Positions 1 to 64,000 of a DNA stretch of 64,000 nucleotides are shown piece by piece; positions within the stretch are counted from its first letter, which is position 1, and each line of letters begins with the position of its first letter. Both the position numbers and the translations under genes were made by a program. The notes below the pieces were generated by a model, which ran no database searches, was not told the DNA's origin, and was given only the letters and a program-made list of their open reading frames with translations. Origin of the DNA: Erythrobacter sp. (GTDB taxonomy: Bacteria; Pseudomonadota; Alphaproteobacteria; Sphingomonadales; Sphingomonadaceae); the NCBI GenBank assembly GCA_027311945.1, contig DAICXZ010000030.1, positions 310,001 to 374,000 on the forward strand, given 5' to 3'.

Positions 1-500
1 GCCTGGTAGGTCTTTTCGACCTCGACCCGGCTGAACAGTTCGGAGGCGAAGATATTGAAATCGAAGGCACGGTCGCGCGAGCGCTGGCCGCGGCTATCCT
101 GCGCCGAATCGACGTTGCCGAGCACTTCCATGCCGTTGAGCTGGACGCGGGCGAAGTCGGGGCCGAGGCCGCGCAGCGAGATGCGCCGGCCTTCGCCGGC
201 CTCGCGGTTGATCTGTACGCCGGGCAGGCGCTGCAGCGATTCGGCAAGGTTGAGATCGGGGAACTTTGCCATGTCCTCGGCCACGATCACGTCGATGCGG
301 ATGTTCGAGTCGCGCTTGGCGTCGAGCGCGTCGGAGAGCGACTGGCGGAAGCCGGTGACGACGATGGCGTCATCGGCGCTGGCGGCGCTATCCTGCGCAA
401 AAGCTGCGGCCGGGCACAGCAGGGCCATGGCCGATGCGGTGGTGAACAGGACATTTCGGTAGCTCGGGCGGGTGGCCCGAGAGGCATTGCAACCGTTCAT
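1..500 (-). CDS. TonB-dependent receptor, N-terminal part (cut by window start)
   Basis: The frame opens at ATG 500 behind a GAGGGG ribosome site and runs open to base 1, so about 166 residues of a much longer outer-membrane protein are visible. A signal peptide (hydrophobic stretch ending AAAFAQ) is followed by DDAIVVTGFRQSL, a TonB-box-like segment, and then the plug domain with NLAESLQRLPGVQINRE and ISLRGLGPDF. This plug resembles the Caulobacter/sphingomonad receptor family. The class takes up bulky or scarce substrates across the outer membrane using TonB energy. A palindrome matching the GntR operators of the neighbouring phosphonate genes lies 25 bp upstream of the start codon, so I infer that it imports a phosphonate or a phosphonate-bearing compound. 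The substrate is not shown by the sequence itself. Confidence 0.88.
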   Translation of the reverse strand, partial: MNGCNASRATRPSYRNVLFTTASAMALLCPAAAFAQDSAASADDAIVVTGFRQSLSDALDAKRDSNIRIDVIVAEDMAKFPDLNLAESLQRLPGVQINREAGEGRRISLRGLGPDFARVQLNGMEVLGNVDSAQDSRGQRSRDRAFDFNIFASELFSRVEVEKTYQ

Positions 501-524
501 GAGAAACCCCTCTTGTTGGCAAAC

Positions 525-536
525 TGGTCTGAACCA
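525..536. promoter_or_regulatory. Probable GntR/UTRA operator before the TonB receptor
   Basis: TGGTCTGAACCA matches the perfect palindrome at 1586-1597 (TGGTCTAGACCA) at 10 of 12 positions. It lies 25 bp upstream of the receptor start codon, where a bound repressor would block transcription. The flanks extend the dyad to CTGGT...ACCAG. The same type of word is the known site of HutC-subfamily regulators such as PhnF and NagR. Confidence 0.6.
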
Positions 537-697
537 GATGCTCGACTAGCGGCGCTTGATAACAGTTGCGTGACAGGATGACGGTCTGATGCTGCGTCGC
601 AGCGATTTTGTCCAGGTGCGGCGAAATGGCCGCAGTGGCGGCTCCGCGAGATTGCGCGGTTGAACCGATTGTGCGCCCGTTGTGGCGAGCTGAGGGG

Positions 698-1453
698 CTA
701 GCGAACGCGCAGGTCCACGTTGATTTGCACGGCATCGTGGCGCCAGTATTCGTGATCGTATTCGACCACCCGGCCATGACCGTCGTAGCTCACGCGCTGC
801 AAGGCGAGGCCGGGCAGGCCCGACTTCTGGCGCAGGTCGACCGCCTCGTCACCGGTCAGCGCGCAGGGCTGCATCGAGATCTGGTTGCGCGCGACGGTAA
901 TGCCGAAATTGCGCTTCAGGATCGCGGTGAGCGAGGTGTTGAGGTCGAACTCTATGAGGCCCGGTGTGATGGCAGCATCGACCACCAGTTTTTCGACCAG
1001 CACCGCCCGCCCGTCGACCGAGCGCAGGCGGCGAATGTGATGCAGCGGGGCGCCGAGCGGGCGCGCGAAAATGTCCGAAAGCAGCGGGTCTGCGGGGATT
1101 GTGGCGGTGCTGATGGTGTGCGTGCTGGGCACGCGGCCCTGCGCCTCGACGTAGGACATGAAGCCTTCCCAGCGCGTCGGATCATAGACCACCGGCGGCG
1201 GCGAGACGTACCATCCGCTGCGATCGCGACGGAAGATCGCGCCCTCGGCTTCGAGCAAGAACAGCGCCTCGCGAATGGTGCCGCGGGCAAGGGCGAATTC
1301 GCCTTGCAGCTGCCGTTCCGAGGGCAACTTGTCACCCGGCTTGAGATCGCCCGCCGCGATGCGCGCGGCAATCCCGTCGCGCAGGCCCAGATACTGGCGG
1401 CTTTCCGCCGTGTCGGCCGGGCTCGCCCCGGTAGTATCCGCCGCTTTTTCCAT
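698..1453 (-). CDS. GntR family (HutC/UTRA) transcriptional regulator of the phosphonate island
   Basis: This 251-residue protein has an N-terminal winged helix-turn-helix (YLGLRDGIAARIAAGDLKPG, then KLPSERQLQGEFALARGTIREAL) and a C-terminal UTRA effector domain from about residue 90. UTRA domains bind a small metabolite that releases the protein from DNA. I start it at ATG 1453, which has an AGGAAG ribosome site; a GTG at 1471 is also in frame. It is divergent from the HD oxygenase gene and close to phnX and the FAD oxidase, so a phosphonate or aminoethylphosphonate is the likely inducer. Three TGGTCTAGACCA-like palindromes in the island are its probable operators. None lies immediately before its own start, so autoregulation is uncertain. 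Confidence 0.9.
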   Translation of the reverse strand: MEKAADTTGASPADTAESRQYLGLRDGIAARIAAGDLKPGDKLPSERQLQGEFALARGTIREALFLLEAEGAIFRRDRSGWYVSPPPVVYDPTRWEGFMSYVEAQGRVPSTHTISTATIPADPLLSDIFARPLGAPLHHIRRLRSVDGRAVLVEKLVVDAAITPGLIEFDLNTSLTAILKRNFGITVARNQISMQPCALTGDEAVDLRQKSGLPGLALQRVSYDGHGRVVEYDHEYWRHDAVQINVDLRVR

Positions 1454-1585
1454 GCTTCCTGTTAGCCTCACTACCCTGACCCGACAACCGGTGCGGGGCC
1501 TGTCTTTGCAACTTGGAAAGCCGGAATCGCGAGAAAATTGCCGGACTTGGGAAAAATGGATGCGTCACGCCGCATTATCTGCAAT

Positions 1586-1597
1586 TGGTCTAGACCA
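1586..1597. promoter_or_regulatory. Perfect GntR/UTRA operator overlapping the oxygenase start codon
   Basis: TGGTCTAGACCA is a perfect 12-bp palindrome whose last base is the A of the downstream ATG. The same word is a documented site type for HutC-subfamily repressors. Repressor bound here would cover the translation start region and probably the transcription start of the HD oxygenase gene. It also lies in the promoter space shared with the divergent regulator gene. Confidence 0.72.
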
Positions 1598-2166
1598 TGT
1601 TTGCGAAAGAGACAAATTGCTCCACCGCTGCTGCGGAGGCTATCGCCCTGTTCGTGCGTTTGGGCACCCTGCATTATGGCGAAAAGGTCAGCCAGCTCGA
1701 CCACGCGCTGCAATGCGCGCACAATGCGCGGCTCGCGGGTGAGGGAGAGGCGATGATCGCGGCTGCGCTGCTGCATGATATTGGTCACCTGTTGCACCAC
1801 GAGGGTGAGGACGCGGCCACACGCGGGATCGATACCCGCCACGAGATCACCGGCGCGACCTGGCTGCGCGAACGGTTCGGCCCCGAGGTGAGCGAGCCGG
1901 TGCGGCTCCACGTCGATGCCAAGCGCTATCTCGCTCTGCGCCAGCCCGGCTATGTCGGGAGCCTGAGCCCGGCCTCGCTCGAAAGTCTCGCGTTGCAGGG
2001 CGGGGCTATGGACGAGGAAGAAGCCACACGCTTCGAGCAGGATCCGCATCACGCCGAGGCCTTGCGCCTGCGCGACTACGACGATCTTGGCAAGAAAGAC
2101 CGCGACGATCTGCAAAGCTTCGAAAGCTATCACGATATGCTGGTGCGGCTGGCGCGAGAAGGCTGA
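1597..2166 (+). CDS. phnZ: HD-domain phosphonate oxygenase, PhnZ/TmpB type
   Basis: This 189-residue protein belongs to the phosphonate-linked HD oxygenases, which use a mixed-valence diiron centre to cleave the C-P bond of 1-hydroxy phosphonates and release phosphate. The metal motif LLHDIGHLLH is near residue 60, with upstream LDHALQCAH and downstream HEITGA and LHVDAKRYL. The C-terminal LRDYDDLGKK and QGGAMDEEEA segments are also typical of the family. PhnZ acts on 2-amino-1-hydroxyethylphosphonate and TmpB on the trimethylated analogue; the sequence alone does not settle which substrate applies. The usual partner hydroxylase (PhnY or TmpA) is not in the window. There is no clear ribosome site before ATG 1597, so either the message is nearly leaderless or the start is later. 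Its 3' end faces phnX. Confidence 0.82.
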   Translation: MFAKETNCSTAAAEAIALFVRLGTLHYGEKVSQLDHALQCAHNARLAGEGEAMIAAALLHDIGHLLHHEGEDAATRGIDTRHEITGATWLRERFGPEVSEPVRLHVDAKRYLALRQPGYVGSLSPASLESLALQGGAMDEEEATRFEQDPHHAEALRLRDYDDLGKKDRDDLQSFESYHDMLVRLAREG

Positions 2167-2189
2167 GGGCCTATCCCGCGCCGGCGCGC

Positions 2190-2990
2190 TCAGCCGCGCC
2201 GGGCCGCTTCGTCTTCGAGCGCGGGAATAAGGTCCGCCACCGAAGCGATCACCACGTCGGCCCCTGCGGCCTTAAGCCGTTCGCCCGCCGCTGCCACCCT
2301 GTCGGCGCGGTCAGCAGGGTCGAGCGCGGCCAGTTCCTCGACGCTCAACCCGACCGCATTGCCGGAGGCTGCCACGCCCACGGTGAAGCAGCCCGCATTG
2401 CGGCCTTCTTCCATGCCGACTTCCGCGTCGTCGACCTTGACCACGCGTGTGAGCGGCCAGACGCCGAGATCGGCGCAGGCTTTGTAGACCATTAGCGGCG
2501 AGGGGCGGCCTTGCGCCGTTTCGTTGGCGCAGACGACCAGATCGGGATCGTAGCCCTCTGCCTTTGCTCTGGGCAGGATCGCCTCCATCATCTCGCGCGA
2601 ATAGCCGGTGCAGGAGGCGATCTTTATGCCCTCTTCGCGCAGGCGGGCAACTGTCTCGGCAGCGCCGGGCACGAGGTGCGCGGTTTCGCGGGCAAGCCGG
2701 ATCATGGGCTCTTGCAGCGTTTCGAGAACTTCGGCGGTGGCGGCCTCATCGGGCGCGGTGCCGCGCGCTTCTTGCCAGGCGGCGGCAAGGCGGGGCTGGG
2801 CGAGCATGGCGCGGATATGGTCGGCCTTGGCGCGGCCCATGTCGGCGCGCGCTTCGGCTTCTTCAGCGGGCACGCCCGACAGGCGGAAGGCCTCGATCAG
2901 CGCCAGCACCGGGGCGCGGCTGCCGAAGTCGACCATCGTTCCGGCCCAGTCGAACATCACCATGTCGAAGGCGTTACGGATCTTAGTCAT
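2190..2990 (-). CDS. phnX: Phosphonoacetaldehyde hydrolase (phosphonatase)
   Basis: This 266-residue HAD-superfamily enzyme hydrolyses phosphonoacetaldehyde to acetaldehyde and phosphate in the cytoplasm. The nucleophile motif FDWAGTMVDFG is near residue 10. The Schiff-base lysine sits in MGRAKADHI near residue 50, and the acidic motif VKVDDAEVGMEEGRNAG near residue 175. All three are the hallmarks that separate phosphonatase from other HAD enzymes. I start at ATG 2990, whose codon lies in the 8-bp overlap with the end of the upstream FAD oxidase; a longer reading to 3089 would run well into that gene. The overlap implies translational coupling: the oxidase would supply the aldehyde that this enzyme consumes. 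Confidence 0.93.
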   Translation of the reverse strand: MTKIRNAFDMVMFDWAGTMVDFGSRAPVLALIEAFRLSGVPAEEAEARADMGRAKADHIRAMLAQPRLAAAWQEARGTAPDEAATAEVLETLQEPMIRLARETAHLVPGAAETVARLREEGIKIASCTGYSREMMEAILPRAKAEGYDPDLVVCANETAQGRPSPLMVYKACADLGVWPLTRVVKVDDAEVGMEEGRNAGCFTVGVAASGNAVGLSVEELAALDPADRADRVAAAGERLKAAGADVVIASVADLIPALEDEAARRG

Positions 2991-4119
2991 TGGGGGCGTT
3001 CTCCTCGAACAGGTTGGCCAGCACCTCTTCTGCGAAGGCGAAGGCGGTGGATGCGCCGTTTCCGGCAGTGATGAGCGCGAGCCTGACACGTGGGTGCGGC
3101 GCGGCGATCAGGCTGGGTTCGGGGCCGCGGGCATAGGTGCCGGTCCAGCGTTCGAGCACGGCCGGGGCGGGCTGTCCGGTGGCGGCGCTCCATTCGGCGA
3201 GGATGAGCTGGTTGACTGCCTCGCTGGCGAAGGGATCGGGGGTGGCACGCTCGTGGTGGCTGTCGCCGACCACCAGCGTGCCGTCGGCGCTCTGCACCGC
3301 GATGAGGTGAATGCCGTTGGCCAGTTCCTCGCCCTGTTCTTCTTCCAGCCGGATGCGCAGCGCGGCGGCGGCGGGCAATTCGCTGTAGCCATCGTAGCGC
3401 GCCAGCCCGAGGTCCGACATGATCGGCGCGGGCAGAGTGAAGCCGGGGGCGGCCAGGCGCAGCATTTGCAGTTTGGAGCGGACGAGCCCGGCGTTTTGCA
3501 GGATGTCCGCACCGAGACCGGAGAAATCGTCGCCGGGGCAGACGATCGTGCGGTCGGCAAGCACCTCGCCGCGGCCGGTCATGATGTGGGGCGGTTCGAC
3601 CGCAAGGGCGGCGGCTTCGCGCAGGAAGGTCACGCCGTGCTCGCGTTCAAGATAGCGCGCTAGCAGCGGGATTGCGCTGCGCGATTCGACGCGCAGATCG
3701 TGCGGGCTCCATAGCGCTGCCCGTGTCTGCGGGCCGGTGACTTCGGGCGCGCGGGTGGCGGCTTCACCGGGCGAGAGCAGTTCGCAGCCTTCACCCATCT
3801 CGGTAGCCATGAACTCTTCGAGAACGCCCACGGCCTCGGCGCGCCGGACGGGCATGAACAGCCCGCGCTGGAGCACGTCGATGCCCGCCGGTACGGCAAT
3901 CTCCAGCCATAGATCGCGGCTGCGGCGCGCGCGCTCCCAGACCAGTCCGCGCCGTTGGCCGGTGACGGTTACAAAGCCGAAGTTGCGGATCGAGGCGCCG
4001 TCGGCCTGCGCGTTGCGGTCGATCACGATCACCCGCAGCCCGCGCTTTGCCGCTGCCAGCGCGCAGCCAAGCCCGACAATTCCGGCCCCGACCACCGCCA
4101 GATCATAGTGTTCGCTCAT
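2983..4119 (-). CDS. Phosphonate-associated FAD-dependent amine oxidoreductase (TIGR03364-like)
   Basis: This 378-residue glycine-oxidase/DAO-fold flavoenzyme opens with the FAD-binding motif VVGAGIVGLGCALAAAKRG at residues 9-27, followed by an acidic strand end VIVIDRN. A second conserved block, RWTGTYARGPEPSLIAAPHP, lies near residue 325. Members of this family occur almost only in phosphonate operons and are thought to oxidise 2-aminoethylphosphonate or its N-methyl form to phosphonoacetaldehyde. Its overlap with phnX fits that role exactly, giving an oxidative route to aldehyde in place of the PhnW transaminase, which is not seen here. Hydrogen peroxide would be the by-product. Assignment to the family is firm, the substrate is inferred. 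Confidence 0.85.
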   Translation of the reverse strand: MSEHYDLAVVGAGIVGLGCALAAAKRGLRVIVIDRNAQADGASIRNFGFVTVTGQRRGLVWERARRSRDLWLEIAVPAGIDVLQRGLFMPVRRAEAVGVLEEFMATEMGEGCELLSPGEAATRAPEVTGPQTRAALWSPHDLRVESRSAIPLLARYLEREHGVTFLREAAALAVEPPHIMTGRGEVLADRTIVCPGDDFSGLGADILQNAGLVRSKLQMLRLAAPGFTLPAPIMSDLGLARYDGYSELPAAAALRIRLEEEQGEELANGIHLIAVQSADGTLVVGDSHHERATPDPFASEAVNQLILAEWSAATGQPAPAVLERWTGTYARGPEPSLIAAPHPRVRLALITAGNGASTAFAFAEEVLANLFEENAPND

Positions 4120-4205
4120 TTTTGCGAGGCCTCCGCATCGGTTGACCTCAAGCTTTCACAGGTGGCTGGCACAGGCTGCCTCTCGTCATTTGGCTGTCGC
4201 ATATT

Positions 4206-4217
4206 TGGTATAGACCA
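4206..4217. promoter_or_regulatory. GntR/UTRA operator between FAD oxidase and transporter genes
   Basis: TGGTATAGACCA differs from the perfect palindrome at 1586-1597 by one base. It is 26 bp before the transporter start and about 87 bp before the divergent FAD oxidase start, so one site could control both transcription units. Confidence 0.68.
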
Positions 4218-4242
4218 GCCATCTATGACAGGAGCAAGTCAG

Positions 4243-5574
<1,332 letters not shown>

Positions 5575-5617
5575 GCGGGCCTATCCGACTGTAACTCACA
5601 AGCAACAAGATTGCGGG

Positions 5618-5655
5618 GTCACGCAATCGTCATCAACTTGCCGCGAACCCGTCAT
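5618..5655 (+). promoter_or_regulatory. GTCA words in 11-bp phase, Pho-box-like
   Basis: GTCAC at 5618, GTCAT at 5629 and GTCAT at 5651 are spaced 11 and 22 bp, the repeat length bound by PhoB (7-bp CTGTCAT units every 11 bp). The CT part of the unit is not conserved, and the expected unit at 5640 is missing. The position 50-85 bp before a TonB receptor and PhoD phosphatase pair makes phosphate control plausible, but the match is weak. Confidence 0.35.
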
Positions 5656-5703
5656 TCACACTGAATAGGCGCGCTGCCATTCAACCATAACGGGAAACGC
5701 CAC

Positions 5704-8067
5704 ATGACTATTCGTTCGTCGCTCAAGTTTGCACTGCTCGCGGGCACCACGCTCGCCGCCACCCCGGCCCTCGCCGAGGAGACCGATGGCGTCGGCAACA
5801 GCATCGTCGTGACCGCGCAGAAAATTGAACAGCGCGTGGAAGATGTTCCGATCACCGTCACCGCCACTTCGGGCGAGCGGATGGAACAGCTGGGCGTGTC
5901 GGACCTCGACGAGCTTTCAAACTACGTCCCCGGCCTGAACATTCAGGAGCAGAGCGCCAACAACCCCGGCATCGTGATCCGCGGCGTCACCTCGGACTCG
6001 GGTTCGGCGCAGCAGGGTCCGCGCGTCACGCTCTATTACAACGGCGTCGACATCTCTCGTTCGCGCGGGTCGTATCAGGCGATCTATGACCTCGAACGGG
6101 TCGAGGTGATCAAGGGCCCGCAGGCCACTTTGTTCGGTACCGCTTCGGCAGTCGGTGCGATCAGCCTTGTCTCGGCCAAGCCGCAGCCCGGTGTCTCGGC
6201 CGAACTTACCGGCGGCTATGGTAACTACGACTACACATTGCTGCGCGGCTATCTGAACGCGGGCAGCGACGTTGTTGCGGGCCGCCTTGCTTTCGAGTGG
6301 AAGACCCGCGACGGTTATGTCCAGAACCTCGCCGAATCGCAGGACGAAGAGCTTTACGCGCTCGACAATCTAGGCCTGCGCGGTTCGCTGCGCTTCACGC
6401 CGAGCGACGATCTCACCGTTGATCTGGTCGGCACCTTTGACCGCCAGCGCAATGGCGGAACTCCCTTCATCTCGGGCAACTTCCCCACCGCCGCCGGTGC
6501 CGCTGACCCCTTCGGCGACGCGCAGCTTGGCGGTTCGCCGCTGTCGGCAAGCGTGCTCGGCAAGGACCAGCTCGGCCTCGACCGTGAAGTCTACGACGCG
6601 AACCTCACCGCCGAATGGCAGTTCGCCGACAACTGGACCTTCACCTCGGTCAACGGCTACCGCGAGTTCGACAGCCTCGAGACCTTCGATGCCGACGGCT
6701 CGGCAGCCTGGTTCCTTGAGTTTGCTGAAGACGCCTCGGGCTGGCAGTTCAGCCACGAAGGCCGTTTCGCCTACGAGGGCATGAACGTGCGCGGCTCGTT
6801 CGGGTGGAACTACTTTACCGAGGATGGCCGCCAGTCGGTTCCATTCTCGGGCGAGGAGGGCACCTTCCTCCAATGCCTCGCCGGGATCGCCGCCGCTGCC
6901 GGGCTCGACCTGCCGTGCACCGCCTCCGATGGTTCGGTGCCTGCCTCGCAGCTTACCGCCATTCTCACCGGCGGCGCGCTCACGCAGATCCCATATCAGT
7001 CGTGGTTCCAGAACGAAGGCCAGAACGACAGCTACTCGGTCTTCGCCGATGCCACCTGGATGCCGACCGACTCGCTCGAACTGACAGCTGGCTTGCGCTA
7101 CCTGTGGGAAAACCGCCAGTCGGGCTATGTCTCCGAGGTGCCGGTGCCGGTGCTGCCAGCCCTGCTGCCCGCCAGTCTGCGCGAGGGCTTGCTGGCTGCC
7201 CTGCCGAGCCTCGCCTTCTCGCTCGTCCCCGGCCAGGTGGACACTGACGGCGTGACCTTCACCGCCGATGACAGTTTCGATGCGTGGTTGCCGCGTTTCA
7301 ACGCGCTGTACCGGATCAGCCCGGATGTGAATGTCTATGCCACCGTTTCGAAGGGCCGTCGCTCGCCGGTGGTGCAGCTTTCCGCCACGCGCGATGCTTC
7401 GCTGAATACGGTGCCCGGCCTCCAGATCGTGCCCGAGGAAACGGTGTGGAACTACGAGGGCGGCATCAAGGTCGCGACCGGCGCGGTGCAGGGCTCGCTC
7501 GGCGTCTACTACCAGAACTATTCGGGCTTCCAGGTCAGCGTGACACAGGATGACGGTTCGACCCGTACCGAAAGCGCGGGCAATGCCAAGAACATCGGCG
7601 TCGAGGCCGAGCTGTTCGTGCAGGCGACCGATGCGATCAGCCTGTTCATCAACGGTGCCTATGCCGATGCCAAGATCGACGAGGATAACACGCTTGCGCC
7701 TGCCTATTCTGGCGCGCGCTTCCGCCTGCAGCCGAAGTTCCAGATGGCGGCGGGCCTCACCATCGATCACATGGTCGCCAACGACGTGCGCTTCTTTGCC
7801 ACGCCGAGCGTGACCCACCGCAGCACGATCTTCTTCGAGCTGCCCAACTCGGCGAAGATCTCGCAAGGACCGGTCACGCTGCTTAACCTGCGGGCCGGCT
7901 TTGCCTTCGCCGACGACATGATCGAGGTGGCGGGCTTCGTGCGCAACTTGAGCAATGAGGACTATCTGCTCGATGCCGGCAACACCGGCGGGGCCTTCGG
8001 TTACCCGACCTTCATCCCTGCCGAGCCGCGCTTCTACGGCATTGAACTCACCGCGCGCCTGCGCTGA
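5704..8067 (+). CDS. TonB-dependent receptor paired with PhoD phosphatase
   Basis: This 787-residue outer-membrane receptor has a signal peptide (residues 1-24, ending ALA), then NSIVVTAQKIEQRVEDVPITVTA, which is the TonB-box/plug entry of the sphingomonad receptor class. The plug contains LSNYVPGLNIQ, IVIRGV and VEVIKGPQATLFG, and a beta-barrel follows to the C-terminal residue pattern RFYGIELTARLR. Length is normal for the family. The phosphatase gene follows after 26 bp, so the two probably form an operon. I infer uptake of a phosphate ester or its organic part, released at the cell surface. ATG 5704 has only a poor ribosome site (GGGAAA). Confidence 0.9.
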   Translation: MTIRSSLKFALLAGTTLAATPALAEETDGVGNSIVVTAQKIEQRVEDVPITVTATSGERMEQLGVSDLDELSNYVPGLNIQEQSANNPGIVIRGVTSDSGSAQQGPRVTLYYNGVDISRSRGSYQAIYDLERVEVIKGPQATLFGTASAVGAISLVSAKPQPGVSAELTGGYGNYDYTLLRGYLNAGSDVVAGRLAFEWKTRDGYVQNLAESQDEELYALDNLGLRGSLRFTPSDDLTVDLVGTFDRQRNGGTPFISGNFPTAAGAADPFGDAQLGGSPLSASVLGKDQLGLDREVYDANLTAEWQFADNWTFTSVNGYREFDSLETFDADGSAAWFLEFAEDASGWQFSHEGRFAYEGMNVRGSFGWNYFTEDGRQSVPFSGEEGTFLQCLAGIAAAAGLDLPCTASDGSVPASQLTAILTGGALTQIPYQSWFQNEGQNDSYSVFADATWMPTDSLELTAGLRYLWENRQSGYVSEVPVPVLPALLPASLREGLLAALPSLAFSLVPGQVDTDGVTFTADDSFDAWLPRFNALYRISPDVNVYATVSKGRRSPVVQLSATRDASLNTVPGLQIVPEETVWNYEGGIKVATGAVQGSLGVYYQNYSGFQVSVTQDDGSTRTESAGNAKNIGVEAELFVQATDAISLFINGAYADAKIDEDNTLAPAYSGARFRLQPKFQMAAGLTIDHMVANDVRFFATPSVTHRSTIFFELPNSAKISQGPVTLLNLRAGFAFADDMIEVAGFVRNLSNEDYLLDAGNTGGAFGYPTFIPAEPRFYGIELTARLR

Positions 8068-8093
8068 TTGTGACCAAGGAAAGGAAACTTCCG

Positions 8094-9749
8094 ATGCAGA
8101 TCAATCGTCGCGGACTTCTGGCCCTGATGGGCGCGGGCGGGACGATGGGGGCGGCGAGCGTTACGCTCGCCCAACCCGCGCCCGCACAAGTTACCTTCGC
8201 TCATGGCGTGGCCAGCGGCGATCCCGCCGCCGATGGGGCAGTTATCTGGACCCGCACCACGGCTGACGAGGGCTTTGGCGGTGATATTGCCCTCAGCTGG
8301 CATGTCTCGGCCACCGCCGATGGCTCGCCCGTGGCCGAAGGCGATGTGACCGCACGCGCCAGCGCCGACCACACCGCCAAGGTAGAGGTGGCCGGGCTGA
8401 GGCCGGGCACCGAATACCATTACTGGTTCACCGCCGCTGACGGCACCATGTCGCCCAAGGGCCGGTTTCGCACCCTGCCGGTCGGCGCGACCGATGAGGT
8501 GGTCTATGCGGTGGCCTCGTGCCAGCTGTGGGCGGGCGGGTTCTTCAACGCCTATGCCGATATGGCCGCGCTCGACCGGCTCGATGCGGTGATCCACCTT
8601 GGCGACTATATCTATGAATATGGTGCCGAAGGGTATGGCGCCGAGGTAGGTAAGGCCCTCGGCCGTCTGCCCGATCCGCCGCACGAGATCGTGACGCTGG
8701 CCGACTATCGCCGCCGCCATGCACAGGTGAAGAGCGATCCTTCCATGCAGGCCGCACACGCCCGTGCCGCGTTCATCTGCGTGTGGGACGATCACGAAAC
8801 CGCCAACGACAGCTGGATCGGCGGGGCCGAGAACCACCAGAGCGAGGAGGGCGACTGGGCCGCGCGCAAGGCTGTCGCCATGCAGGCCTATTTCGAGTGG
8901 ATGCCAATCCGCGATCCGAGCCCGGTGCGGGCGCGTGAGGCGATCTTCCGCGCCTTCGAGTTCGGCGATCTGGCCACGCTGGCGATGGTGGAGACGCGGC
9001 TGCTCGCGCGCAGCAAGCAGGTCATGCCCAAGGGCGACGCCCCGCCTGCCGAAGCGCTGGCGGCGATCTTTGCCGAACTGGGCGACGAAAGCCGCGAAAT
9101 GCTCGGCAAGGACCAGAGCGACTGGCTCGAAGGCGTGCTTTCGCAGTCGGTGCAGGCGGGCAAGCCGTGGCAGGTGCTGGGCAATCAGGTGGTGATGGCC
9201 AAGGTCGCCGGGCCCGATCTGGAGGCCGAGCTGGGGCCTGATGCCTATCAGCAGCTGCTCGCCGCCATGCCCGAGGCCTATCGCACCCGGATCGCTGCCT
9301 CGATGCAGGCGTTCCGCGCAGGAGTGCCGTTCAACCTCGATGGCTGGGATGGCTATCCCTATGCGCGCGAGCGGCTCTATGCGCTGTTCGAGCGCGCCGG
9401 GTCGCGGCCGTTGGTGCTGGCGGGCGACAGCCATGCCGCCTGGACCAACAACCTGCACGATAACGCGGGGCGCCTTGCCGCCGTCGAAGTGGGCTGTACC
9501 GCGATTTCCAGCCCATCTTATGGTTCGCTGCTGCCGGGGCTGGGCAAATACCTCGCCTCGCGCAACGAGGAGGTCGTGTTCTGCGATCAGGACCGAAAGG
9601 GCTACGCGCTGGTGCGCCTGACCCCCGAGCGGGCGGTGGCCGAGCATGTGGTCGTCTCGACAGTCACCAAGCCGGAGTTCGAACGGTCCGTGGCGGCGAC
9701 CTTCGTCACCGATGCGGGCGCAGGGGGCCGCGGCTTCCGCCCCGCCTGA
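8094..9749 (+). CDS. phoD: PhoD-family alkaline phosphatase/phosphodiesterase, Tat-exported
   Basis: This 551-residue enzyme begins with a twin-arginine signal (NRRGLLALMGAGG), as expected for PhoD, which is exported folded with its metal centre. An N-terminal PhoD_N domain (FAHGVASGDPAADGAVIWTRT) precedes the metallophosphatase core. Metal and catalytic motifs include VASCQLW, VIHLGDYIYEYG, CVWDDHETAND and LAGDSHAAW. PhoD enzymes cleave phosphate mono- and diesters using calcium and iron. ATG 8094 is preferred over a GTG at 8070 because an AAGGAAAGGAAA ribosome region lies just before it and the Tat motif then sits at residues 5-6. It follows a TonB receptor, suggesting joint scavenging of phosphate esters. 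Confidence 0.92.
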   Translation: MQINRRGLLALMGAGGTMGAASVTLAQPAPAQVTFAHGVASGDPAADGAVIWTRTTADEGFGGDIALSWHVSATADGSPVAEGDVTARASADHTAKVEVAGLRPGTEYHYWFTAADGTMSPKGRFRTLPVGATDEVVYAVASCQLWAGGFFNAYADMAALDRLDAVIHLGDYIYEYGAEGYGAEVGKALGRLPDPPHEIVTLADYRRRHAQVKSDPSMQAAHARAAFICVWDDHETANDSWIGGAENHQSEEGDWAARKAVAMQAYFEWMPIRDPSPVRAREAIFRAFEFGDLATLAMVETRLLARSKQVMPKGDAPPAEALAAIFAELGDESREMLGKDQSDWLEGVLSQSVQAGKPWQVLGNQVVMAKVAGPDLEAELGPDAYQQLLAAMPEAYRTRIAASMQAFRAGVPFNLDGWDGYPYARERLYALFERAGSRPLVLAGDSHAAWTNNLHDNAGRLAAVEVGCTAISSPSYGSLLPGLGKYLASRNEEVVFCDQDRKGYALVRLTPERAVAEHVVVSTVTKPEFERSVAATFVTDAGAGGRGFRPA

Positions 9750-9768
9750 GCCGAGCTGCAACGCACGA

Positions 9769-9800
9769 TCGCGCGGGGCCTTGAAACAGGCTCCGCGCGA
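9769..9800 (+). terminator. Strong hairpin after phoD, probable transcript end
   Basis: Two 13-base arms (9769-9781 and 9788-9800) pair with one mismatch around the loop TGAAAC, 20 bp after the phoD stop. There is no T tract, so it may protect the 3' end or act with Rho rather than as a classic intrinsic terminator. Confidence 0.55.
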
Positions 9801-9896
9801 CCGGCGAATGGTGGGTATTTGGTAACCGCTGGAACCGGATTGCCTTGGGCGCTTCAATGCGGCAAAGTCGCTGCAAGGGTTTCTCAAGGATATATC

Positions 9897-11945
9897 ATGA
9901 CCAGACACGTTCTCGCAGCCGGTGTCGCCCTGGCTGCTTTCGCCGTTTCCGTCGTTCCTGCTCAGGCGGAAGAGGGCATGTGGACCTTCGACAATTTTCC
10001 GGCCGACAAGCTGGCGGCGGACTATGGCTGGTCGCCCGATGCAGCCTGGCTCGAGCGCACCCGGCTTTCGGCGGTGCGCCTTACCGGCGGATGCTCGGCC
10101 AGCTTCGTTTCGGGCGAAGGGCTGATCCTCACCAACCATCACTGCGTGGCGAGCTGCGTGTTCGACAACTCGACCGGCGATAACGACCTGCTCAAGAACG
10201 GCTTCATCGCCGACCGCCGCGAGGACGAGAAGGCTTGCCCCGGCCAGCAGGCCGAGGTGGTGATGTCGATCACGGACGTGACCGATACGGTGAAAAACGC
10301 CTTCGCCGGGCTGGAAGGCGAGGCGCTGACCCGTGCGCGCGATGCCGCGATCGCCAGGATCGAGGACGAAGGCTGCACCGACCGCGAAACGATGCGCTGT
10401 CAGGTCGTCACGCTGTTCGGCGGCGGGCAGTACAAGCTCTATACCTATCGCAAGTATTCGGACGTTCGCCTCGTCTGGGCCCCGGAAGACCGTGCGGCGA
10501 CCTTTGGCGGCGATCCCGACAACTTCAACTTCCCACGCTATTCGCTCGATGGCAGCTTCCTGCGCGCCTACGAGAACGGCAAGCCGGTAACGCCCGAGGC
10601 GCACCTCGCCTGGAACCCGCGCGCACCGGAAGAAGGCGAGCTGACCTTCGTCGTCGGCAACCCCGGCTCGACCGCCCGCCTGATGACCGAAAGCCAGCGC
10701 GCCTTCGAACGCGAGGTGCGCCTGCCGGTTACGCTTGCCACGCTGTCCGAACTGCGCGGTCGATTGATTTCGGCGATGGAAGTGAGCGAGGACCGCGCGC
10801 GTGAGGGTGGCGACCTGCTCAGCGGCGTCGAGAACTCGCTCAAGGTCTATATCGGCCGCACCAACGCGCTGAACGATCCTGCCTTTACAGAGAAGCTGGC
10901 CGCAAGCGAGGCCGAGCTGCGGGAAATGAGCGCGGGCAATGCCGCCATCGGCGATCCGTGGACCGAGGTGGATGAGGCGGTGCAGGCCTACCGCGCGCTT
11001 TATCTGCCCTACCGCTTTATCGAGCCTTCCGGCGATCTCTATGGCTATGCCCATTCGCTGGTGATGGCGGCGCAGGAGCGCGCGAAGCCCAATGCTGAGC
11101 GTCTGCCCGGATACACCGAGAGCGCGCTGCCGCTGCTGGAGAAGGGGATCACCGACGAACGCCCGGTTTATCCGTGGCTCGACCAGATGATGATGAGCTG
11201 GAGCCTTTCGAAGGCGCGTGAATATCTTGGTGTCGACGATCGCGATTCGCAGTTGCTGCTGGGCAAGGAAAGTCCCGAACAGCTGTCCGAGCGGCTGGTG
11301 ACCGGCACGCGGCTGGCCGATCCGGAGTATCGCCGCCAGCTGTGGGAAGGCGGGCTTGCCGCCATTGAGGCTGCGGACGATCCGATGATCCAGTATGCGC
11401 TCGGCCTCGTGCCGCGCCAGCGCGAGCTGCAACAGCAGGTTGACGAGGCCTATGCCGGGCCGCTCGCCGCAGCCGGTGCCGAGCTGGCCGATGCGCGCTT
11501 CGCTGCCTATGGCGACAGCCTCTATCCCGATGCGACCTTCACCCTGCGCATCTCCTATGGCCAGGTGAAGGGCTGGGTGGAGCGCGGCAATCAGGTGCCC
11601 ATCGCCACCACTCTCGGCGGTACTTTCGAGCGCGCGACCGGCAATCCGCCGTTCGACCTCGCGCCCGCCTTTGCCGCCAACCGCGATGCCATCGACCCCG
11701 ATGTGACATACGATTTCGTCACCACCAACGACATCATCGGCGGCAACTCGGGCAGCCCGGTGATCGACCGCAACGGCACCGTGATCGGCGCGGCCTTTGA
11801 CGGCAACATTCACTCGATGGGCGGCAACTATGGCTATGACGGTAAGCTGAACCGCACGGTGGTGGTCTCCACCGCCGCGATGCAGGAGGCGCTGGAGACG
11901 ATCTATCCGGCTCCGGCGCTGGTTGCGGAACTGGAGGCGCGCTGA
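9897..11945 (+). CDS. S46 family dipeptidyl-peptidase, exported
   Basis: This 682-residue serine exopeptidase belongs to family S46 (DPP7/DPP11), which removes dipeptides from peptide N termini in the periplasm. A signal peptide ends at AQA near residue 23. The catalytic histidine is in LILTNHHCV (residues 81-82), the aspartate region is around TFGGDPDNFNFPRYS, and the serine is S618 in IIGGNSGSPV. After the serine, the pocket motif reads FDGN rather than FDRN. In characterised enzymes glycine here goes with the DPP7 preference for hydrophobic P1 residues and arginine with acidic ones, so a DPP7-like specificity is inferred. ATG 9897 has a CAAGGA ribosome site. The M1 aminopeptidase gene overlaps its stop by one base, so they are co-translated. 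Confidence 0.93.
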   Translation: MTRHVLAAGVALAAFAVSVVPAQAEEGMWTFDNFPADKLAADYGWSPDAAWLERTRLSAVRLTGGCSASFVSGEGLILTNHHCVASCVFDNSTGDNDLLKNGFIADRREDEKACPGQQAEVVMSITDVTDTVKNAFAGLEGEALTRARDAAIARIEDEGCTDRETMRCQVVTLFGGGQYKLYTYRKYSDVRLVWAPEDRAATFGGDPDNFNFPRYSLDGSFLRAYENGKPVTPEAHLAWNPRAPEEGELTFVVGNPGSTARLMTESQRAFEREVRLPVTLATLSELRGRLISAMEVSEDRAREGGDLLSGVENSLKVYIGRTNALNDPAFTEKLAASEAELREMSAGNAAIGDPWTEVDEAVQAYRALYLPYRFIEPSGDLYGYAHSLVMAAQERAKPNAERLPGYTESALPLLEKGITDERPVYPWLDQMMMSWSLSKAREYLGVDDRDSQLLLGKESPEQLSERLVTGTRLADPEYRRQLWEGGLAAIEAADDPMIQYALGLVPRQRELQQQVDEAYAGPLAAAGAELADARFAAYGDSLYPDATFTLRISYGQVKGWVERGNQVPIATTLGGTFERATGNPPFDLAPAFAANRDAIDPDVTYDFVTTNDIIGGNSGSPVIDRNGTVIGAAFDGNIHSMGGNYGYDGKLNRTVVVSTAAMQEALETIYPAPALVAELEAR

Positions 11946-14359
11946 TGCGAAACGAGCGCGGCCTGAAAGGCATCGTCTTCCTCGCCGCGCTCGCCTTCGC
12001 CGGGCCGGCGGCAGCGCAGGGCATCGAACAGACCGTAGGCGACTACGAGGACAAGTTCCGTCAGCTCGATGAGGTGCTGCCGACGGCCAACACCTATCGC
12101 AATGCCTCCGGCGCGCCGGGGCATGAATACTGGCAGCAGCAGGCCGACTACCGCATCGACGCCCGGCTTGACGAGGCGAAGCGTCGCCTCACCGGCAGCG
12201 AGACGATCCGCTACACCAACAATTCGCCCGATAGCCTGCCGTGGCTTTGGCTTCAGCTCGACCAGAACATTTTTCGCCGCGATTCCATCGCCGAGCTGAC
12301 CGACGACTTCAGCGGCACCGCCACTCGCGCCGGGGTCGACGACACGCCCACGCGCCTGTCGCTGCGGGAACTGCGCCGCCAGCAGTCGATGGCCGATAAC
12401 GACTATGGCTACGAGATTGGCGCGGTAACGCTGGGCGATGGCCGCGCACTCGATCACACCATCGTCGGCACGATGATGCGGGTCGACCTGCCGCAGCCGC
12501 TCGCGCCGGGCGGCAGCGTGGAGTTCTCGATCGATTGGGGCTTCCAGATCACCGAACAGAAAGCCGTGGGGGGGCGTGCAGGCTACGAGCATTTCCCCGA
12601 GGATCCGCGCTCTGGCGGCAACGACATTTTCCAGCTCGCGCAGTGGTTTCCGCGCATGGTCGCCTATTCGGATTACGAAGGCTGGCACAACAAGGAGTTC
12701 CTCGGCAGCGGCGAATTCACGCTCGAATTCGGCAACTATGACGTTTCGCTGACCGTGCCCGACGATCATATCGTCGCTTCCACCGGTCTGCTCCAGAACC
12801 CAGAGGAGGTGTTGACCGCCGCCCAGCGCCAGCGGCTGGAACAGGCCCGCACAGCGAACGAGCCGGTCATGGTCGTGACCCAGGCCGAAGCCGAGGCGAA
12901 CGAGCGCAGCGGTGCCAGCGGGACCAGGACGTGGCGCTTTGCAGCGCAGAATGTCCGCGATTTTTCATGGGCTTCAAGCCGGAAGTTCATGTGGGATGCG
13001 CAAGGCCACCAGCAGCCCGGCGCTGAGAACGAAGCCGTGATGGCGATGTCGTTCTGGCCCAAGGAAGGCGGCGACCTGTGGGCGAAATATTCGACCCCGG
13101 CCGTGATCCACACGCTCAAGGTCTATTCGCGCTTCAGCTTCGACTATCCCTATCCCGTTGCCCAGTCGGTCAACGGCCCGGTGGGCGGGATGGAATATCC
13201 GATGATCACCTTCAACGGCCCGCGCGCCGAATTGCAGGATGATGGCCGCCGCACCTATTCGCTGTCGGAGAAGCTGTTTCTGGTCGGCGTGGTGATCCAT
13301 GAGGTCGGGCACATATATTTCCCGATGACGGTCAACTCCGACGAGCGGCAGTGGACCTGGATGGACGAGGGGCTCAACTCGTTCCTCGATTCTGTCGCTG
13401 GCTACGAGTGGGACCCGGAGATGCCGTGGAGCGGCGGGATCGCGCGCGATGTGATCCCCTATATGGTCTCCAACCAGCAGCAGCCGATCATGACCCAGTC
13501 GGATTCGGTCATCAACCTGGGGCCGAATGCCTATTCCAAGCCCTCTGCGGCGCTGCATATCCTGCGCGACACGGTGATCGGCCGCGAACGGTTCGACTTC
13601 GCCTTCCGCGAATATGCGCGCCGGTGGAAGTTCAAGCGGCCGACCCCGGCGGACTTCTTCCGCACCATGGAAGAGGCATCGGGCACCGATCTCGACTGGT
13701 TCTGGCGCGGCTGGTTCTACACCACCGACCACGTCGATATCGCGCTCGAGTCGGTCTATCGGCTGCGGCTCGACACCGAAGACCCCGACATAGACCTGCC
13801 GCGCCGCCGTCAGGAACTGGCCGACGAGCCAGAGCGGGTCGGCGTGCGCCTGAACCGCGATCAGCAGGTGCCGATCTGGGTGCTCGAAAACCGCGGTGTG
13901 ACCGACTTCTACGACGAGAACGACCAGTTCACCGTCACCCCGAAGGACCGCGAGGACTACGAGAGTTTCCTCGATGACCTCGAACCGTTGGAGCGCACTG
14001 TGTTCGAGCGGGCAGTGCGCGAGGATGCGAACTATTATGTCCTCAACTTCACCAACAAGGGCGGCCTGGTGATGCCGATCATCCTCGGCCTCACCTTCAC
14101 CGATGGCAGCACCGAACGCATGGTGATCCCTGTCGAAATCTGGCGCCGGAACGCGAACGCGGTCAGCAAGCTGCTGGTCTTCCCCAAGGGACGCGAGCTG
14201 GAGCAGGTGGTGGTCGATCCCGACTGGGAGACGGCCGACGCGGATATCGAGAACAACTACTATCCGCGCCGCATCATCCAGAGCCGGATCGAAACCTATC
14301 AGGCCGAGCAGAGCAAATCGCGGGTGTCGCGTGACCTGATGAACGAGGCCGCGCAGTGA
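11945..14359 (+). CDS. M1 family zinc aminopeptidase, exported
   Basis: This 804-residue protein has a signal peptide ending AAAQ near residue 25 and an M1 catalytic domain. The zinc motif is H452-EVGH-456 with the third ligand E475 in TWMDEGLNSF, the normal HEXXH-18-E spacing. The exopeptidase motif normally GXMEN appears as GGMEYP near residue 410, a common variant in this subgroup. The C-terminal third (after about residue 600) is a long extension with beta-rich character. Together with the S46 enzyme upstream it would degrade peptides in the periplasm stepwise. Start and stop codons overlap on both sides (ATG in the S46 stop; a GTG start for the next gene in its own stop). Confidence 0.92.
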   Translation: MRNERGLKGIVFLAALAFAGPAAAQGIEQTVGDYEDKFRQLDEVLPTANTYRNASGAPGHEYWQQQADYRIDARLDEAKRRLTGSETIRYTNNSPDSLPWLWLQLDQNIFRRDSIAELTDDFSGTATRAGVDDTPTRLSLRELRRQQSMADNDYGYEIGAVTLGDGRALDHTIVGTMMRVDLPQPLAPGGSVEFSIDWGFQITEQKAVGGRAGYEHFPEDPRSGGNDIFQLAQWFPRMVAYSDYEGWHNKEFLGSGEFTLEFGNYDVSLTVPDDHIVASTGLLQNPEEVLTAAQRQRLEQARTANEPVMVVTQAEAEANERSGASGTRTWRFAAQNVRDFSWASSRKFMWDAQGHQQPGAENEAVMAMSFWPKEGGDLWAKYSTPAVIHTLKVYSRFSFDYPYPVAQSVNGPVGGMEYPMITFNGPRAELQDDGRRTYSLSEKLFLVGVVIHEVGHIYFPMTVNSDERQWTWMDEGLNSFLDSVAGYEWDPEMPWSGGIARDVIPYMVSNQQQPIMTQSDSVINLGPNAYSKPSAALHILRDTVIGRERFDFAFREYARRWKFKRPTPADFFRTMEEASGTDLDWFWRGWFYTTDHVDIALESVYRLRLDTEDPDIDLPRRRQELADEPERVGVRLNRDQQVPIWVLENRGVTDFYDENDQFTVTPKDREDYESFLDDLEPLERTVFERAVREDANYYVLNFTNKGGLVMPIILGLTFTDGSTERMVIPVEIWRRNANAVSKLLVFPKGRELEQVVVDPDWETADADIENNYYPRRIIQSRIETYQAEQSKSRVSRDLMNEAAQ

Positions 14360-14841
14360 TCCGCAAGCTTCTTGCCGCACTGGCGCTGCTGGTGCTGGCT
14401 CAGCCGCTCGCCGCGCACCAGCAGAAGATCGTCATCACCACCATGGCGAATAACCCGCGCACCGGCACGCTGGAGGTGAGCCACCGCGTGCCGATGCACG
14501 ATGCCGAGCATGCCCTGCATGACATGAAAGAGGCCGATATCGCGCGCAATCAGGCGAGCCGCGATGCCTTCGCCGTCTATGTCGGAAACCACTTCAGGGT
14601 GGTGGTCGATGGCGAGCCGGTGGACCTTGAGCTGCTCGGAAACGAGGTCGATGGGGCCTACCTGTGGATTTATCAGGTCGCCCCCGCGATCCCGGAGGGC
14701 ACGGTGCTGGAAGTGCGTTCAAGCATCCTCACCGATATCTGGCCAAGCCAGGAAAACCGGGTGAACCTTGGCGAGGGGACCAGCGTGGAAACGCTGATTT
14801 TCCACACTGGCGATGGCTTCAAACAGGGGCAACTGCCCTGA
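14356..14841 (+). CDS. DUF6702 exported small protein
   Basis: This 161-residue protein has a signal peptide ending LAAH near residue 21 and then the conserved segment NPRTGTLEVSHRVPMHDAEH, the signature of DUF6702. No enzyme motif is visible. The family is regularly found directly after M1 aminopeptidase genes, as here, where the GTG start overlaps the M1 stop by three bases. A role in assembling or assisting the exported peptidase is an inference from this linkage only. The gene runs convergently into fliA with 5 bp between stops and no hairpin that I can see. Confidence 0.82.
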   Translation: MIRKLLAALALLVLAQPLAAHQQKIVITTMANNPRTGTLEVSHRVPMHDAEHALHDMKEADIARNQASRDAFAVYVGNHFRVVVDGEPVDLELLGNEVDGAYLWIYQVAPAIPEGTVLEVRSSILTDIWPSQENRVNLGEGTSVETLIFHTGDGFKQGQLP

Positions 14842-14846
14842 TCCTC

Positions 14847-15560
14847 TCAGCTTAGCGCCTTGCGCAAGGCCTTGAGCGCCGCCGCCTTGAGTTGGTGGAC
14901 CCGCGGAACTGAAACTTCGAGGACCTCGGCGATTTCCGCAAGGTTCAGCTCCTCGAGGAAATAGAGCTGGATCACCAGCTGGTGGCGCTCCTGCAATCCG
15001 GCGATGGCGGCGGCAAGCTCGGTGCCGCTTTCGGCCTCCATCAGAAGGTCTTCTGCGTCCATCTCCTCGCTGGCAAAGGCGGCGCTGCTTTCATCATAGG
15101 CCCCCTCCATTTCTACGTGTTGTATGGGGGCGCTGCGGCTCTGCTTGTCGGAAAATTCGGCGGGTGTCAGGTTCATCAGGGCAGCGATCTCTGCATCGGT
15201 GGGTTGGCGGCCATACTGGGTGTTCAGAACCGAGCGTGCCTTTTCGATCCGCTTGCGATCCTGGCGGGAGCTGCGGGTCTCGTTCTGCATCTTGCGGATC
15301 GCATCGATCATCGCTCCGCGCACGCGCAGCTTGGCATAGGCGGCAAGGCCATCATCGGTGGGCCGATCATGCCTGCGCGCGCATTCGGTGAGCGCGATCA
15401 GGCCGATCTGCATCAGGTCGTCGGCGTCCATCGAAGGACCGGCGGATGATGCGAGATGCCATGCAAGTTTCCGCACCAAAGGCGTGAACTGCTTGATCAG
15501 CCGTGCATCACCACCGCCATAGGCGCTTCTGGGGTCGAACTGGCGTTGATCGTGCATCAT
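14847..15560 (-). CDS. fliA: Flagellar RNA polymerase sigma factor FliA (sigma-28)
   Basis: This 237-residue protein has the regions of a group 3 sigma factor: region 2 with MDADDLMQIGLIALTECARR and YAKLRVRGAMIDAIRKM, a short region 3, and region 4 with LNLAEIAEVLEVSVPRVHQL as the -35-binding helix-turn-helix. FliA directs late flagellar transcription once FlgM has been exported, and flgM lies 3.4 kb upstream on the same strand. It overlaps flhA by 4 bp and is the last gene of the transglycosylase-flhA-fliA operon, which starts at a sigma-54 promoter. I could not find convincing sigma-28 promoters in the window, so its targets may lie elsewhere. Confidence 0.92.
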   Translation of the reverse strand: MMHDQRQFDPRSAYGGGDARLIKQFTPLVRKLAWHLASSAGPSMDADDLMQIGLIALTECARRHDRPTDDGLAAYAKLRVRGAMIDAIRKMQNETRSSRQDRKRIEKARSVLNTQYGRQPTDAEIAALMNLTPAEFSDKQSRSAPIQHVEMEGAYDESSAAFASEEMDAEDLLMEAESGTELAAAIAGLQERHQLVIQLYFLEELNLAEIAEVLEVSVPRVHQLKAAALKALRKALS

Positions 15561-17677
15561 GCAGCAAGGGCCTCCTGCCCCTGATGTTGGAGCGCAGGCT
15601 GCGCAGGTTGCTGGACCTCACCGCCAATAACCGCGATCACTTCGATCGGCTGTTCGGGCGGCAGTTCGGAAATCGAGAGCACCGCGCATTGCGGCGCGCG
15701 CAGCCTCAGCAGCGAGGCGAGCGGGCGGCGCGCGCGCGGCTGCACGATCAGCGCGGCAGGGCCGGAGCCGGGCGGGCGGTGGGCCAGCACATCGGACAGT
15801 TGCGCGCCCAGCGTACGGGCGAGGTCGGGATCGATCACGGGCTGCCCTGTGCTGGGGTCAACCAGTCCGCCGACGACCATATCTTCCAGTTCGGCGGCGA
15901 GCGTGATGACCGGCAGCTTGTCGTTCGGGCCGCAGATCTGGCCGATCAGCTGCCCGCCAAGCTGGGTGCGCATCATGTCGACCAGCATGTCGTGCTCGGT
16001 GGTTACCTGCACGCACTGGGCCAGCGCATTGAGCACGGGCAACGGGTGGGCCAGCGTGATCCCGTCGTCGAGCAGCGAGCGCAGGAGGCGCGTGAGGGCG
16101 CCAAGGCTCATCGGCTGCGGCGTGATCGCCTCTACCAGCGCGGCATTGCGCACCTTCACGTTGTCGAGCAGTTCGCGCAGCTCGTCGGGGCCGAGCAACA
16201 GGTGAGCGCGGGCCATCAGCAGCTGGTTGATGTGGGTGGCGATGACGTTCTCGGGTTCGACCACCAGGTAGCCCTCGGCAATTGCCATTTCGCGCTGTCG
16301 CGCTTCGATCCACTTGGCCGGGCAGCCGAAGCTCGGATCGATGGTATCATCACCGTCGACAAAGGCGTGAGGGCTGACGTCACCGGCGTCGATGGCCAGC
16401 AGCCGGTCGGGTCGCACGATCGCGCCGCCCAGCCGCGTACCGCCGAGCCGGACGCGATATTCGCCGGGCTGGCACTCGAGGCTGTCGCGGATGCGGATCT
16501 GCGGGACGATGAAGCCGAAAGTCTCGGACAGCTGGCGCCTGAGGCCCGTGAGGCGAGCCACCAGCGGCGCACCCTTTCGCTCGTCGGCGAGGTGGACGAG
16601 GCCGTAGCCAAGCTCCACGCTGACCAGCGCGTTTTCGGACACGTCCTCGATGGTGATCGCGGATGGATCGGGCGCGGGCTCGACAGCGGCGGCGGCCTCG
16701 GCCACGGCGCGTTCGGCAGCGTTCTTGCGCAGCTTGTGCCAGAGGTAGAAACTCCCGGCGGCGAAGGGCAGGAAGATCGACTGCGGCATGGCCGGGATGA
16801 TGCCGAGCAGCAGCAGGATCACGCCAACCGGAAGCCAGGTGCGATGATCGGCGAACTGACCGCCGATCTGGCCGGAGAGGTCGCGGGTGTCGGAAACGCG
16901 GGTCACGATCATGGCTGCCGCGATTGAGAGCAGCAGCGACGGGACCGAGGCCACCAGCGCGTCGCCCACGGCGAGGGTGATATAGAGCTGTCCGGCTTCG
17001 CCGGCGCTCAGCCCGTGGGTTACCATGCCGAGGATAAGCCCGGCGATCACGTTCACCGCCAGGATCAGCAGCGCGGCGATGGCATCGCCCTTCACGAACT
17101 TGCTGGCACCGTCCATCGAACCGTAGAAGTCGGCCTCGGTAGCGATCTCGCGGCGGCGGGTCTTGGCTTCGGCAGCGGTTACCAGGCCAGCGGCAAGGTC
17201 GGCGTCGATCGCCATCTGCTTGCCGGGCAGGGCATCAAGGGTGAAGCGCGCCGAAACCTCGGACACACGGCCCGCGCCCTTGGTCACCACCATCAGGTTG
17301 ATGATCATCAGGATCATGAACACGAACAGGCCGACCACGAAGTCACCGCCGACGAGGAAGGCACCGAAGGCCTCGATCACCTTGCCCGCCGCATCGCCGC
17401 CTTCGTGCCCGGCGATCAGCACCACGCGGGTCGACGCGACGTTCAGCGCCAGGCGCAGCAGTGTGGCGAACAGAAGAACGGTGGGGAAGGACGAGAAGTC
17501 GAGCGGCTTGTTGACGTTCATCGCCGTCATCAGCACCGCCAGCGACAGAGCGATGTTGAGCACGAAGAACACGTCCAGCATCATTGCCGGGATCGGCAGC
17601 ACCAACAGGAAGATAACGATCAGGATCGCCAGCGGCATGGCCAGCGACGGGCTGAGGTAGGCTTTCAGAGCGTTCAC
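15557..17677 (-). CDS. flhA: Flagellar type III export apparatus protein FlhA
   Basis: This 706-residue protein is the largest export-gate subunit. The N-terminal half holds about eight membrane helices, starting with LAILIVIFLLVLPIPAMML. The highly conserved FHIPEP-type block is visible as NKPLDFSSFPTVLLFATLLR and RVSEVSARFTLDALPGKQMA. The C-terminal cytoplasmic half (from about residue 330) docks export substrates and chaperones. Length is normal. It is coupled by 4-bp overlaps to the transglycosylase upstream and fliA downstream. Confidence 0.96.
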   Translation of the reverse strand: MNALKAYLSPSLAMPLAILIVIFLLVLPIPAMMLDVFFVLNIALSLAVLMTAMNVNKPLDFSSFPTVLLFATLLRLALNVASTRVVLIAGHEGGDAAGKVIEAFGAFLVGGDFVVGLFVFMILMIINLMVVTKGAGRVSEVSARFTLDALPGKQMAIDADLAAGLVTAAEAKTRRREIATEADFYGSMDGASKFVKGDAIAALLILAVNVIAGLILGMVTHGLSAGEAGQLYITLAVGDALVASVPSLLLSIAAAMIVTRVSDTRDLSGQIGGQFADHRTWLPVGVILLLLGIIPAMPQSIFLPFAAGSFYLWHKLRKNAAERAVAEAAAAVEPAPDPSAITIEDVSENALVSVELGYGLVHLADERKGAPLVARLTGLRRQLSETFGFIVPQIRIRDSLECQPGEYRVRLGGTRLGGAIVRPDRLLAIDAGDVSPHAFVDGDDTIDPSFGCPAKWIEARQREMAIAEGYLVVEPENVIATHINQLLMARAHLLLGPDELRELLDNVKVRNAALVEAITPQPMSLGALTRLLRSLLDDGITLAHPLPVLNALAQCVQVTTEHDMLVDMMRTQLGGQLIGQICGPNDKLPVITLAAELEDMVVGGLVDPSTGQPVIDPDLARTLGAQLSDVLAHRPPGSGPAALIVQPRARRPLASLLRLRAPQCAVLSISELPPEQPIEVIAVIGGEVQQPAQPALQHQGQEALAA

Positions 17678-18531
17678 AGGCCGAACCTCGCGATCTTGCT
17701 ATAGGCCGAGGCGACATGCGCCGGGGCGGAACCGGAATTGGTGTTGGAGCCGAAGGTGCTCGTCAGCACCTGCGCCATGCTCGGGCGGGCGGCGGGTGTG
17801 GCAGAGGCCTTTGCCGAGGCGGTCTGCATCACGGGCGCGCCCCAGCCACCGGCGTGGGAGGAGAAGGAGCCGAAGCCACCTTGGCCGCTGGCCGCATTTT
17901 CCATCTTGGCGGCAAACAGGTCGCGCACCTCGCCCAGTGAGCGGGCACGGCCATTGTCGTAGAACACGCCGCGATTGGCTCCGGCGGCGCGGGGGAATAT
18001 GCTTGCCGCCTCCCGGCCAGGATCTGCCGCATGGGCGGCAATGAATTCGCGCGCTCCGGCAGCGCCGAGGAAGTGGGCGAGATATAGCTCGGTGTGATCG
18101 GGCGCGCGGCCGAAGGTCTGCTGGAGATAATCGGCATTGTCGCCTGCCAGCTCGCCCGCCATCAGCGAGGCGGCCTCGGGATTGTAACGCAGTTCCATGA
18201 TCGCGCTGGCCATCGAGGGATCGGTGATCCGCGCGCGGCCGCCGCTGGAGGAAATGGAGTCGGCAGCCCAGCCGAGACCGTGCGTGGCCCCGTGGCGCTC
18301 GAGCGTATTGAGCCAGGTCTGGTTGGTAAACTGGTAGAGGCCTGCGGCAGAGGAAGTGCGCGCCTTGGCCGAAGGATCGAGCGCGCTTTCGACCCGTGCC
18401 TGGGCCATCAGGTAATCGAAATCGACCGAAGTTCGCGTCGAGGCTTCGGCTATTGCTGCCTGCACCCGCGCATGGCGCGGAGCTGGTGCAGCAATAGCGG
18501 CCTGCAGGCCCGATCGCTGGATTGTCGACAC
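17674..18531 (-). CDS. Lytic transglycosylase (SLT domain) of the flagellar cluster
   Basis: This 285-residue protein has an SLT-type fold in residues 25-170: the catalytic glutamate is in LMAQARVESALDP and is followed by SSAAGLYQFTNQTW, the usual GLYQ motif. The C-terminal third is rich in Gly, Ser and Ala and looks disordered. It probably opens peptidoglycan for rod passage, supplying the muramidase activity absent from the short FlgJ of this cluster. No clear signal peptide is seen, so it may use the flagellar export system or be released otherwise. It begins with GTG at 18531, 10 bp after a GGGGAG ribosome site, and is the first gene of the operon with flhA and fliA. Confidence 0.85.
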   Translation of the reverse strand: MSTIQRSGLQAAIAAPAPRHARVQAAIAEASTRTSVDFDYLMAQARVESALDPSAKARTSSAAGLYQFTNQTWLNTLERHGATHGLGWAADSISSSGGRARITDPSMASAIMELRYNPEAASLMAGELAGDNADYLQQTFGRAPDHTELYLAHFLGAAGAREFIAAHAADPGREAASIFPRAAGANRGVFYDNGRARSLGEVRDLFAAKMENAASGQGGFGSFSSHAGGWGAPVMQTASAKASATPAARPSMAQVLTSTFGSNTNSGSAPAHVASAYSKIARFGL

Positions 18532-18566
18532 TTGGCTTATCTCCCCGTGGGTAACGGGATTGATTA

Positions 18567-18582
18567 AGCAAGTGCCGTGCCA
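18567..18582 (-). promoter_or_regulatory. Sigma-54 promoter for transglycosylase-flhA-fliA
   Basis: Read on the minus strand the site is TGGCACGGCACTTGCT, matching the -24/-12 consensus TGGCACG-N4-TTGC(A/T) at every defined position. It lies about 36 bp before the GTG at 18531. It places fliA under sigma-54 and the FlbD-like activator, giving a two-step flagellar hierarchy. Confidence 0.9.
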
Positions 18583-18618
18583 AACTGAGGAGCTCTCAGG
18601 CGCTGCGCAGGCTGAGGC

Positions 18619-18939
18619 CTAGCGCGGCATCATCTCCATCCGCTCGACCGGAGCGGCATAGAGAAAGCTGTTGCCGGTCAGAGCGCCGAGACGGGCCTGC
18701 ACGTTGTCGGCAATCATGTTGCGCAGTTTGCGGTTCACCTCGTTCATGCGGCGAACTGCGTTGAGCAGGCCTTCGCATTCCTCGTCGAGGTCTTCGCGCG
18801 CGACAGTCTCGAGCTCGGTGCAAATACGCTGCTTGCCATCGGCGCAGGTAATGATGCGCTCGAGGTCGAGCCCGGCGAGGGCTGCGCGCTCGCTTTCGAG
18901 GATGGCGAGCATCTGCCGCAGGTTTTCTGCAAGGTGCAT
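18619..18939 (-). CDS. flgN: Flagellar chaperone FlgN-like protein
   Basis: This 106-residue, mostly helical acidic protein (LRQMLAILESERAALAGLDLERI) starts one base inside the flgM stop region. Size, position directly after flgM and helical plan match FlgN, the export chaperone of the hook-filament proteins FlgK and FlgL. Sequence similarity to FlgN is visible mainly in the N-terminal helix, so the call leans on context. Confidence 0.72.
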   Translation of the reverse strand: MHLAENLRQMLAILESERAALAGLDLERIITCADGKQRICTELETVAREDLDEECEGLLNAVRRMNEVNRKLRNMIADNVQARLGALTGNSFLYAAPVERMEMMPR

Positions 18940-19250
18940 TACGAGTCCTTCTTACCCTCGATGAGCATAAAGCGGGAGGCGATCATGGCGTCGGCTACGC
19001 TGGCGGGAACGAGCGGGTAGGTGCCCTCCTTCAGCGCAGTGCGGATTTGGGATACGCGGTCGGTGTCCACCGGCGGGGTCGAGCCTGCGGACAGGCTCTC
19101 GGACCGGGTGACCATTTCGGCTTCTGGCCGGCGCGCTGGCGTCGGGGCGGGGGCCGAAGGCGTGGGCGTTGGTGCGGACGAGACTGTCCGCTGCGTTTCG
19201 CTGCCAAGCGGGCGGCTCCTGGCAACAGAGTTGATCTCGATCGGCTTCAT
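18939..19250 (-). CDS. flgM: Anti-sigma-28 factor FlgM
   Basis: This 103-residue protein begins MKPIEINSVARSRP and has a Pro/Ala/Thr-rich disordered middle, with the conserved FlgM helix region DRVSQIRTALKEGTYPLVPASVADAMI at the C terminus (about residues 64-90). FlgM holds FliA inactive until the hook is complete and is then secreted. It forms an operon with flgN, and the flgM stop overlaps the flgN start by one base. Confidence 0.88.
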   Translation of the reverse strand: MKPIEINSVARSRPLGSETQRTVSSAPTPTPSAPAPTPARRPEAEMVTRSESLSAGSTPPVDTDRVSQIRTALKEGTYPLVPASVADAMIASRFMLIEGKKDS

Positions 19251-19351
19251 GACTGGTCCTTTACAAGGGGTCTACGTAAAGCAGAACGGTCGTCTTATGG
19301 GGTCTTTAAGGCCTCGGTAAAAAATTTTTGCCAAAGGCCGAATATCGCATC

Positions 19352-19867
19352 TTAGCGGACTGCGACGCGGACCAGTCCGGCTTCCACCACCCGCGCCATT
19401 ACCACGCGGCCCTGACGGGTGCCGTCGTTGATCTTGACCCGGATGGCCTGGCCTACGCTGCCTTCCTCGAGCGCCTCGCCGCTGCGGCTGACGCGGAAAC
19501 CAGAGCCGCCAGCTTCCACGCGGAGCAAGTCGCGGCGTGAGACGACCGGCGCCTCTTCAGCGGCGGACACGCTTGCGGCGGTGCGCATAATTGGCACGAA
19601 CACGCGCCAGCTGCCGGGGCAGGTGACGCGCACGGCGGTTTCGCCGGCACCATACCAGTCGAGCGCGAGCGGGGCCGCGCACTGGTCGAGCCGCATTTGC
19701 CGGTCGACCGGTGCCTGGGCACCGCCAGACTGGCCGATCTCGGCCCCGGCGAACCGCGCCACGGCACTGTCGATCGCGGCGAGATCATGAAATCCACTGG
19801 CCGCTGCAGGTGTCGCGGCGAGGGCGGCAAGCGGCGCGGCAGCAGCAATAAGGGCAAGACGGCGCAT
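19352..19867 (-). CDS. flgA: Flagellar P-ring chaperone FlgA
   Basis: This 171-residue periplasmic protein has a signal peptide ending AAA near residue 23 and the C-terminal SAF/ChapFlgA domain, with VSRRDLLRVEAGGSGFRVSRSG and the closing GRVVMARVVEAGLVRV. FlgA helps FlgI form the P ring. ATG 19867 is chosen because an AAAGGAGCC ribosome site precedes it; longer in-frame readings have no such support. It follows the ExbD-like gene after 65 bp on the same strand. Confidence 0.9.
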   Translation of the reverse strand: MRRLALIAAAAPLAALAATPAAASGFHDLAAIDSAVARFAGAEIGQSGGAQAPVDRQMRLDQCAAPLALDWYGAGETAVRVTCPGSWRVFVPIMRTAASVSAAEEAPVVSRRDLLRVEAGGSGFRVSRSGEALEEGSVGQAIRVKINDGTRQGRVVMARVVEAGLVRVAVR

Positions 19868-19932
19868 GGCGGGCTCCTTTGAATCGGGAAGTCTCATGCG
19901 CTCAACTATGCAATAAGCGGGCCAGTTGCCGG

Positions 19933-20385
19933 TCAGGGCTGGCTGGCGACTGGCGGATCGTCCTGCACCAGGCTCACCAGAGTGCCGGTGCGATCGCCCT
20001 CGGCAATCGTGATCCGCGCGCGGCTGCCCTGGGCGCCGCTCTCTGCGCGCAGCGCCGATGCGGTGGCAAGGGCATCGTCGAAACCGCCCTTGGTGTAGGT
20101 TATGACAATCGCCAAACGCTGGCTTTCGTCGGGCGTCTGTTCGGCCAGCCACTCGGCCAACGGAGGCGCGGCGGTGCCCGGGCTCCACATCGTTAGCGAG
20201 ACATCGGCGGTTTCGCCCGTTTCAACAGCGCCGGTCTCGACAGCGCTGTTGTCGCGAGGGTCGCGCGTTGCGGCCGCGACGGGGGCGGGGCTTTCGTCGA
20301 GCGTCGAGGCGACCACGAGGAACAGGATCAGAGAAAGATCAGCAAGCACTGTTTGCCAGCGCGCATTGGTAGAGGAGAAAATCAT
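19933..20385 (-). CDS. ExbD/MotB-like single-helix protein in the flagellar cluster
   Basis: This 150-residue protein has one N-terminal membrane helix, WQTVLADLSLILFLVVAST, with an aspartate at residue 16 placed as in MotB (YADFVTAMMAFFLML in this window) and ExbD. That aspartate binds the proton in both families. The rest (residues 40-150) is periplasmic, Pro/Ala-rich, and carries no OmpA peptidoglycan-binding domain, unlike the true MotB at 30026. It overlaps the ExbB-like gene by 4 bp, so the two should be made together. A stator-like energy unit is a reasonable inference; its target is unknown. Confidence 0.68.
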   Translation of the reverse strand: MIFSSTNARWQTVLADLSLILFLVVASTLDESPAPVAAATRDPRDNSAVETGAVETGETADVSLTMWSPGTAAPPLAEWLAEQTPDESQRLAIVITYTKGGFDDALATASALRAESGAQGSRARITIAEGDRTGTLVSLVQDDPPVASQP

Positions 20386-21038
20386 GCCGCGCCTTTGTGC
20401 AGCACGGTCAGCGTCTCTTCTTCGCGTAGCCGCGGCATGGCAATGTGCGCGTGCATTTCAAGCCACTGAAACACTGTCTCGCGCGCCTCGTCCTCGCTGC
20501 GCGAGCGCCGCTCGATCAGCCCGGCCAGCGGAATGAACACGAAGTTGGCCAGCGCCACGCCGGTCAGCGTGGTGCCCACGGCCATGCCGATAGCGCCTGT
20601 CAGAGAGGCTCCTCCTGCGATCGACGGCGAGAGGGTGGCAAGCGAGATCAGCGTTCCGGCCAGGCCCATCATTTGCGCCAGCTCTGCGGCCTGATGGCAT
20701 ACCTGGCGGGCGGCGGTCGCCTGCGCGAACCGGCGCGACCGGCAGGCGTCGTGCTCCACCATCAGCGCATCGAGCGAGCGTGCCCTGATCATCGCATTGG
20801 TGGCGCTGTCGAATTCGGGATCGCTGCTGGCGGCGGGCCGCGCGCGCACGATCCCATCCTTGCGCAGGTCGGTGATCTGGTGAGCCAGCTCGGCGCGGGT
20901 CTGCGCCGGGTCGAACGGCTTCTTCAACAGTGCCGCGCATTGCGAAAGGCAAATGCGGCTGTTGCGCAGACCCGACTGCAGCACCGTCGCCAGCAGCGTG
21001 AAGCCGACGACAATGGCTATTGAGGTCAGGTCGGGCAA
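20382..21038 (-). CDS. MotA/TolQ/ExbB-type proton channel protein in the flagellar cluster
   Basis: This 218-residue protein shows three membrane segments in the TolQ/ExbB pattern: residues 3-22 (LTSIAIVVGFTLLATVL), then a helical cytoplasmic stretch, then MMGLAGTLISLATLSP and TGAIGMAVGTTLTGVALANFVFIPLAG near the C terminus, followed by a charged tail. The last two match the channel helices of the MotA/ExbB superfamily. I start at TTG 21038, because AGGAG lies 8 bp upstream and the longer open frame in front has no coding signs. It is distinct from the true MotA at 29161. With the ExbD-like partner it forms a second putative ion-driven unit. Confidence 0.75.
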   Translation of the reverse strand: MPDLTSIAIVVGFTLLATVLQSGLRNSRICLSQCAALLKKPFDPAQTRAELAHQITDLRKDGIVRARPAASSDPEFDSATNAMIRARSLDALMVEHDACRSRRFAQATAARQVCHQAAELAQMMGLAGTLISLATLSPSIAGGASLTGAIGMAVGTTLTGVALANFVFIPLAGLIERRSRSEDEARETVFQWLEMHAHIAMPRLREEETLTVLHKGAA

Positions 21039-21112
21039 AGCGTGGGCTCCTGAAGCGCGCGGGGTGGTCCTGCATTCCAGTACGGCCGCTTGCCGCATTT
21101 CTTCAGGGGTAG

Positions 21113-21149
21113 CGGCGAAGAATTGCCGGTTTCCGGCGAATGATTGCCG
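21113..21149. promoter_or_regulatory. Paired FlbD-type enhancer palindromes upstream of flgB
   Basis: CGGCGAAGAATTGCCG (21113-21128) and CGGCGAATGATTGCCG (21134-21149) both fit CGGC(A/G)AN4TTGCCG and lie 21 bp apart, two helical turns. They are 54-90 bp upstream of the sigma-54 promoter at 21202, a typical enhancer distance. The same pattern recurs upstream of flagellin 1. They also lie 75-111 bp upstream of the divergent ExbB-like gene. Confidence 0.72.
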
Positions 21150-21201
21150 GGTTGGTCCGCTCGCACCGGGTAGCCGCTGTATATTCGCACAAAAGAGGAA
21201 T

Positions 21202-21217
21202 TGGCACGGTGCTTGCG
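21202..21217 (+). promoter_or_regulatory. Sigma-54 promoter for the flgB operon
   Basis: TGGCACGGTGCTTGCG matches the -24/-12 consensus with GG and GC exactly ten bases apart. It lies about 40 bp before the flgB start and probably drives the long plus-strand rod, hook and ring operon. Confidence 0.92.
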
Positions 21218-21257
21218 AGGTTAGCGGCGGATCGTAATCCACGACGGGAACACTAGC

Positions 21258-21605
21258 ATGAGCGAACGTTTGTTCGGCATTCACGGGACAGCACTGCAAC
21301 TGCGCTCGCAGCGCATGGAACTGCTTGCCTCGAATATCGCCAACGCCGCCACGCCCGGCTACAAGGCGCGCGACATCGACTTCAGCGCCGCACTCGCCGC
21401 AAGCGAGGGCGGGCAGTCGATCGATCAGGCGCAGGCCGGTGCCATGCGCTATCGCCGCCCCGTTATCGCCAGCCTCGATGGCAACACGGTCGAGATGGGT
21501 GTCGAGCAGACGGCCTTTGCTGAAAACGCGCTGGGTTATGCCACCACGCTCGAACTGCTGCGCGGACGGGTCGATACCGTCAAGCGCGCGCTCAGGGGCG
21601 AGTGA
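21258..21605 (+). CDS. flgB: Flagellar proximal rod protein FlgB
   Basis: This 115-residue protein has the rod N-terminal motif LRSQRMELLASNIANAATPGYKARDIDF and the coiled C-terminal end (YATTLELLRGRVDTVKRAL). FlgB builds the innermost rod beneath FlgC. It is the first gene of a long operon starting at a sigma-54 promoter 40 bp upstream. Confidence 0.95.
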   Translation: MSERLFGIHGTALQLRSQRMELLASNIANAATPGYKARDIDFSAALAASEGGQSIDQAQAGAMRYRRPVIASLDGNTVEMGVEQTAFAENALGYATTLELLRGRVDTVKRALRGE

Positions 21606-21607
21606 CG

Positions 21608-22009
21608 ATGGGCCCCGCCAACATCTTCGAACTCGCCCAGCGCGCGATGTCCGCCCAGACGGTGCGGATGAACGCGGCCGCCTCGAACATGGCCAATGCC
21701 GGCAGCGCGGCTGCCACCGAAGAGGAGGCCTATCGCCCGCTGCGCCCGGTCTTCGCCGAGGAGCTCGGCGCGGTGGAAAGCCTGCGCGGTGTTTCGGTGC
21801 AGGCGGTGCGCCGCGCCGATGTCGCGCCGACCAAGATGCACCAGCCCGGCCACCCGCTGGCTGACGAAAACGGCGATGTCTGGATGAGCCCGGTCGATGA
21901 GACCGAGGAGATGGTCGAGATGCTCGAAGCCAGCAGACAGTATCGCAACATGGTGGAGGCGCTCTCCACCGCCAAGCAATTGATGCTCGAAACGATGAGG
22001 ATGAAATGA
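21608..22009 (+). CDS. flgC: Flagellar proximal rod protein FlgC
   Basis: This 133-residue protein carries the rod motif [17 protein letters not shown] near residue 17 and the C-terminal helix [23 protein letters not shown] typical of FlgC. ATG 21608 is 3 bp after the flgB stop; a GTG at 21602 that overlaps the stop is also possible, adding two residues. It is co-translated with flgD through a 4-bp overlap. Confidence 0.94.
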
Positions 22010-22338
22010 CGACAACTTCCGTAACGGCGTCAAGCAGCGCCAGCACCACCAGTCAGACACAAGCCTCCACTGGACGCGGCTATAGCGACCTGGGGCAGGC
22101 CGATTTCTTCCGCCTGCTGACGGTGCAGCTGCAGCAACAGGATCCGACCAACCCGGTCGATAACACCGATATGCTCGCCCAGATGGCGCAGTTCTCGTCC
22201 CTCTCGAACAGCACCGAGATGGCCGACACGCTCAAGCAGATCAGTAGCCAGCTCGACATGCTCAACGCCACGCAATCGGCTGCCGCTGCGGCCGACGCTG
22301 CACGCGAGGCCGCGGCTGCCGCCGCCAGCGACGCCTGA
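22006..22338 (+). CDS. flgD: Hook-capping protein FlgD, short form
   Basis: This 110-residue protein has only the conserved N-terminal module, with [41 protein letters not shown] (about residues 26-66), then an Ala-rich coil. FlgD is usually 220 residues or more with C-terminal Tudor and FlgD Ig-like domains, which are missing here. The capping function rests mostly in the retained part. The short form goes with the unusually short hook protein encoded next. Confidence 0.9.
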
Positions 22339-22369
22339 TCCACACAGCTTCTAGACGGAGTACCTTCTG

Positions 22370-23182
22370 ATGTCCTTCTACACCTCCCTTAACGGCCTCA
22401 AGAACGCGCAGGTCGACCTGGGCGTGATCAGCCACAATATCGCCAACGTCGAAACCTACGGCTTCAAGAGCTCGTCCACCCAGTTTAGCGACATCGTGGT
22501 GGGATCGGCCTTCAGCAACCCCAAGCTGACGCAGGGCATCGGTGCTTCGGTCGAAGCGATCACGCAGAATTTCAAGCTCGGTCCGACCGAGCAGACCGGT
22601 GCCGCGCTTGATATCGCAATCGGCGGTGACGGCTTCTTCTCCATGGTCGGCGCAGTGAGCGGCACGACGCTCTACACGCGTAACGGTTCGTTCCAGATGG
22701 ACTCCAACGGCTACGTTCACGATGGCAGCGATAATCGCCTGCAGGTCTTCCCCACAGATGCCGCCGGTGCGGTAACCTCGACCACGCCGGTCTCCGCGCA
22801 GATTCCGCAGACGAACGGCGCCGGATCGGAATTCGTTTCGGTAACCGTGAGCGAGAACGGGAACGTCAACGCCGGCTACGCCGATGGTTCGGTTGCAGTG
22901 ATCGGCAAGGTGGCTCTGGCCAGCTTCACCACACCGACCGGCCTCAAGCAGGTCGGTTCGTCGAACTGGCAGTCCAGCGGCCTTTCCGGCCCTGCCACAC
23001 TGGGAGAGCCGGGCGTGGGCCTCTACGGCAGCCTGATGTCGGGTTCGCTCGAGCGTTCCAACGTCGACATTGCCGAGGAACTGGTCGGTCTGATCACTGC
23101 TCAGCGCAACTTCCAGGCCAATGCCAAGGCGATCGATACGGCGACCCAGATCAGTCAAACCGTCATCAACCTGCGCACCTGA
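22370..23182 (+). CDS. flgE: Flagellar hook protein FlgE, short form
   Basis: This 270-residue protein has the D0 motif FYTSLNGLKNAQVDLGVISHNIANVETYGF and the C-terminal D0 helix SNVDIAEELVGLITAQRNFQANAKAI. Hook proteins usually exceed 400 residues because of outer domains D2 and D3; this one is about the size of the rod protein FlgG. Its place right after flgD and before flgF and flgG supports FlgE rather than a rod protein. Confidence 0.9.
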   Translation: MSFYTSLNGLKNAQVDLGVISHNIANVETYGFKSSSTQFSDIVVGSAFSNPKLTQGIGASVEAITQNFKLGPTEQTGAALDIAIGGDGFFSMVGAVSGTTLYTRNGSFQMDSNGYVHDGSDNRLQVFPTDAAGAVTSTTPVSAQIPQTNGAGSEFVSVTVSENGNVNAGYADGSVAVIGKVALASFTTPTGLKQVGSSNWQSSGLSGPATLGEPGVGLYGSLMSGSLERSNVDIAEELVGLITAQRNFQANAKAIDTATQISQTVINLRT

Positions 23183-23191
23183 GGCTGACCG

Positions 23192-23938
23192 ATGGACCGC
23201 CTGATCTACTCCGCGCTTTCGGGCATGCGCTCTTCGATGGAGAAGCAGCGTGTGCTCGCCAGCAACATGGCGAATGCCGAGACTATCGGCTTTCGCGCCG
23301 AATTGATGGATGCGCGGGCGGTCACGGTGGAAAGCCGCAATGGCTCGCTCGAAACCCGCGCCATGCAGAGCAGCGCCGTGCGCGGGGCCGACATGAGCCA
23401 GGGCGAGATGACGCTCACCGGGCGCTCGCTGGACCTTGCGATCGATGGCGATGCGCTGATCGCGGTGCAGGCCGAAGACGGTTCCGAAGCCTATACGCGC
23501 CGGGGCGATCTGACGCTTTCGGGCAGCGGACTATTGGTTAACGGAGAGGGGCGCCCGGTTCTTGGCGATCAGGGCCCGATTACGGTCCCTCCCGGAGGTG
23601 ACATGGCCATCGCGCCCGATGGCACGGTGACCGTGAGCAATCCCGCCACGCCCGCTGCGCCACCCGCAGAAATCGGGCGGATCAAGCTCGCCAATCCGGT
23701 TGGCAGTCAGGTCACCAAAGGGCTCGATAACCTGTTCCGGGTCGAGGGCGGCGGAGTGTTGCCTGCTGACCTCACAGCTACGGTAAAAACCGGATATCTC
23801 GAACAATCCAACGTGAAGTTGACGGAAGTACTGGTCGAATTGGTCGACCAGCAGCGTCTCTTCGACATGCGAACCAAGCTGGTCGCGACCGCCAAGGAGC
23901 TCGACGAGAGCGGCGCGTCGCTGATGCGTCTGGCCTGA
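23192..23938 (+). CDS. flgF: Flagellar rod protein FlgF
   Basis: This 248-residue rod protein opens with LIYSALSGMRSSMEKQRVLASNMANAETIGF and closes with YLEQSNVKLTEVLVELVDQQRLFDMRTKLV. Both ends form the D0 coiled coil. Length and position between flgE and flgG fit FlgF, the proximal part of the outer rod. Confidence 0.94.
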   Translation: MDRLIYSALSGMRSSMEKQRVLASNMANAETIGFRAELMDARAVTVESRNGSLETRAMQSSAVRGADMSQGEMTLTGRSLDLAIDGDALIAVQAEDGSEAYTRRGDLTLSGSGLLVNGEGRPVLGDQGPITVPPGGDMAIAPDGTVTVSNPATPAAPPAEIGRIKLANPVGSQVTKGLDNLFRVEGGGVLPADLTATVKTGYLEQSNVKLTEVLVELVDQQRLFDMRTKLVATAKELDESGASLMRLA

Positions 23939-23973
23939 TCCGGCCGGACTGACGACAATAGGGGATACAAGCA

Positions 23974-24762
23974 ATGCCAGTTTCCGCACTACAGGTCGCA
24001 CGCACCGGGCTCGAAGCTCAGGATGCGCGCATGCGCGTCATCGCCAACAACTTGGCGAACGTCGGCACCACCGGTTTCAAACGCGACCGCGCAAACTTTG
24101 CAACGCTCGCCTATCAGGACGTCCGTGTGGGCGGTGCCCGCAGCTCGGGCGAGACCGCCTATGCGACGGGCCTCAACCTTGGCACCGGCGTCTCCATTCA
24201 GTCGACCAGCCAGATCATGACGCAGGGCGCACTCAACGGCACCAGTAACGGGCTGGACTTCGCGCTCGACGGTGACGGCTACTTCGAGGTCCAGCTGCCG
24301 GGCGGCGAGCTTGGCTATACCCGCGCGGGCAATTTCACGCTGTCATCCGAGGGGCAGATCGTCACCCAGCAGGGCTATCCGCTGCAACCGGCGATCCAGA
24401 TCCCCGAAGGGGCGCAGGCTGTCACGGTGTCGCAGGACGGGATCGTCTCGGCCATGCTGCCGGGTCAGAACGAGGCGCAGGAACTGGGCACGATCCAGGT
24501 CGCGCAGTTCACCAATCCGGCTGGCCTTCGCGCCATTGGCGACAACTTCCTTACCCCGACCGCCGCATCCGGCCCCGCTCAGCTTGGGGCTCCTGGCGAA
24601 AACGGCCGCGGCAATGTCCGCCAGGGCATGCTCGAAGCTTCCAACGTCAACGTGGTGGAAGAGCTGGTCGACATGATCGAGGCGCAGCGCGCCTACGAAA
24701 TCAATTCCAAGATGGTCAGCGCGGTCGACGAGATGCTGCGCAACGCCAACCAGACGCTGTGA
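23974..24762 (+). CDS. flgG: Flagellar distal rod protein FlgG
   Basis: This 262-residue protein shows LQVARTGLEAQDARMRVIANNLANVGTTGFKR at the N terminus, GDGYFEVQLPGGELGYTRAG in the middle and LEASNVNVVEELVDMIEAQRAYEINSKMV at the C terminus, all strongly conserved in FlgG. It forms the distal rod that crosses the peptidoglycan. Confidence 0.97.
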   Translation: MPVSALQVARTGLEAQDARMRVIANNLANVGTTGFKRDRANFATLAYQDVRVGGARSSGETAYATGLNLGTGVSIQSTSQIMTQGALNGTSNGLDFALDGDGYFEVQLPGGELGYTRAGNFTLSSEGQIVTQQGYPLQPAIQIPEGAQAVTVSQDGIVSAMLPGQNEAQELGTIQVAQFTNPAGLRAIGDNFLTPTAASGPAQLGAPGENGRGNVRQGMLEASNVNVVEELVDMIEAQRAYEINSKMVSAVDEMLRNANQTL

Positions 24763-24770
24763 GGCGACAG

Positions 24771-25430
24771 ATGAACAAGATTGCACTTTCCGCGCTTTGC
24801 TGCGCCTTCATGGTCTCGGGTTGCGCCACCTCGCGCCCAAGCGGCTATTCGGCCACCCTCGCGCCGCCGCCGCCGGTGGAGCAGATTGTCGCACCTGCCA
24901 ATGGCGCAATCTTCTCGACCTACGCCGGCTATGCGCCGCTGCACTATGGGCAGCGTGCCGCGCGGGTAGGTGACTTGGTTACCGTGGTGTTAACCGAACG
25001 CACCCAGTCGACCAAGGACACGTCGGCCAGTTCCGACCGCCAGGGCAGCATCGACATTTCGCCGCCTGCGATCGGGCCGTTCTCGTTTGACCCCGGCAAT
25101 ATTAATTCTGGCGCGTCCGGGTCGTTCTCTGGAGGGGGCGATGCCAGCCAGACCAATTCGCTGACCGGCACCATCACAGTCACCATTGCCGAGGTGATGC
25201 CCAATGGTGTGGCGCGCATTCGCGGAGAAAAGCTGATGAATTTCAGTCAGGGTGAGGAATGGATCCAGCTTGCTGGTCTTATCCGCCTGGCCGATGTCGA
25301 CGCCGATAACCGCATCGCTTCGAGCCGCGTCGCCGACGCGCAGATCGCCTATTCGGGCAGCGGCCACTTCCAGCGCGCCTCGCGTCCCGGCTGGCTCAGC
25401 CAGTTCTTCACCATGGTGAGCCCGTTCTGA
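24771..25430 (+). CDS. flgH: Flagellar L-ring lipoprotein FlgH
   Basis: This 219-residue outer-membrane lipoprotein has the lipobox VSGC at about residues 15-18. The L-ring core is seen in ARVGDLVTVVLTERTQSTKDTS, TGTITVTIAEVMPNGVARIRGEK and VADAQIAYSGSGHFQ. ATG 24771 has a GAGG ribosome site that overlaps the flgG stop. Its own stop overlaps the flgI start. Confidence 0.96.
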   Translation: MNKIALSALCCAFMVSGCATSRPSGYSATLAPPPPVEQIVAPANGAIFSTYAGYAPLHYGQRAARVGDLVTVVLTERTQSTKDTSASSDRQGSIDISPPAIGPFSFDPGNINSGASGSFSGGGDASQTNSLTGTITVTIAEVMPNGVARIRGEKLMNFSQGEEWIQLAGLIRLADVDADNRIASSRVADAQIAYSGSGHFQRASRPGWLSQFFTMVSPF

Positions 25431-26530
25431 TGGCGCGCCTCTTTGCTCTCTTCGCTGCCGCTTTCCTGGCGCTGGGTCTTGCCACTCCGGCACAGGCCGA
25501 GCGAGTGCGCGATCTCGGCACGTTCCAGTCGGTGCGTTCCAACCAGTTGACCGGCTACGGTATCGTCGTCGGCCTTGATGGCACGGGCGACGATGGCTTT
25601 GCCTATCTCACTCAGGCCATGCGCGGTGTGTCGGGCCGGTTCGGCCTGCAGCTGCCGCCGGGTGTGAACCCCTCGCTGAAGAACGCGGCGGCGGTGATGA
25701 TCACTGCCGATCTGCCCGCCTTCGCGAAACCGGGCCAGCGCATCGACATCACCGTTTCGACGATCGGCAAGTCCACCAGCCTGCGCGGTGGCGCATTGGT
25801 CATGACCCCGCTTTATGGTGCCGATGGCGAGATTTACGCCATGGCGCAGGGCAATCTCGCCGTGGGCGGCCTCGGCGTGACGGGCGCGGATGGTTCGAGC
25901 CTTACCGTGAACGTGCCGACCGTGGGCCGCATTCCCGATGGGGCCAGCGTCGAACGAGCGGTGGCGAGCGGCTTCAATGTTGATCCGATCCTGCGCTTCA
26001 ACCTGCATCAGGCCGACTTCCTTACCGCTTCGCGCGTGCGCGATGCGATCAACTCGCGCTATCCCGCCATCGCTTCGGTGGAGGATGGCGTGACGCTTGC
26101 GCTGCGCCTGCCCGAGGGTGCCGATGCACGCGCCTCGTTGATGGCCGATATCGAGATGATCCCGATTTCACCCGCCGAAGCAGCGGCGCGGGTGGTGGTC
26201 AACTCACGCACCGGCACGGTGGTGATTTCCTCGGCGGTGCGCCTTGCGCCGGCCGCGATCAGCCATGGTTCGCTGGTGGTGCGGGTGGAGGAAGACCCGA
26301 TGGTGGTCCAGCCTGCTCCCTTCGCCAATGGCCGCACGGCGGTTGAGCCCGACAGCACGATCAGCATCGAGCAGCCGCCCAACCACATCGCCATGTTCGA
26401 TCCGGGCGCTTCGCTCGCCGAGGTGGTCGATGCTCTCAACGCGCTTGGCGCTACGCCGGCCGATCTGGTCGCGATTCTCGAAGCGCTCAAGCAGGCTGGC
26501 TCGCTCAAGGCCGAAATGGTGGTGATCTGA
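25430..26530 (+). CDS. flgI: Flagellar P-ring protein FlgI
   Basis: This 366-residue periplasmic protein has a signal peptide ending AQA near residue 22, followed by RVRDLGTFQSVRSNQLTGYG and VVGLDGTGDD, the usual FlgI opening. It forms the P ring around the rod with help from FlgA (19352-19867). Length is normal and it overlaps flgH and flgJ by single bases. Confidence 0.97.
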   Translation: MARLFALFAAAFLALGLATPAQAERVRDLGTFQSVRSNQLTGYGIVVGLDGTGDDGFAYLTQAMRGVSGRFGLQLPPGVNPSLKNAAAVMITADLPAFAKPGQRIDITVSTIGKSTSLRGGALVMTPLYGADGEIYAMAQGNLAVGGLGVTGADGSSLTVNVPTVGRIPDGASVERAVASGFNVDPILRFNLHQADFLTASRVRDAINSRYPAIASVEDGVTLALRLPEGADARASLMADIEMIPISPAEAAARVVVNSRTGTVVISSAVRLAPAAISHGSLVVRVEEDPMVVQPAPFANGRTAVEPDSTISIEQPPNHIAMFDPGASLAEVVDALNALGATPADLVAILEALKQAGSLKAEMVVI

Positions 26531-26874
26531 TGGACCTCTCGCCCCCAACCGATTTCTCGCTCCCCACGCTGAGGGCGCAGTTCGCCCTGAATCCCTCGGC
26601 CGAGACAACCTCGGCCGATGATGCCGCGCAGTTGCGAGAGGTCGCCGAGGGGTTCGAGGCAGTATTCCTGCGCCACATGCTGGCGACCGCGGCCCAGGCC
26701 GACTTCGGCGGGGAAGACCTGTTCGGTTCATCGGGGGAAGACACCTTCCGCGAGATGCGCGATGCGCGCTTCGCTGAAATTGCGGCCGCTACGGGCACCA
26801 TCGGTCTTGCCACGCAGATCGAAGCCCAGCTGGCGCGCCATCTCAACCCTGATGCCGCAGGCGAGGAGGGCTAA
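26530..26874 (+). CDS. flgJ: Rod-binding protein FlgJ, single-domain form
   Basis: This 114-residue protein is only the N-terminal rod-capping domain: REVAEGFEAVFLRHMLATAA and the GSSGEDTFREMRDARFAEIAA segment. The C-terminal muramidase domain of enterobacterial FlgJ is absent, as in many alphaproteobacteria. The transglycosylase at 17674-18531 probably supplies that activity. Confidence 0.9.
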   Translation: MDLSPPTDFSLPTLRAQFALNPSAETTSADDAAQLREVAEGFEAVFLRHMLATAAQADFGGEDLFGSSGEDTFREMRDARFAEIAAATGTIGLATQIEAQLARHLNPDAAGEEG

Positions 26875-26877
26875 GCC

Positions 26878-28215
26878 ATGGCAGCCGATATGCTCACGGT
26901 CGGTCTTTCGGGCACCAAGGTCGCACGCGGCGCGCTCGAGATCACGGCCAACAACATCGCCAATGCCTCGACCGAGGGCTATGTCCGCCGGTCGGTGCTC
27001 GCCTCGGAGGTTTCGGCCTCGAGCATTGCGATGCGTCCGGGCGATATCTCGCTGTCGGGCGCGCGCATTTCGGCCATCCACCGCAATGCCGACCTGTTCC
27101 GCCAGGCCGAAGTGCGCCGCACATCCAGCGATTCCTCGCGTGCTGCTGCCGAGCTTAACGGGCTGGAAAATATCGAGAGCGCCGTGGAAGGCGCGCGGGT
27201 TTACGACCTTCTGGTCGACTTCGAGGCATCGCTCAGTGAGCTTGCTTCCGATCCCACCGATCCGTCGCTGCGCGCAGCGGTGATATCGGCTGCCAGCAAT
27301 GTGGCGGGCAGCTTCCGTATCGCCGACGACAGTCTCGATGCCGCGGCCAAGGGCCTGCAATTCGAGGCCGAGGGCGAGGTCGAGGAAGTCAACATCATGA
27401 CCGGCGAGCTGGCGCGCATCAACCTGCGCATCGGTCGCACCGGCGAAGGCACCAGCGAGCGGGCAACGCTGCTCGACCAGCGCGATGGCCTACTGGAAAA
27501 GCTCTCGCAAAAGGTGGACTTGCAGACCTCGTTCAACGCCATCGGTCAGGTCGAAGTTCGCGCAGGCGGCGCTGCGGGAGAGCTGATCGTTGACGGCGGC
27601 AGTTCCACGGCGCTCGGCGTGACCACAGCTGCCGACGGGACACTGACCTTCGATGTCGGCGGCACCGCCGTTTTGCTGGGGGGCGGTTCACTGGCGGGCA
27701 AGGAGCTGGCTCTGGAGGCGATGGCCGATACGCGCTCTAGCCTCGATACGCTCGCGAACGACATCATGAGCACGGTGAATACAGCCCAGGGCAACGGCGC
27801 AGCACTGGATGGAACGACCGGCCAGCCTTTGTTTGCGGGCACCGGTGCTGGCGATATGCAGCTCGCCTTCACCAATGGTGATGGGCTTGCCACGGCTCCA
27901 GCCGGTTCGCCAGCAGGCAGCACCAATGCAGGCAATCTTGCGGCGCTGCGCACGGCCATGGAAACCAATGGCCATGCGCAGGATGTAAGCAACCTCGTCT
28001 TTTCGGTTTCCGCCCAGGTTGCAGGCAAGAAGGTGACCAGCGAGGCGCTTGATGCGATCGCTGCGTCTTCCCGCATCGCGCTCGATCAGCAGAGCGGGGT
28101 CGACCTCGATCAGGAAGCCGCCAATCTCGTGCGCTACCAGCAGGCGTTTCAGGCCTCTAGCAGGGTGATGCAGGTGGCCTCCGATATCTTCGATACCTTG
28201 CTGGAGCTTCGCTGA
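26878..28215 (+). CDS. flgK: Hook-filament junction protein FlgK
   Basis: This 445-residue protein begins with LTVGLSGTKVARGALEITANNIANASTEGYVRR and ends with LVRYQQAFQASSRVMQVASDIFDTLLELR, the D0 segments of FlgK. The middle is shorter than in enterobacteria but still contains the D1 helices (LFRQAEVRRTSSDSSRAAAE). The flgL start overlaps its stop. Confidence 0.95.
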   Translation: MAADMLTVGLSGTKVARGALEITANNIANASTEGYVRRSVLASEVSASSIAMRPGDISLSGARISAIHRNADLFRQAEVRRTSSDSSRAAAELNGLENIESAVEGARVYDLLVDFEASLSELASDPTDPSLRAAVISAASNVAGSFRIADDSLDAAAKGLQFEAEGEVEEVNIMTGELARINLRIGRTGEGTSERATLLDQRDGLLEKLSQKVDLQTSFNAIGQVEVRAGGAAGELIVDGGSSTALGVTTAADGTLTFDVGGTAVLLGGGSLAGKELALEAMADTRSSLDTLANDIMSTVNTAQGNGAALDGTTGQPLFAGTGAGDMQLAFTNGDGLATAPAGSPAGSTNAGNLAALRTAMETNGHAQDVSNLVFSVSAQVAGKKVTSEALDAIAASSRIALDQQSGVDLDQEAANLVRYQQAFQASSRVMQVASDIFDTLLELR

Positions 28216-29126
28216 TGGTTACCGTGAGTACCTCCGCCTTTTACGAGCGCGCTAACCAGCAGCTCTCGTCACTGCGCAAGCAGGCCGAAGATTTGCAAGT
28301 GCAGGTCGGTTCGGGTGAGCGCCTGACCCGTTCGTCGGAAGACCCGCTGGCGGCAGCCAAACTGCGGAGCCTCTCGCGGCGCGAGCGGCTGACCGAGATC
28401 GACCAGCGCAATTCCGATCGTGCCAAGACCAGCCTCAGCCTTGCCGACTCGGCGCTCAGCTCGATCACCAGTTCGATCGTGCGCGCGCGCGACCTTGCAC
28501 TGCAAGCCGCTTCAACTACGCTCACCGACGAGAACCGCAAGGCGATCGCCACGGAAATCGAGGAGTTGCGCGGCAATCTCATCGCCCTTGGCAATACCGT
28601 CGATGGCGAGGGCGAGAGCCTCTTCGGCGGCGCCATTTCAGGGCCAGCCTATGTCGAGACCGCAGGCGTTGTGTCCTATGTCGGCAGCGCCAATGCCCAG
28701 GTGACAGAGCTTGGCGATGGGCAGACTGTCGAACGGTCGCTTGTCGGTCCTGACGTTTTCTCGTTCAACGGCCCCTCGGGCGCGACTGACCTGTTTGCTG
28801 TGCTGGGAACCCTCGCTGCGGCGCTCAATGCAGGTGGTGCAGGCGCGGTGACGGCCGCTGACGATGCGCTGGCCGCGCTTGACCCCGGGCTTCAGAAAGC
28901 GACCACCGCGCAGACGGTGATCGGCACGCGCATGGCCTGGGTCGAAACCATGGACGACCGCCGCACGGTGTCGGAAGAAATGATTGCCCAGGATCGCGAG
29001 ACCGTGGGCGGGGCTGACTTCGCCACCACCTACACGCGGCTGCAGGAAATGTTGACAGTTCTGGAGGCGAGCCAGGCCAGCTTCGTGAAGCTGAGCGGCC
29101 TCTCGCTGTTCGACCAGCTGCGCTGA
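28215..29126 (+). CDS. flgL: Hook-filament junction protein FlgL
   Basis: This 303-residue flagellin-like protein has the N-terminal helix ANQQLSSLRKQAEDLQVQVGSGERLTRSSEDPLAA and a matching C-terminal helix ending SFVKLSGLSLFDQLR. Position after flgK and size agree with FlgL (HAP3), which links hook and filament. Confidence 0.93.
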   Translation: MVTVSTSAFYERANQQLSSLRKQAEDLQVQVGSGERLTRSSEDPLAAAKLRSLSRRERLTEIDQRNSDRAKTSLSLADSALSSITSSIVRARDLALQAASTTLTDENRKAIATEIEELRGNLIALGNTVDGEGESLFGGAISGPAYVETAGVVSYVGSANAQVTELGDGQTVERSLVGPDVFSFNGPSGATDLFAVLGTLAAALNAGGAGAVTAADDALAALDPGLQKATTAQTVIGTRMAWVETMDDRRTVSEEMIAQDRETVGGADFATTYTRLQEMLTVLEASQASFVKLSGLSLFDQLR

Positions 29127-29160
29127 CACCAAGAGTTCGGGGACAAAGGGAACCTACGAC

Positions 29161-30024
29161 ATGAATGCAGGTATCGGGATCGCTGTGCTGCTGGGCTGCG
29201 TCTTCGGCGGGTTTATCCTCGCCGGCGGCTCAATGGGCCCGGTGCTGCACGCCCTGCCGTTCGAGGGGCTGATGATCATAGGCGCCGCCGTCGGCGCGCT
29301 CATCATCGGCAACTCCATGCACGAGGTGAAGGCCGTCGCGGGATCATTCTCCAAAGTTTTCAAAGGTCCGCGCCACACCAAGAAGGACCATATCGACGCT
29401 ATCGCACTCACCAGCAAGCTGATGAAGATGCTGAAGACCGAAGGTCCGGTGGCGCTCGAAAGCCACGTCAACGATCCGTCGAGCAGCACGATCTTTGCCG
29501 AGTATCCGGCAATCCTTGCCAACGAACCGCTCACCGGCCTTATCTGCGACACTCTGACGCTGATCGTCGTATCCTCGGGCACGCTCGACGTGAACGCGGT
29601 GGAAGACGTGATGGATAACGCCATGAAGAACACGTTCCACGAGATGAGCGAGCCGCAGCACAACCTGCAGACGACGGCCGACGCGCTTCCCGCGCTGGGG
29701 ATCGTCGCGGCCGTGCTCGGCATCGTGAAGACCATGGGCGCAATCAATGAACCGCCGGAGATCCTTGGCGGCATGATCGGCTCGGCGCTGGTCGGCACCT
29801 TCCTGGGCGTGTTTCTCGCCTATGGTCTGGTTGGCCCGATGGCGAGCCGCCTCAAGCAGGTGATCGAAGCCGATCAGCAGATCTTCCAGGCGGTCAAGCA
29901 GGTCATCATCGCCAGCCTCAACGGGCACCCGCAGCCGCTGGTGGTGGAAAGCGCGCGCTCGGGTCTTGGACACGACTTCCGTCCCGGCCTTAGCGAACTG
30001 CTCGACGCTCTGAGGGGCAGATAA
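29161..30024 (+). CDS. motA: Flagellar motor stator protein MotA
   Basis: This 287-residue inner-membrane protein has four predicted helices: IGIAVLLGCVFGGFILAGG, FEGLMIIGAAVGALIIGN, LGIVAAVLGIVKTMGAI and IGSALVGTFLGVFLAYGLV. The large cytoplasmic loop between helices 2 and 3 would contact FliG. It is followed directly by motB, so they form the stator pair. Confidence 0.96.
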   Translation: MNAGIGIAVLLGCVFGGFILAGGSMGPVLHALPFEGLMIIGAAVGALIIGNSMHEVKAVAGSFSKVFKGPRHTKKDHIDAIALTSKLMKMLKTEGPVALESHVNDPSSSTIFAEYPAILANEPLTGLICDTLTLIVVSSGTLDVNAVEDVMDNAMKNTFHEMSEPQHNLQTTADALPALGIVAAVLGIVKTMGAINEPPEILGGMIGSALVGTFLGVFLAYGLVGPMASRLKQVIEADQQIFQAVKQVIIASLNGHPQPLVVESARSGLGHDFRPGLSELLDALRGR

Positions 30025-30025
30025 G

Positions 30026-30862
30026 ATGGCGCGCGGCAAGGCCGAGGAACCGGTCCGCCCAATCATCGTCAAAAAGGTGACGGTGGTCGAGGGCGGCCAT
30101 CACGGCGGTGCATGGAAGGTGGCCTATGCCGACTTCGTGACCGCGATGATGGCGTTCTTCCTGATGCTGTGGCTGCTCGGCGCGACGACCGAGGAGCAGC
30201 GCAAGGGCATTGCCGATTACTTCACTCCGACGCTCGTCAACTATCGCGAGAAGTCGGCCGGCTCGGACGGCTTGATGGGCGGCGAATCGCTGACCTCGGT
30301 CGATAACTATCCCCACCGCGCCGGGCAGACCGGCACCAAGTCGCTGACCATTCCGCGCGACGCTACGGGCGGCCCGAAGGAGGGTGCGGCGGCGGCCAAG
30401 AACACCGCCAGCGCCATGCGTGCCCAGCTTGAGGAAAAGCTGGCCGAGCAGGCCAATGCCCGCCGCCTGCTCAAGCAGGTGCGCATGGTCGATACGACCG
30501 AGGGCGTACGGATAGACTTGGTCGACGATGCCGACTTCTCGATGTTCTCGCTCGGCACCACGGTGCTTAGCCCCGATGCGCGCATGCTGATCGACGCCCT
30601 GGGCGATGTCGTTGCGGGCAGCAGCGGCGAGCTTGTGGTGCGCGGGCATACCGATTCTCTGGCGTTCCGCGACAGTCGGCAGGTCAACAACTGGACGCTG
30701 TCGGCTGGCCGCGCCGAGGCGACCCGGCAGGCCCTGCTGCGTGAGGGCGTGCCGCAGGGGCGGTTCCGCCGCATCGAAGGCGTGGCCGATCGCGAGCCGC
30801 TGATCGCCGACGACAAGACCGATCCGCGCAACCGGCGCATTTCGATCACCGTGGCGGACTAA
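30026..30862 (+). CDS. motB: Flagellar motor stator protein MotB
   Basis: This 278-residue protein has one N-terminal helix, YADFVTAMMAFFLMLWLLG, with the proton-binding aspartate near residue 35, and a C-terminal OmpA-like domain (VVRGHTDSLAF, NRRISITV) that anchors the stator to peptidoglycan. The start lies 1 bp after the motA stop. It ends the flgB-motB run; no T-rich hairpin follows it closely. Confidence 0.96.
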   Translation: MARGKAEEPVRPIIVKKVTVVEGGHHGGAWKVAYADFVTAMMAFFLMLWLLGATTEEQRKGIADYFTPTLVNYREKSAGSDGLMGGESLTSVDNYPHRAGQTGTKSLTIPRDATGGPKEGAAAAKNTASAMRAQLEEKLAEQANARRLLKQVRMVDTTEGVRIDLVDDADFSMFSLGTTVLSPDARMLIDALGDVVAGSSGELVVRGHTDSLAFRDSRQVNNWTLSAGRAEATRQALLREGVPQGRFRRIEGVADREPLIADDKTDPRNRRISITVAD

Positions 30863-31471
30863 ACCCCGCGCGTCGCTTTGACTGCGGGTCTTATCGCCTG
30901 CATCCTCCCGAAGTGAACAGACCAACGTCTGCTAGCTGCGCTTCGCATCGTGCGGGGCGCAGCAGCTGCTGTCTTCGATACGGCTAAGGCCCACAGCCAA
31001 TAAACACCGCCTGCAGTGCGCGGCGCAGCGTGAATGAGGTGTGCAAGGCGCGCTTGGGGAGAAGGGTCTGTCCTCTTCCTGGCAAGCGGGGCGGAGCCAT
31101 GGCTGGCGTTGAACAGCCCGTGCACGAGCGGACCGGGACGAAGCTGAACCACAAGGTCCTACCCGAGCGTGGAGGTTCGACCACTAGCCGTCTGCGAGCC
31201 GCTGTTAGGCGCGGCGACCTGTCCAAGACGCAGACGACTTTCGATAGGGCTGAGCAGATCGTTTCAAGCGGAGCTCAAGCGAGCACGCGCGCCTTGCCCA
31301 CATCAAAACGAAAGTGCAGGGGCCTGGCCTTGTGCTGCCGCTCTTTGCCTGCACCCCGTACCATTGTTCTCTCCGCTCGGCGGACGTGGGTAGAGGGCTT
31401 TGGCGGGGCGTCTTGGGTGAACTGGAAGGCCCGGGCCGGAACCCGCTTGGGAATGGCCGCCTTTCGCCAGC
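30863..31471. other. Long spacer between motB and flagellin 1, no gene recognised
   Basis: About 610 bp before the flagellin terminator contain open frames on both strands, but none has a ribosome site, a recognisable domain or normal composition. The predicted peptides are rich in Arg, Pro and Ser and look like by-products of high GC. A stretch around 31020-31200 is open in several frames at once, which is more typical of a repeat or structured non-coding region than of a gene. I cannot assign a function. Confidence 0.5.
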
Positions 31472-31508
31472 AAAAAAAGCCCCGACATCCACAGTGGGAT
31501 GCCGGGGC
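31472..31508 (-). terminator. Intrinsic terminator of flagellin 1
   Basis: On the minus strand a 12-bp GC-rich stem (31508-31497 with 31490-31479, one mismatch) is followed by seven T residues (31478-31472), 45 bp after the flagellin stop. The arm GCCCCGGCATCC is nearly identical to that of the flagellin 2 terminator. Confidence 0.92.
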
Positions 31509-31552
31509 CTTGAGTCACTCCGCCCTTGGCTGGCGGGGTGAAGCTTTCGGTC

Positions 31553-32377
31553 TTAACGCAGCAGCGAGAGGACGTTCTGCTGGGCCTGGTTGGCCTGTGC
31601 CAGCATCGCTGTGGAGGCCTGGCTGAGGATCTGAGCCTTGGCGAGCTTGGTCGTTTCGGCCGAATAGTCGGCGTCTTCGATGCGGCTGCGCGCTTCGGAC
31701 AGGTTGGTGATGTTGTCGTTGAGGTTGTTGATCGCGCTCTCGAGACGGTTCTGCCCGGCACCGAGCCCGGCGCGGGTGGAGTTGATCGAGGTCAGCGCAG
31801 CATCGACGTTGTTGATCGTCGTGCCGGCCAGCGCTGTGGTGCTCACGTCGAGCGCCGAGGCGTCGATCAGCGCGCCGTCGATACCGTTCGAAGTCAGCGT
31901 GATCTTTTCGCCCGCATTGGCGCCAGTCTGGATGTCGAAGGTGAGGTCAGTGCTCGATACCTTCGAGAACAGGTTATTGCCGTTGAAGCTGGTGGTGGTC
32001 AGCACGTCGTCGATCTGCTGGGTAAGCGCAGAGACTTCCGACTGCATCGCGTCACGGTCCGACTGCTGGTAGGTGCCCGAAGCTGACTGGATGGCCAGCT
32101 CGCGAACGCGCTGCAGCATGTTGGTGACTTCGTTGAGACTGCCTTCAGCGGTCTGGGCGAGCGAAATGCCGTCGTTGGCGTTGCGAATGCCCTGGCTCAT
32201 GCCGCGCACCTGCGAGGTCATTGTAGTGGTAATGGCGAGGCCGGCGGCGTCGTCCTTGGCCGAGTTGATGCGCTTGCCGGTCGACAGGCGCTCCATCGCA
32301 CTGCCCAGCATCTTGCTGGCCGAGGTTGAAGCATTGCTCGCCCGGATAGCGGCGATATTGGTGTTGATGACGTTCAT
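31553..32377 (-). CDS. fliC: Flagellin 1
   Basis: This 274-residue filament protein has the standard D0/D1 ends: [36 protein letters not shown] and the C-terminal [21 protein letters not shown] with closing QQNVLSLLR. The variable outer domains are reduced to about 70 residues in the middle, so the filament is smooth and thin. ATG 32377 has a GGAGAT ribosome site; the longer frame to 32485 is promoter DNA. It is a tandem paralogue of flagellin 2, same length and mostly identical at both ends. A weak sigma-54 promoter and a strong paired palindrome lie upstream. Confidence 0.96.
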
Positions 32378-32428
32378 GACTGATCTCCGCAAATCTTGTG
32401 TCGATTTCGCCGCCCCAACTTTTCCACG

Positions 32429-32443
32429 GCAGCTTGTTAACCA
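32429..32443 (-). promoter_or_regulatory. Candidate sigma-54 promoter of flagellin 1
   Basis: Read on the minus strand: TGGTTAACAAGCTGC. GG and GC are ten bases apart, as sigma-54 requires, about 52 bp before the start codon. Only the core dinucleotides match well, so the support comes from spacing, position and the enhancer pair upstream. Confidence 0.55.
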
Positions 32444-32580
32444 GACCGGCATTTCGAGGCGGAGTTTAAGAGCTGTCAGACCCACCAGGGGCCAAGAATC
32501 GACAAGTCCCTAAATTGCCAAGAATATTTTTCGCAATCACGCCTAAGATTAGGAATTAAAACGATTTTTCTGGCATAAAT

Positions 32581-32620
32581 GCGGCAAAATCTTGCCGTCT
32601 GGGCGGCAAGATTTTGCCGC
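32581..32620. promoter_or_regulatory. Paired FlbD-type enhancer palindromes forming a perfect 17-bp inverted repeat
   Basis: Arms 32581-32597 and 32604-32620 are perfect reverse complements around TCTGGG. Each arm contains its own palindrome, CGGCAAAATCTTGCCG (32582) and CGGCAAGATTTTGCCG (32604), that fits CGGC(A/G)AN4TTGCCG, 22 bp apart. The pair lies about 140 bp upstream of the candidate sigma-54 promoter of flagellin 1. It has no T tract, and the two-site layout fits activator binding better than termination. Confidence 0.7.
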
Positions 32621-32781
32621 CTTTTGCCGCTTTGGCGGGCAGCCATTTTTTTGTGCCTGCGGGTTAATTTCTGCGCTTCTATGCAGTCACCCACAGACGC
32701 GGGATCATCGCGATGTAAGAGCTGCCTTATATTTGGGGTGGCATGGAAAGGACCCGAACCAATCCCTTTCTCCAACGCAAA

Positions 32782-32813
32782 GGGCCCCGGCATCCAGATG
32801 GATACCGGGGCCC
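32782..32813 (-). terminator. Intrinsic terminator of flagellin 2
   Basis: A 14-bp GC-rich stem (32782-32795 with 32800-32813, one mismatch) with a 4-base loop lies 38 bp after the flagellin 2 stop. The T tract on the minus strand is short (TTTGCGTT). Its sequence is closely related to the flagellin 1 terminator. Confidence 0.85.
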
Positions 32814-32850
32814 CGTTGGGGCGCCGTTTGCGGAACGGCGGTGGAAAGTC

Positions 32851-33675
32851 TTAGCGCAGCAGCGACAAGACGTTCTGCTGGCTCTGGTTGGCCTGGGCCA
32901 GCATCGCGGTCGAGGCCTGGCTCAGGATCTGCGACTTGGCGAGCTTGGTCGTTTCGGCCGAGTAATCGGCGTCTTCGATGCGGCTGCGCGCTTCCGACAG
33001 GTTGGTGATGTTGTCGTTGAGGTTGTTGATGGCGCTCTCAAGACGGTTCTGGCCGGCACCCAGCGAAGCGCGGGTGGCGTTCACCGAAGCAAGAGCATCG
33101 TCAACGTTGCCCATCGTCGTGGCAGCGTTGGCGGAGGACGTCACGTCGAGCGCCGAAGCGTCGATCTTCGTGCCGTCGATGCCCTTCGAGGTCAGCGTCA
33201 CGGTCTCGCCCGAGTTCGCACCGGTCTGGATCGAGAAGGTCACGTCGGTGCCCGAGGTCTTCGAGAACAGCGCGTTGCCGTTGAACTTGGTGTCGGTGAG
33301 GGCAGAGTCGATCTGCGAGGTCAGCGCGGTGACTTCCGCCTGCATCGCGTCACGGTCCGACTGCTGGTAGGTGCCCGAAGCCGACTGCACGGCCAGCTCG
33401 CGAACACGCTGCAGCATGTTGGTGACTTCGTTGAGGCCACCTTCAGCCGTCTGGGCGAGCGAAATGCCGTCGTTGGCGTTGCGGATGCCCTGGCTCATGC
33501 CGCGCACCTGCGAGGTCATGGTCGTGGCAATCGCGAGGCCGGCGGCGTCGTCCTTGGCGGAGTTGATGCGCTTGCCGGTCGACAGACGCTCCATCGAGCT
33601 GCCCAGCATCTTGCTGGCCGCGGTCGAGGCGTTGGTGGCGCGGATCGCGCCGATATTGGTGTTGATGACGTTCAT
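32851..33675 (-). CDS. fliC: Flagellin 2
   Basis: This 274-residue flagellin begins [17 protein letters not shown] and ends [10 protein letters not shown]. It is largely identical to flagellin 1 in D0/D1 and differs mainly in the central segment (TSLKGIDG-like region near residues 140-200). ATG 33675 follows a GGAG ribosome site; the long frame upstream to 34896 is antisense to flbD and is not coding. It is divergent from flbD. Two copies with equal length point to a tandem duplication, which may allow mixed filaments. Confidence 0.96.
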
Positions 33676-33731
33676 TTGAGGTTCTCCGGTAGGTATGAAC
33701 TCATGTGCCGCCCCGACGATCTGCGCGGCAG

Positions 33732-33745
33732 GCAAAGCACAGACC
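33732..33745 (-). promoter_or_regulatory. Candidate sigma-54 promoter of flagellin 2
   Basis: Read on the minus strand: GGTCTGTGCTTTGC, with GG and GC ten bases apart and a good -12 element (TTTGC), about 57 bp before the start codon. The distance is close to that at flagellin 1. Confidence 0.6.
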
Positions 33746-33791
33746 GGCGCGATTCTGCCGTTTTTAAGCGGCGACCGGCAGACCGGTGCCG
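33745..33791. promoter_or_regulatory. Weaker candidate enhancer pair between flagellin 2 and flbD
   Basis: CGGCGCGATTCTGCCG (33745) and CGGCAGACCGGTGCCG (33776) keep the CGGC-N8-GCCG outer halves, 31 bp or three turns apart, but lose the inner A and TT bases. The first touches the -24 element of the flagellin 2 promoter. They could also mediate feedback on flbD. Confidence 0.35.
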
Positions 33792-33891
33792 CCGACATAT
33801 AGGTATTACTACGTGGTCTTAAGTAACGCGTATTTGGACGTCCGCCGGGCAAACGGCGACTGGACGGGATGGTTAATGCGTTGGGGGTTTC

Positions 33892-35145
33892 GTGAGCAGA
33901 CTTAGTGTTTCGCAGGGGTTCGAAAAAAAACATGCGTCGCTCGCCGGGCGGCTGGCCGGGGTGCGTTCTTCGCTCTTCCTGACCAACCCGGTCACGCTTT
34001 GCGACGTGGACGAGCCCGAAGCTGCCGGTGCGGATAGCATTGCTGTGGCCCGCGCCGATCTGTCGATCATGCAGGACATGAGCCGCAACGGTGCCTTCGT
34101 CTACAGCGACCCTTCGTGCGAGCTCGCGCTGGCCGGCTTGATCGCCCGGATCGCTGCGCACGGTATGCGCGCCCCGATCTCTGCCGACCCGCATTCGCTG
34201 TCGATCTATGCGCTGGCCGACCGGCTGGCCAAGACCGATGTTCCCGCACTGCTGACCGGCCCGACCGGCGCCGGCAAGGAAGTGCTCGCCCGCTTCATCC
34301 ACGATTCCAGTCCGCGTTCGAGCAAGTCCTTTATCGCGGTCAACTGCGCGGCCATTCCCGAGACCATGCTGGAGGCCATGTTGTTCGGCCACCAGAAGGG
34401 CGCTTTCACCGGCGCCAGCGCGGGCGGCAGTGGCCTGTTCCGCGAGGCGGACGGCGGCACGCTGCTGCTCGACGAGATTGCCGAAATGCCGATCGGCCTG
34501 CAGGCCAAGTTGCTGCGTGCGCTGCAGGAAGGCGAAGTTCTGCCCGTCGGCGCGACCCGGCCGGTAAAGGTCGATGTCCGCATCGTCGCCTGCGCCAACC
34601 GCGATCTTCCCACCGAGGTGGCCGAGGGCCGGTTCCGCGAAGACCTGTTTTATCGCCTCAATGTTTTCCCCATTCATCTTGCCCCGCTGCGCGAGCGGCC
34701 GGGTGACATCGCTCCGCTCGCCTGCGCGATGCTGCTGCGCCATGCCGATCCCGCGCGCGGTCCGCACCGGATCGGCATGGGGGCGCTTGCGATGCTGCGC
34801 CTGCATACCTGGCCAGGCAATGTGCGCGAGCTGGAGAACGTCATGCGCCGCGCGCTGGTGCTGGCTGGCGGCTGCGAGGAAATCGGCCCCGAGCACATCG
34901 TGTTCGATGCGCCCGCGCGGCTTAATTCGGTGCGGGAAGTGCCTGCACCGGAGGCCTCTGAGGAAGATCCGAAGCTCTCGAACATCGTCAAGCTTTCGGA
35001 AGCGCGTGCGATCATCGATACGCTGAAGGAATGCAACGGCAAGCGGATCGAAGCTGCCCGCAGGCTGGGCATTTCGGAGCGCACCTTGCGCTATCGCCTT
35101 GCCTCCTATCGTGAGGCCGGAATGGACATGGGAGCCGTCTCGTGA
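33892..35145 (+). CDS. flbD: Sigma-54-dependent flagellar activator, FlbD/FleQ-like
   Basis: This 417-residue enhancer-binding protein has a short divergent N-terminal region (1-105) without a clear phospho-acceptor receiver, then an AAA+ domain with Walker A GPTGAGKE near residue 122, the sigma-54 contact loop GAFTGA near residue 170, Walker [14 protein letters not shown] and [17 protein letters not shown]-terminal Fis-type helix-turn-helix ([22 protein letters not shown]) binds DNA. In Caulobacter FlbD plays this role from a similar locus. It starts with GTG at 33892 and overlaps fliE. Its probable sites are the paired palindromes at 21113, 32581 and perhaps 33745. Confidence 0.9.
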
Positions 35146-35510
35146 ATCCAGTCGGTGGTGGAAGCGGCGCGAGCGTCCAGCAGGTTATCGCCATGCGCGA
35201 TGCCATGCTGGAAAAGTCGCGCCTTCTTAAAGAACTGCAACAAGGCCAGCAGGCACAGAGCGCGGTTCCGACCGACGCTCCGGCTCAAGGCGGCGGTTTC
35301 GGCGACACGCTCAAGGAGGCGCTGTCCTCGGTCAACGATGCGCAGCAGCGCTCCTCGGCGGTTTCCGAAGCCTATGCTCGCGGCGAAACCCAGGATGTGG
35401 CCAAGGTGATGCTGGCGCGCCAGGAAGCTGGCGTTGCCTTCGAGGCCACGTTGCAGGTGCGCAACAAGCTCTTGAGCGCGTACCAAGAAATCATGCGGAT
35501 GGGGGTCTAG
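35142..35510 (+). CDS. fliE: Hook-basal body protein FliE
   Basis: This 122-residue protein has the FliE core [30 protein letters not shown] and [36 protein letters not shown]. FliE joins the MS ring to the rod. GTG 35142 overlaps the flbD stop by 4 bp, so activator and basal-body genes are co-translated. Confidence 0.95.
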
Positions 35511-35515
35511 GCTAG

Positions 35516-37210
35516 ATGGCTGATCTCGTTCCCGCCACGCCAAACAGCTCGCTTACGATGGAGCCGGCTGCAGGGCCTGTGGCGCAGGTGAAGGGCTTTA
35601 TTGCTCAGCCTGCGGTGAAGAAAATGCTGCCGTGGTTTATCGGCACAGCGGGCCTTGGCCTTGCTGCGCTGACCTGGTCGCTGGTCGTCCCTGCACCGCA
35701 GCGCACACTCTATTCCTCGCTCGGCGATGGCGAGCGGGCGGAAGTTGCCGCCGCGCTCGATCAGGCCGGGATTTCCTACGAGATCGATCCGGGCACCGGT
35801 GCGGTGATGGTCGGCGAAGACGAACTCTATCGCGCGCGGATGACGGTCGCCTCGCAGGGCGCGCTGTCGATGCCCGAAAGCGGCTCGCAGATGCTCGATT
35901 CGCTGCCGATGGGGGCGAGCCGCACGCTTGAGGGCGACCGGCTGCGCGCCGCGCAGGAGCGCGAACTGGAACTGACCATCGCCGAGATCGACGGGGTCGA
36001 GACGGTGCGCGTCCATCTCGCCAAGGCCGACAAGTCGGTGTTCGTGCGGGAGAACGGCGATCCCACCGCTTCGGTGATGTTGCGCCTGACGCGCGGCAAT
36101 TCGCTGACCCAGTCGCAGGTCGGCGCAATCGCGAACCTGGTTGCCGCGTCGGTGGTGGGGCTCACGCCCGATCGCGTACGGATTGTCGATCAGAACGGCT
36201 CGCTGCTGTCCGATCCTTCCAACCCGGACATGGATGGCCTCGATCTTCAGGCCCGCACCGAAGCCAAGCTGCGCGAGCAGGTGATCCAGTTGCTTACCCC
36301 GGTGGTGGGCGAAAATGCTTTCTCGACCGAAGTGCAGGTCAGCCTCGACATGAACGAGCAGACCCGCGCGCGCGAAAGCTACGAGCCCGAGGGCGTTGTT
36401 CGCTCTGAAACGGTAAGTGAAACGACACAGGCCGAACAGGCGCTTGCCGCGGGCGTCCCCGGTGCCACCACCAATATCCCGCCCGCCGATGCTCAGGCCG
36501 CCGATCGCGCGCCCGAGGGCACCGAGGCGGCAGGGGGCGGCATGCGCAACGGCGCCAGCAATGCCAGCCGCACCTTCGATGTTGGCCGCGAGGTTTCGGT
36601 CACCAGCACGCGTCCTGGTGCGATGAGCCGCCTGTCGGTGGCCGTTGCGGTTGACGAGTCTGCGCTGGGCGACAACCCCGAGCAGGAATTGAAAAAGATC
36701 GAGGAACTGGTCGCGGCCACCGTCGGTGCCGATCCCCAGCGGGGCGACATCGTGACTGTGCGCACGCGCGCATTCAACCCGGCCGAAATGGATGAGCCGG
36801 CGTTCTGGGAAACGCCTTGGTTCGCCACCATTCTGCGCAACGTGGTTGCACTGCTCTCGGTCGTGCTCGTCTTGCTGCTGGCCGTGCGCCCGCTGCTGAA
36901 GACAGTGAGCAACCGGCTCGATCCGTCCCGCGCTGCCAAGTCCCGTCAAGACGATGAGGAGGCAGCGGACGACGCAGAAGAAAGCGACGAGGACGGCGAG
37001 GGCGAAGCTCTGCCCAAAGAGGAACGCCCGGTACTGCTGCCCAGCAGCGCCGACTTCGCTAGCCCTTCGGATAACGAGGCGCTCACCCAGCAGATCGAGC
37101 TGGCCCGCCGCATCACCCGCGAACAGCCGGATGATGCGCTGCAGGCGCTGCGCCGGATGCTGCGTGAAGTTCCGCCGGCAGCCGAACCTGACGAGGCAGC
37201 AGCAGCATGA
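35516..37210 (+). CDS. fliF: Flagellar MS-ring protein FliF
   Basis: This 564-residue inner-membrane ring protein has one helix near residue 40 (MLPWFIGTAGLGLAALTWSLVV), ring-building domains with LYSSLGDGERAEVAAALDQAGISYEI, and a second helix near residue 445 (NVVALLSVVLVLLLAVRPLL). The acidic C-terminal tail binds FliG. Length is normal, and fliG overlaps its end by 4 bp. Confidence 0.97.
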   Translation: MADLVPATPNSSLTMEPAAGPVAQVKGFIAQPAVKKMLPWFIGTAGLGLAALTWSLVVPAPQRTLYSSLGDGERAEVAAALDQAGISYEIDPGTGAVMVGEDELYRARMTVASQGALSMPESGSQMLDSLPMGASRTLEGDRLRAAQERELELTIAEIDGVETVRVHLAKADKSVFVRENGDPTASVMLRLTRGNSLTQSQVGAIANLVAASVVGLTPDRVRIVDQNGSLLSDPSNPDMDGLDLQARTEAKLREQVIQLLTPVVGENAFSTEVQVSLDMNEQTRARESYEPEGVVRSETVSETTQAEQALAAGVPGATTNIPPADAQAADRAPEGTEAAGGGMRNGASNASRTFDVGREVSVTSTRPGAMSRLSVAVAVDESALGDNPEQELKKIEELVAATVGADPQRGDIVTVRTRAFNPAEMDEPAFWETPWFATILRNVVALLSVVLVLLLAVRPLLKTVSNRLDPSRAAKSRQDDEEAADDAEESDEDGEGEALPKEERPVLLPSSADFASPSDNEALTQQIELARRITREQPDDALQALRRMLREVPPAAEPDEAAAA

Positions 37211-38214
37211 CCGCGCTCACTCACCCCCAGGCCGCCAATGCAGCCCTGATGGTGCTGCTGATGGACGACGACGAGGCCAGCGCCTTGCTCTCGCGGCTGA
37301 CGCCCGAGGAGCTCGCCCTGCTTGGCCAGAACATGTGCGATCTCGGCGAGATTGCGGAGGACCGCGTGAGCGAGGCAATCCGCGACTTCGCCCAGGCCGC
37401 CAGTGAGCGGGTGATGCCCGCCGAAGGCCGCATGGACAAGGTTCGCTCGGTCATGACCAGCGCGGTTGGCGCGATCCGTGCCGACGGCGTGATGCGCCGC
37501 ATCGTGGTGGATGAGCCGCGCGGGCCGACCGCGCTCGAAATCGCGCGCTGGCTCGAACCCGAAATCATCCTGAAGCTGGTGGCCGACGAATTTCCGCAGA
37601 CCATTGCCGTGCTGCTGGTGCAACTCGATCCGATGGTGGCAGCGCAGGTTCTGGCAGGTCTGCCCGAAGAAGATCAGCCCGAGATCGTGCACCGCGTGGC
37701 CACGCTTGGCCCGGTCGCGCCCTCGGCACTGACCATGCTCGAAGAGCTGCTGGAAAACCGCATCACTGAAAGCTTCGGCACCATGCCGCTGCGCCTTGGC
37801 GGTGTTCGCGAAGTGGCCGAAATCATCAACAGCGCGGGCAAGGCTGCCGAAAAGCGCATCCTTCCGGTCATCAACAAGCGCGACAAGGCGCTGTACAAGC
37901 AGATCGAAAGCGAGCTGTTCAAGTTCGAGCACCTGTTCGTGCTCGATCCGCAGGCGATGGGCGCGCTGCTGCGCGAGGTCGATTCCGACCTGCTTATCGA
38001 TGCGCTCAAGGGGATCGACGAGACGCAGCGCGACGTGTTCTTCCGCGCCATGTCGAGCCGTGCGGCCGATGGCCTCAAGGACGAGATCGAAACACGTGGT
38101 CGCCTCAAGTTTGCCGATGTGGACGCGGCGCAGAAGCGCATTATCGAGGTGGCCAAACGGCTGATCGCCGATGGCACGATCATTCTTGGCGACGGTGACG
38201 AAGACTATGTCTAG
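37207..38214 (+). CDS. fliG: Flagellar motor switch protein FliG
   Basis: This 335-residue protein has the three FliG parts: an N-terminal domain for FliF, a middle domain with ADEFPQTIAVLLVQLDP near residue 128, and a C-terminal torque domain with LFVLDPQAMGALLREVDSDLLIDALKG, whose charged residues meet MotA. It overlaps fliF and fliH. Confidence 0.97.
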   Translation: MTALTHPQAANAALMVLLMDDDEASALLSRLTPEELALLGQNMCDLGEIAEDRVSEAIRDFAQAASERVMPAEGRMDKVRSVMTSAVGAIRADGVMRRIVVDEPRGPTALEIARWLEPEIILKLVADEFPQTIAVLLVQLDPMVAAQVLAGLPEEDQPEIVHRVATLGPVAPSALTMLEELLENRITESFGTMPLRLGGVREVAEIINSAGKAAEKRILPVINKRDKALYKQIESELFKFEHLFVLDPQAMGALLREVDSDLLIDALKGIDETQRDVFFRAMSSRAADGLKDEIETRGRLKFADVDAAQKRIIEVAKRLIADGTIILGDGDEDYV

Positions 38215-38788
38215 CCGCGCCCTGCTTGCGCTCGCCCCCGCTGGATTTTCAACTGACAACCGGTTTGGCCGCGGCGCGCCGCCGCCGGTCGAAAAACCAG
38301 TCGCTGAAGAGCCGCAGCCCGATCCGCTTGAAGAAGCTTTCGCCCGCGGGGCGGAGGAGGGCCAGGCCCGCGCGCGCGGCGAGTACGAAATGAAGCTTGC
38401 CGAACTCGAGGCGCGCTATGCAGGGCTAGGCTGCGAGCTGGCCGAGCAGGCGATCGACGAGGGCGAACGGTTGCGCTCCATGTTGCGCGAGACGGTTGTG
38501 GCGCTGTGCGAACAGACGGTCGCGCCTTTCGCGCTTGATCACGAACTGCTCGCTCGGCGGGTGGAGAAGGCCGCCTCGATGCTGATGCGCGCGGCGGATG
38601 AGCGGCGCATCCGGCTTAACCCGGCGGACAAGGAGGCGGTCGAACGCCTGGTCGCGCCGGGGTTGGTGCTGGAGGAAGATCCCTCGCTGCTGCCGGGCTG
38701 TATTCGGATCGAGACTGCCGATGGCGGGATCGAGGATGGCCCGCCAAGCTGGGCCGATGCCATTCGCGAAGCCGTGGGGCAGTGCTGA
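38207..38788 (+). CDS. fliH: Flagellar export regulator FliH
   Basis: This 193-residue protein is the likely partner of the FliI ATPase. The N-terminal part is Pro-rich and disordered, the middle (residues 40-110) is a charged helix with small-residue repeats (EAFARGAEEGQARARGEYEMK), and the C terminus is globular. ATG 38207 lies inside the end of fliG. Identification rests on length, helical pattern and place between fliG and fliI. Confidence 0.85.
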   Translation: MSSRALLALAPAGFSTDNRFGRGAPPPVEKPVAEEPQPDPLEEAFARGAEEGQARARGEYEMKLAELEARYAGLGCELAEQAIDEGERLRSMLRETVVALCEQTVAPFALDHELLARRVEKAASMLMRAADERRIRLNPADKEAVERLVAPGLVLEEDPSLLPGCIRIETADGGIEDGPPSWADAIREAVGQC

Positions 38789-38792
38789 TCTC

Positions 38793-40118
38793 GTGCTGAA
38801 CCTGCTCGAAACGATTCGCGCCGACGGCACGACGCTTGATCTGTCACCGCGCCGCTATGGCAAGGTGAGCGCCTGCGACGGGACCATGATCGAAGTGACA
38901 GGGCTGTCGCTGCCGGTCGGCTCGCTGTGCACCATCGGCCACGGCCATGCGCGCTCGCATACCGCCGAAGTGATCGGCTTTCGCAACGGCCGCACGCTGA
39001 TGAGCTTGCTGGGCGACGCGGTGCTGCTGCGTCCGGGGGCCTTTGTTCATCCGTTTGGCCGTCCCGGTGCCTTGCCGGTCGGGCCGAGTTTTCTTGGCCG
39101 TGCCGTCGATGGCACTGGCCATCCGATCGACGGCCGAGATGCGGTAGCCGCGCGCGAATGGTGGCCTTCGGGCGGCGAGCGCAGCGGTGCTTTGGAACGG
39201 TCGAGCGTCGAGCAACATTTCGTCACCGGCATTCGCGCCATCGACGCCACCTGCACCATGGGTGTGGGGCAGCGCATGGGCATTGTCGCGGGCTCGGGCG
39301 TGGGTAAGTCGGTGCTCATCGACATGATCGCGCAAGGGGCCAAGGCCGATGTCGTGGTGCTCGGACTGATTGGCGAACGCGCGCGCGAAGTATCTGATTT
39401 CGTTGCCCGCCATATGCGCGGCGAGACCGCCCGGCGCACCGCGCTGGTGGCGGTTCCGGCCGACCATGCACCCAACCTGCGGCTACGCGGGGCGATGCTC
39501 GCCACCAGCCTTGCCGAGTATTATCGCGCGCAGGGGCTGAAGGTGCTGCTGGTGCTCGACAGCCTCACGCGCGTTGCCCATGCTGCGCGCGAGATCGGGC
39601 TGTTGCTGGGCGAAAACGGCTCGGCGCGCGGCTATCCGCCGTCTGCTCTGGCGACCATCACCAAGCTGGTCGAACGCGCGGGCAATTCTGCGAAGTCGGG
39701 CGGCTCTATCACTGGCATCTATTCGGTGCTGGCCGACGGTGACGATCACAACGACCCGGTGGTCGACACTGCGCGGGCCATTCTCGACGGGCACATCGTG
39801 CTCAGTCGCGAGATTGCGCAGAACGGGCGCTATCCTGCGGTCGACATTTCCGCTTCGCTTAGCCGTGTGATGGAAGATGTCGCGGGTGAGCAACATCGCA
39901 AGGCTGCGCGCGATCTGCGCGGGCTGGTCGCGCGTTACGAAGCGAACCGCGATCTGGTGCTGATGGGCGCCTACCAGCAGGGGCGCGACGCCGATATCGA
40001 CCGCGCCATGGCCATGCACAAGCAGGTGGAGAATTTCCTCGGACAGCAGCGCGGCGAGCGTGCGGATTTCGACGAGACGGTCGGCCAGCTCATCGCGATG
40101 ACCGGCCATGGGCAATAA
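38793..40118 (+). CDS. fliI: Flagellum-specific ATPase FliI
   Basis: This 441-residue ATPase powers type III export. The P loop GIVAGSGVGKSVLIDMIAQ is near residue 170, Walker B is in GLKVLLVLDSLTRVAHAAREIGL and the family motif GSITGIYSVLADGDDHNDPV follows. The start is GTG 38793, just after the fliH stop; longer readings only extend into fliH. It overlaps fliJ by 11 bp. Confidence 0.95.
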   Translation: MLNLLETIRADGTTLDLSPRRYGKVSACDGTMIEVTGLSLPVGSLCTIGHGHARSHTAEVIGFRNGRTLMSLLGDAVLLRPGAFVHPFGRPGALPVGPSFLGRAVDGTGHPIDGRDAVAAREWWPSGGERSGALERSSVEQHFVTGIRAIDATCTMGVGQRMGIVAGSGVGKSVLIDMIAQGAKADVVVLGLIGERAREVSDFVARHMRGETARRTALVAVPADHAPNLRLRGAMLATSLAEYYRAQGLKVLLVLDSLTRVAHAAREIGLLLGENGSARGYPPSALATITKLVERAGNSAKSGGSITGIYSVLADGDDHNDPVVDTARAILDGHIVLSREIAQNGRYPAVDISASLSRVMEDVAGEQHRKAARDLRGLVARYEANRDLVLMGAYQQGRDADIDRAMAMHKQVENFLGQQRGERADFDETVGQLIAMTGHGQ

Positions 40119-40545
40119 CGACAAACGCCGCGCCAAGCTGATGGCGCGGATGCTGCGGCTGCGCGAGATCGAGCATCGGCGCGCCGCAGGGGAGGCCGCG
40201 CAGGCGCTGTCGGCGGCGCAGCGCAGCGAACAGCTTGCGGCGCGGGCCCGGGCGCTGGCGGCTACCGAAATTCCGCGCGATCGTGTCGATTACGGCGACG
40301 ATCTCGCCCGTCGGCTCACCTCGGGCTCCCGACTGCGCGCAATCGCCCAGACGGTCGAGCAGCAGGCCGAGTACGCTCAGAGCCACGCCCAATTGCGCAT
40401 GCAGCAGGAGCGGATCGCCAGCCGCCGCCGCGACCAGATCGAAGAGCGACGTGATGCGCTGGCCGAGCAAGCCGCACAGCGCCTGGCAGCGCGCGAAACA
40501 CAAAATTCTGCAGGCGGACGGCGAATTGGCACGGATCGTGAATAG
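40108..40545 (+). CDS. fliJ: Flagellar export protein FliJ
   Basis: This 145-residue, highly charged, almost wholly helical protein (RRAKLMARMLRLREIEHRR, QAEYAQSHAQLRMQQERIAS) has the coiled-coil character of FliJ, which links the ATPase to FlhA. Sequence motifs are weak in this family, so position after fliI decides the call. Confidence 0.78.
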   Translation: MGNNDKRRAKLMARMLRLREIEHRRAAGEAAQALSAAQRSEQLAARARALAATEIPRDRVDYGDDLARRLTSGSRLRAIAQTVEQQAEYAQSHAQLRMQQERIASRRRDQIEERRDALAEQAAQRLAARETQNSAGGRRIGTDRE

Positions 40546-40572
40546 GGTCTCTCAGTAACTCAGAGAGGGACC

Positions 40573-42120
40573 ATGCAGGTTTCATCGCAAATTCAGCTTT
40601 CTAGCGACTCCGTTGTATCGCCGTCTTCGCGGGGCAATGCCTCCGATAACGGCCAGTTTGCGGGGCTGGTATCGGCCAATTCGCCCCAGTCCGGCGCGTC
40701 TCGGCCCAGTGCACGCCCCTCTGATACGCAGCAGTCCCGCACGTCTCAGGCGAATACGGCCAGCTCGGATCGGCGACAGCCCTCCACTGAGCAGCCTGAG
40801 AAGGCGCTGGTGGATGACGGCGGTGCAACGCTGCAAGCGGAACAACCTGCCACTGCAGTCGTGCGTGGGGCTGCCGAGGCGCATTTGCAGCTTCAGGCAA
40901 AGCTTGCGCGGGAACGGCTGGCACTTGCCGGTGCGCTGCCGGAGGGCGGCAAGGGTTTGCCGGTTGCCGGTGACGGTGAGGCCGACCCCGCTTTGGTGAT
41001 CGATCTCGACATGGGCGAAGCCACCGAAGGCGAGGCGGGGGCCGAGGTCATTACCCTTGTGGCAGATGTCGAAGTAGCGCTGGTCGCTCCCGCTGCGCTT
41101 CCGGCGCAGGCCGCGGTGACTGACAAGGCTCCCCTCGAAGTTGATCCGGCGCTTGTCGAGGGTGACGATGCTGCAGCCGCGGGCGACATGCCTGAGACCC
41201 CTGCTGCTCCCGCTCCCTTGCGGCACGATGCGGCCCCGCGTCCGGGTGAGCTGGATCAGCTGCGTGGTGGCCGTGCGCAGGGCCTGGCCTATGAGCAGGC
41301 ACAACAGACAATCCTCGCCCCCACGCACCAGCCGAACAACACCGCTGCGCAGCCCACGCTGGGCGAGGTCGCTCTCGCACCTGACGCTGGCAAGGACGCA
41401 CGCGAAGGGGCCTCGACCGCCCAGCTGCTTGCCGGCGCGGATGGTGGTGAGAAGAGCGATCTGAAGTCGCTTAAGGAATTGCGTGAGGCGTGCCTCGCAG
41501 CTGCACCGGCGGCGGCCAAGGCCGTGCCTGCAGAGGCCACGTCTTCGTCGCTGGTCGATACCAGCTCTGCCGTTCGAGCGGGATCTTCCCCCGTGCATCC
41601 GACCGGAGCAGCGCCGTCCGGCCCCACCGATACCTCGCTGGCGCAGCTGGTCGATCGCTTGATCGAAACCCGCGTCGCGGCGCGGTCCGAGCGTAGCCAT
41701 ATCGAACTGACCCACCCCGACTTTGGCCGGGTGACGCTGGCGGTGGGCCTGCGCGGTGATGACCGGCTGAGCGTCGACCTGCCCGGTGCCCCGACCGAAC
41801 TGCGCCATGCCGTGGGGCAGGCGCTGGCCCAGGCGGGCGCGGCGCAAAGCTCGGGCCAGAACGCCGGCCAGAATACGGGCAACAACGGAAACCAGACCGC
41901 CAGCCAGCGCTCCGACGGGCAGGGGCAAGCCGCTCTCGCAGGGGGAGAAAACCCGCAGAATAGTGCGGGGCATAACAGCGGGTCAGGTAAAAATACGTAT
42001 GAACCGGAACATCCGCAATTATCCATATTCGCGCAATCACAGGCAGCAGGTTCTGACAGTGGGGCGGGCAGGTCCGCCGGCGGCCCGGAATCGGGCAGCC
42101 GCCGCGGCGTGCTGGCATAA
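40573..42120 (+). CDS. fliK: Flagellar hook-length control protein FliK
   Basis: This 515-residue protein has a long Ala/Pro/Glu-rich disordered N-terminal part, expected for the molecular ruler, and a C-terminal hook-control domain with IELTHPDFGRVTLAVGLRGDDRLSVDLPG (about residues 375-405). The end is Gly/Asn/Gln-rich. Despite the short FlgE the ruler has ordinary length. Confidence 0.88.
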   Translation: MQVSSQIQLSSDSVVSPSSRGNASDNGQFAGLVSANSPQSGASRPSARPSDTQQSRTSQANTASSDRRQPSTEQPEKALVDDGGATLQAEQPATAVVRGAAEAHLQLQAKLARERLALAGALPEGGKGLPVAGDGEADPALVIDLDMGEATEGEAGAEVITLVADVEVALVAPAALPAQAAVTDKAPLEVDPALVEGDDAAAAGDMPETPAAPAPLRHDAAPRPGELDQLRGGRAQGLAYEQAQQTILAPTHQPNNTAAQPTLGEVALAPDAGKDAREGASTAQLLAGADGGEKSDLKSLKELREACLAAAPAAAKAVPAEATSSSLVDTSSAVRAGSSPVHPTGAAPSGPTDTSLAQLVDRLIETRVAARSERSHIELTHPDFGRVTLAVGLRGDDRLSVDLPGAPTELRHAVGQALAQAGAAQSSGQNAGQNTGNNGNQTASQRSDGQGQAALAGGENPQNSAGHNSGSGKNTYEPEHPQLSIFAQSQAAGSDSGAGRSAGGPESGSRRGVLA

Positions 42121-42138
42121 AGCTAAGGGAATTCGGCA

Positions 42139-42720
42139 ATGAGCAAGGACAAGAAAGAGGGCGATGAGGGCGCCAAGAAGGGCGGCCTGATCGGCAAGAT
42201 CGTTGTGCCGCTGGTCATGCTGGCAGCCGGTGGCGGCGGCGTGTTCGGCCTGATGGCGGCCGGCATCATCGGCGGCCATGCCGAGGCCCAGGAGGAAAAA
42301 GGCCCCAAGCTGGTCGAGAAGGGCGAGGAAGACCCCTATGCCAGCGCCGAGGGCGAGGGTGAAGGCGATGCTGCCTACGTCCCCGGCGAGAGCGGCAGCG
42401 AATATCGCACCGCCTACTACGACTTCGAGAACGAATTCACCTCAAACCTGCGCGGTTCGCCGGCGATGGTCCAGCTTGGCCTCGCTGCCTCCACGCGGCG
42501 TGACGGACGCGTACTGATGTGGCTGAAGAAGCACGAGACGGCGATCCGTTCGAAGATCCTGATCGAGCTTTCAGACACCGACGAGATGGAGTTTGCCACC
42601 CAGGTCGGCAAGGAACGGCTGCAGCAGCGCATGGTCGATGCGATCAACGATGTGCTCGAAGAGGAAGAAGGCTTCGGCGGCGTGGACAAGGTCTACTTCC
42701 GGAGCCTGATCGTTCAATGA
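42139..42720 (+). CDS. fliL: Flagellar basal-body-associated protein FliL
   Basis: This 193-residue protein has a charged N terminus, one membrane helix (LIGKIVVPLVMLAAGGGGVFGLMAAGII) and a periplasmic domain with YYDFENEFTSNLRGSPAMVQLGLAAS and the closing VDKVYFRSLIVQ. FliL surrounds the stator. It overlaps fliM by 4 bp. Confidence 0.93.
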   Translation: MSKDKKEGDEGAKKGGLIGKIVVPLVMLAAGGGGVFGLMAAGIIGGHAEAQEEKGPKLVEKGEEDPYASAEGEGEGDAAYVPGESGSEYRTAYYDFENEFTSNLRGSPAMVQLGLAASTRRDGRVLMWLKKHETAIRSKILIELSDTDEMEFATQVGKERLQQRMVDAINDVLEEEEGFGGVDKVYFRSLIVQ

Positions 42721-43631
42721 ACCTGAACCAGTCCTTCGTGGCGGAACGGCGCGCGGCGATGCACTGCGCGGCGCTGGTTTCGGCCAAGCCCGATGCGGAT
42801 AGCCGGCTGACCGCGTTCAGCCGCCTTGGCAGCGCGCTCGAACCTGCCCTCGCGACGCGTATGGCGGCGGTGTTCAACGCCAACGGCTGGACCTGCGAGG
42901 CGGGCGAGGCCGAAGTGATGCTGGCGCGCGAGCTGGCCGACAAGATCGACCCCGTTGCGGGCAACTTCATCTTGCCGGTGGGTGATGCGGGCGGGCGGCT
43001 GTTTGCAACCTTTGCCCTGCCGCCGATCCTCGCCCGGCTCGAAGCCATGTTCGGCGGTGACGCCGGAGCGGCCGATTTCAAGCCCGGTCGCAAGCTGCCC
43101 AGCTCGATCGAACTGCTGCTCAAGCGGCTCGCGCGATCGCTGACCGAGGCGCTCGGCACCTGTCTCGAAGCGGCGGCCCTGCGCACGGGCGAAGAGGCCA
43201 CCTTCTCGACCGACTATGCCAAGCTGGCCGTGTTTCCGGGTCAGGCCGATGCCGTGGTCATGCCAATAACGGTTGCCGCGCCCGAAGGCCCGGCGATCAC
43301 TTTGCGGCTCGCCTGCCGCCCCGGCACCGTGTCGCGCTTGCTCACTCACTTTACCGAGAGCGGGGCGCAGCCCAAGCCGGTCATGCCCGAGATTTTGCCC
43401 GCGGCCATTGCCGACGTGCCGCTGCGGCTGCGCGCGCGCTTGGCGGAGATGAAAGTGCCCGCTTCCAAGCTTATGAACCTCAGACCCGGCCAAGTGCTGC
43501 CGATCGCCGTGGCGCGTTCGGTGCCGCTGTTCGTGGGCAAACACCGCGTTGCCAGCGGAGCGATGGGTGAACAGGACGACCGCGTTGCGCTGCAACTCGA
43601 CCACGTGCTGCTGACAGGAGACAATGCGTGA
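42717..43631 (+). CDS. fliM: Flagellar motor switch protein FliM, divergent
   Basis: This 304-residue protein has the FliM middle domain and a C-terminal SpoA-like domain (LRLRARLAEMKVPASKLMNLRPGQVLPIAVA). The N terminus reads MNLNQSFVAERRAAMHC and lacks the LSQDEIDALL peptide that binds CheY-P in most FliM proteins. It is also shorter than usual and poorly conserved. The slot between fliL and fliN makes the assignment safe. How the motor would be switched is open. Confidence 0.88.
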   Translation: MNLNQSFVAERRAAMHCAALVSAKPDADSRLTAFSRLGSALEPALATRMAAVFNANGWTCEAGEAEVMLARELADKIDPVAGNFILPVGDAGGRLFATFALPPILARLEAMFGGDAGAADFKPGRKLPSSIELLLKRLARSLTEALGTCLEAAALRTGEEATFSTDYAKLAVFPGQADAVVMPITVAAPEGPAITLRLACRPGTVSRLLTHFTESGAQPKPVMPEILPAAIADVPLRLRARLAEMKVPASKLMNLRPGQVLPIAVARSVPLFVGKHRVASGAMGEQDDRVALQLDHVLLTGDNA

Positions 43632-43933
43632 GTATTCCCTTTGCCAACCTTGGTATGCTCAAGGATATCGACGTTGCCGTCTCGGTCGAGCTGGGGGCGT
43701 CGTCCATGCGTCTGCGCGACATCTGCGCGCTGGGCGAGGGCCAGGTGATCATGCTCGACCGGCTGATCGACGAACCGCTTGACCTGTTGGTCAACGGGAA
43801 GGTCGTGGCGCGCGGCGAGGTGGTGGCCGAGGGCAACCGTTTCGGCCTGCGCATTATCGAACTTGCTGGCGGCGAAGCCGAAGATGCGATCCCGGCGCCG
43901 TCTGCCTCAGCGGGTCCGGTCGGAGGCCTGTAA
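43628..43933 (+). CDS. fliN: Flagellar motor switch protein FliN
   Basis: This 101-residue protein is a SpoA domain: LKDIDVAVSVELGASSMRLRDICALGEGQVIMLDRLIDEPLDLLVNGK is typical of FliN, which forms the lower C ring. It starts with GTG inside the fliM stop region. N-terminal extension present in other FliN proteins is missing. Confidence 0.93.
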   Translation: MSIPFANLGMLKDIDVAVSVELGASSMRLRDICALGEGQVIMLDRLIDEPLDLLVNGKVVARGEVVAEGNRFGLRIIELAGGEAEDAIPAPSASAGPVGGL

Positions 43934-43934
43934 G

Positions 43935-44273
43935 GTGGGTTGGTATCTCCTCAAGCTGGCGATCCTGCTGCCGCTGATTGCAGGCATGATCTGGGGCAGC
44001 TTCAAGCTGGCCAAGAAGCTGCAGACGCAGGTGGGCGCTGGCGGCGAGGGCCGTCCGCGTACGATCAAGGTGGTCGAAACGCTGATGCTCTCGCCCGGCC
44101 AGCGACTGGCGGTGATCGAATACAACGGGCGCGATATTCTCGTAGCCTCCTCGAAGAGCGGGTTCACCTGGCTGGCCGAATGCGCGGCGCAAAGCCGCGT
44201 TCAGGCCAAGGCGAAAGCGAAGAGCGAAGCGCAGTTTCTGGCCGACCTCGACGAGGACGAGTTCGGCCAATGA
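43935..44273 (+). CDS. fliO: Flagellar biosynthetic protein FliO
   Basis: This 112-residue protein has one N-terminal helix ([21 protein letters not shown]) and a small cytoplasmic domain with [30 protein letters not shown], the FliO signature. FliO helps FliP assemble. The GTG start at 43935 has GGAGG 8 bp upstream; longer frames overlap fliN. Confidence 0.88.
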
Positions 44274-45049
44274 GCGGTTATGGTAAACGGGCGTTTAGCA
44301 TTTTCGCTGCGCTCGGCACGCTGCTGACGCCTGCGCTGGTCCACGCGCAAGCGGCGACCGAGGCTGCGGTTCCCGGCGCGCTCGATCGTGCTTTCGGCGA
44401 GCTTTCGAACGGCCCCGACGGGGCACTGAGCCTGTCGCTCCAGCTGTTGCTGGTGATGGGTCTGCTCACGGTCCTGCCCGCGCTGATCCTGATGATGACG
44501 AGCTTTACGCGCATCATCATCGTGCTGGCGATCCTGCGGCAGGCGCTGGGCCTGCAACAGTCGCCGCCCAATCAGGTGCTGATCGGGCTGTCGCTGTTTC
44601 TGTCGATGTTCGTCATGGCGCCGACGCTTGAGCGGGTCAACGCCGAAGCGATCCAGCCCTATTCCGCCGACCAGATCGGCGCCGAAGTGGCGATCGAGCG
44701 GGCGGGCAATGCCTTTCATGCCTTCATGATCCGTCAGACCCGCGAAACCGATCTCGCCATGTTCACCGACCTTGCCAAGCATCCCGGCTATACCTCGCAG
44801 GCCGAGGTGCCGTTTTCGATCCTGCTTCCGGCCTTCGTGACCAGCGAATTGAAGACCGCGTTCCAGATCGGCTTCATGCTGTTCCTGCCCTTTCTGGTGA
44901 TCGACCTGGTGGTATCCTCGGTGCTGATGAGCCTCGGCATGATGATGATGAGCCCGATGCTCGTCTCCTTGCCTTTCAAACTCTTACTGTTCGTTCTTGT
45001 CGATGGGTGGGCGCTCCTGATGGGCTCGCTTGCGGCCAGTTTCCTATAG
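44270..45049 (+). CDS. fliP: Flagellar export protein FliP
   Basis: This 259-residue protein has a cleavable signal peptide ending VHAQA near residue 25 and the FliP core: [33 protein letters not shown], and [28 protein letters not shown] at the end. FliP forms the export channel with FliQ and FliR. ATG 44270 overlaps the fliO stop by 4 bp. Confidence 0.97.
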
Positions 45050-45065
45050 CGTGGAGGGATGATCG

Positions 45066-45338
45066 ATGGATGAAATGCCCGCCCTCCTGGCGCTTGCCGA
45101 TCGCATGCTGTGGACCACTGCCCTGATCGCCGCGCCGATCCTGATCGCCAGCCTTGCGGTTGGCCTCGTGGTCGGCCTGATTCAGGCGGCGACCTCGGTC
45201 AACGAACAGACGCTGACCTTCGTGCCCAAGCTCGCCGCGATCTCGCTGGTGCTGGTGGTGCTCGGCGCGAGCATGATGGTGCTCCTCTCCGACTTCCTGA
45301 ACGAAATCTTCAACCAGATTGCCATGATCGGGCGATGA
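45066..45338 (+). CDS. fliQ: Flagellar export protein FliQ
   Basis: This 90-residue protein has two membrane helices, including APILIASLAVGLVVGLIQAATSVNEQTLTFVPKL, a segment strongly conserved in FliQ. It starts 16 bp after fliP and overlaps fliR by 4 bp. Confidence 0.96.
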   Translation: MDEMPALLALADRMLWTTALIAAPILIASLAVGLVVGLIQAATSVNEQTLTFVPKLAAISLVLVVLGASMMVLLSDFLNEIFNQIAMIGR

Positions 45339-46117
45339 GCGGCCTGTCGTTCGGCATCGGACCGCTCGAGGCCGAATTCTGGCGGGTGGTCTTCCTGATG
45401 ACCCGGATCGGCGCGGCGATGCTCGCTGCGCCGATTTTTGGTGCCATGGCGGTGCCCGCGCAGGTGCGTGTCGTCGCCGCCGGTGCCATCGCGGTGTTCG
45501 TCGCCGCGTGGACCGACGTTTCCCCGCCCGCCGAGATCTTCAGCCTCGCTGGCGCGCTGGCTGTGGCCGGCGAGGTGGTGCTGGGGCTGACGCTGGGTTT
45601 CATATTGCAGATCGCCTTTGCCGGGCCAGTGCTTGCCGCCGAGGTGATCGGCGGGGCGATGGGCCTTTCCATGGCCATGACAACCGATCCGCAAGCCGGA
45701 ACGCAGATCACCGCCTTCGGGCAGTTTTTCACGATCGTGCTCACACTCATCTTCCTTGCTCTGGGCGGCCACCTGCAATGGCTGGAACTGGTAATTCAAA
45801 GCTATTCCTCCTTTCCGCCGGGGGAGACCTGGCTTGGCGAAGATCGGGCCATGGTAATTGCCAGCTTCGGTACGCAGCTGTTCCAGTTCGGGCTGCTGAT
45901 CTCGCTGCCGATCACGCTGGTGCTGCTGATGGTGCAATTGTTGACCGGCATCCTCAGCCGCTCGGCGCCATCGCTTAACCTGTTCGCTTTGGGCCTGCCT
46001 TCGGGCGTGCTGGCGGGGCTGGGCGCGCTGATCGTGGCCTCGCCGCTGATCTATGCCGAGTTCGAGACCATCGCCCGCACCGGGCTCGACAACGTAGCCC
46101 TGGTGATCACGCCATGA
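45335..46117 (+). CDS. fliR: Flagellar export protein FliR
   Basis: This 260-residue protein has about six membrane helices, with FLMTRIGAAMLAAPIFGAMAVPAQVRV and FAGPVLAAEVIGGAMGLSMAMTTDPQ typical of FliR. It completes the FliPQR channel. ATG 45335 is used rather than longer frames, because it overlaps the fliQ stop in the operon pattern. Confidence 0.95.
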   Translation: MSGLSFGIGPLEAEFWRVVFLMTRIGAAMLAAPIFGAMAVPAQVRVVAAGAIAVFVAAWTDVSPPAEIFSLAGALAVAGEVVLGLTLGFILQIAFAGPVLAAEVIGGAMGLSMAMTTDPQAGTQITAFGQFFTIVLTLIFLALGGHLQWLELVIQSYSSFPPGETWLGEDRAMVIASFGTQLFQFGLLISLPITLVLLMVQLLTGILSRSAPSLNLFALGLPSGVLAGLGALIVASPLIYAEFETIARTGLDNVALVITP

Positions 46118-47241
46118 GCCAGGAGAGCAGCGGCGAGAAGACCTTTGCGCCAACTGCGCGCAAACGGCGCGAGGCGGCCAAGCAGGGCGACGTGCTGCGC
46201 AGCAAGGAGCTGGCCACCGCCGCTACCGTCATCACTGGCCTTGCCTGGATGATCGTGGCCGGGCCGTGGGTGCTCGACGAGCTGCGCAAGCTGGTTATCA
46301 CCGCGCTCACCTTCGATTCCGCGTCGCTGGAGCGGGGCGGGGCGGGCGACGTGCTTGCGATCCTTCCCGATGTTGCAGTGCCGGTGGTGATCCTCGGTCT
46401 GATGGTGCCCGCCGCCTCGCTGGTGGCGCAGCTCTCGTTCGGCGAGGGACGCTGGGTGGCGGAGAATCTCCAGTTCAAGGCCAAGCGCATCAATCCGATG
46501 TCGGGCCTCAAGCGAATCTTCGGCCCGCAGGGCTGGATCGAGATGGGCAAGGGCCTGCTCAAGGTCGGGCTGCTCGGCGCCATTGCCTTCGTGTGGATGC
46601 GCATGTCGCTGCCCGATGTTTCCGACCTTGGCCGCGCGACCCTTGCCCGTCAGCTCGAAATCGCATGGAGCGCGGCGATCTCGCTGATGGCCGCGCTGTC
46701 GGGCGGGCTGGTCATCATCGCGATGATCGACCTGCCGATCCAGTGGCTCCGCCGCGACCAACGGCTGAAGATGACGCATCAGGAAATGCGCGACGAGAAC
46801 AAGGAAAGCGAAGGCTCGCCCGAGACCAAGGCCGCGCGCCGCCAGCGCCAGCGTGAGATCGCGACCGGCGCGCTCGGCTCGGCCATGAAGGACGCGCAGT
46901 TCGTTATCACCAACCCGACACACTTCTCGATCGCGCTCGTATACGATCCGGAAAAGGCCGGCGCGCCAATCGTGCTCGCCAAGGGGCGCGGCGAGAAGGC
47001 CCTCGCGATCCGCGAAGTGGCGGCCGAGATGCAGATCCCGGTGCTCGAATACCCGCCGCTGGCGCGCTCGCTTTACTACACCACGCGCGAACGGCAGGTG
47101 ATCCGCGAGGAGCTTTACGCTGCCGTCGCCGCCATTGTCGCCTTCGTGCTGTCGGTGCGCCGCGGCGAGACCCCGCCGCTGCCCAGGATCAACGTCCCGA
47201 CCGAGGTGCAATTCGATGCCGAAGGCCGTGCGTCGGCTTAA
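46114..47241 (+). CDS. flhB: Flagellar export switch protein FlhB
   Basis: This 375-residue protein has four membrane helices and a cytoplasmic C-terminal domain with the self-cleavage motif NPTH (N267-P268) in VITNPTHFSIALVYD. Cleavage changes export from hook to filament proteins with FliK. The N-terminal KTFAPTARKRREAAKQGDVLRSKEL segment is also conserved. Confidence 0.97.
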   Translation: MSQESSGEKTFAPTARKRREAAKQGDVLRSKELATAATVITGLAWMIVAGPWVLDELRKLVITALTFDSASLERGGAGDVLAILPDVAVPVVILGLMVPAASLVAQLSFGEGRWVAENLQFKAKRINPMSGLKRIFGPQGWIEMGKGLLKVGLLGAIAFVWMRMSLPDVSDLGRATLARQLEIAWSAAISLMAALSGGLVIIAMIDLPIQWLRRDQRLKMTHQEMRDENKESEGSPETKAARRQRQREIATGALGSAMKDAQFVITNPTHFSIALVYDPEKAGAPIVLAKGRGEKALAIREVAAEMQIPVLEYPPLARSLYYTTRERQVIREELYAAVAAIVAFVLSVRRGETPPLPRINVPTEVQFDAEGRASA

Positions 47242-47271
47242 TCGCAGCAGGAAAGGGCCGTTCTAGCAGTC

Positions 47272-48714
47272 ATGGCAAGCACCTCATCCACCTCCGCCAC
47301 CAGCACGACAAGCTCGATCATCACGACGCTTGGCGCAGGCAGCGGGATCAATATGACCCAGCTCGCCAGCGATCTGGCTGCGGCACAGTTCGAGCAGCGC
47401 ACGAACCAACTGAGCGCCAAGGGCGAGCTGCTTGCACAGAAGATCACCGCCGCCTCGAACATCAAGAACGGATTTTCCACCCTCGCCAGCTCGCTGGGCG
47501 ACCTTGTGCGCACGGGCGATCTCGCTCCGCTGCCCTCTGTTGCGAACGGTTCCGTCGCCACGGCCAGCACACCGCTCGGCACGATTGGCAAGGGCAGCTT
47601 CTCGCTCGAAGTGACGCAGTTGGCCAAGCGCCAGGTGCTGACCGGCCCGGTGATGGCATCGGCGACCGATCCGGTCGGTGCGGGTTCGCTCACCATTCGC
47701 TTCGGCAAGATGGATGGCGCGACCTTTACCGAGGATACGGGGCAAGCTGCGGTCGACATAACGATCGACAGCGGTTCCACCCTCAACGATATTGCCAGCA
47801 AGATCAACGCCGCCGGCGCCGGTGTCTCGGCCTATGTTGCGCAGACCGTCAACGGCCCGCAGCTGGTGTTCAAGGGCTCGGAGGGCGAGCAGAGCGGCTT
47901 CATTATCGAGGCGACAGAGACGCCCGGCGAGGAAGGCCTTGCCGCGCTTGCATGGAACCCTACCAGCGGCGCTGCGGCGCAGCTGAAAGACGTCTCGCAG
48001 GACGCCAAGTACATGCTCGACGGGCTGGAGATGACGAGCAAGACCAACAGCACCGGACAGATCGCACCGGGCTTGCAGTTGACGCTCACGGGCACCAATA
48101 TCGGCGCGCCCACATCCATCACCTTCGCCAACACTACCGGCGGCGTGCCGCAGACTATGGCCGATCTGGTCTCGGCCCTGAACGAAGTGGTGTCGGAATT
48201 GAACCGCGCCACTGCCGTTGACGGCGGCGAACTGCGCGGCGATCCGGGCGCGCGTTCACTCAAGCAGGCGCTGGCACAGCTGCCCGGCAGCATCGTGATG
48301 CCCAACGCCACGGGCGGTGCCCCAAGCACGCTGAGCGACCTTGGCCTCGTCATCAACCGCGATGGCACCTTCAAGATCGACGACGATCGCCTGGCGGCGA
48401 CGCTCGAGCGCGATCCCGATGGGGTTGCGGCGATGTTCACCACCGGCCTCTATGGCGTCTATTCGACCTTCGACAAGCTCGCCCGCAGCGCTGGCTCCAC
48501 GGGTGATGCCAACTCGCTCGCGTCCTCGATCAAGCGTTATGAGGGGCAGGCGGAGAAGGTCACCGAGATGACCGCCGAGATCGCCGAGAAGCAGGAAGCC
48601 CTGCGTTTGCAGATGGTCGCGCGCTTTGCCAAGGCCGACGCCCGCGTGGCCGCGTCGCAGTCGACAATGTCGTTCCTGCAGCAGCAGATCGACGCTTGGA
48701 ATGCGAGCAAGTAA
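47272..48714 (+). CDS. fliD: Filament cap protein FliD
   Basis: This 480-residue protein has the N-terminal domain with IITTLGAGSGINMTQLASDLAAAQF, the middle domain with LEVTQLAKRQVL, and a C-terminal coiled coil (YEGQAEKVTEMTAEIAEKQEALRLQMVARF). FliD caps the filament and guides flagellin folding. It is followed after 2 bp by its partner chaperone gene fliS. Confidence 0.95.
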   Translation: MASTSSTSATSTTSSIITTLGAGSGINMTQLASDLAAAQFEQRTNQLSAKGELLAQKITAASNIKNGFSTLASSLGDLVRTGDLAPLPSVANGSVATASTPLGTIGKGSFSLEVTQLAKRQVLTGPVMASATDPVGAGSLTIRFGKMDGATFTEDTGQAAVDITIDSGSTLNDIASKINAAGAGVSAYVAQTVNGPQLVFKGSEGEQSGFIIEATETPGEEGLAALAWNPTSGAAAQLKDVSQDAKYMLDGLEMTSKTNSTGQIAPGLQLTLTGTNIGAPTSITFANTTGGVPQTMADLVSALNEVVSELNRATAVDGGELRGDPGARSLKQALAQLPGSIVMPNATGGAPSTLSDLGLVINRDGTFKIDDDRLAATLERDPDGVAAMFTTGLYGVYSTFDKLARSAGSTGDANSLASSIKRYEGQAEKVTEMTAEIAEKQEALRLQMVARFAKADARVAASQSTMSFLQQQIDAWNASK

Positions 48715-48716
48715 CT

Positions 48717-49094
48717 ATGCTGATGCTCCGCCAAAACCCGCACGACGCGTACCGCAAGGTGCAGGTCAACGCCCGTATCCTGGGTTCGGATCATAAGGAC
48801 CTCGTCGCGATCTGCTTCGAGCAGGTGGTGAGCGAAGTTGGCCGCGCTATCCGCGCCAACGAGACGGGCGATACCACCAACCGTTCCGAAGCGCTGACCC
48901 GCGCCATCGCCGCGATCACCGCGCTGGAAATGGGCCTCGATCGCAGCAACCCCGTGGCCGGTGCGCTCGAACAGCTTTACGGCGCTGCGCGAGAGACGAT
49001 CCTCGGCTGCGTAGTCTCGTTCAATACCGAGGCCATGAGCGAAGTGCGCTCGGACTTTGCCGAGATCGGCGCTGCCCTTACCGCGGCAAACTAA
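48717..49094 (+). CDS. fliS: Flagellin chaperone FliS
   Basis: This 125-residue, all-helical protein has YRKVQVNARILGSDHKDLVAICFEQVVSEVGRA, corresponding to the FliS core that binds the flagellin C terminus. ATG 48717 comes 2 bp after the fliD stop. It is the last flagellar gene and converges with the esterase gene, sharing 4 bp. Confidence 0.9.
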   Translation: MLMLRQNPHDAYRKVQVNARILGSDHKDLVAICFEQVVSEVGRAIRANETGDTTNRSEALTRAIAAITALEMGLDRSNPVAGALEQLYGAARETILGCVVSFNTEAMSEVRSDFAEIGAALTAAN

Positions 49095-50284
49095 CGGAAC
49101 AGGCGCGGCAGGAAATCCCTGAGATAGCGGCGCCAGTTGATCCAGGTGTGCCCGCCATCCGTCTCGTTATAGTCCACCGCTATGCTCTGCTCGGCGAACA
49201 TTGCGCGGGTGGGGGCGACGGTGCCGTAGAGGAAATCCTCGGTCCCCATTGCGTAATAAATCGGCTCGGGCAAAGCCGCGCGCGCCTTCAGCGCATCGGC
49301 ATTGGCCGCGACATAGTCGGCCACGTCAGACGGGCCTGACAGGCCCAGACCCATCGAGAAAATACCCACCTCCCCGAACAGATCGGGCCGGGTGACGCCA
49401 AAACGCAAGGTATGCGCGCCGCCCATCGACAGCCCGGCCATGGCCCGATGATCGGCGTCGGCGATGGTGCGGAAAGTGGTGTCGACAAAGGGGATCAGGT
49501 CGCGGATCAGATCATCACCGAAATCGGTGTTGGTGAGCATGTCTGCCCCATCGCGCGCGGGCGTGTGGCCGAAGGGCATGACGATGATCATCCGCTCGGC
49601 CTCGCCTTTTGCGATCAGGTTGTCGGCGATGTAGTTGGCATGGCCGACACTGGTCCAGCTGTCGGCGCTGTCGCCCGCACCGTGCACCAGATAGAGCACA
49701 GGATAGCGGTCGCTGCCGGCCATGTATCCGCTCGGGGTGTAGACGTAGGCCTCACGCTTGGCACCAAGGGTGGACGACCAGTACTCGATCCGGCCGACCA
49801 CGCCGTGCGCGATTGCCGGGTCATAACTCTGGAATGCGCCCTCAGGGCCGATCACCTCGAAGGTAGAATTGATGCCACTGCGTTCGCGGCTGAAAGTGGT
49901 GGCGAGCGGATCGGGCACGCGCGCACCATCCACCTCGAAATTGAAGCGATAGGTGTCGGCGGGGATGGGCAGGGTGGTGGTGCCCGACCACAGGCCGCTC
50001 GCATCGCGCGTGAGTGGCAGACCGCGCGGACCTCCGCCGAAGCCTGCCGGAATGATCGGATCGATATCGGTACTGGTGACGAGTACCCTCTGCGCATCGG
50101 GGGCGCAGAGGCGGAAGGTTACGCGGCCATCGGCCAGCACTTCGACAGAGGTGTAATCCATCTGGCCGAAGGGGCCTTGCGGGAGGCAGGTTGCAGGGGT
50201 CCCTGCCGCATCTTGCGCCATGGCAGGCGCGGCTGAGGCCCCCATCAGCAGTGCAAGGACAATCGCGTGGTGTTTTGCCGACAT
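49091..50284 (-). CDS. Exported esterase with N-terminal carbohydrate-binding-like domain
   Basis: This 397-residue alpha/beta hydrolase has a signal peptide ending AMA near residue 22, an N-terminal beta domain resembling the E-set/CBM48 module of feruloyl esterases (VTFRLCAPDAQRVLVTS), and an esterase-D-like catalytic domain. The nucleophile is S286 in AGLSMGGAHTLRFG, and the late histidine is in NETDGGHTWINWRR. Such enzymes release acyl groups from plant or microbial polysaccharides or small esters. The substrate is unknown here. It is the first of a run of minus-strand exported genes. Confidence 0.85.
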   Translation of the reverse strand: MSAKHHAIVLALLMGASAAPAMAQDAAGTPATCLPQGPFGQMDYTSVEVLADGRVTFRLCAPDAQRVLVTSTDIDPIIPAGFGGGPRGLPLTRDASGLWSGTTTLPIPADTYRFNFEVDGARVPDPLATTFSRERSGINSTFEVIGPEGAFQSYDPAIAHGVVGRIEYWSSTLGAKREAYVYTPSGYMAGSDRYPVLYLVHGAGDSADSWTSVGHANYIADNLIAKGEAERMIIVMPFGHTPARDGADMLTNTDFGDDLIRDLIPFVDTTFRTIADADHRAMAGLSMGGAHTLRFGVTRPDLFGEVGIFSMGLGLSGPSDVADYVAANADALKARAALPEPIYYAMGTEDFLYGTVAPTRAMFAEQSIAVDYNETDGGHTWINWRRYLRDFLPRLFR

Positions 50285-50349
50285 TGGTTTTCTCTCCCTT
50301 TGGCGAAGGGTGAAGCCTGCCTGCCGAACAAAGTCAATCGGCGACGCGC

Positions 50350-50386
50350 AAACGAAAACGGGGGCCGCGCGGGCCCCCGTTCGTTT
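50350..50386 (-). terminator. Intrinsic terminator after the DUF6152 gene
   Basis: A ten-base-pair GC-rich stem (50357-50366 with 50372-50381) with loop GCGCG lies between the DUF6152 stop and the esterase start, followed on the minus strand by TTTTCGTTTG. Outer A/T-rich arms lengthen the dyad. Confidence 0.82.
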
Positions 50387-50404
50387 GTTCGATTGCGCTC
50401 TCGC

Positions 50405-50830
50405 TTAGTTGCCGGCGCGGCGGGCCGCAGCGGCCACGGCCTCGGTGGTCGGGTTGCCGAGCGACAGCTCGCGACCGTTCGGGAAGCGGATTTCCGCCGC
50501 CGAAGCGCGGGTGTCGCCATCGCGTGCCTGGAAGGCGTCGACGATGATATCGGTGCCCGCGGGCAGCGAGTTCCTGTTCCAGCCACGACGCAGCAGGGCC
50601 GAAGGCGCGCCGCCTTCGATGCGCCAGCGCTCGGCCTTGCCGTTGCGGTTCACGTCGATGTGAATCCAGGAGTGGGGGTTCACCCACTCGAACATCACGA
50701 CCTTGCCCGAGAGGCGGATCGGCTTGTTACGGTCGAATTCGGTGGCGAACGAGTGGTGAGCGGCGGCCCCCACTGCGGTGATCGCCAGCACGGCGCCGAT
50801 TGCGGCAGCGCTGAGCTTCTTGATCTGCAT
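50405..50830 (-). CDS. DUF6152 exported protein
   Basis: This 141-residue protein has a signal peptide ending AAA near residue 23, after which the mature end starts HHSFATEFDRNKPIRLSGKV; the segment FEWVNPHSWIHIDV is the DUF6152 hallmark. A histidine at the mature N terminus and further histidines could bind copper, but that is speculation. DUF6152 genes often stand beside PQQ-type propeller genes, as here. It ends at a clear terminator. Confidence 0.83.
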   Translation of the reverse strand: MQIKKLSAAAIGAVLAITAVGAAAHHSFATEFDRNKPIRLSGKVVMFEWVNPHSWIHIDVNRNGKAERWRIEGGAPSALLRRGWNRNSLPAGTDIIVDAFQARDGDTRASAAEIRFPNGRELSLGNPTTEAVAAAARRAGN

Positions 50831-50904
50831 GGTTTACTCCTTGTCAAAATCCCCGGGTTTCGGACAAATCTCAAATTGACTTTGTCTTTTTGCCCGACCC
50901 AACA

Positions 50905-51774
50905 TTACTCTTCGATTAAGTCGCCGTAGAGCAGGTGCTCGGAGAACGGCACGCACTTGAACTCAAGCAGTTGCGCATTCTCTTCCATCCGCCGGTACAG
51001 CGGCATCTTGATCGTCCACGGACGGGTGTAGATCGTCGGATCGTCGATCGTGGCTTCATAGTCGATGTGGTTCGGCCCCATCGGCGTGAAGCGCTCGGTG
51101 ACGGTCGCGTGATTGGTGAGGTAGTTGCCGTTGCGATCGAGCCAGGTAACGCCGTCGATCATCTCGCCGCCGGGCAGCTTCACCAGGCCGGGCCCCTGCG
51201 CCAGCGTGGTCACGACGAGCGTATCGCCTTCCCACTGGCCGTAAGATGTGCCCATCCAGGTGTCGATCGGCGGAATGCCGACTTCTTCCATATGGATCAC
51301 GCGGTTGGCCGAGGCATATTCGTAGGCGATCAGGATATCGTCGCCATCGCCCTGAATGATCTGGAACGGGTGCGGCATATAGGTCGCACGCGGAATGCCG
51401 GGCAGATAGCAGGCAGCTTCCGGATCCCAACTGATGACGTTCTCGCGGTTCTTGTTAAGCCGCTCCAGCGCTTCGGGCTTGTACGGAATCTCGCCGCCTT
51501 CGACGACGCCCAGGCTGGGCGGCACGGCACCGATAGCGCCGAGCAGCCTGTCGCCTTCGGGCAATGGGTTCGGGCCGGCGCTGTGCGGCTCGAGGTTCCA
51601 ATTGGCCTCGTTCATCACCTGCCACACACCGTTGATATTCGGTGCATCGCCGATGCGCGCCGGTGCGCTGGCTTCGTGATCCTGGGCAACTGCCGACGTG
51701 GTGGGCACGCTTGCGCAGCCGGCAAAGGCTAGCGCCGATGCCGCCAACAAGCTCAAGTGTTTAATCCCCCGCAT
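50905..51774 (-). CDS. Exported lipoprotein distantly related to the ACHEGN family
   Basis: This 289-residue protein has the lipobox ALAFAGC around residue 19, so it should be membrane-anchored. ATG 51774 is chosen because AGGAGAGG stands just before it. The C-terminal part shares a scheme with the three proteins at 59248-62555: MGTSYGQWEGDTLVVTT, VTERFTPMGPNHIDYEATIDDPTIYTRPW and LLEFKC, plus an earlier DPEAACYLPGIP. No enzymatic motif is recognised. It lies 17 bp downstream of a PQQ propeller gene and probably forms an operon with it. Confidence 0.75.
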   Translation of the reverse strand: MRGIKHLSLLAASALAFAGCASVPTTSAVAQDHEASAPARIGDAPNINGVWQVMNEANWNLEPHSAGPNPLPEGDRLLGAIGAVPPSLGVVEGGEIPYKPEALERLNKNRENVISWDPEAACYLPGIPRATYMPHPFQIIQGDGDDILIAYEYASANRVIHMEEVGIPPIDTWMGTSYGQWEGDTLVVTTLAQGPGLVKLPGGEMIDGVTWLDRNGNYLTNHATVTERFTPMGPNHIDYEATIDDPTIYTRPWTIKMPLYRRMEENAQLLEFKCVPFSEHLLYGDLIEE

Positions 51775-51791
51775 GACCTCTCCTGTATGCA

Positions 51792-53711
51792 TTACTGATT
51801 GAGTGCGAACGCTGCGATCATGCCGCCGGCATTGATCGCGACATATTGTCTGCCGTCACGGCCCCGATAGGTCATCGGGTTCGCATTGGCGTTACCGTTA
51901 AGTACGCTTTCCCAAAGCTGCTCGCCAGTTGCAGCATCAAAGGCGCGCAAGCGCTTATCGTTGGTGGCGCCGACGAACACAAGTCCGCCCGCGGTCACGC
52001 TCGGCCCGGCGCTGCCCGAATTGCCGAGCACCTGGCGCCCCTCGGGCAGTTCCTCGAACATGCCGAGCGGCACCGCCCAGGCGATTTCGCCGGTGTTGGC
52101 GTTGACGGCGGTGAGGCGCGCCCACGGCGGCTTGTAGCACGGCGCACTGGTGCCGACCGGGCGGCCGCGCTCGTCGTACTCGCCCGAGAGCGGCGCGCTG
52201 AAGGTGAAGAACGGGCCTTTGCCGTCGACGCTGGCGCGGTCATACTCGGGCGCCGAGGTGGCATCGAAGCTGTAGGGCTTTTCGCCCTCGACCTTCTCGA
52301 CCCAGCCGACCAGCGAGGTATCCTGCGCGTTCACGTAGACGAGGCCCGTGGTCGGATCGGCCGCTGCGCCGCCCCAGTTCACGCCGCCCGTGCCGCCCGG
52401 CAGCTGGATGGTCGAACGCGGCGGAGCGCCCGCTTCCTTGAAGGCGAACGGGGTGAACGGGCCGGAATTGAAGAATCCGCCCGCCTTTTCCCACATCGCA
52501 TAGCAGGCTGCCGAGTGTTCTGGCGTGGTATCCTCGGGGCTGACGATGTCCTGATAGGTCATCTCGACCCGGCTCAGCGGCGGGGTGACGACCGGGAAGG
52601 GCTGGGTGGGGTGATAGTATTCGCCCGGAACATCGCCCGGCGGCACCGGGCGCTCCTCGACCGGGAGCACCGGTTCGCCGGTCTCCGCATCGAGCAGGTA
52701 GAAGTAGCTCGATTTGCCGATATTGGCCAAGGCCATCTGGCCGCCCGTCTCGGTCTCCACCGGGATCAGCGGGCCGGCATTGCTCATGTCGATGTCCCAC
52801 ACATCGTGGTGCACGGTCTGGAAATGCCACTTGTACTCGCCGGTGCGCGCATCGACCGCGACCACCGAGTTGCCATAGACGTTGGTGCCGGGGCGGTCGC
52901 CGCCGTAGTAGTTGTGGGCGGGGCCAGCGATGGGCAGATAGGCGATGCCGGTGCTGGCATCGTAGGTCGCCTGGAAGCCCCACATGTTGGTGCCCCCGCG
53001 ATCCTTCCAGCCATCGCCCCAGGTCTCGTTATAGGGCTGGCCCGGATCGGGCGTGGTGTCGAACTCCCACAAACGCTCACCGGTGATCACATCGTAGCCG
53101 CGCGGATTGCCCGGTTCGCCTTGCGGGTTTTCGAGCGAGGCCGCGCCGATGATCATGGTGTTGCCCGCAATCGTGGGCGTGCCGCCATAGGCAGGGCCGC
53201 CCATCGCAATCGAGCCGTTCTCGCCGAAATTGGCAACAAGCTCACCGGTGGCAGCGTCGAGCGCGTAAATGCGGTCGCCCGCGGTAACCAGAATGCGCGG
53301 GGCATGGCCCGCATCGCCCGGCCAGTAGCTTACGCCGCGCCCGGAGAAGGTGCCGGGCCCGGCAAAGGCGCCCTGGCTGGCGGGAAGGTCGCCTTCGTGG
53401 ACCCAGATTTCCTCGCCCGTCGCGGCATCGAGCGCGACAACCCGGCTCTGCGCCGGGAAATACATCACGCCATCGACCACAATCGGGACAGCGGTGTTGA
53501 ACGCGCGCAGCGGATAGGACCAGGCCGATGCTAGGTCGCCCACATTGGCGCGGTTGATATCGGCCAGCGGGGAATAACGGGTGGCGGCGGCATCTCGCTG
53601 GATGCTGGGCCAGTCACCTTCGGCAGGCACGCCCTGCGCGACAAGGCTGCTCGCCGCAGTGCAGGCCAGCAGGGCCGCAGTTCCAGCCTTTAGCATTGCT
53701 CGCATAGCCAT
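51792..53711 (-). CDS. PQQ-dependent dehydrogenase-like beta-propeller protein, exported
   Basis: This 639-residue protein has a signal peptide ending VAQ near residue 25 and a quinoprotein propeller built from repeats such as GDRIYALDAATGELVANFG and TGEQLWESVL. The WPSIQRDAAATRYSPL start and VHHDVWDIDMSNAG segments match glucose-dehydrogenase-type quinoproteins. PQQ enzymes oxidise alcohols or aldose sugars in the periplasm. There is no CXXCH haem motif, so electrons would pass to a separate carrier or quinone. ATG 53711 is taken; a second ATG at 53705 is possible. PQQ synthesis genes are not in the window. Confidence 0.85.
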   Translation of the reverse strand: MAMRAMLKAGTAALLACTAASSLVAQGVPAEGDWPSIQRDAAATRYSPLADINRANVGDLASAWSYPLRAFNTAVPIVVDGVMYFPAQSRVVALDAATGEEIWVHEGDLPASQGAFAGPGTFSGRGVSYWPGDAGHAPRILVTAGDRIYALDAATGELVANFGENGSIAMGGPAYGGTPTIAGNTMIIGAASLENPQGEPGNPRGYDVITGERLWEFDTTPDPGQPYNETWGDGWKDRGGTNMWGFQATYDASTGIAYLPIAGPAHNYYGGDRPGTNVYGNSVVAVDARTGEYKWHFQTVHHDVWDIDMSNAGPLIPVETETGGQMALANIGKSSYFYLLDAETGEPVLPVEERPVPPGDVPGEYYHPTQPFPVVTPPLSRVEMTYQDIVSPEDTTPEHSAACYAMWEKAGGFFNSGPFTPFAFKEAGAPPRSTIQLPGGTGGVNWGGAAADPTTGLVYVNAQDTSLVGWVEKVEGEKPYSFDATSAPEYDRASVDGKGPFFTFSAPLSGEYDERGRPVGTSAPCYKPPWARLTAVNANTGEIAWAVPLGMFEELPEGRQVLGNSGSAGPSVTAGGLVFVGATNDKRLRAFDAATGEQLWESVLNGNANANPMTYRGRDGRQYVAINAGGMIAAFALNQ

Positions 53712-54089
53712 TGCTGCCGAATCACCCTCTCGCCTGATGTCGCTCTGCCGGTTCAGGCGACTTGTTGATTCTGTCCTAAACTGCAGGCCGAAGTTTGACA
53801 ATGCCTTCTCGCTACGAAAAGCTTTGGCAGCGCTCAGGCACGAGGCATATGCCTTGGATGCGAAGCAAAGTGCGGAAAACAGCGCCTTTATCCGGCACGT
53901 TACATTCTAACGTATAGATTGGTAACAATTGCGCAGGGTAATGAAAGCTGCCAAATAGGCTTGGCGGATAGGGAGATGCTCGCTAGCGGGTTTGCGCAAG
54001 ATCAAGGCGAGGAAGCTTCGGACAGGGTCAATCTGGCCGTGGCAACAAACCTTAACTAAGAGCCAAAAACAACGAGGGGTACAGGGCCG
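53712..54089. other. Divergent intergenic region, no gene
   Basis: This 378-bp space separates the minus-strand PQQ gene from the plus-strand DUF6644 pair and must carry promoters for both. It is more AT-rich than its surroundings near 53895-53945. I could not pick out a convincing -35/-10 pair, a hairpin or an operator. Confidence 0.6.
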
Positions 54090-54626
54090 ATGGGCGATCT
54101 ACTTTTCAATTTAACGGACTGGATGAGAGGCACCGTCCTGCTCGACTGGGCGTTCTGGATGCAGGAAACTGCGTTCAGCCTGTTCATGGTCGAGAACTTC
54201 TGGAACGTGCCGATTGCCCAGGCGATCCATATCCTCGCGATCGGTGCCGCTTTCGGGTCGGTGCTGATGGTGGTGCTGCGCGTGAACGGTATGGCCGGGG
54301 CGGGCCTTACCTTCGAGCAGACCGCGGCGCGCTTCGTGCCGTGGGTGCGCTGGGGCCTGTTGGTGATCGTGCTTTCGGGGCTGTCCATGATCATGGCCGA
54401 ACCGGTGCGCAACATGATCAACGCCGTGTTCTGGATCAAGATGATCGCGCTGATCGTGATGGTCCTCGTCTCGCTTTCCTGGATCAAGTCGATCCGCGCG
54501 AGCGCCGAGGCGGCGGGCGTCGGCTATGTTGGGGCGGGCGGTGCCAAGGCCACCGGCTGGCTCATCATGGCGCTGTGGTGTCTGATCATCGTGTGCGGTC
54601 GCTGGATCGCCTACGTGCCGGTGTAA
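54090..54626 (+). CDS. DUF6644 membrane protein, first copy
   Basis: This 178-residue protein has about four to five membrane helices, for example IAQAIHILAIGAAFGSVLMVVL, WGLLVIVLSGLSMIM and GWLIMALWCLIIVCGRWIAYV. Histidine and acidic residues inside helices (AIHIL, ETAF) recall haem- or quinone-binding membrane proteins, but no function is known for DUF6644. It pairs with a second copy after 16 bp and stands beside PQQ propeller genes, so a membrane electron-transfer role is a possible, unproven reading. Confidence 0.75.
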   Translation: MGDLLFNLTDWMRGTVLLDWAFWMQETAFSLFMVENFWNVPIAQAIHILAIGAAFGSVLMVVLRVNGMAGAGLTFEQTAARFVPWVRWGLLVIVLSGLSMIMAEPVRNMINAVFWIKMIALIVMVLVSLSWIKSIRASAEAAGVGYVGAGGAKATGWLIMALWCLIIVCGRWIAYVPV

Positions 54627-54642
54627 GGGGGAGTTTCAAGAC

Positions 54643-55227
54643 ATGTATTATCCTGAACCGACGACGATCTGGGAATCGATCCAGTATTCCCCGCTCGGCA
54701 TCTTCATCGCCGAAAGCACCTGGGCCTTCCCCACGATCGAGACGATCCACGTGATCGCGCTGGTCACCGTGCTCGGCACGATCTTCGTGATGGACCTGCG
54801 CCTGCTGGGTGTCGCCTCGAAGAACTATCCGATCACCTCGATGAGCCGCGATACCTTGAAGTGGACATGGGGGGGCTTCGTCCTCGCGGCGATCACCGGC
54901 ACCTTGCTCTACATCTCCAAGACGTCGAGCTACATGATCAACCCGTTCTTCATGGGCAAGATGGTGCTGCTGGCGATTGCTGGTCTCAACATGGCCTATT
55001 TCCACTTCGTGACGTGGAAGACGGTGGCGAACTGGGACACCTCGCCGGTCGTGCCGACGGGCGCCAAGGTGGCGGGCATCACCTCGCTGATCTTCTGGAT
55101 CACCATCGTGTTCTTCGGCCGCGCGATCGGCTTCACGCTGGGCATCTACGACTGCTACATGGTCGGGCAGGGCGACGATGGCTTCATCGTCAGCATGCTG
55201 GCCGGGATCGCCTGCGCAGGCGCCTGA
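54643..55227 (+). CDS. DUF6644 membrane protein, second copy
   Basis: This 194-residue membrane protein shares the plan of its neighbour: FPTIETIHVIALVTVLGTIFVMDLRLLG as the conserved opening helix (compare VPIAQAIHILAIGAAFG), then LKWTWGGFVLAAITGTLLYIS and MGKMVLLAIAGLNMAYFHFV. The shared histidine in helix 2 and the glutamate before it are striking. It ends at a strong bidirectional terminator. Confidence 0.75.
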   Translation: MYYPEPTTIWESIQYSPLGIFIAESTWAFPTIETIHVIALVTVLGTIFVMDLRLLGVASKNYPITSMSRDTLKWTWGGFVLAAITGTLLYISKTSSYMINPFFMGKMVLLAIAGLNMAYFHFVTWKTVANWDTSPVVPTGAKVAGITSLIFWITIVFFGRAIGFTLGIYDCYMVGQGDDGFIVSMLAGIACAGA

Positions 55228-55247
55228 TCCCAACCTGATCGAACAAT

Positions 55248-55286
55248 AAAGGGGCAGGCGGACCACGGTTCGCCTGCCCCTTTTTT
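55248..55286. terminator. Bidirectional intrinsic terminator
   Basis: GGGGCAGGCG (55251-55260) pairs with CGCCTGCCCC (55271-55280), followed by six T on plus and preceded by AAA on the other side. It ends the DUF6644 pair and can also stop the convergent cytochrome c-PQQ gene. Confidence 0.93.
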
Positions 55287-55290
55287 GTAC

Positions 55291-57402
55291 TCACTCGGGC
55301 AGGGCGAAGACCGTGATCGCCGCCGAGGGAACCGCAGGCGTCGGCAGTTCCGGGGTGAAGCCGGGCAGGCCGAACGAGAGCGGATTGCCCGCTCCCGCGA
55401 CCACCGCGACATATTGCTTGCCGTCCACCGCATAGGTGATCGGCGAGCCATTGGGCACGCCGGTGAGCGCGCTGCGCCAGATCTGCGCGCCATCGTCCTG
55501 CCGGTAGGCGAGAAACGCGCCGTCCATGCCGCCGGTGAACAGCAGCCCGCTGGCCGTGGCGAGCATCCCCATGTCGTAAGGCGCGCGCCGGCGGGTTTCC
55601 CACTTCACCTCGCCGGTGGCCATGTCGATGGCCTGGACGAAGCCGAAATTGCCGTCGGAATCGGCGGGGGCGGCGTAGTAGATGTTGACCCCGCTGGTCA
55701 GAAACCCGCCCTCGGCCACCGGCCGCATCTCCATGCAGGTGTCGCGCGCGTTCACGAACAGCGTGCCGGTCGCCTCGTCGAAGGACGTCGGGCTCCAGTT
55801 GCGCCCGCCGCCTGCGTGCGGGCACATGAACACAGATGGCCGGTCGCGGCCCGGTATCTTGCTCGGGTCGACGCTCTTGCGGCCGGTCACCGGGTCTATT
55901 GCGGTGATGAAGTCCTGAAAGCCCATGTCGGCGGTGGAGATATACTGGCCGGTGGCGGCATCGAGCGTGTCGAACAGGCCCTCCTTGCCGCCAGTCATCA
56001 CCACGTGACGGCGCTGGCCGCCGATGTCGAGATCGCCGATCACGCGTTCGAACACCCAGTCGAGGTCGTACTGATCATTGGGCACGTGCTGGTAGTACCA
56101 CCTCAGCTCGCCCGTGCGCGGCACGAAGGCGAGGGTGGAGTTGGTGAACAGCCCGTCGTTGTTCGCGCCGGGCAGGGCATCGCGATAGGGGCCGGTGTCG
56201 TAAGTCTGCGCGACGCCCCACAGCGCGAGACCGGTTTCGGCGTCGTAGGTGCCGCTGGTCCAGACCGAGCCCCCGCGCCGTTCCTCATCGGGCACCCGGT
56301 TCCAGGTGTCGCCGCCTTCGGTGCCGTTCTTGGCGACGGTGTCGAAGGTCCACAGGTGCGCGCCGGTTTCGGCATCGAAAGCGGCGATAATCCCGCCGCC
56401 GGGCTCCTGCGTGGCAAGTCCTGTCATGATCACGCCATCGGCAGCCAGCGGCCCGCCGTTGCTGCGCATACCAGGCCGATCGGTGACCTTCACGTCCCAC
56501 ACCGGCCGCCCGCTGCGCGCATCTAGCGCGACCAGCGCATTGTCCGAGGTCGCGACGTAAAGTTTGTCGCCATAGAGCGCGATTGTCTTCTTGGAGAGCG
56601 GCGCGACATCATCAGGCAAGCGCCGATCATAGCGCCACAACTGGCGGCCCGTGGCGGCATCGAAGGCGAACACGCTGTCGCCAAAGCCGAAGACATAGAG
56701 CACGCCGTCGCGCACCAGCGGCTCGTTCATTGTTGCACCGGGCGGCAGGGCTTGCGACCAGGCTACCTGCATGGTGGCGATGTTGTCGGGCGTGATCTGC
56801 GCCAGCGGCGAATAGCCTTGTCCCTGATGCCCGCGCCGCCAGCTGAGCCAGTTTTCCGGCGCCGGATTGGACAGCATGGCCTGCGTCACCGGGGTGTAGT
56901 TCTCGAAGCGGTCGACCGGCTCGGGCGCGGCGGGGAAGGGGTAGCGGTCGGTGATGCCGCCGATGCCCAGTTCGTTGCCTTGCTCGCTCTCCGGGGCGGG
57001 AGGTAGCTGCGGCCCGGCGAGCTGGCCACCGGCAAAGCTTAGTGCCGCATCGCCCGTCGCGCCGTTTTCCGACAGGATGAGCGCGGCGAGATCGACATAG
57101 TCGGCCTCATCAAGCGCGCTGGAGCCGCCCGGTGGCATCGAGCGGTGGATATAGTCGAACAGCTCGGCGGCGGGCACTTCGCCCCATTTGCCGAGAAAGG
57201 CCCCGCCCTTCAGCGCACCTGCAAACTGGCCGCCGGCAAGATCGGCCCCGTGGCACATCGCGCAGTGGACAGCGTAGGTCTGGCGGCCGCGCTCCGCCTG
57301 TTCCGCAAAGCCAGTGCCCGATTGCGCGGCAACAGCGCCAGCGAGCCCCATTGCTGCCAAGCCAGCCGATGCCAGCAGCAGCGTCCCCTTTTTCCGTGTC
57401 AT
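55291..57402 (-). CDS. Cytochrome c/PQQ beta-propeller fusion protein, exported
   Basis: This 703-residue protein has a signal peptide ending AAQ near residue 27, an N-terminal cytochrome c domain with the haem site CAMCHGADLAGG (near residue 47) and a methionine-bearing SMPPGG loop, and then a propeller from about residue 150 (NWLSWRRGHQGQGYSPLAQI). Repeats such as VFAFDAATGRQLWRYDRR and LVALDARSGRPVWDVKV belong to the PQQ family. Most quinohaemoproteins carry the haem domain at the C terminus; here it is at the N terminus. ATG 57402 has a GGGAGAG ribosome site. The likely role is periplasmic alcohol or aldehyde oxidation with direct electron exit through haem. Confidence 0.87.
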   Translation of the reverse strand: MTRKKGTLLLASAGLAAMGLAGAVAAQSGTGFAEQAERGRQTYAVHCAMCHGADLAGGQFAGALKGGAFLGKWGEVPAAELFDYIHRSMPPGGSSALDEADYVDLAALILSENGATGDAALSFAGGQLAGPQLPPAPESEQGNELGIGGITDRYPFPAAPEPVDRFENYTPVTQAMLSNPAPENWLSWRRGHQGQGYSPLAQITPDNIATMQVAWSQALPPGATMNEPLVRDGVLYVFGFGDSVFAFDAATGRQLWRYDRRLPDDVAPLSKKTIALYGDKLYVATSDNALVALDARSGRPVWDVKVTDRPGMRSNGGPLAADGVIMTGLATQEPGGGIIAAFDAETGAHLWTFDTVAKNGTEGGDTWNRVPDEERRGGSVWTSGTYDAETGLALWGVAQTYDTGPYRDALPGANNDGLFTNSTLAFVPRTGELRWYYQHVPNDQYDLDWVFERVIGDLDIGGQRRHVVMTGGKEGLFDTLDAATGQYISTADMGFQDFITAIDPVTGRKSVDPSKIPGRDRPSVFMCPHAGGGRNWSPTSFDEATGTLFVNARDTCMEMRPVAEGGFLTSGVNIYYAAPADSDGNFGFVQAIDMATGEVKWETRRRAPYDMGMLATASGLLFTGGMDGAFLAYRQDDGAQIWRSALTGVPNGSPITYAVDGKQYVAVVAGAGNPLSFGLPGFTPELPTPAVPSAAITVFALPE

Positions 57403-57493
57403 GCGCAGCTCTCCCAAAGCGCCTGTCCGCCCACGGCTTTATGCCTGTGGGTCGGACACGGAGCCTATCTGCGCGTCAGTGTAGGCGCAATCG

Positions 57494-59158
57494 CTAGTCG
57501 GCAATGCCCAGCGGAGCCGCCACCTTGGCTTCGAACAGCGCATCGTAAAGCTGCACCTTCGCAGGTGCGATCCAGTCGCCGACGCCCGATTTCCCGGCAT
57601 CGAGCACCATTACCTTGCCTTCAGGCACCGCCTCGACCTCAGGCCACTGCGGCAGTTCCGCGCCGTTGGGATTGCCGGTGGCGGCGAAGTTTACCCAATA
57701 CTGGCTGACGAGATCGGCAAAGGCCTCTTCTTCCGGGTTGCCGCACATCTGCTCGACCGAGGAGCCACCAGGGAAGGTGCGCGGGGCGCACAGGTTGTCG
57801 AACACATAGGGGATCTCGCCGGTGTGCGCGGCGCCGAGGTTGCCCCGGCCCTCGTCATAGGGCGGATCGTGGCGGAACCAGTAGTGGTAGGCCTTCTGGC
57901 CGAGCTGCGCCTGATATTGCGCGAACTGGCGGTGCAGCCAGCTCATGTTGTCACCGAAGGGCTGGGTGGCGGTCGCCTGCGCTTCGGCATCGGTGCTGAC
58001 CGGATAGGCCGCACGGCCGAGTTCCACCTGATCGCCCCAGCGCATGGCCTCGCCCGCGTTCCAGCTTGCGAGCGTGGCGGGCGGGCCGAACAGGGCGGTG
58101 AAGCTGCCTTCGTCTTCGTTCGAGCCGGTCAGCACGTCGACCTTGAGCTGGCGGCCTTGCGCAAAGGTGATCGACAGGTCTTCCGGCACGATGCGTCCGT
58201 CGATGATCATGCCTTGGCCTGGAATGGCGGCGAAAACTTCTTCGGCAGGCAGCGCGCGCAGTTCGGCAAGGCTGGTGGTGCCGAGCTTCTCCTGCGCGGC
58301 GGCGACACTGCGCTGCTCGGCGGCTTCGCGCGGAACCATGGGGGCGATGTTAAGGCCCATCCAGTTGCCCGATTCGCTGATGACGCGGGTGATCAGGCCC
58401 TCAGCTGGAGGAGCGCCCGCCAGCGCGCCGTTCATCGCCGCGCCCGCGCTCTCGCCAAAGATCGTCACGCGCGTGGGGTCGCCGCCGAACGCCGCGATAT
58501 TGTCCTGCACCCATTGCAGGGCGGCAATCGCATCGCCCAGCGCCTGATTGCCCGAGTGGCCATCGCGCGCGGTCAGTTCCGGGTGGGCGAAGAAGCCGAG
58601 CGAGCCGACACGGTAGTTGAACGTGACGACGATCGCGCCCTTCTTGGCGAGCTGGTCGCCCTGGCTGAACGGCGAGGAACCGCCGCCTTCGTTGTAAGCG
58701 CCGCCATAGAGCCAGACCATGACCGGCAGCTTTGCATCCGCTTCGGTCGCCGGGGTCCAGACGTTCAGATAAAGGCAGTCTTCCGAAATGCCGGGGCTGT
58801 CGGGCATGTCGGTCGCGGAATTGACCGGGAACCGCTGCGGGGCCGGGTTCTGCACGCAGCTGTCGCCCCAGCGGTCTGCCTGGCGCACATCTTCCCAGCT
58901 TGCGGCAGGCTGCGGCTGCTCCCAGCGCAGCTCACCCACCGGCGGGGCGGCGAAGGGAATGCCCTTGAATACAGATATGCCGTCGAGCTTGCCCGCCGTG
59001 CCCTGCACAAGACCGGCTTCGGTCATTGCCACTCGTTTGGCCAGCGATGCCTCTGTTTCAGACGCGACTTGCGCAATTGCGCTTTCAGCCGTGGCACAAG
59101 CGGCCATTCCAAAGCAGGCCATGGCGGTAAGCGCGCTGCGCGCAAGCGTGGTGAACAT
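57494..59158 (-). CDS. Type B carboxylesterase, exported
   Basis: This 554-residue alpha/beta hydrolase has a signal sequence with a possible lipobox (FGMAACATA). The catalytic motif is VTIFGESAGAAMNGAL; EDCLYLNVWTP and GIPFAAPPVGELRW are family marks, and the histidine lies in AAHTGEIPYVF. These enzymes hydrolyse carboxyl esters of varied size. ATG 59158 is preferred to 59167 because AGGA is then correctly spaced. Its place inside the PQQ island suggests it releases an alcohol that the quinoproteins then oxidise, an inference from context. Confidence 0.88.
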   Translation of the reverse strand: MFTTLARSALTAMACFGMAACATAESAIAQVASETEASLAKRVAMTEAGLVQGTAGKLDGISVFKGIPFAAPPVGELRWEQPQPAASWEDVRQADRWGDSCVQNPAPQRFPVNSATDMPDSPGISEDCLYLNVWTPATEADAKLPVMVWLYGGAYNEGGGSSPFSQGDQLAKKGAIVVTFNYRVGSLGFFAHPELTARDGHSGNQALGDAIAALQWVQDNIAAFGGDPTRVTIFGESAGAAMNGALAGAPPAEGLITRVISESGNWMGLNIAPMVPREAAEQRSVAAAQEKLGTTSLAELRALPAEEVFAAIPGQGMIIDGRIVPEDLSITFAQGRQLKVDVLTGSNEDEGSFTALFGPPATLASWNAGEAMRWGDQVELGRAAYPVSTDAEAQATATQPFGDNMSWLHRQFAQYQAQLGQKAYHYWFRHDPPYDEGRGNLGAAHTGEIPYVFDNLCAPRTFPGGSSVEQMCGNPEEEAFADLVSQYWVNFAATGNPNGAELPQWPEVEAVPEGKVMVLDAGKSGVGDWIAPAKVQLYDALFEAKVAAPLGIAD

Positions 59159-59207
59159 CGATGGCATCCTGTTTGTTTCGCCGGCCTTCTGCGGGCCGGA
59201 AAGTCGG

Positions 59208-59237
59208 TTGGCGGACGCTCGGGCGAGCGCCCGCCAA
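59208..59237 (-). terminator. Hairpin between carboxylesterase and ACHEGN gene 1
   Basis: Thirteen-base arms (59208-59220 and 59225-59237) pair with one mismatch around GGGC. No T tract follows on either strand, so it may be an attenuator or RNA-processing site that separates the expression of the two genes. Confidence 0.5.
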
Positions 59238-59247
59238 TCACTGGTGC

Positions 59248-60369
59248 TTAGTGCGAGGTGTTGCCCGCCGCATCTTCTTCGCTCAGCGCTTCGAGCCCGG
59301 CGCGTGAGGCGGTGATGTAGTTGCGCGGCTGCACGTTGCCCTCGTGGCAGGCATATTCGAAGAACGAATAGTCGTTGTCCTGCGTCCAATCGAGGCGCGC
59401 CGTCCACTTGTCGGTGAAGACCTCGGGGTCATTGTAGGTCAACTCGTAAACGATGTGGCCCGGATCGGTCATCGTCAGGCGCTCGGTCACCTTGGCGTTA
59501 GCGCCGGTCGGGATGGTGTTGAACGGCGGCACGCCCATGGTCGCCATGTTGAGCGGCGAGGGGCCGCGGCTGTAGGTATCGTGCGGCACGCTGTCGCCGG
59601 AGACGATATTGGTCGTCTCGATCACCAGCGTGTTGCCTTCCCACCAGCCGATCGACTGGCCCATCCACGCGCGCACGTCACCGGGCCAGCGCATGGCATC
59701 GGCGGCCGCCTTGTTGGCCACGATCGGAATCACGCGGGCATCGTGGATCATTTCCAGCTGAATGGTGACGAAGCCCGGCGCCTGCAGCACGCGGATGCCG
59801 TTGTTATAGCGGAACGGGAACATCGAGGCGGGGAAGCCGCGCGTGATGCAGCGATCCCAGGTGTCGAAATCGCCCAGCCACTCGAAATTGGTGTTCGGCG
59901 TCCAGCTCGACCGGCCTGCCTGATAGCGCTTCTGCGCATCTTCGGTCAGCGAAGGAAGCTGGCCGCTGGCGGGATAGACCAGCAGCGAGGTGCGGCGGCC
60001 CGAGGCATCCGATTCCACCCAGTGGCCCATACCGATGGTGCCGGCCTCTTCCTCAGCGGCATAGGCGGCATCCGAGCGGCCTGCCTGCTCCTGCCGGGCG
60101 GCGAATTCCTCTTCGGTGAGGTAGAAGCGATCGCCATATTGCGCCGGACGGTTCATCGGCAGGCTGGCGATGTTGTCGATCGGATAGGTGCCGCGCAGGT
60201 CCGGGTCGCCCCAGCTGGTCTTGGGCGGATCGAAGGTGGTGGGCACCGGGGCGATGGTGGTCAGGTCGTCGGGCACGACGTTCTGCGCCGCAGCGGGCAT
60301 AGCGAGGGCCAGCGAACTGGCCGACAGAACGAACATGGTTCGTCCGAGCATGGTCTTCAAAGTGGTCAT
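59248..60369 (-). CDS. ACHEGN family exported protein 1, unknown function
   Basis: This 373-residue protein has a signal peptide ending AAAQ near residue 28. Conserved parts shared with its two neighbours are SWGDPDLRGTYPIDNIASLP, WDRCITRGFPASMFPFRYNNG, the WEGNTLVIETTN segment and FEYACHEGN near the C terminus. Two cysteines and one histidine are invariant in the three copies, which could make a disulphide or metal site. No known enzyme motif is present. Related proteins occur in sphingomonads and acidobacteria next to PQQ propellers. ATG 60369 follows a GGAGAG ribosome site. Confidence 0.8.
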   Translation of the reverse strand: MTTLKTMLGRTMFVLSASSLALAMPAAAQNVVPDDLTTIAPVPTTFDPPKTSWGDPDLRGTYPIDNIASLPMNRPAQYGDRFYLTEEEFAARQEQAGRSDAAYAAEEEAGTIGMGHWVESDASGRRTSLLVYPASGQLPSLTEDAQKRYQAGRSSWTPNTNFEWLGDFDTWDRCITRGFPASMFPFRYNNGIRVLQAPGFVTIQLEMIHDARVIPIVANKAAADAMRWPGDVRAWMGQSIGWWEGNTLVIETTNIVSGDSVPHDTYSRGPSPLNMATMGVPPFNTIPTGANAKVTERLTMTDPGHIVYELTYNDPEVFTDKWTARLDWTQDNDYSFFEYACHEGNVQPRNYITASRAGLEALSEEDAAGNTSH

Positions 60370-60392
60370 TGCGTTCTCTCCTGAAATCGGTT

Positions 60393-60418
60393 GGTGGCCA
60401 GACCCCTTTCCGGCCACC
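60393..60418 (-). other. Hairpin between ACHEGN genes 1 and 2
   Basis: GGTGGCC (60393-60399) pairs with GGCCACC (60412-60418) around a 12-base loop in the 57-bp gap. No T tract is present. It may adjust relative expression of the two paralogues. Confidence 0.4.
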
Positions 60419-60426
60419 GGCAAATA

Positions 60427-61536
60427 TCAATCTTCGCGGCGCTTGAGGCCTCCGGCAGCCGGGTCCATCGCCGGGGGCGGCCCGGCGTTCTCGCCCACGG
60501 GTTCGAGCATGATGCCGCGGGCATATTCCTGCTCGCGCCGGGCGCGGTCGGACGTGATGTAGCCGCGCAGTTGCACGTTGCCCTCGTGGCAGGCATATTC
60601 GAACATCTGGTAGTCGTCTTCGCGGGTCCAGTTCACGCGCAGGGTGAAGGGCGCGGTCCAGATCACCGGGTCTTCATAGGTCATTTCGTAAGTAATCGTA
60701 TCAGGGCCAACCATGGTGAAGCGCTCCACCACCTTTGCCTCTTCGCTCACCGGGGTGGTGTTGTTGCCCGGAACGCCCAGCGTGCCGTTCGAGAATACCG
60801 AAGCGCCGGTGGTGAGGTTCGTGGTCTCGACCTCAAGCGTGTTGTGATCGACCCAGCGCCCCCGGCTCGATCCGTACCAGCCGGTGACAGCCTCGGGCCA
60901 GTGCCCGCCTTCGCCCACGGGAATGACACGCGTGCCGAGCATCTCGATCACGATGGCGACCTGGCCGGGCGACTGGAAAATGCGCAGGCCGTTGTTATAG
61001 CGCGCCGGATACATCGCGGCGGGGAAACCGCGCGTGATACAGCGGTCGTAGCTGTCGAAGTCGTTGGTCCAGTCGTAGGTCTGCCCGATCAGCCAGCTTG
61101 AGCGCATCAGCGCCGAGCGGCGGCGGCCTTCGTCGGTCCAGTCGGGCAGGCGGCCATCGGCGGGCGAGACCACCATCGACGTGCGGCGAACACCGGCCTC
61201 ATATTCGATCCAGTGGCCAAGGCCGATGGTCGACTGCTCGTCCTCGACCTCGTAGGCCTCTTCCAGAGCTTCGACCTTGCCCTGTTCGGCGGCCATTTCC
61301 TCGGGCGTCTTCCAGAACCGGTCGCCATAGCGCTCGGGCCGGTTGACCGGCAGGTCGGCGATGTCGTTGATCGGCCAGCTGCCGCGCAGGTCAGGCTCAC
61401 CCCACGAGGTGAGGCTTGGCTGATAGGCGTCGGACACCGGCGGCATGACGGTGAGGTCTTCCGGAGCCTCTTGCGCGGCAGCGGGCAGGGCGAGTGCAAG
61501 GCCCGCTGCTCCGATCAGGAATAGTTTTCGGTTCAT
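60427..61536 (-). CDS. ACHEGN family exported protein 2, unknown function
   Basis: This 369-residue protein has a signal peptide ending AAAQ near residue 22, followed by LTSWGEPDLRGSWPINDIADLP, YDRCITRGFPAAMYPARYNNG, GRWVDHNTLEVETTNL and FEYACHEGNVQLRGYI. It is clearly a paralogue of the genes on both sides. A C-terminal extension of about 25 residues, rich in Pro and charged residues, is unique to this copy. The stop region overlaps nothing, but its start overlaps the end of... gene 3 by 4 bp, so the pair is translationally coupled. Confidence 0.8.
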   Translation of the reverse strand: MNRKLFLIGAAGLALALPAAAQEAPEDLTVMPPVSDAYQPSLTSWGEPDLRGSWPINDIADLPVNRPERYGDRFWKTPEEMAAEQGKVEALEEAYEVEDEQSTIGLGHWIEYEAGVRRTSMVVSPADGRLPDWTDEGRRRSALMRSSWLIGQTYDWTNDFDSYDRCITRGFPAAMYPARYNNGLRIFQSPGQVAIVIEMLGTRVIPVGEGGHWPEAVTGWYGSSRGRWVDHNTLEVETTNLTTGASVFSNGTLGVPGNNTTPVSEEAKVVERFTMVGPDTITYEMTYEDPVIWTAPFTLRVNWTREDDYQMFEYACHEGNVQLRGYITSDRARREQEYARGIMLEPVGENAGPPPAMDPAAGGLKRRED

Positions 61537-62555
61537 TGCGGCTCTCCCCCATTTTCGCGTTCTGCGCGCGAAGCTGTAATGAAGTTGCGCACCTGGACGT
61601 TGCCCTCGTGGCACGCATATTCGAACATGCCATAATCGTCGTCGCGCTGCCATTCGAGGCGGGCGGACCAGGGCTGGGTGAAGACCACCGGGTCTTCCCA
61701 GGTGAATTCGTAGATGATCTCATCCGGGCCGACCATGTGGAACCGCTCGGTCAGCTTCGCCTCTTCGCTCACCGGAGTGCGGTTGTCGGGCGGGGAACCG
61801 GTGGTGCCGATATTGGTGGCGCTGGGGCCGGGCTGGAAATTGGTGGTGACCACTTCGAGTGTGTTGTGATCGGTCCACTGGCCGCGGCTCTCGCCCATCC
61901 AGTGCAGGATCTGGCGCGGGATCGGGGCGCTGCCATCGGTCGGGATCAGGCGCGTCTCGTGGACCATCTCGAGCTGGATGGCGACGAGACCCGGCGACTG
62001 GAAAATGCGAATGCCGCTGTTGTACATGAACGGAAACATGCTGGCGGGGAGGCCGCGGGTGATGCAGCGGTCCCAGCTGTCGAAGTCGGTCCAGCTGTCG
62101 AAGGGCTGATCGCGCACCCAAGTGCTGCGCATGGCGTCCGACAGGCGCTGGCCCTCTGCGGTAAAGGCGGGCAGCTGGCCGTCAGCCGGCGCGGTGATCC
62201 ACGATGTGCGACGATTGGCGGCGGCGACTTCGGCCCAGTGGCCGATGCCCATGGTGCCGCTTTCGTCCTCGTTCTGGTAGCGTTGTTCGAGCTGCTCGAC
62301 CGCGCCTGAACGCGCGGCATATTCCTCCTCGTTAAGAAGCTGGCGATTGCCCTGCTCGGCGGGGCGTTGCAACGGCGTGCGACCATTGAGGTGGTCGATC
62401 GGCCAGCCGCCGCGGAAATCTGGTTCGCCCCAGCTTGTCAGCGTGGGACGATAGGCGTCGGAGGGGGCGGGAAGGACGGTAAGGTCCTCCTGCGCCACGG
62501 CGCTGCCACCCGCGAAAAGCGCGGCTGCCGCCAGCAGGAACCGCCCCCCCGACAT
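61533..62555 (-). CDS. ACHEGN family exported protein 3, unknown function
   Basis: This 340-residue protein has a signal peptide ending AVAQ near residue 22 and LTSWGEPDFRGGWPIDHLNGR, WDRCITRGLPASMFPFMYNSG, GQWTDHNTLEVVTTNF and FEYACHEGNVQVRNFI. It starts 2 bp after the stop of the upstream PQQ gene, with GAGGG as ribosome site inside that gene's end, so the order in the operon is PQQ propeller, copy 3, copy 2, copy 1 (minus strand). Confidence 0.8.
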   Translation of the reverse strand: MSGGRFLLAAAALFAGGSAVAQEDLTVLPAPSDAYRPTLTSWGEPDFRGGWPIDHLNGRTPLQRPAEQGNRQLLNEEEYAARSGAVEQLEQRYQNEDESGTMGIGHWAEVAAANRRTSWITAPADGQLPAFTAEGQRLSDAMRSTWVRDQPFDSWTDFDSWDRCITRGLPASMFPFMYNSGIRIFQSPGLVAIQLEMVHETRLIPTDGSAPIPRQILHWMGESRGQWTDHNTLEVVTTNFQPGPSATNIGTTGSPPDNRTPVSEEAKLTERFHMVGPDEIIYEFTWEDPVVFTQPWSARLEWQRDDDYGMFEYACHEGNVQVRNFITASRAERENGGEPQ

Positions 62556-62557
62556 CG

Positions 62558-64000
62558 TTACTGGCCCTCGGGCAGGGCGAAGGTGACGTACTTGCTCGGC
62601 CCCGGCTCGGGCAGGCCGAGGCCGCCCGCGAAATGGCCCACGCCGCCGACGGGCACGGTGATATATTGCCGCCCGTTCAGCGAATAGATCGCCGGTACGC
62701 CCTCGGTCGCCGCATCGAAGCGGTATTCCCACAGGACTTCGCCGGTATCGGCGTCGCGGGCGCGGAAGGCGCGGTCGGTCGCGGTGCCAACGAAGATCAG
62801 GCCGCCCGCCGTCGCTACCGGTCCGCCGCGCGGAGCCTGTGCGCCGACGCCGGTGATGCCCTTCTCCTCCAGCGTGAGGATCTCGCCGTTGGGCACCTCG
62901 TAAAGCTTCTCGCCCGTGGCCATGTCATAGGCGGTGAGCAGCGAGAAGGGCGGCTCGATCGGCACCATGCCGTTGGACTGTAACCAGAAATTGGTCGGCC
63001 AGCGATAGGGCATCACGTCTTCGTCACCGCTGTTGGGCATGGCCTCCAGCGCGCTTTCGCGCCGGTCGGGCATGAGGTTCAACAGCAGCGGCAGCTCGCG
63101 GCTGACGACATAGACGCGCTTCCTCACCGGATCGCTCGCCACGCCGCCCCAATTCACGCCGCCGTTGTGGCCGGGCATCGAGACCGAGCCAGTGCCAAGG
63201 CTGGGCGGGGTGAACAGCCCATCATTGCGGGCCGTGGCGAGCTGTTCGCGCACCTTGGCCTGATCTTCCTCGGAAATGTAAGGATTGATCATCGTGGCAT
63301 CGAAGTGATCGCGCCCGAACCGTTCGGGCCAGGTCGGCACCGGCTGGGTGGGCGAGCTGTGTTCGCCCGGCACATCCGACTGCGGCACGGCCACCTCTTC
63401 GATCGGCCAGATCGGGGTGCAGTCGCGCCGGTCCAGCACGAACAGGAAGCCCTGCTTGCTGGGCTGAATGACGACCGGCACATCCTGGCCATCGTGCCGG
63501 ATGGTCATCAGCTTGGGCGCGGTCGGCAGGTCGAAGTCCCACAGGTCGTGGTGAACGGTCTGGAAATGGCAGACGCGCTCGCCGGTTTCCGCATTCAGCG
63601 CCAGTACCGAGTTTGCGAAGAGGTTATCGCCGGGGCGGTTGCCGCCGTAGAAATCATAGCGCGCGGTGCCGGTGGGGATGTAGGCGATGCCCGTTTCCTC
63701 ATCGATCGTGAATTCCGACCAGTTGTGAATACCGCCGAACTTCTCGCGATCTTCGGTTGGCCAGGTGTCCGAACCGAACTCGCCTTCGCGCGGGACCACG
63801 TGGAACACCCATTTCAGCGCGCCCGTGCGCACGTCATAGGCGCCGATGTCCGCGGGCGAGGAGGCGTAGTCGTAGTGCCCGGCGGGCAGGGGCACGATGA
63901 ACGTGTCCTTGTAGATGCGGCCCGGATTGTCGTTCATCAGCGGGCCGTTGGGCGCGGTGCCGTCGGGCCGCAGGATGCCGCGCAGGTCGACGCCGCCGTC
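62558..64000 (-). CDS. PQQ-dependent dehydrogenase-like protein, C-terminal part (cut by window end)
   Basis: The frame is open from the window end to the stop at 62558, giving 480 residues of the C-terminal part. The propeller is seen in IGAYDVRTGALKWVFHVVP, VLALNAETGERVCHFQTVHH and TGEVLWEYRFDAAT. GGVNWGGVASDP and TAGGLIFVGTATDRAFRARD match membrane or soluble glucose-dehydrogenase-type quinoproteins. The start, signal or membrane part lies beyond the window, so the exact type remains open. It is the first visible gene of the operon with the three ACHEGN genes. Confidence 0.85.
   Translation of the reverse strand, partial: DGGVDLRGILRPDGTAPNGPLMNDNPGRIYKDTFIVPLPAGHYDYASSPADIGAYDVRTGALKWVFHVVPREGEFGSDTWPTEDREKFGGIHNWSEFTIDEETGIAYIPTGTARYDFYGGNRPGDNLFANSVLALNAETGERVCHFQTVHHDLWDFDLPTAPKLMTIRHDGQDVPVVIQPSKQGFLFVLDRRDCTPIWPIEEVAVPQSDVPGEHSSPTQPVPTWPERFGRDHFDATMINPYISEEDQAKVREQLATARNDGLFTPPSLGTGSVSMPGHNGGVNWGGVASDPVRKRVYVVSRELPLLLNLMPDRRESALEAMPNSGDEDVMPYRWPTNFWLQSNGMVPIEPPFSLLTAYDMATGEKLYEVPNGEILTLEEKGITGVGAQAPRGGPVATAGGLIFVGTATDRAFRARDADTGEVLWEYRFDAATEGVPAIYSLNGRQYITVPVGGVGHFAGGLGLPEPGPSKYVTFALPEGQ

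Follow-up and report, generated by a model that had tools for sequence, protein, structure and literature searches.

What system, if any, is encoded by the crowded genes at positions 50405-64000 of the window, by which we mean the whole 64,000-nucleotide stretch of Erythrobacter sp. DNA analysed here? The first-pass annotation proposed a periplasmic oxidation system in which esterases free an alcohol, propellers oxidise it, a haem domain or a DUF6644 pair passes the electrons to the membrane, and ACHEGN proteins bind or modify the product. The three PQQ-type propellers that it listed are present (PQQ1, PQQ2 and PQQ3, the last continuing past the window end), as are the haem domain, which is of c-type and forms the N-terminus of PQQ2, and, by Pfam matches, DUF6152 and the two DUF6644 proteins (Table 1). 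One of its two esterases (COesterase) lies inside the span and the other (PF00756, 49091-50284) outside it; the lipoprotein and the ACHEGN triplet are there as genes, with the lipoprotein a fourth ACHEGN relative, making a quartet. Export of the island proteins was called by visual inspection for a signal or lipobox sequence.

Table 1. Features of the island in the window, with the evidence for each assignment.
Feature	Position	Strand	Evidence
DUF6152 gene	50405..50830	-	PF19649, E 3.8e-33
Short ACHEGN-family lipoprotein	50905..51792	-	search E 1.1e-12, alignment, lipobox by eye
PQQ1	51792..53801	-	PF01011 E 2.5e-163; 1kb0 E 3.5e-48
DUF6644 copy a	54090..54626	+	PF20349 E 8.8e-7
DUF6644 copy b	54643..55227	+	PF20349 E 3.1e-10
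PQQ2	55291..57417	-	PF13442 residues 40-112; PF01011 from residue 190; 22vi E 1.4e-78
Exported type-B carboxylesterase	57494..59167	-	PF00135 (COesterase) E 4.3e-98; start ATG 59167
Long ACHEGN protein 3 (L3)	59248..60369	-	alignment A2
Long ACHEGN protein 2 (L2), the modelled one	60427..61536	-	alignment A4, 88 sequences
Long ACHEGN protein 1 (L1)	61533..62555	-	alignment A2
PQQ3	62558..64000, on to contig C10:374588	-	PF01011 E 2.6e-169, full gene (L002:59-2089)

The island is a real unit, beyond chance crowding: the gene order from PQQ3 to DUF6152 recurs in 13 further alphaproteobacterial loci (12 of 79 surveyed loci plus L246; 3 of the 13 are incomplete and some named loci share genomes), and its conserved part reaches about 6 kb past the window. 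Of 37 genomes of the genus, 22 have DUF6152, DUF6644 and the long ACHEGN protein together, 13 have none of the three and 2 are mixed; the count includes the own genome and comes from one genus, so that presence and absence are not phylogenetically independent. DUF6152 directly adjoins an ACHEGN-type gene in 10/10 cluster loci, 24/25 other loci and, within the own genome, 5/5 further loci (on average 3.0, 9.0 and 0.7 after shuffling). The PF00756 esterase lies beside DUF6152 in none of the five relatives with a gene visible beyond DUF6152 (L060, L063, L065, L067, L246). Scattering of the components in other genomes had been named as grounds for rejecting a system; they do not scatter, and the cluster reading is therefore favoured. 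Gene order and co-occurrence give good support to a periplasmic oxidation cluster that is coherent and inherited together.

The pairing of DUF6152 with DUF6644 does not depend on the cluster. Beyond the genus, 25 of 27 DUF6644 loci also contain DUF6152; in 21 of the 27 it lies just upstream of DUF6644, on the same strand, and no ACHEGN gene was recognised nearby. Among the 23 genomes having both families, 20 keep DUF6644 no more than 6 kb from a listed DUF6152, and the remaining three are draft assemblies in 160-430 contigs. Each family also occurs apart from the other, with a DUF6644 pair lacking DUF6152 in L234 and L236, and DUF6152 with neither DUF6644 nor ACHEGN close by in L192-L194. The arrangement parallels CopC-CopD, which suggests a metal (perhaps copper) or electron-relay pair tied to PQQ oxidation.

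The DUF6152 protein of the window scores 113.9 bits against PF19649 (cut-off 27), and its His-His codons (50753..50758, minus strand) directly follow the expected signal-peptidase site (AAA before the cut, HH after it). Across unique DUF6152 ORFs, the -3/-1 rule holds ahead of HH in 85/85, with an alternative +5 site fitting 83/85, and a second conserved His lies in an NPH motif at +25 or +26 in 85/85. A second, partly overlapping set gave HH after the -3/-1 rule together with NPH, GPH or PPH in 34/34. On these counts the mature N-terminus is expected to be His-His, and every copy examined has a second conserved His within a PH motif. An excerpt of PMC10952591 gives LPMO, pMMO, CopC, PmoF1, Bim1/X325 and YcnI as histidine-brace proteins, and DUF6152 is not among the classes that it names. 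DUF6152 would share with these proteins an N-terminal His after signal-peptide removal and a second conserved His, but differs in that His1 is followed by another conserved His and in that no brace geometry is visible in its model. That model has a pLDDT of 82 overall and below 50 at residues 1-3, which hold HH, so no metal site is visible there. Foldseek returned marginal OB-fold matches (E about 1e-3, none E <= 0.001), and an OB-fold is predicted. A CopC fold, a beta-sandwich, was not recovered: the best 50 matches, marginal as they are, were mostly OB-fold (LysRS, SSB, TiaS) and included no CopC. In its export, expected N-terminal His and second His, DUF6152 resembles the exported proteins of CopC-CopD and YcnI-YcnJ; its predicted OB-fold is unlike CopC, and a copper role is putative.

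The DUF6152 partner, as in CopC-CopD, is a small multi-helix membrane protein. The two window copies of DUF6644 score 29.6 and 40.8 bits against PF20349 (cut-off 27); copy a has four hydrophobic segments, and three passed a simple hydropathy threshold in copy b. The conserved in-membrane His/Glu of the first-pass annotation held for the His, which is invariant in the first hydrophobic segment (66/66), and failed for the Glu, which occurs in 53/66 and is placed ahead of that segment. The window proteins gave no match to CopD (PF05425) at E <= 10 within the HMMER filters. One relative reaches CopD at 36.1 bits against a Pfam cut-off of 32.1, and 9 of 63 DUF6644 proteins match it at E <= 0.01 (one contaminant removed). 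The cleaned profile comparison is weak (P 6e-4, probability 28%), and single CopD sequences score 12.9-21.0 where 100 membrane controls reach 19.8. By these comparisons DUF6644 is weakly and distantly CopD-like. HemJ binds b-haem and requires His, Arg and Lys residues; HemJ-type proteins match CopD as well as DUF6644 members do, and a haem role for DUF6644 is therefore as open as a copper role.

Such a role could take the form of a haem relay, in which the paired DUF6644 proteins would carry b-haem and work as an electron-transfer unit in the membrane (cytochrome-b561 or HemJ-like), receiving electrons from the PQQ enzymes through CxxCH proteins and delivering them to the quinone pool, with DUF6152 a minor accessory. 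Tandem DUF6644 genes without DUF6152 lie near a homologue of the island CxxCH protein in 9/9 genus loci (L197-L200, L228-L232), which represent few independent contexts, and L188, L235 and L237 combine the homologue, a DUF6644 pair and DUF6152; this recurrence makes it plausible that the haem or the DUF6644 pair passes electrons, as originally proposed. The likeness of HemJ and some DUF6644 proteins to the CopD model points the same way, as do the invariant His and Lys and nearly invariant Arg of DUF6644. However, each DUF6644 chain has a single invariant His, and the DUF6644 profile matches HemJ less well than CopD (P 0.005 vs 6e-4). No homologue of the island CxxCH protein was recognised with the tandem pairs of L191, L233, L234, L236 and L248, and outside the genus 21 of 27 loci have DUF6152 rather than a cytochrome as the recognised partner. 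We consider this relay rather unlikely. Locus L234 carries a different CxxCH protein near its DUF6644 pair.

The CopC-CopD likeness could also mean that DUF6152-DUF6644 serves copper acquisition or tolerance, as a CopC/CopD- or YcnI/YcnJ-like pair that came to be linked to several catabolic loci and stands outside the oxidation. The N-terminal and second His of DUF6152 and the weakly CopD-like partner would fit such a pair, the two-gene units share no common catabolic neighbour, and L233 adjoins genes that by eye resemble a metal ABC transporter. Yet copper genes are absent from the 25 commonest of the 113 families flanking 20 DUF6152-DUF6644 pairs, and in the genus and the ACHEGN-surveyed loci DUF6152 mostly adjoins ACHEGN, a neighbour that a copper pair could do without. 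Copper supply outside the oxidation is unlikely on this evidence.

The three long ACHEGN proteins have no Pfam match, and two of the three gave none when compared with NCBIfam. In the short lipoprotein, which has the lipobox LAFAGC and a likely start at 51774, CHEGN is replaced by CVPF. The L2 model (pLDDT 90, pTM 0.87) has eight core beta strands and a C-terminal helix, the arrangement of the fatty-acid- and retinoid-binding calycins, and its best Foldseek matches are CRABP. These matches are marginal (best E 1.2e-3, none <= 0.001, target TM about 0.4-0.5), and ACHEGN proteins differ from calycins by an N-terminal arm of about 160 residues, a conserved Cys pair and the CHEGN motif. ACHEGN proteins are predicted to be beta-barrels, weakly calycin-like, and from this predicted barrel they are probably ligand binders; of the proposal that they bind or modify the product, binding is plausible and modification found no support. 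A ligand-binding barrel would also suit periplasmic helpers, DUF6152 and ACHEGN together, for TonB-dependent uptake, with the PQQ enzymes only co-located, and three other DUF6152/ACHEGN loci of the own genome (L042, L043, L045) lie near genes that by eye are TonB-dependent receptor-like. We regard such helpers as distinctly unlikely: no receptor-like gene was seen within the conserved island, the PQQ genes are collinear across the 13 loci, and the conserved HH/PH suggests metal over ligand binding.

PF01011 recognises all five island propellers (E 2.5e-163, 5.5e-60, 2.6e-169, 1.7e-153 and 5.5e-68 for PQQ1 to PQQ5), and the own genome has ten PQQ-type propeller genes. PQQ1 is an exported, glucose/quinate-like dehydrogenase without haem, PQQ2 has an ADH-type propeller behind its cytochrome c domain, and PQQ3 carries a lipobox read by eye, its gene start lying beyond the window. 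The catalytic Asp motif, whose Asp we take to be D308 in 1kb0, is VWD in PQQ1 and QYD in PQQ2, both aligned to NWD, and was read by eye as LWD, LWD and TWD in PQQ3-5. The island propellers share family, export (by eye) and Asp motif with PQQ alcohol dehydrogenases and quinohaemoproteins (1kb0, 4cvb, 22vi; TIGR03074/TIGR03075). A haem fusion, as in the quinohaemoproteins, is found in PQQ2 and PQQ5, although the cytochrome of PQQ2 is N-terminal rather than C-terminal. Four of the five fall under the curated TIGR03074/TIGR03075 cut-offs, and PQQ5 exceeds that for PQQ alcohol dehydrogenase (641.9 vs 480 bits). Family and aligned Asp motif support the proposed oxidation by the propellers.

Unlike the PQQ alcohol dehydrogenases, the island sits in a genome with no detected PQQ synthesis genes: pqqC had no match and pqqE nothing over cut-off. 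The cell does not seem to make PQQ, and uptake would be needed; if there is none, the propellers might be empty. That they are non-functional scaffolds ('empty quinoproteins') is improbable: they resemble the 'acido-empty-quinoprotein' model TIGR04528, with every score under its cut-off, and the importer PqqU is largely absent from Alphaproteobacteria according to an excerpt of PMC12124388, but all five retain the Asp motif, PQQ5 passes its curated cut-off, and the same excerpt describes many Gram-negatives with PQQ enzymes as importing PQQ rather than synthesising it.

The best solved relative of the island carboxylesterase is the fumonisin B1 esterase FumD (8s6d, E 2.6e-77). Many type-B carboxylesterases score nearly equally in the same list, so this likeness gives nothing firm on the substrate. 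For the proposed freeing of an alcohol by esterases, the island offers one such enzyme, not two.

We put at about even chances a reading in which the window holds one half of a conserved catabolic cluster for the periplasmic oxidation of a probably hydrophobic, ester-containing alcohol, with DUF6152-DUF6644 as relay. The carboxylesterase would uncover a hydroxyl on the substrate, the ACHEGN proteins, as calycin-like barrels of which two or three would be soluble and one held by a lipid anchor, would keep it or pass it on, and PQQ1, PQQ3, PQQ4 and the haem-fused PQQ2 would oxidise it with PQQ taken up from outside, not synthesised. Small CxxCH proteins may carry electrons away. DUF6152, as an N-terminal-His OB protein, and the distantly CopD-like DUF6644 pair would together relay metal or electrons from the periplasm to the membrane, most likely by way of copper, in the service of the PQQ oxidation. 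More tentatively, and short of even chances, DUF6152 may represent a new class of N-terminal-His (histidine-brace-like) OB-fold metalloprotein, partnered by CopD-like DUF6644 in many Pseudomonadota; here, with the calycin-like ACHEGN carriers, the pair would couple periplasmic PQQ oxidation to the membrane.

No paper in the open literature that we searched names DUF6152 or DUF6644. The evidence now places these families and ACHEGN in a common context and supplies folds by prediction, candidate ligands that are conserved, and a partner, and cheap bench assays are therefore feasible (metal content of the 12-kDa protein, haem stain of the 20-kDa membrane protein). The analysis also flags a lineage with many PQQ-type enzymes and no PQQ synthesis genes detected, in a class from which the importer, per the PMC12124388 excerpt, is largely absent. 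Both the DUF6152-DUF6644 pair in its own right and the extension of the cluster past the window had been missed by the first-pass annotation.

The island is a genuine conserved cluster. It joins PQQ-type propeller dehydrogenases (PQQ1-PQQ5) with DUF6152 (PF19649), an exported protein with a predicted OB-fold, two copies of the membrane protein DUF6644 (PF20349), and ACHEGN proteins, a motif-named exported family without a Pfam match. The stretch from PQQ4 to DUF6152 is the part found in most copies, and its end lies ~6 kb outside the window. The genome carrying it measures 3.04 Mb in 33 contigs and is 99.95% complete; the window corresponds to C10:310001-374000.

Genes of the island, in the order read from contig position ~384600 down to 360405
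Gene	Contig position	Strand	Remark
PQQ5	~384600 end		quinohaemoprotein alcohol dehydrogenase
FAD monooxygenase			closest solved relative PnpA, E 9.6e-86
Alpha/beta hydrolase
PQQ4
Exported protein with VOC/glyoxalase domain
Small c-type cytochrome		other strand
CxxCH protein			cytochrome c' match, sub-threshold
HupE_UreJ_2
Membrane-anchored protein
PQQ3
Long ACHEGN proteins, three
Carboxylesterase
PQQ2			with N-terminal cytochrome c
DUF6644 genes, two		opposite strand
PQQ1
Short ACHEGN lipoprotein
DUF6152	ends 360405

Comparison loci (at least 79) were retrieved through the long ACHEGN proteins using the patterns FEYACHE and DFD[ST][WY]DRC, and the conservation of these two motifs is biased by that use. 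Genes were called with a home-made codon-usage caller that misses genes, and were labelled with profiles built from the same loci; a six-frame search recovered those that the caller had overlooked, namely DUF6152 in L188 and several DUF6152 or DUF6644 genes in L237, L238, L248, L250 and L257. Among the at least 79 loci listed, 12 keep the order and orientation of the window from PQQ3 towards DUF6152 (L053-L058, L060, L063, L065, L067, L069, L096). Eleven of these carry the label of a Sphingomonadales genus or group, and one, L054, is assigned to Alphaproteobacteria only; a thirteenth collinear locus, L246, comes from a different genus of the same family.

Collinearity ends at the locus or contig edge in L056, L069 and L096. 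PQQ2 is missing from L067 and L069, and a short frame stands in its place in L060; L096 has an additional long ACHEGN gene ahead of PQQ1, and L067 carries PQQ4 and the VOC gene on the far side of DUF6152. Within the stretches examined, the full island was not seen in 67 of the at least 79 loci, including L091 (Steroidobacteraceae). L091 combines the DUF6644 pair and the esterase with DUF6152 and both kinds of ACHEGN gene, long and short; no PQQ gene was seen in the part of the contig examined. Many Sphingomonadales have a long ACHEGN protein alone, like the copy on contig C1 of the own genome. The FAD monooxygenase, the alpha/beta hydrolase and PQQ5 are inconstant members.

The first-pass annotation had proposed a periplasmic oxidation system of esterases, propellers, haem or DUF6644 proteins and ACHEGN proteins at 50405-64000. 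When the neighbourhoods of DUF6152, DUF6644 and ACHEGN are compared, the components stay together, both in the collinear loci and by co-occurrence in 37 genomes of the genus. The second esterase (PF00756, 49091) falls out of the set, as it adjoins DUF6152 in none of the five relatives with a visible gene beyond DUF6152. A plasmid origin was set aside: L2, one of the long ACHEGN proteins, had no match at E 1e-5 among 72,556 plasmid records, and the best plasmid relative of PQQ2 (Sphingobium pTomTYG65b, 41%) sits in a different gene neighbourhood.

The 37 genomes, the own genome included, are those common to the three family searches; they share ancestry, so that the following counts are non-independent. 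DUF6152 occurs in at least 24, DUF6644 in 23 and long ACHEGN (E 1e-20) in 23, with all three families in 22 genomes and none in 13 (DUF6152 among the matches listed). The two mixed genomes are G005, which is 69% complete and lacks DUF6644, and G036, which lacks long ACHEGN. The searches also had in common 24 genomes from farther away in the order, and all three families are absent from these. Of the 23 genomes with both DUF6644 and DUF6152, 20 have the two within 6 kb of each other among the matches listed; the exceptions (G006, G033, G035) are drafts of 160-430 contigs.

An ACHEGN-type gene directly flanks DUF6152 in 10/10 cases within cluster loci (3.0 on average after shuffling, at most 8) and in 24/25 cases within other loci (shuffle mean 9.0, maximum 17), figures that measure adjacency rather than frequency because these loci were fetched via ACHEGN proteins. 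The four further loci of the own genome were not fetched in this way, and there the count is 5/5 (shuffle mean 0.7, maximum 4). DUF6152 and a short ACHEGN protein thus seem to recur as a pair in the company of varying catabolic enzymes. Among the matches listed, 27 of 30 DUF6152 loci have an ACHEGN-type match within ~1.5 kb, and the remaining three have DUF6644 there. The four additional own-genome DUF6152 loci (L042 8053-10624, L043 9211-10249, L044 9170-10548, L045 9741-10866) each encode a short ACHEGN-type protein, and three of them are near TonB-dependent-receptor-like genes.

DUF6152 and DUF6644 are also partners in their own right. In a sample of 398 genomes from across the phylum, 29 have DUF6644, 21 of them with a score over the cut-off, and wider stretches around all 27 DUF6644 places outside the genus (L233-L259) were analyzed by gene calls and six-frame search. 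DUF6152 is present at 25 of the 27. At 21 (L238-L245, L247-L259) the two genes share a strand, DUF6152 immediately preceding DUF6644, and no ACHEGN gene was recognised; as several of the genomes belong to a common genus, these are not 21 independent cases. ACHEGN genes accompany both at four (L233, L235, L237, L246), and two (L234, L236) have a DUF6644 pair without DUF6152. By gene calls, the two genes are direct neighbours in 17 of the 21 and in L189, L190 and L195, further paired loci within the family that were chosen because DUF6152 was already known there; all 20 are on the same strand, and the gap is 0-20 bases in 16. DUF6644 is a tandem pair in L248, and in L250 DUF6152 and DUF6644 are ~1.2 kb apart centre to centre with a PQQ gene some 8 kb away.

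A divergent DUF6152 without DUF6644 or ACHEGN nearby in L192-L194 counts against a strict partnership. In these three loci (G030, G019, G034) the protein begins HHGWGW or HHGWAW and has GNPHMH, and the genes beside it resemble, by eye, those of an AbgT-type transporter and a SRAP protein. Copper genes were not found beside DUF6152-DUF6644 pairs among the 25 commonest of 113 families (91 of 117 listed neighbours scanned). GMC oxidoreductase was discarded as a companion of the pair: its four copies represent two genera of one family (f16) and show no signal peptide by eye, and a supposed fifth copy in L251 is a tRNA synthetase.

Tandem DUF6644 without DUF6152 occurs at nine loci of the genus (L197-L200, L228-L232), all nine with a homologue of the CxxCH protein close by, in few distinct contexts. 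The island-type CxxCH protein, a small candidate cytochrome, also accompanies a DUF6644 pair and DUF6152 in L188, L235 and L237; L235 also carries genes for PQQ and ACHEGN proteins, and L237 has two for ACHEGN proteins, both in genomes of other families. No homologue of the CxxCH protein was recognised with the DUF6644 pairs of L191, L233, L234, L236 and L248. In L198-L200 (G030, G026, G021), tandem DUF6644 is found by a TonB-receptor-like gene, a PepSY-type-helix protein (by eye) and a CxxCH protein, a context that suggests redox or metal uptake. In L233 (6292-14572, G382), DUF6152, ACHEGN and the DUF6644 pair are followed by genes that resemble, by eye, a ZnuABC-type metal ABC transporter.

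Within the cluster, conservation is highest for DUF6152: its identity is 81-93% in L054, L055, L058, L063 and L065, compared with 44-82% for the remaining proteins that carry a label in each of these loci. All ninety ORFs of a first set carry HH, and directly before it the −3/−1 signal-peptidase rule is met in 85/85 unique ORFs, with Ala at −1 in 79. At positions −6 to −1 the rule holds for 14 to 58 of the 85 ORFs and at +1 to +4 for none; cleavage after the HHxFA motif also fits, because +5 satisfies the rule in 83 of the 85. NPH follows 25 or 26 residues after HH in 85/85. A second, partly overlapping set (34 ORFs from L188-L259) keeps the rule in 34/34, with NPH in 28, GPH in 3 and PPH in 3. 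In alignment A3 (31 rows), F4, G18, N27, P28, H29, E48, G59 and G68 are also invariant; its rows were cut deliberately to begin at HH, and the 85- and 34-ORF counts are independent of that cut. Strand order marks the structural model as an OB-fold, in line with its nearest Foldseek matches, which are OB-fold proteins (LysRS, SSB, TiaS, PriB, Stn1; best E 1.1e-3); residues 1-3 are poorly predicted. Sequence searches gave no credible solved relative of DUF6152, ACHEGN or the exported VOC protein; a likeness of DUF6152 to the bacterial adhesin 6xi3 (whole-sequence E 1.2e-4) was dismissed, as no single stretch passes alone.

DUF6644 has one invariant His in its first hydrophobic segment, and Arg, Gly, Lys, Trp and a C-terminal Gly-Arg are invariant or nearly so. 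A weak kinship with CopD is indicated by sequence comparison. The CopD model scores 36.1 bits against L233:9005 (Pfam cut-off 32.1) and 30.4 bits against the DUF6644 protein of G036 (32.4 in the genome search), while the two DUF6644 proteins of the window have no CopD match. A much stronger match (E 1.8e-17; profile probability 70%) was traced to a single contaminating sequence, L257:11141, an ordinary CopD-like protein drawn in by a widened profile. With it removed, 9 of 63 members match CopD at E ≤ 0.01, and the profile-profile comparison gives P 6e-4 and a probability of 28% (10.7% with a smaller alignment). The top score of 100 membrane-protein controls was 19.8, whereas the alignments of CopD and HemJ reached 32.5 and 23.9, respectively, which is not like for like, the controls being single sequences and the alignments profiles; as single sequences, CopD scores 12.9-21.0 and HemJ 14.0-22.8. 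Because HemJ-type proteins match CopD too, the kinship would place DUF6644 in a broad group and does not fix copper versus haem. Comparison ruled out DUF6644 as a relative of HupE.

The mature L2 protein is modelled (pLDDT 90, pTM 0.87) as a ~160-residue arm, then eight core strands, then a helix, and the closest solved folds are calycin-type retinoic-acid-binding proteins (E 1.2e-3 and up). Two Cys are invariant in 88 aligned ACHEGN sequences, part of this conservation being built in by the search patterns, and both are kept by the short lipoprotein; in an exported protein the pair suggests a disulfide. A fourth long ACHEGN protein is encoded outside the island at C1:59476-60684, and similar stand-alone copies are common among Sphingomonadales loci.

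Periplasmic PQQ oxidation is well known. In the proposed scheme, an ester would be cleaved, calycin-like carriers would bind, several PQQ enzymes would oxidise, and c-type cytochromes would carry the electrons out. We propose these steps as the ordinary part and a DUF6152-DUF6644 relay as the less ordinary one. If CopC-CopD and the histidine-brace proteins covered by a review (PMC10952591) are a guide, the two proteins may form a periplasm-to-membrane relay for metal or electrons. A redox or metal role of DUF6644 is favoured over a structural one because DUF6644 recurs with the possible metal protein DUF6152, the CxxCH protein or PQQ enzymes. The cluster may hold a new class of metalloprotein. 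The literature searched, in its accessible portions, yielded no description of a cluster joining PQQ oxidation, calycin-like carriers and the DUF6152-DUF6644 pair, and the open literature searched names neither DUF6152 nor DUF6644. Known mycotoxin/PQQ systems were considered as a ready answer and gave leads (DepA), but nothing in the accessible portions of these sources ties them to this gene set.

PQQ itself should come from outside or go unused, since neither pqqC nor pqqE was found. PqqC had no match in the own genome, and across 61 genomes nothing exceeded its cut-off; the PqqE model gave background only (best 54.5 bits, cut-off 381), with matches likewise in 14/14 control genomes. Ten PQQ-type propeller genes (E 1e-5), on contigs C10, C4 and C19 and five of them within the island, nevertheless coexist in this 99.95% complete genome. 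According to PMC12124388 (2025), many Gram-negatives scavenge PQQ via PqqU, which is largely absent from Alphaproteobacteria.

Among the matches listed from named genomes, the long ACHEGN protein is closest to that of Aurantiacibacter xanthus (96%), which makes an alphaproteobacterium of the Erythrobacteraceae the probable host. Flagellar genes (named by eye) adjoin the island at ~49 kb, and the flagellar region includes two flagellin-like genes (by eye; window 31553-33675, minus strand) of 274 residues each that are 86% identical.
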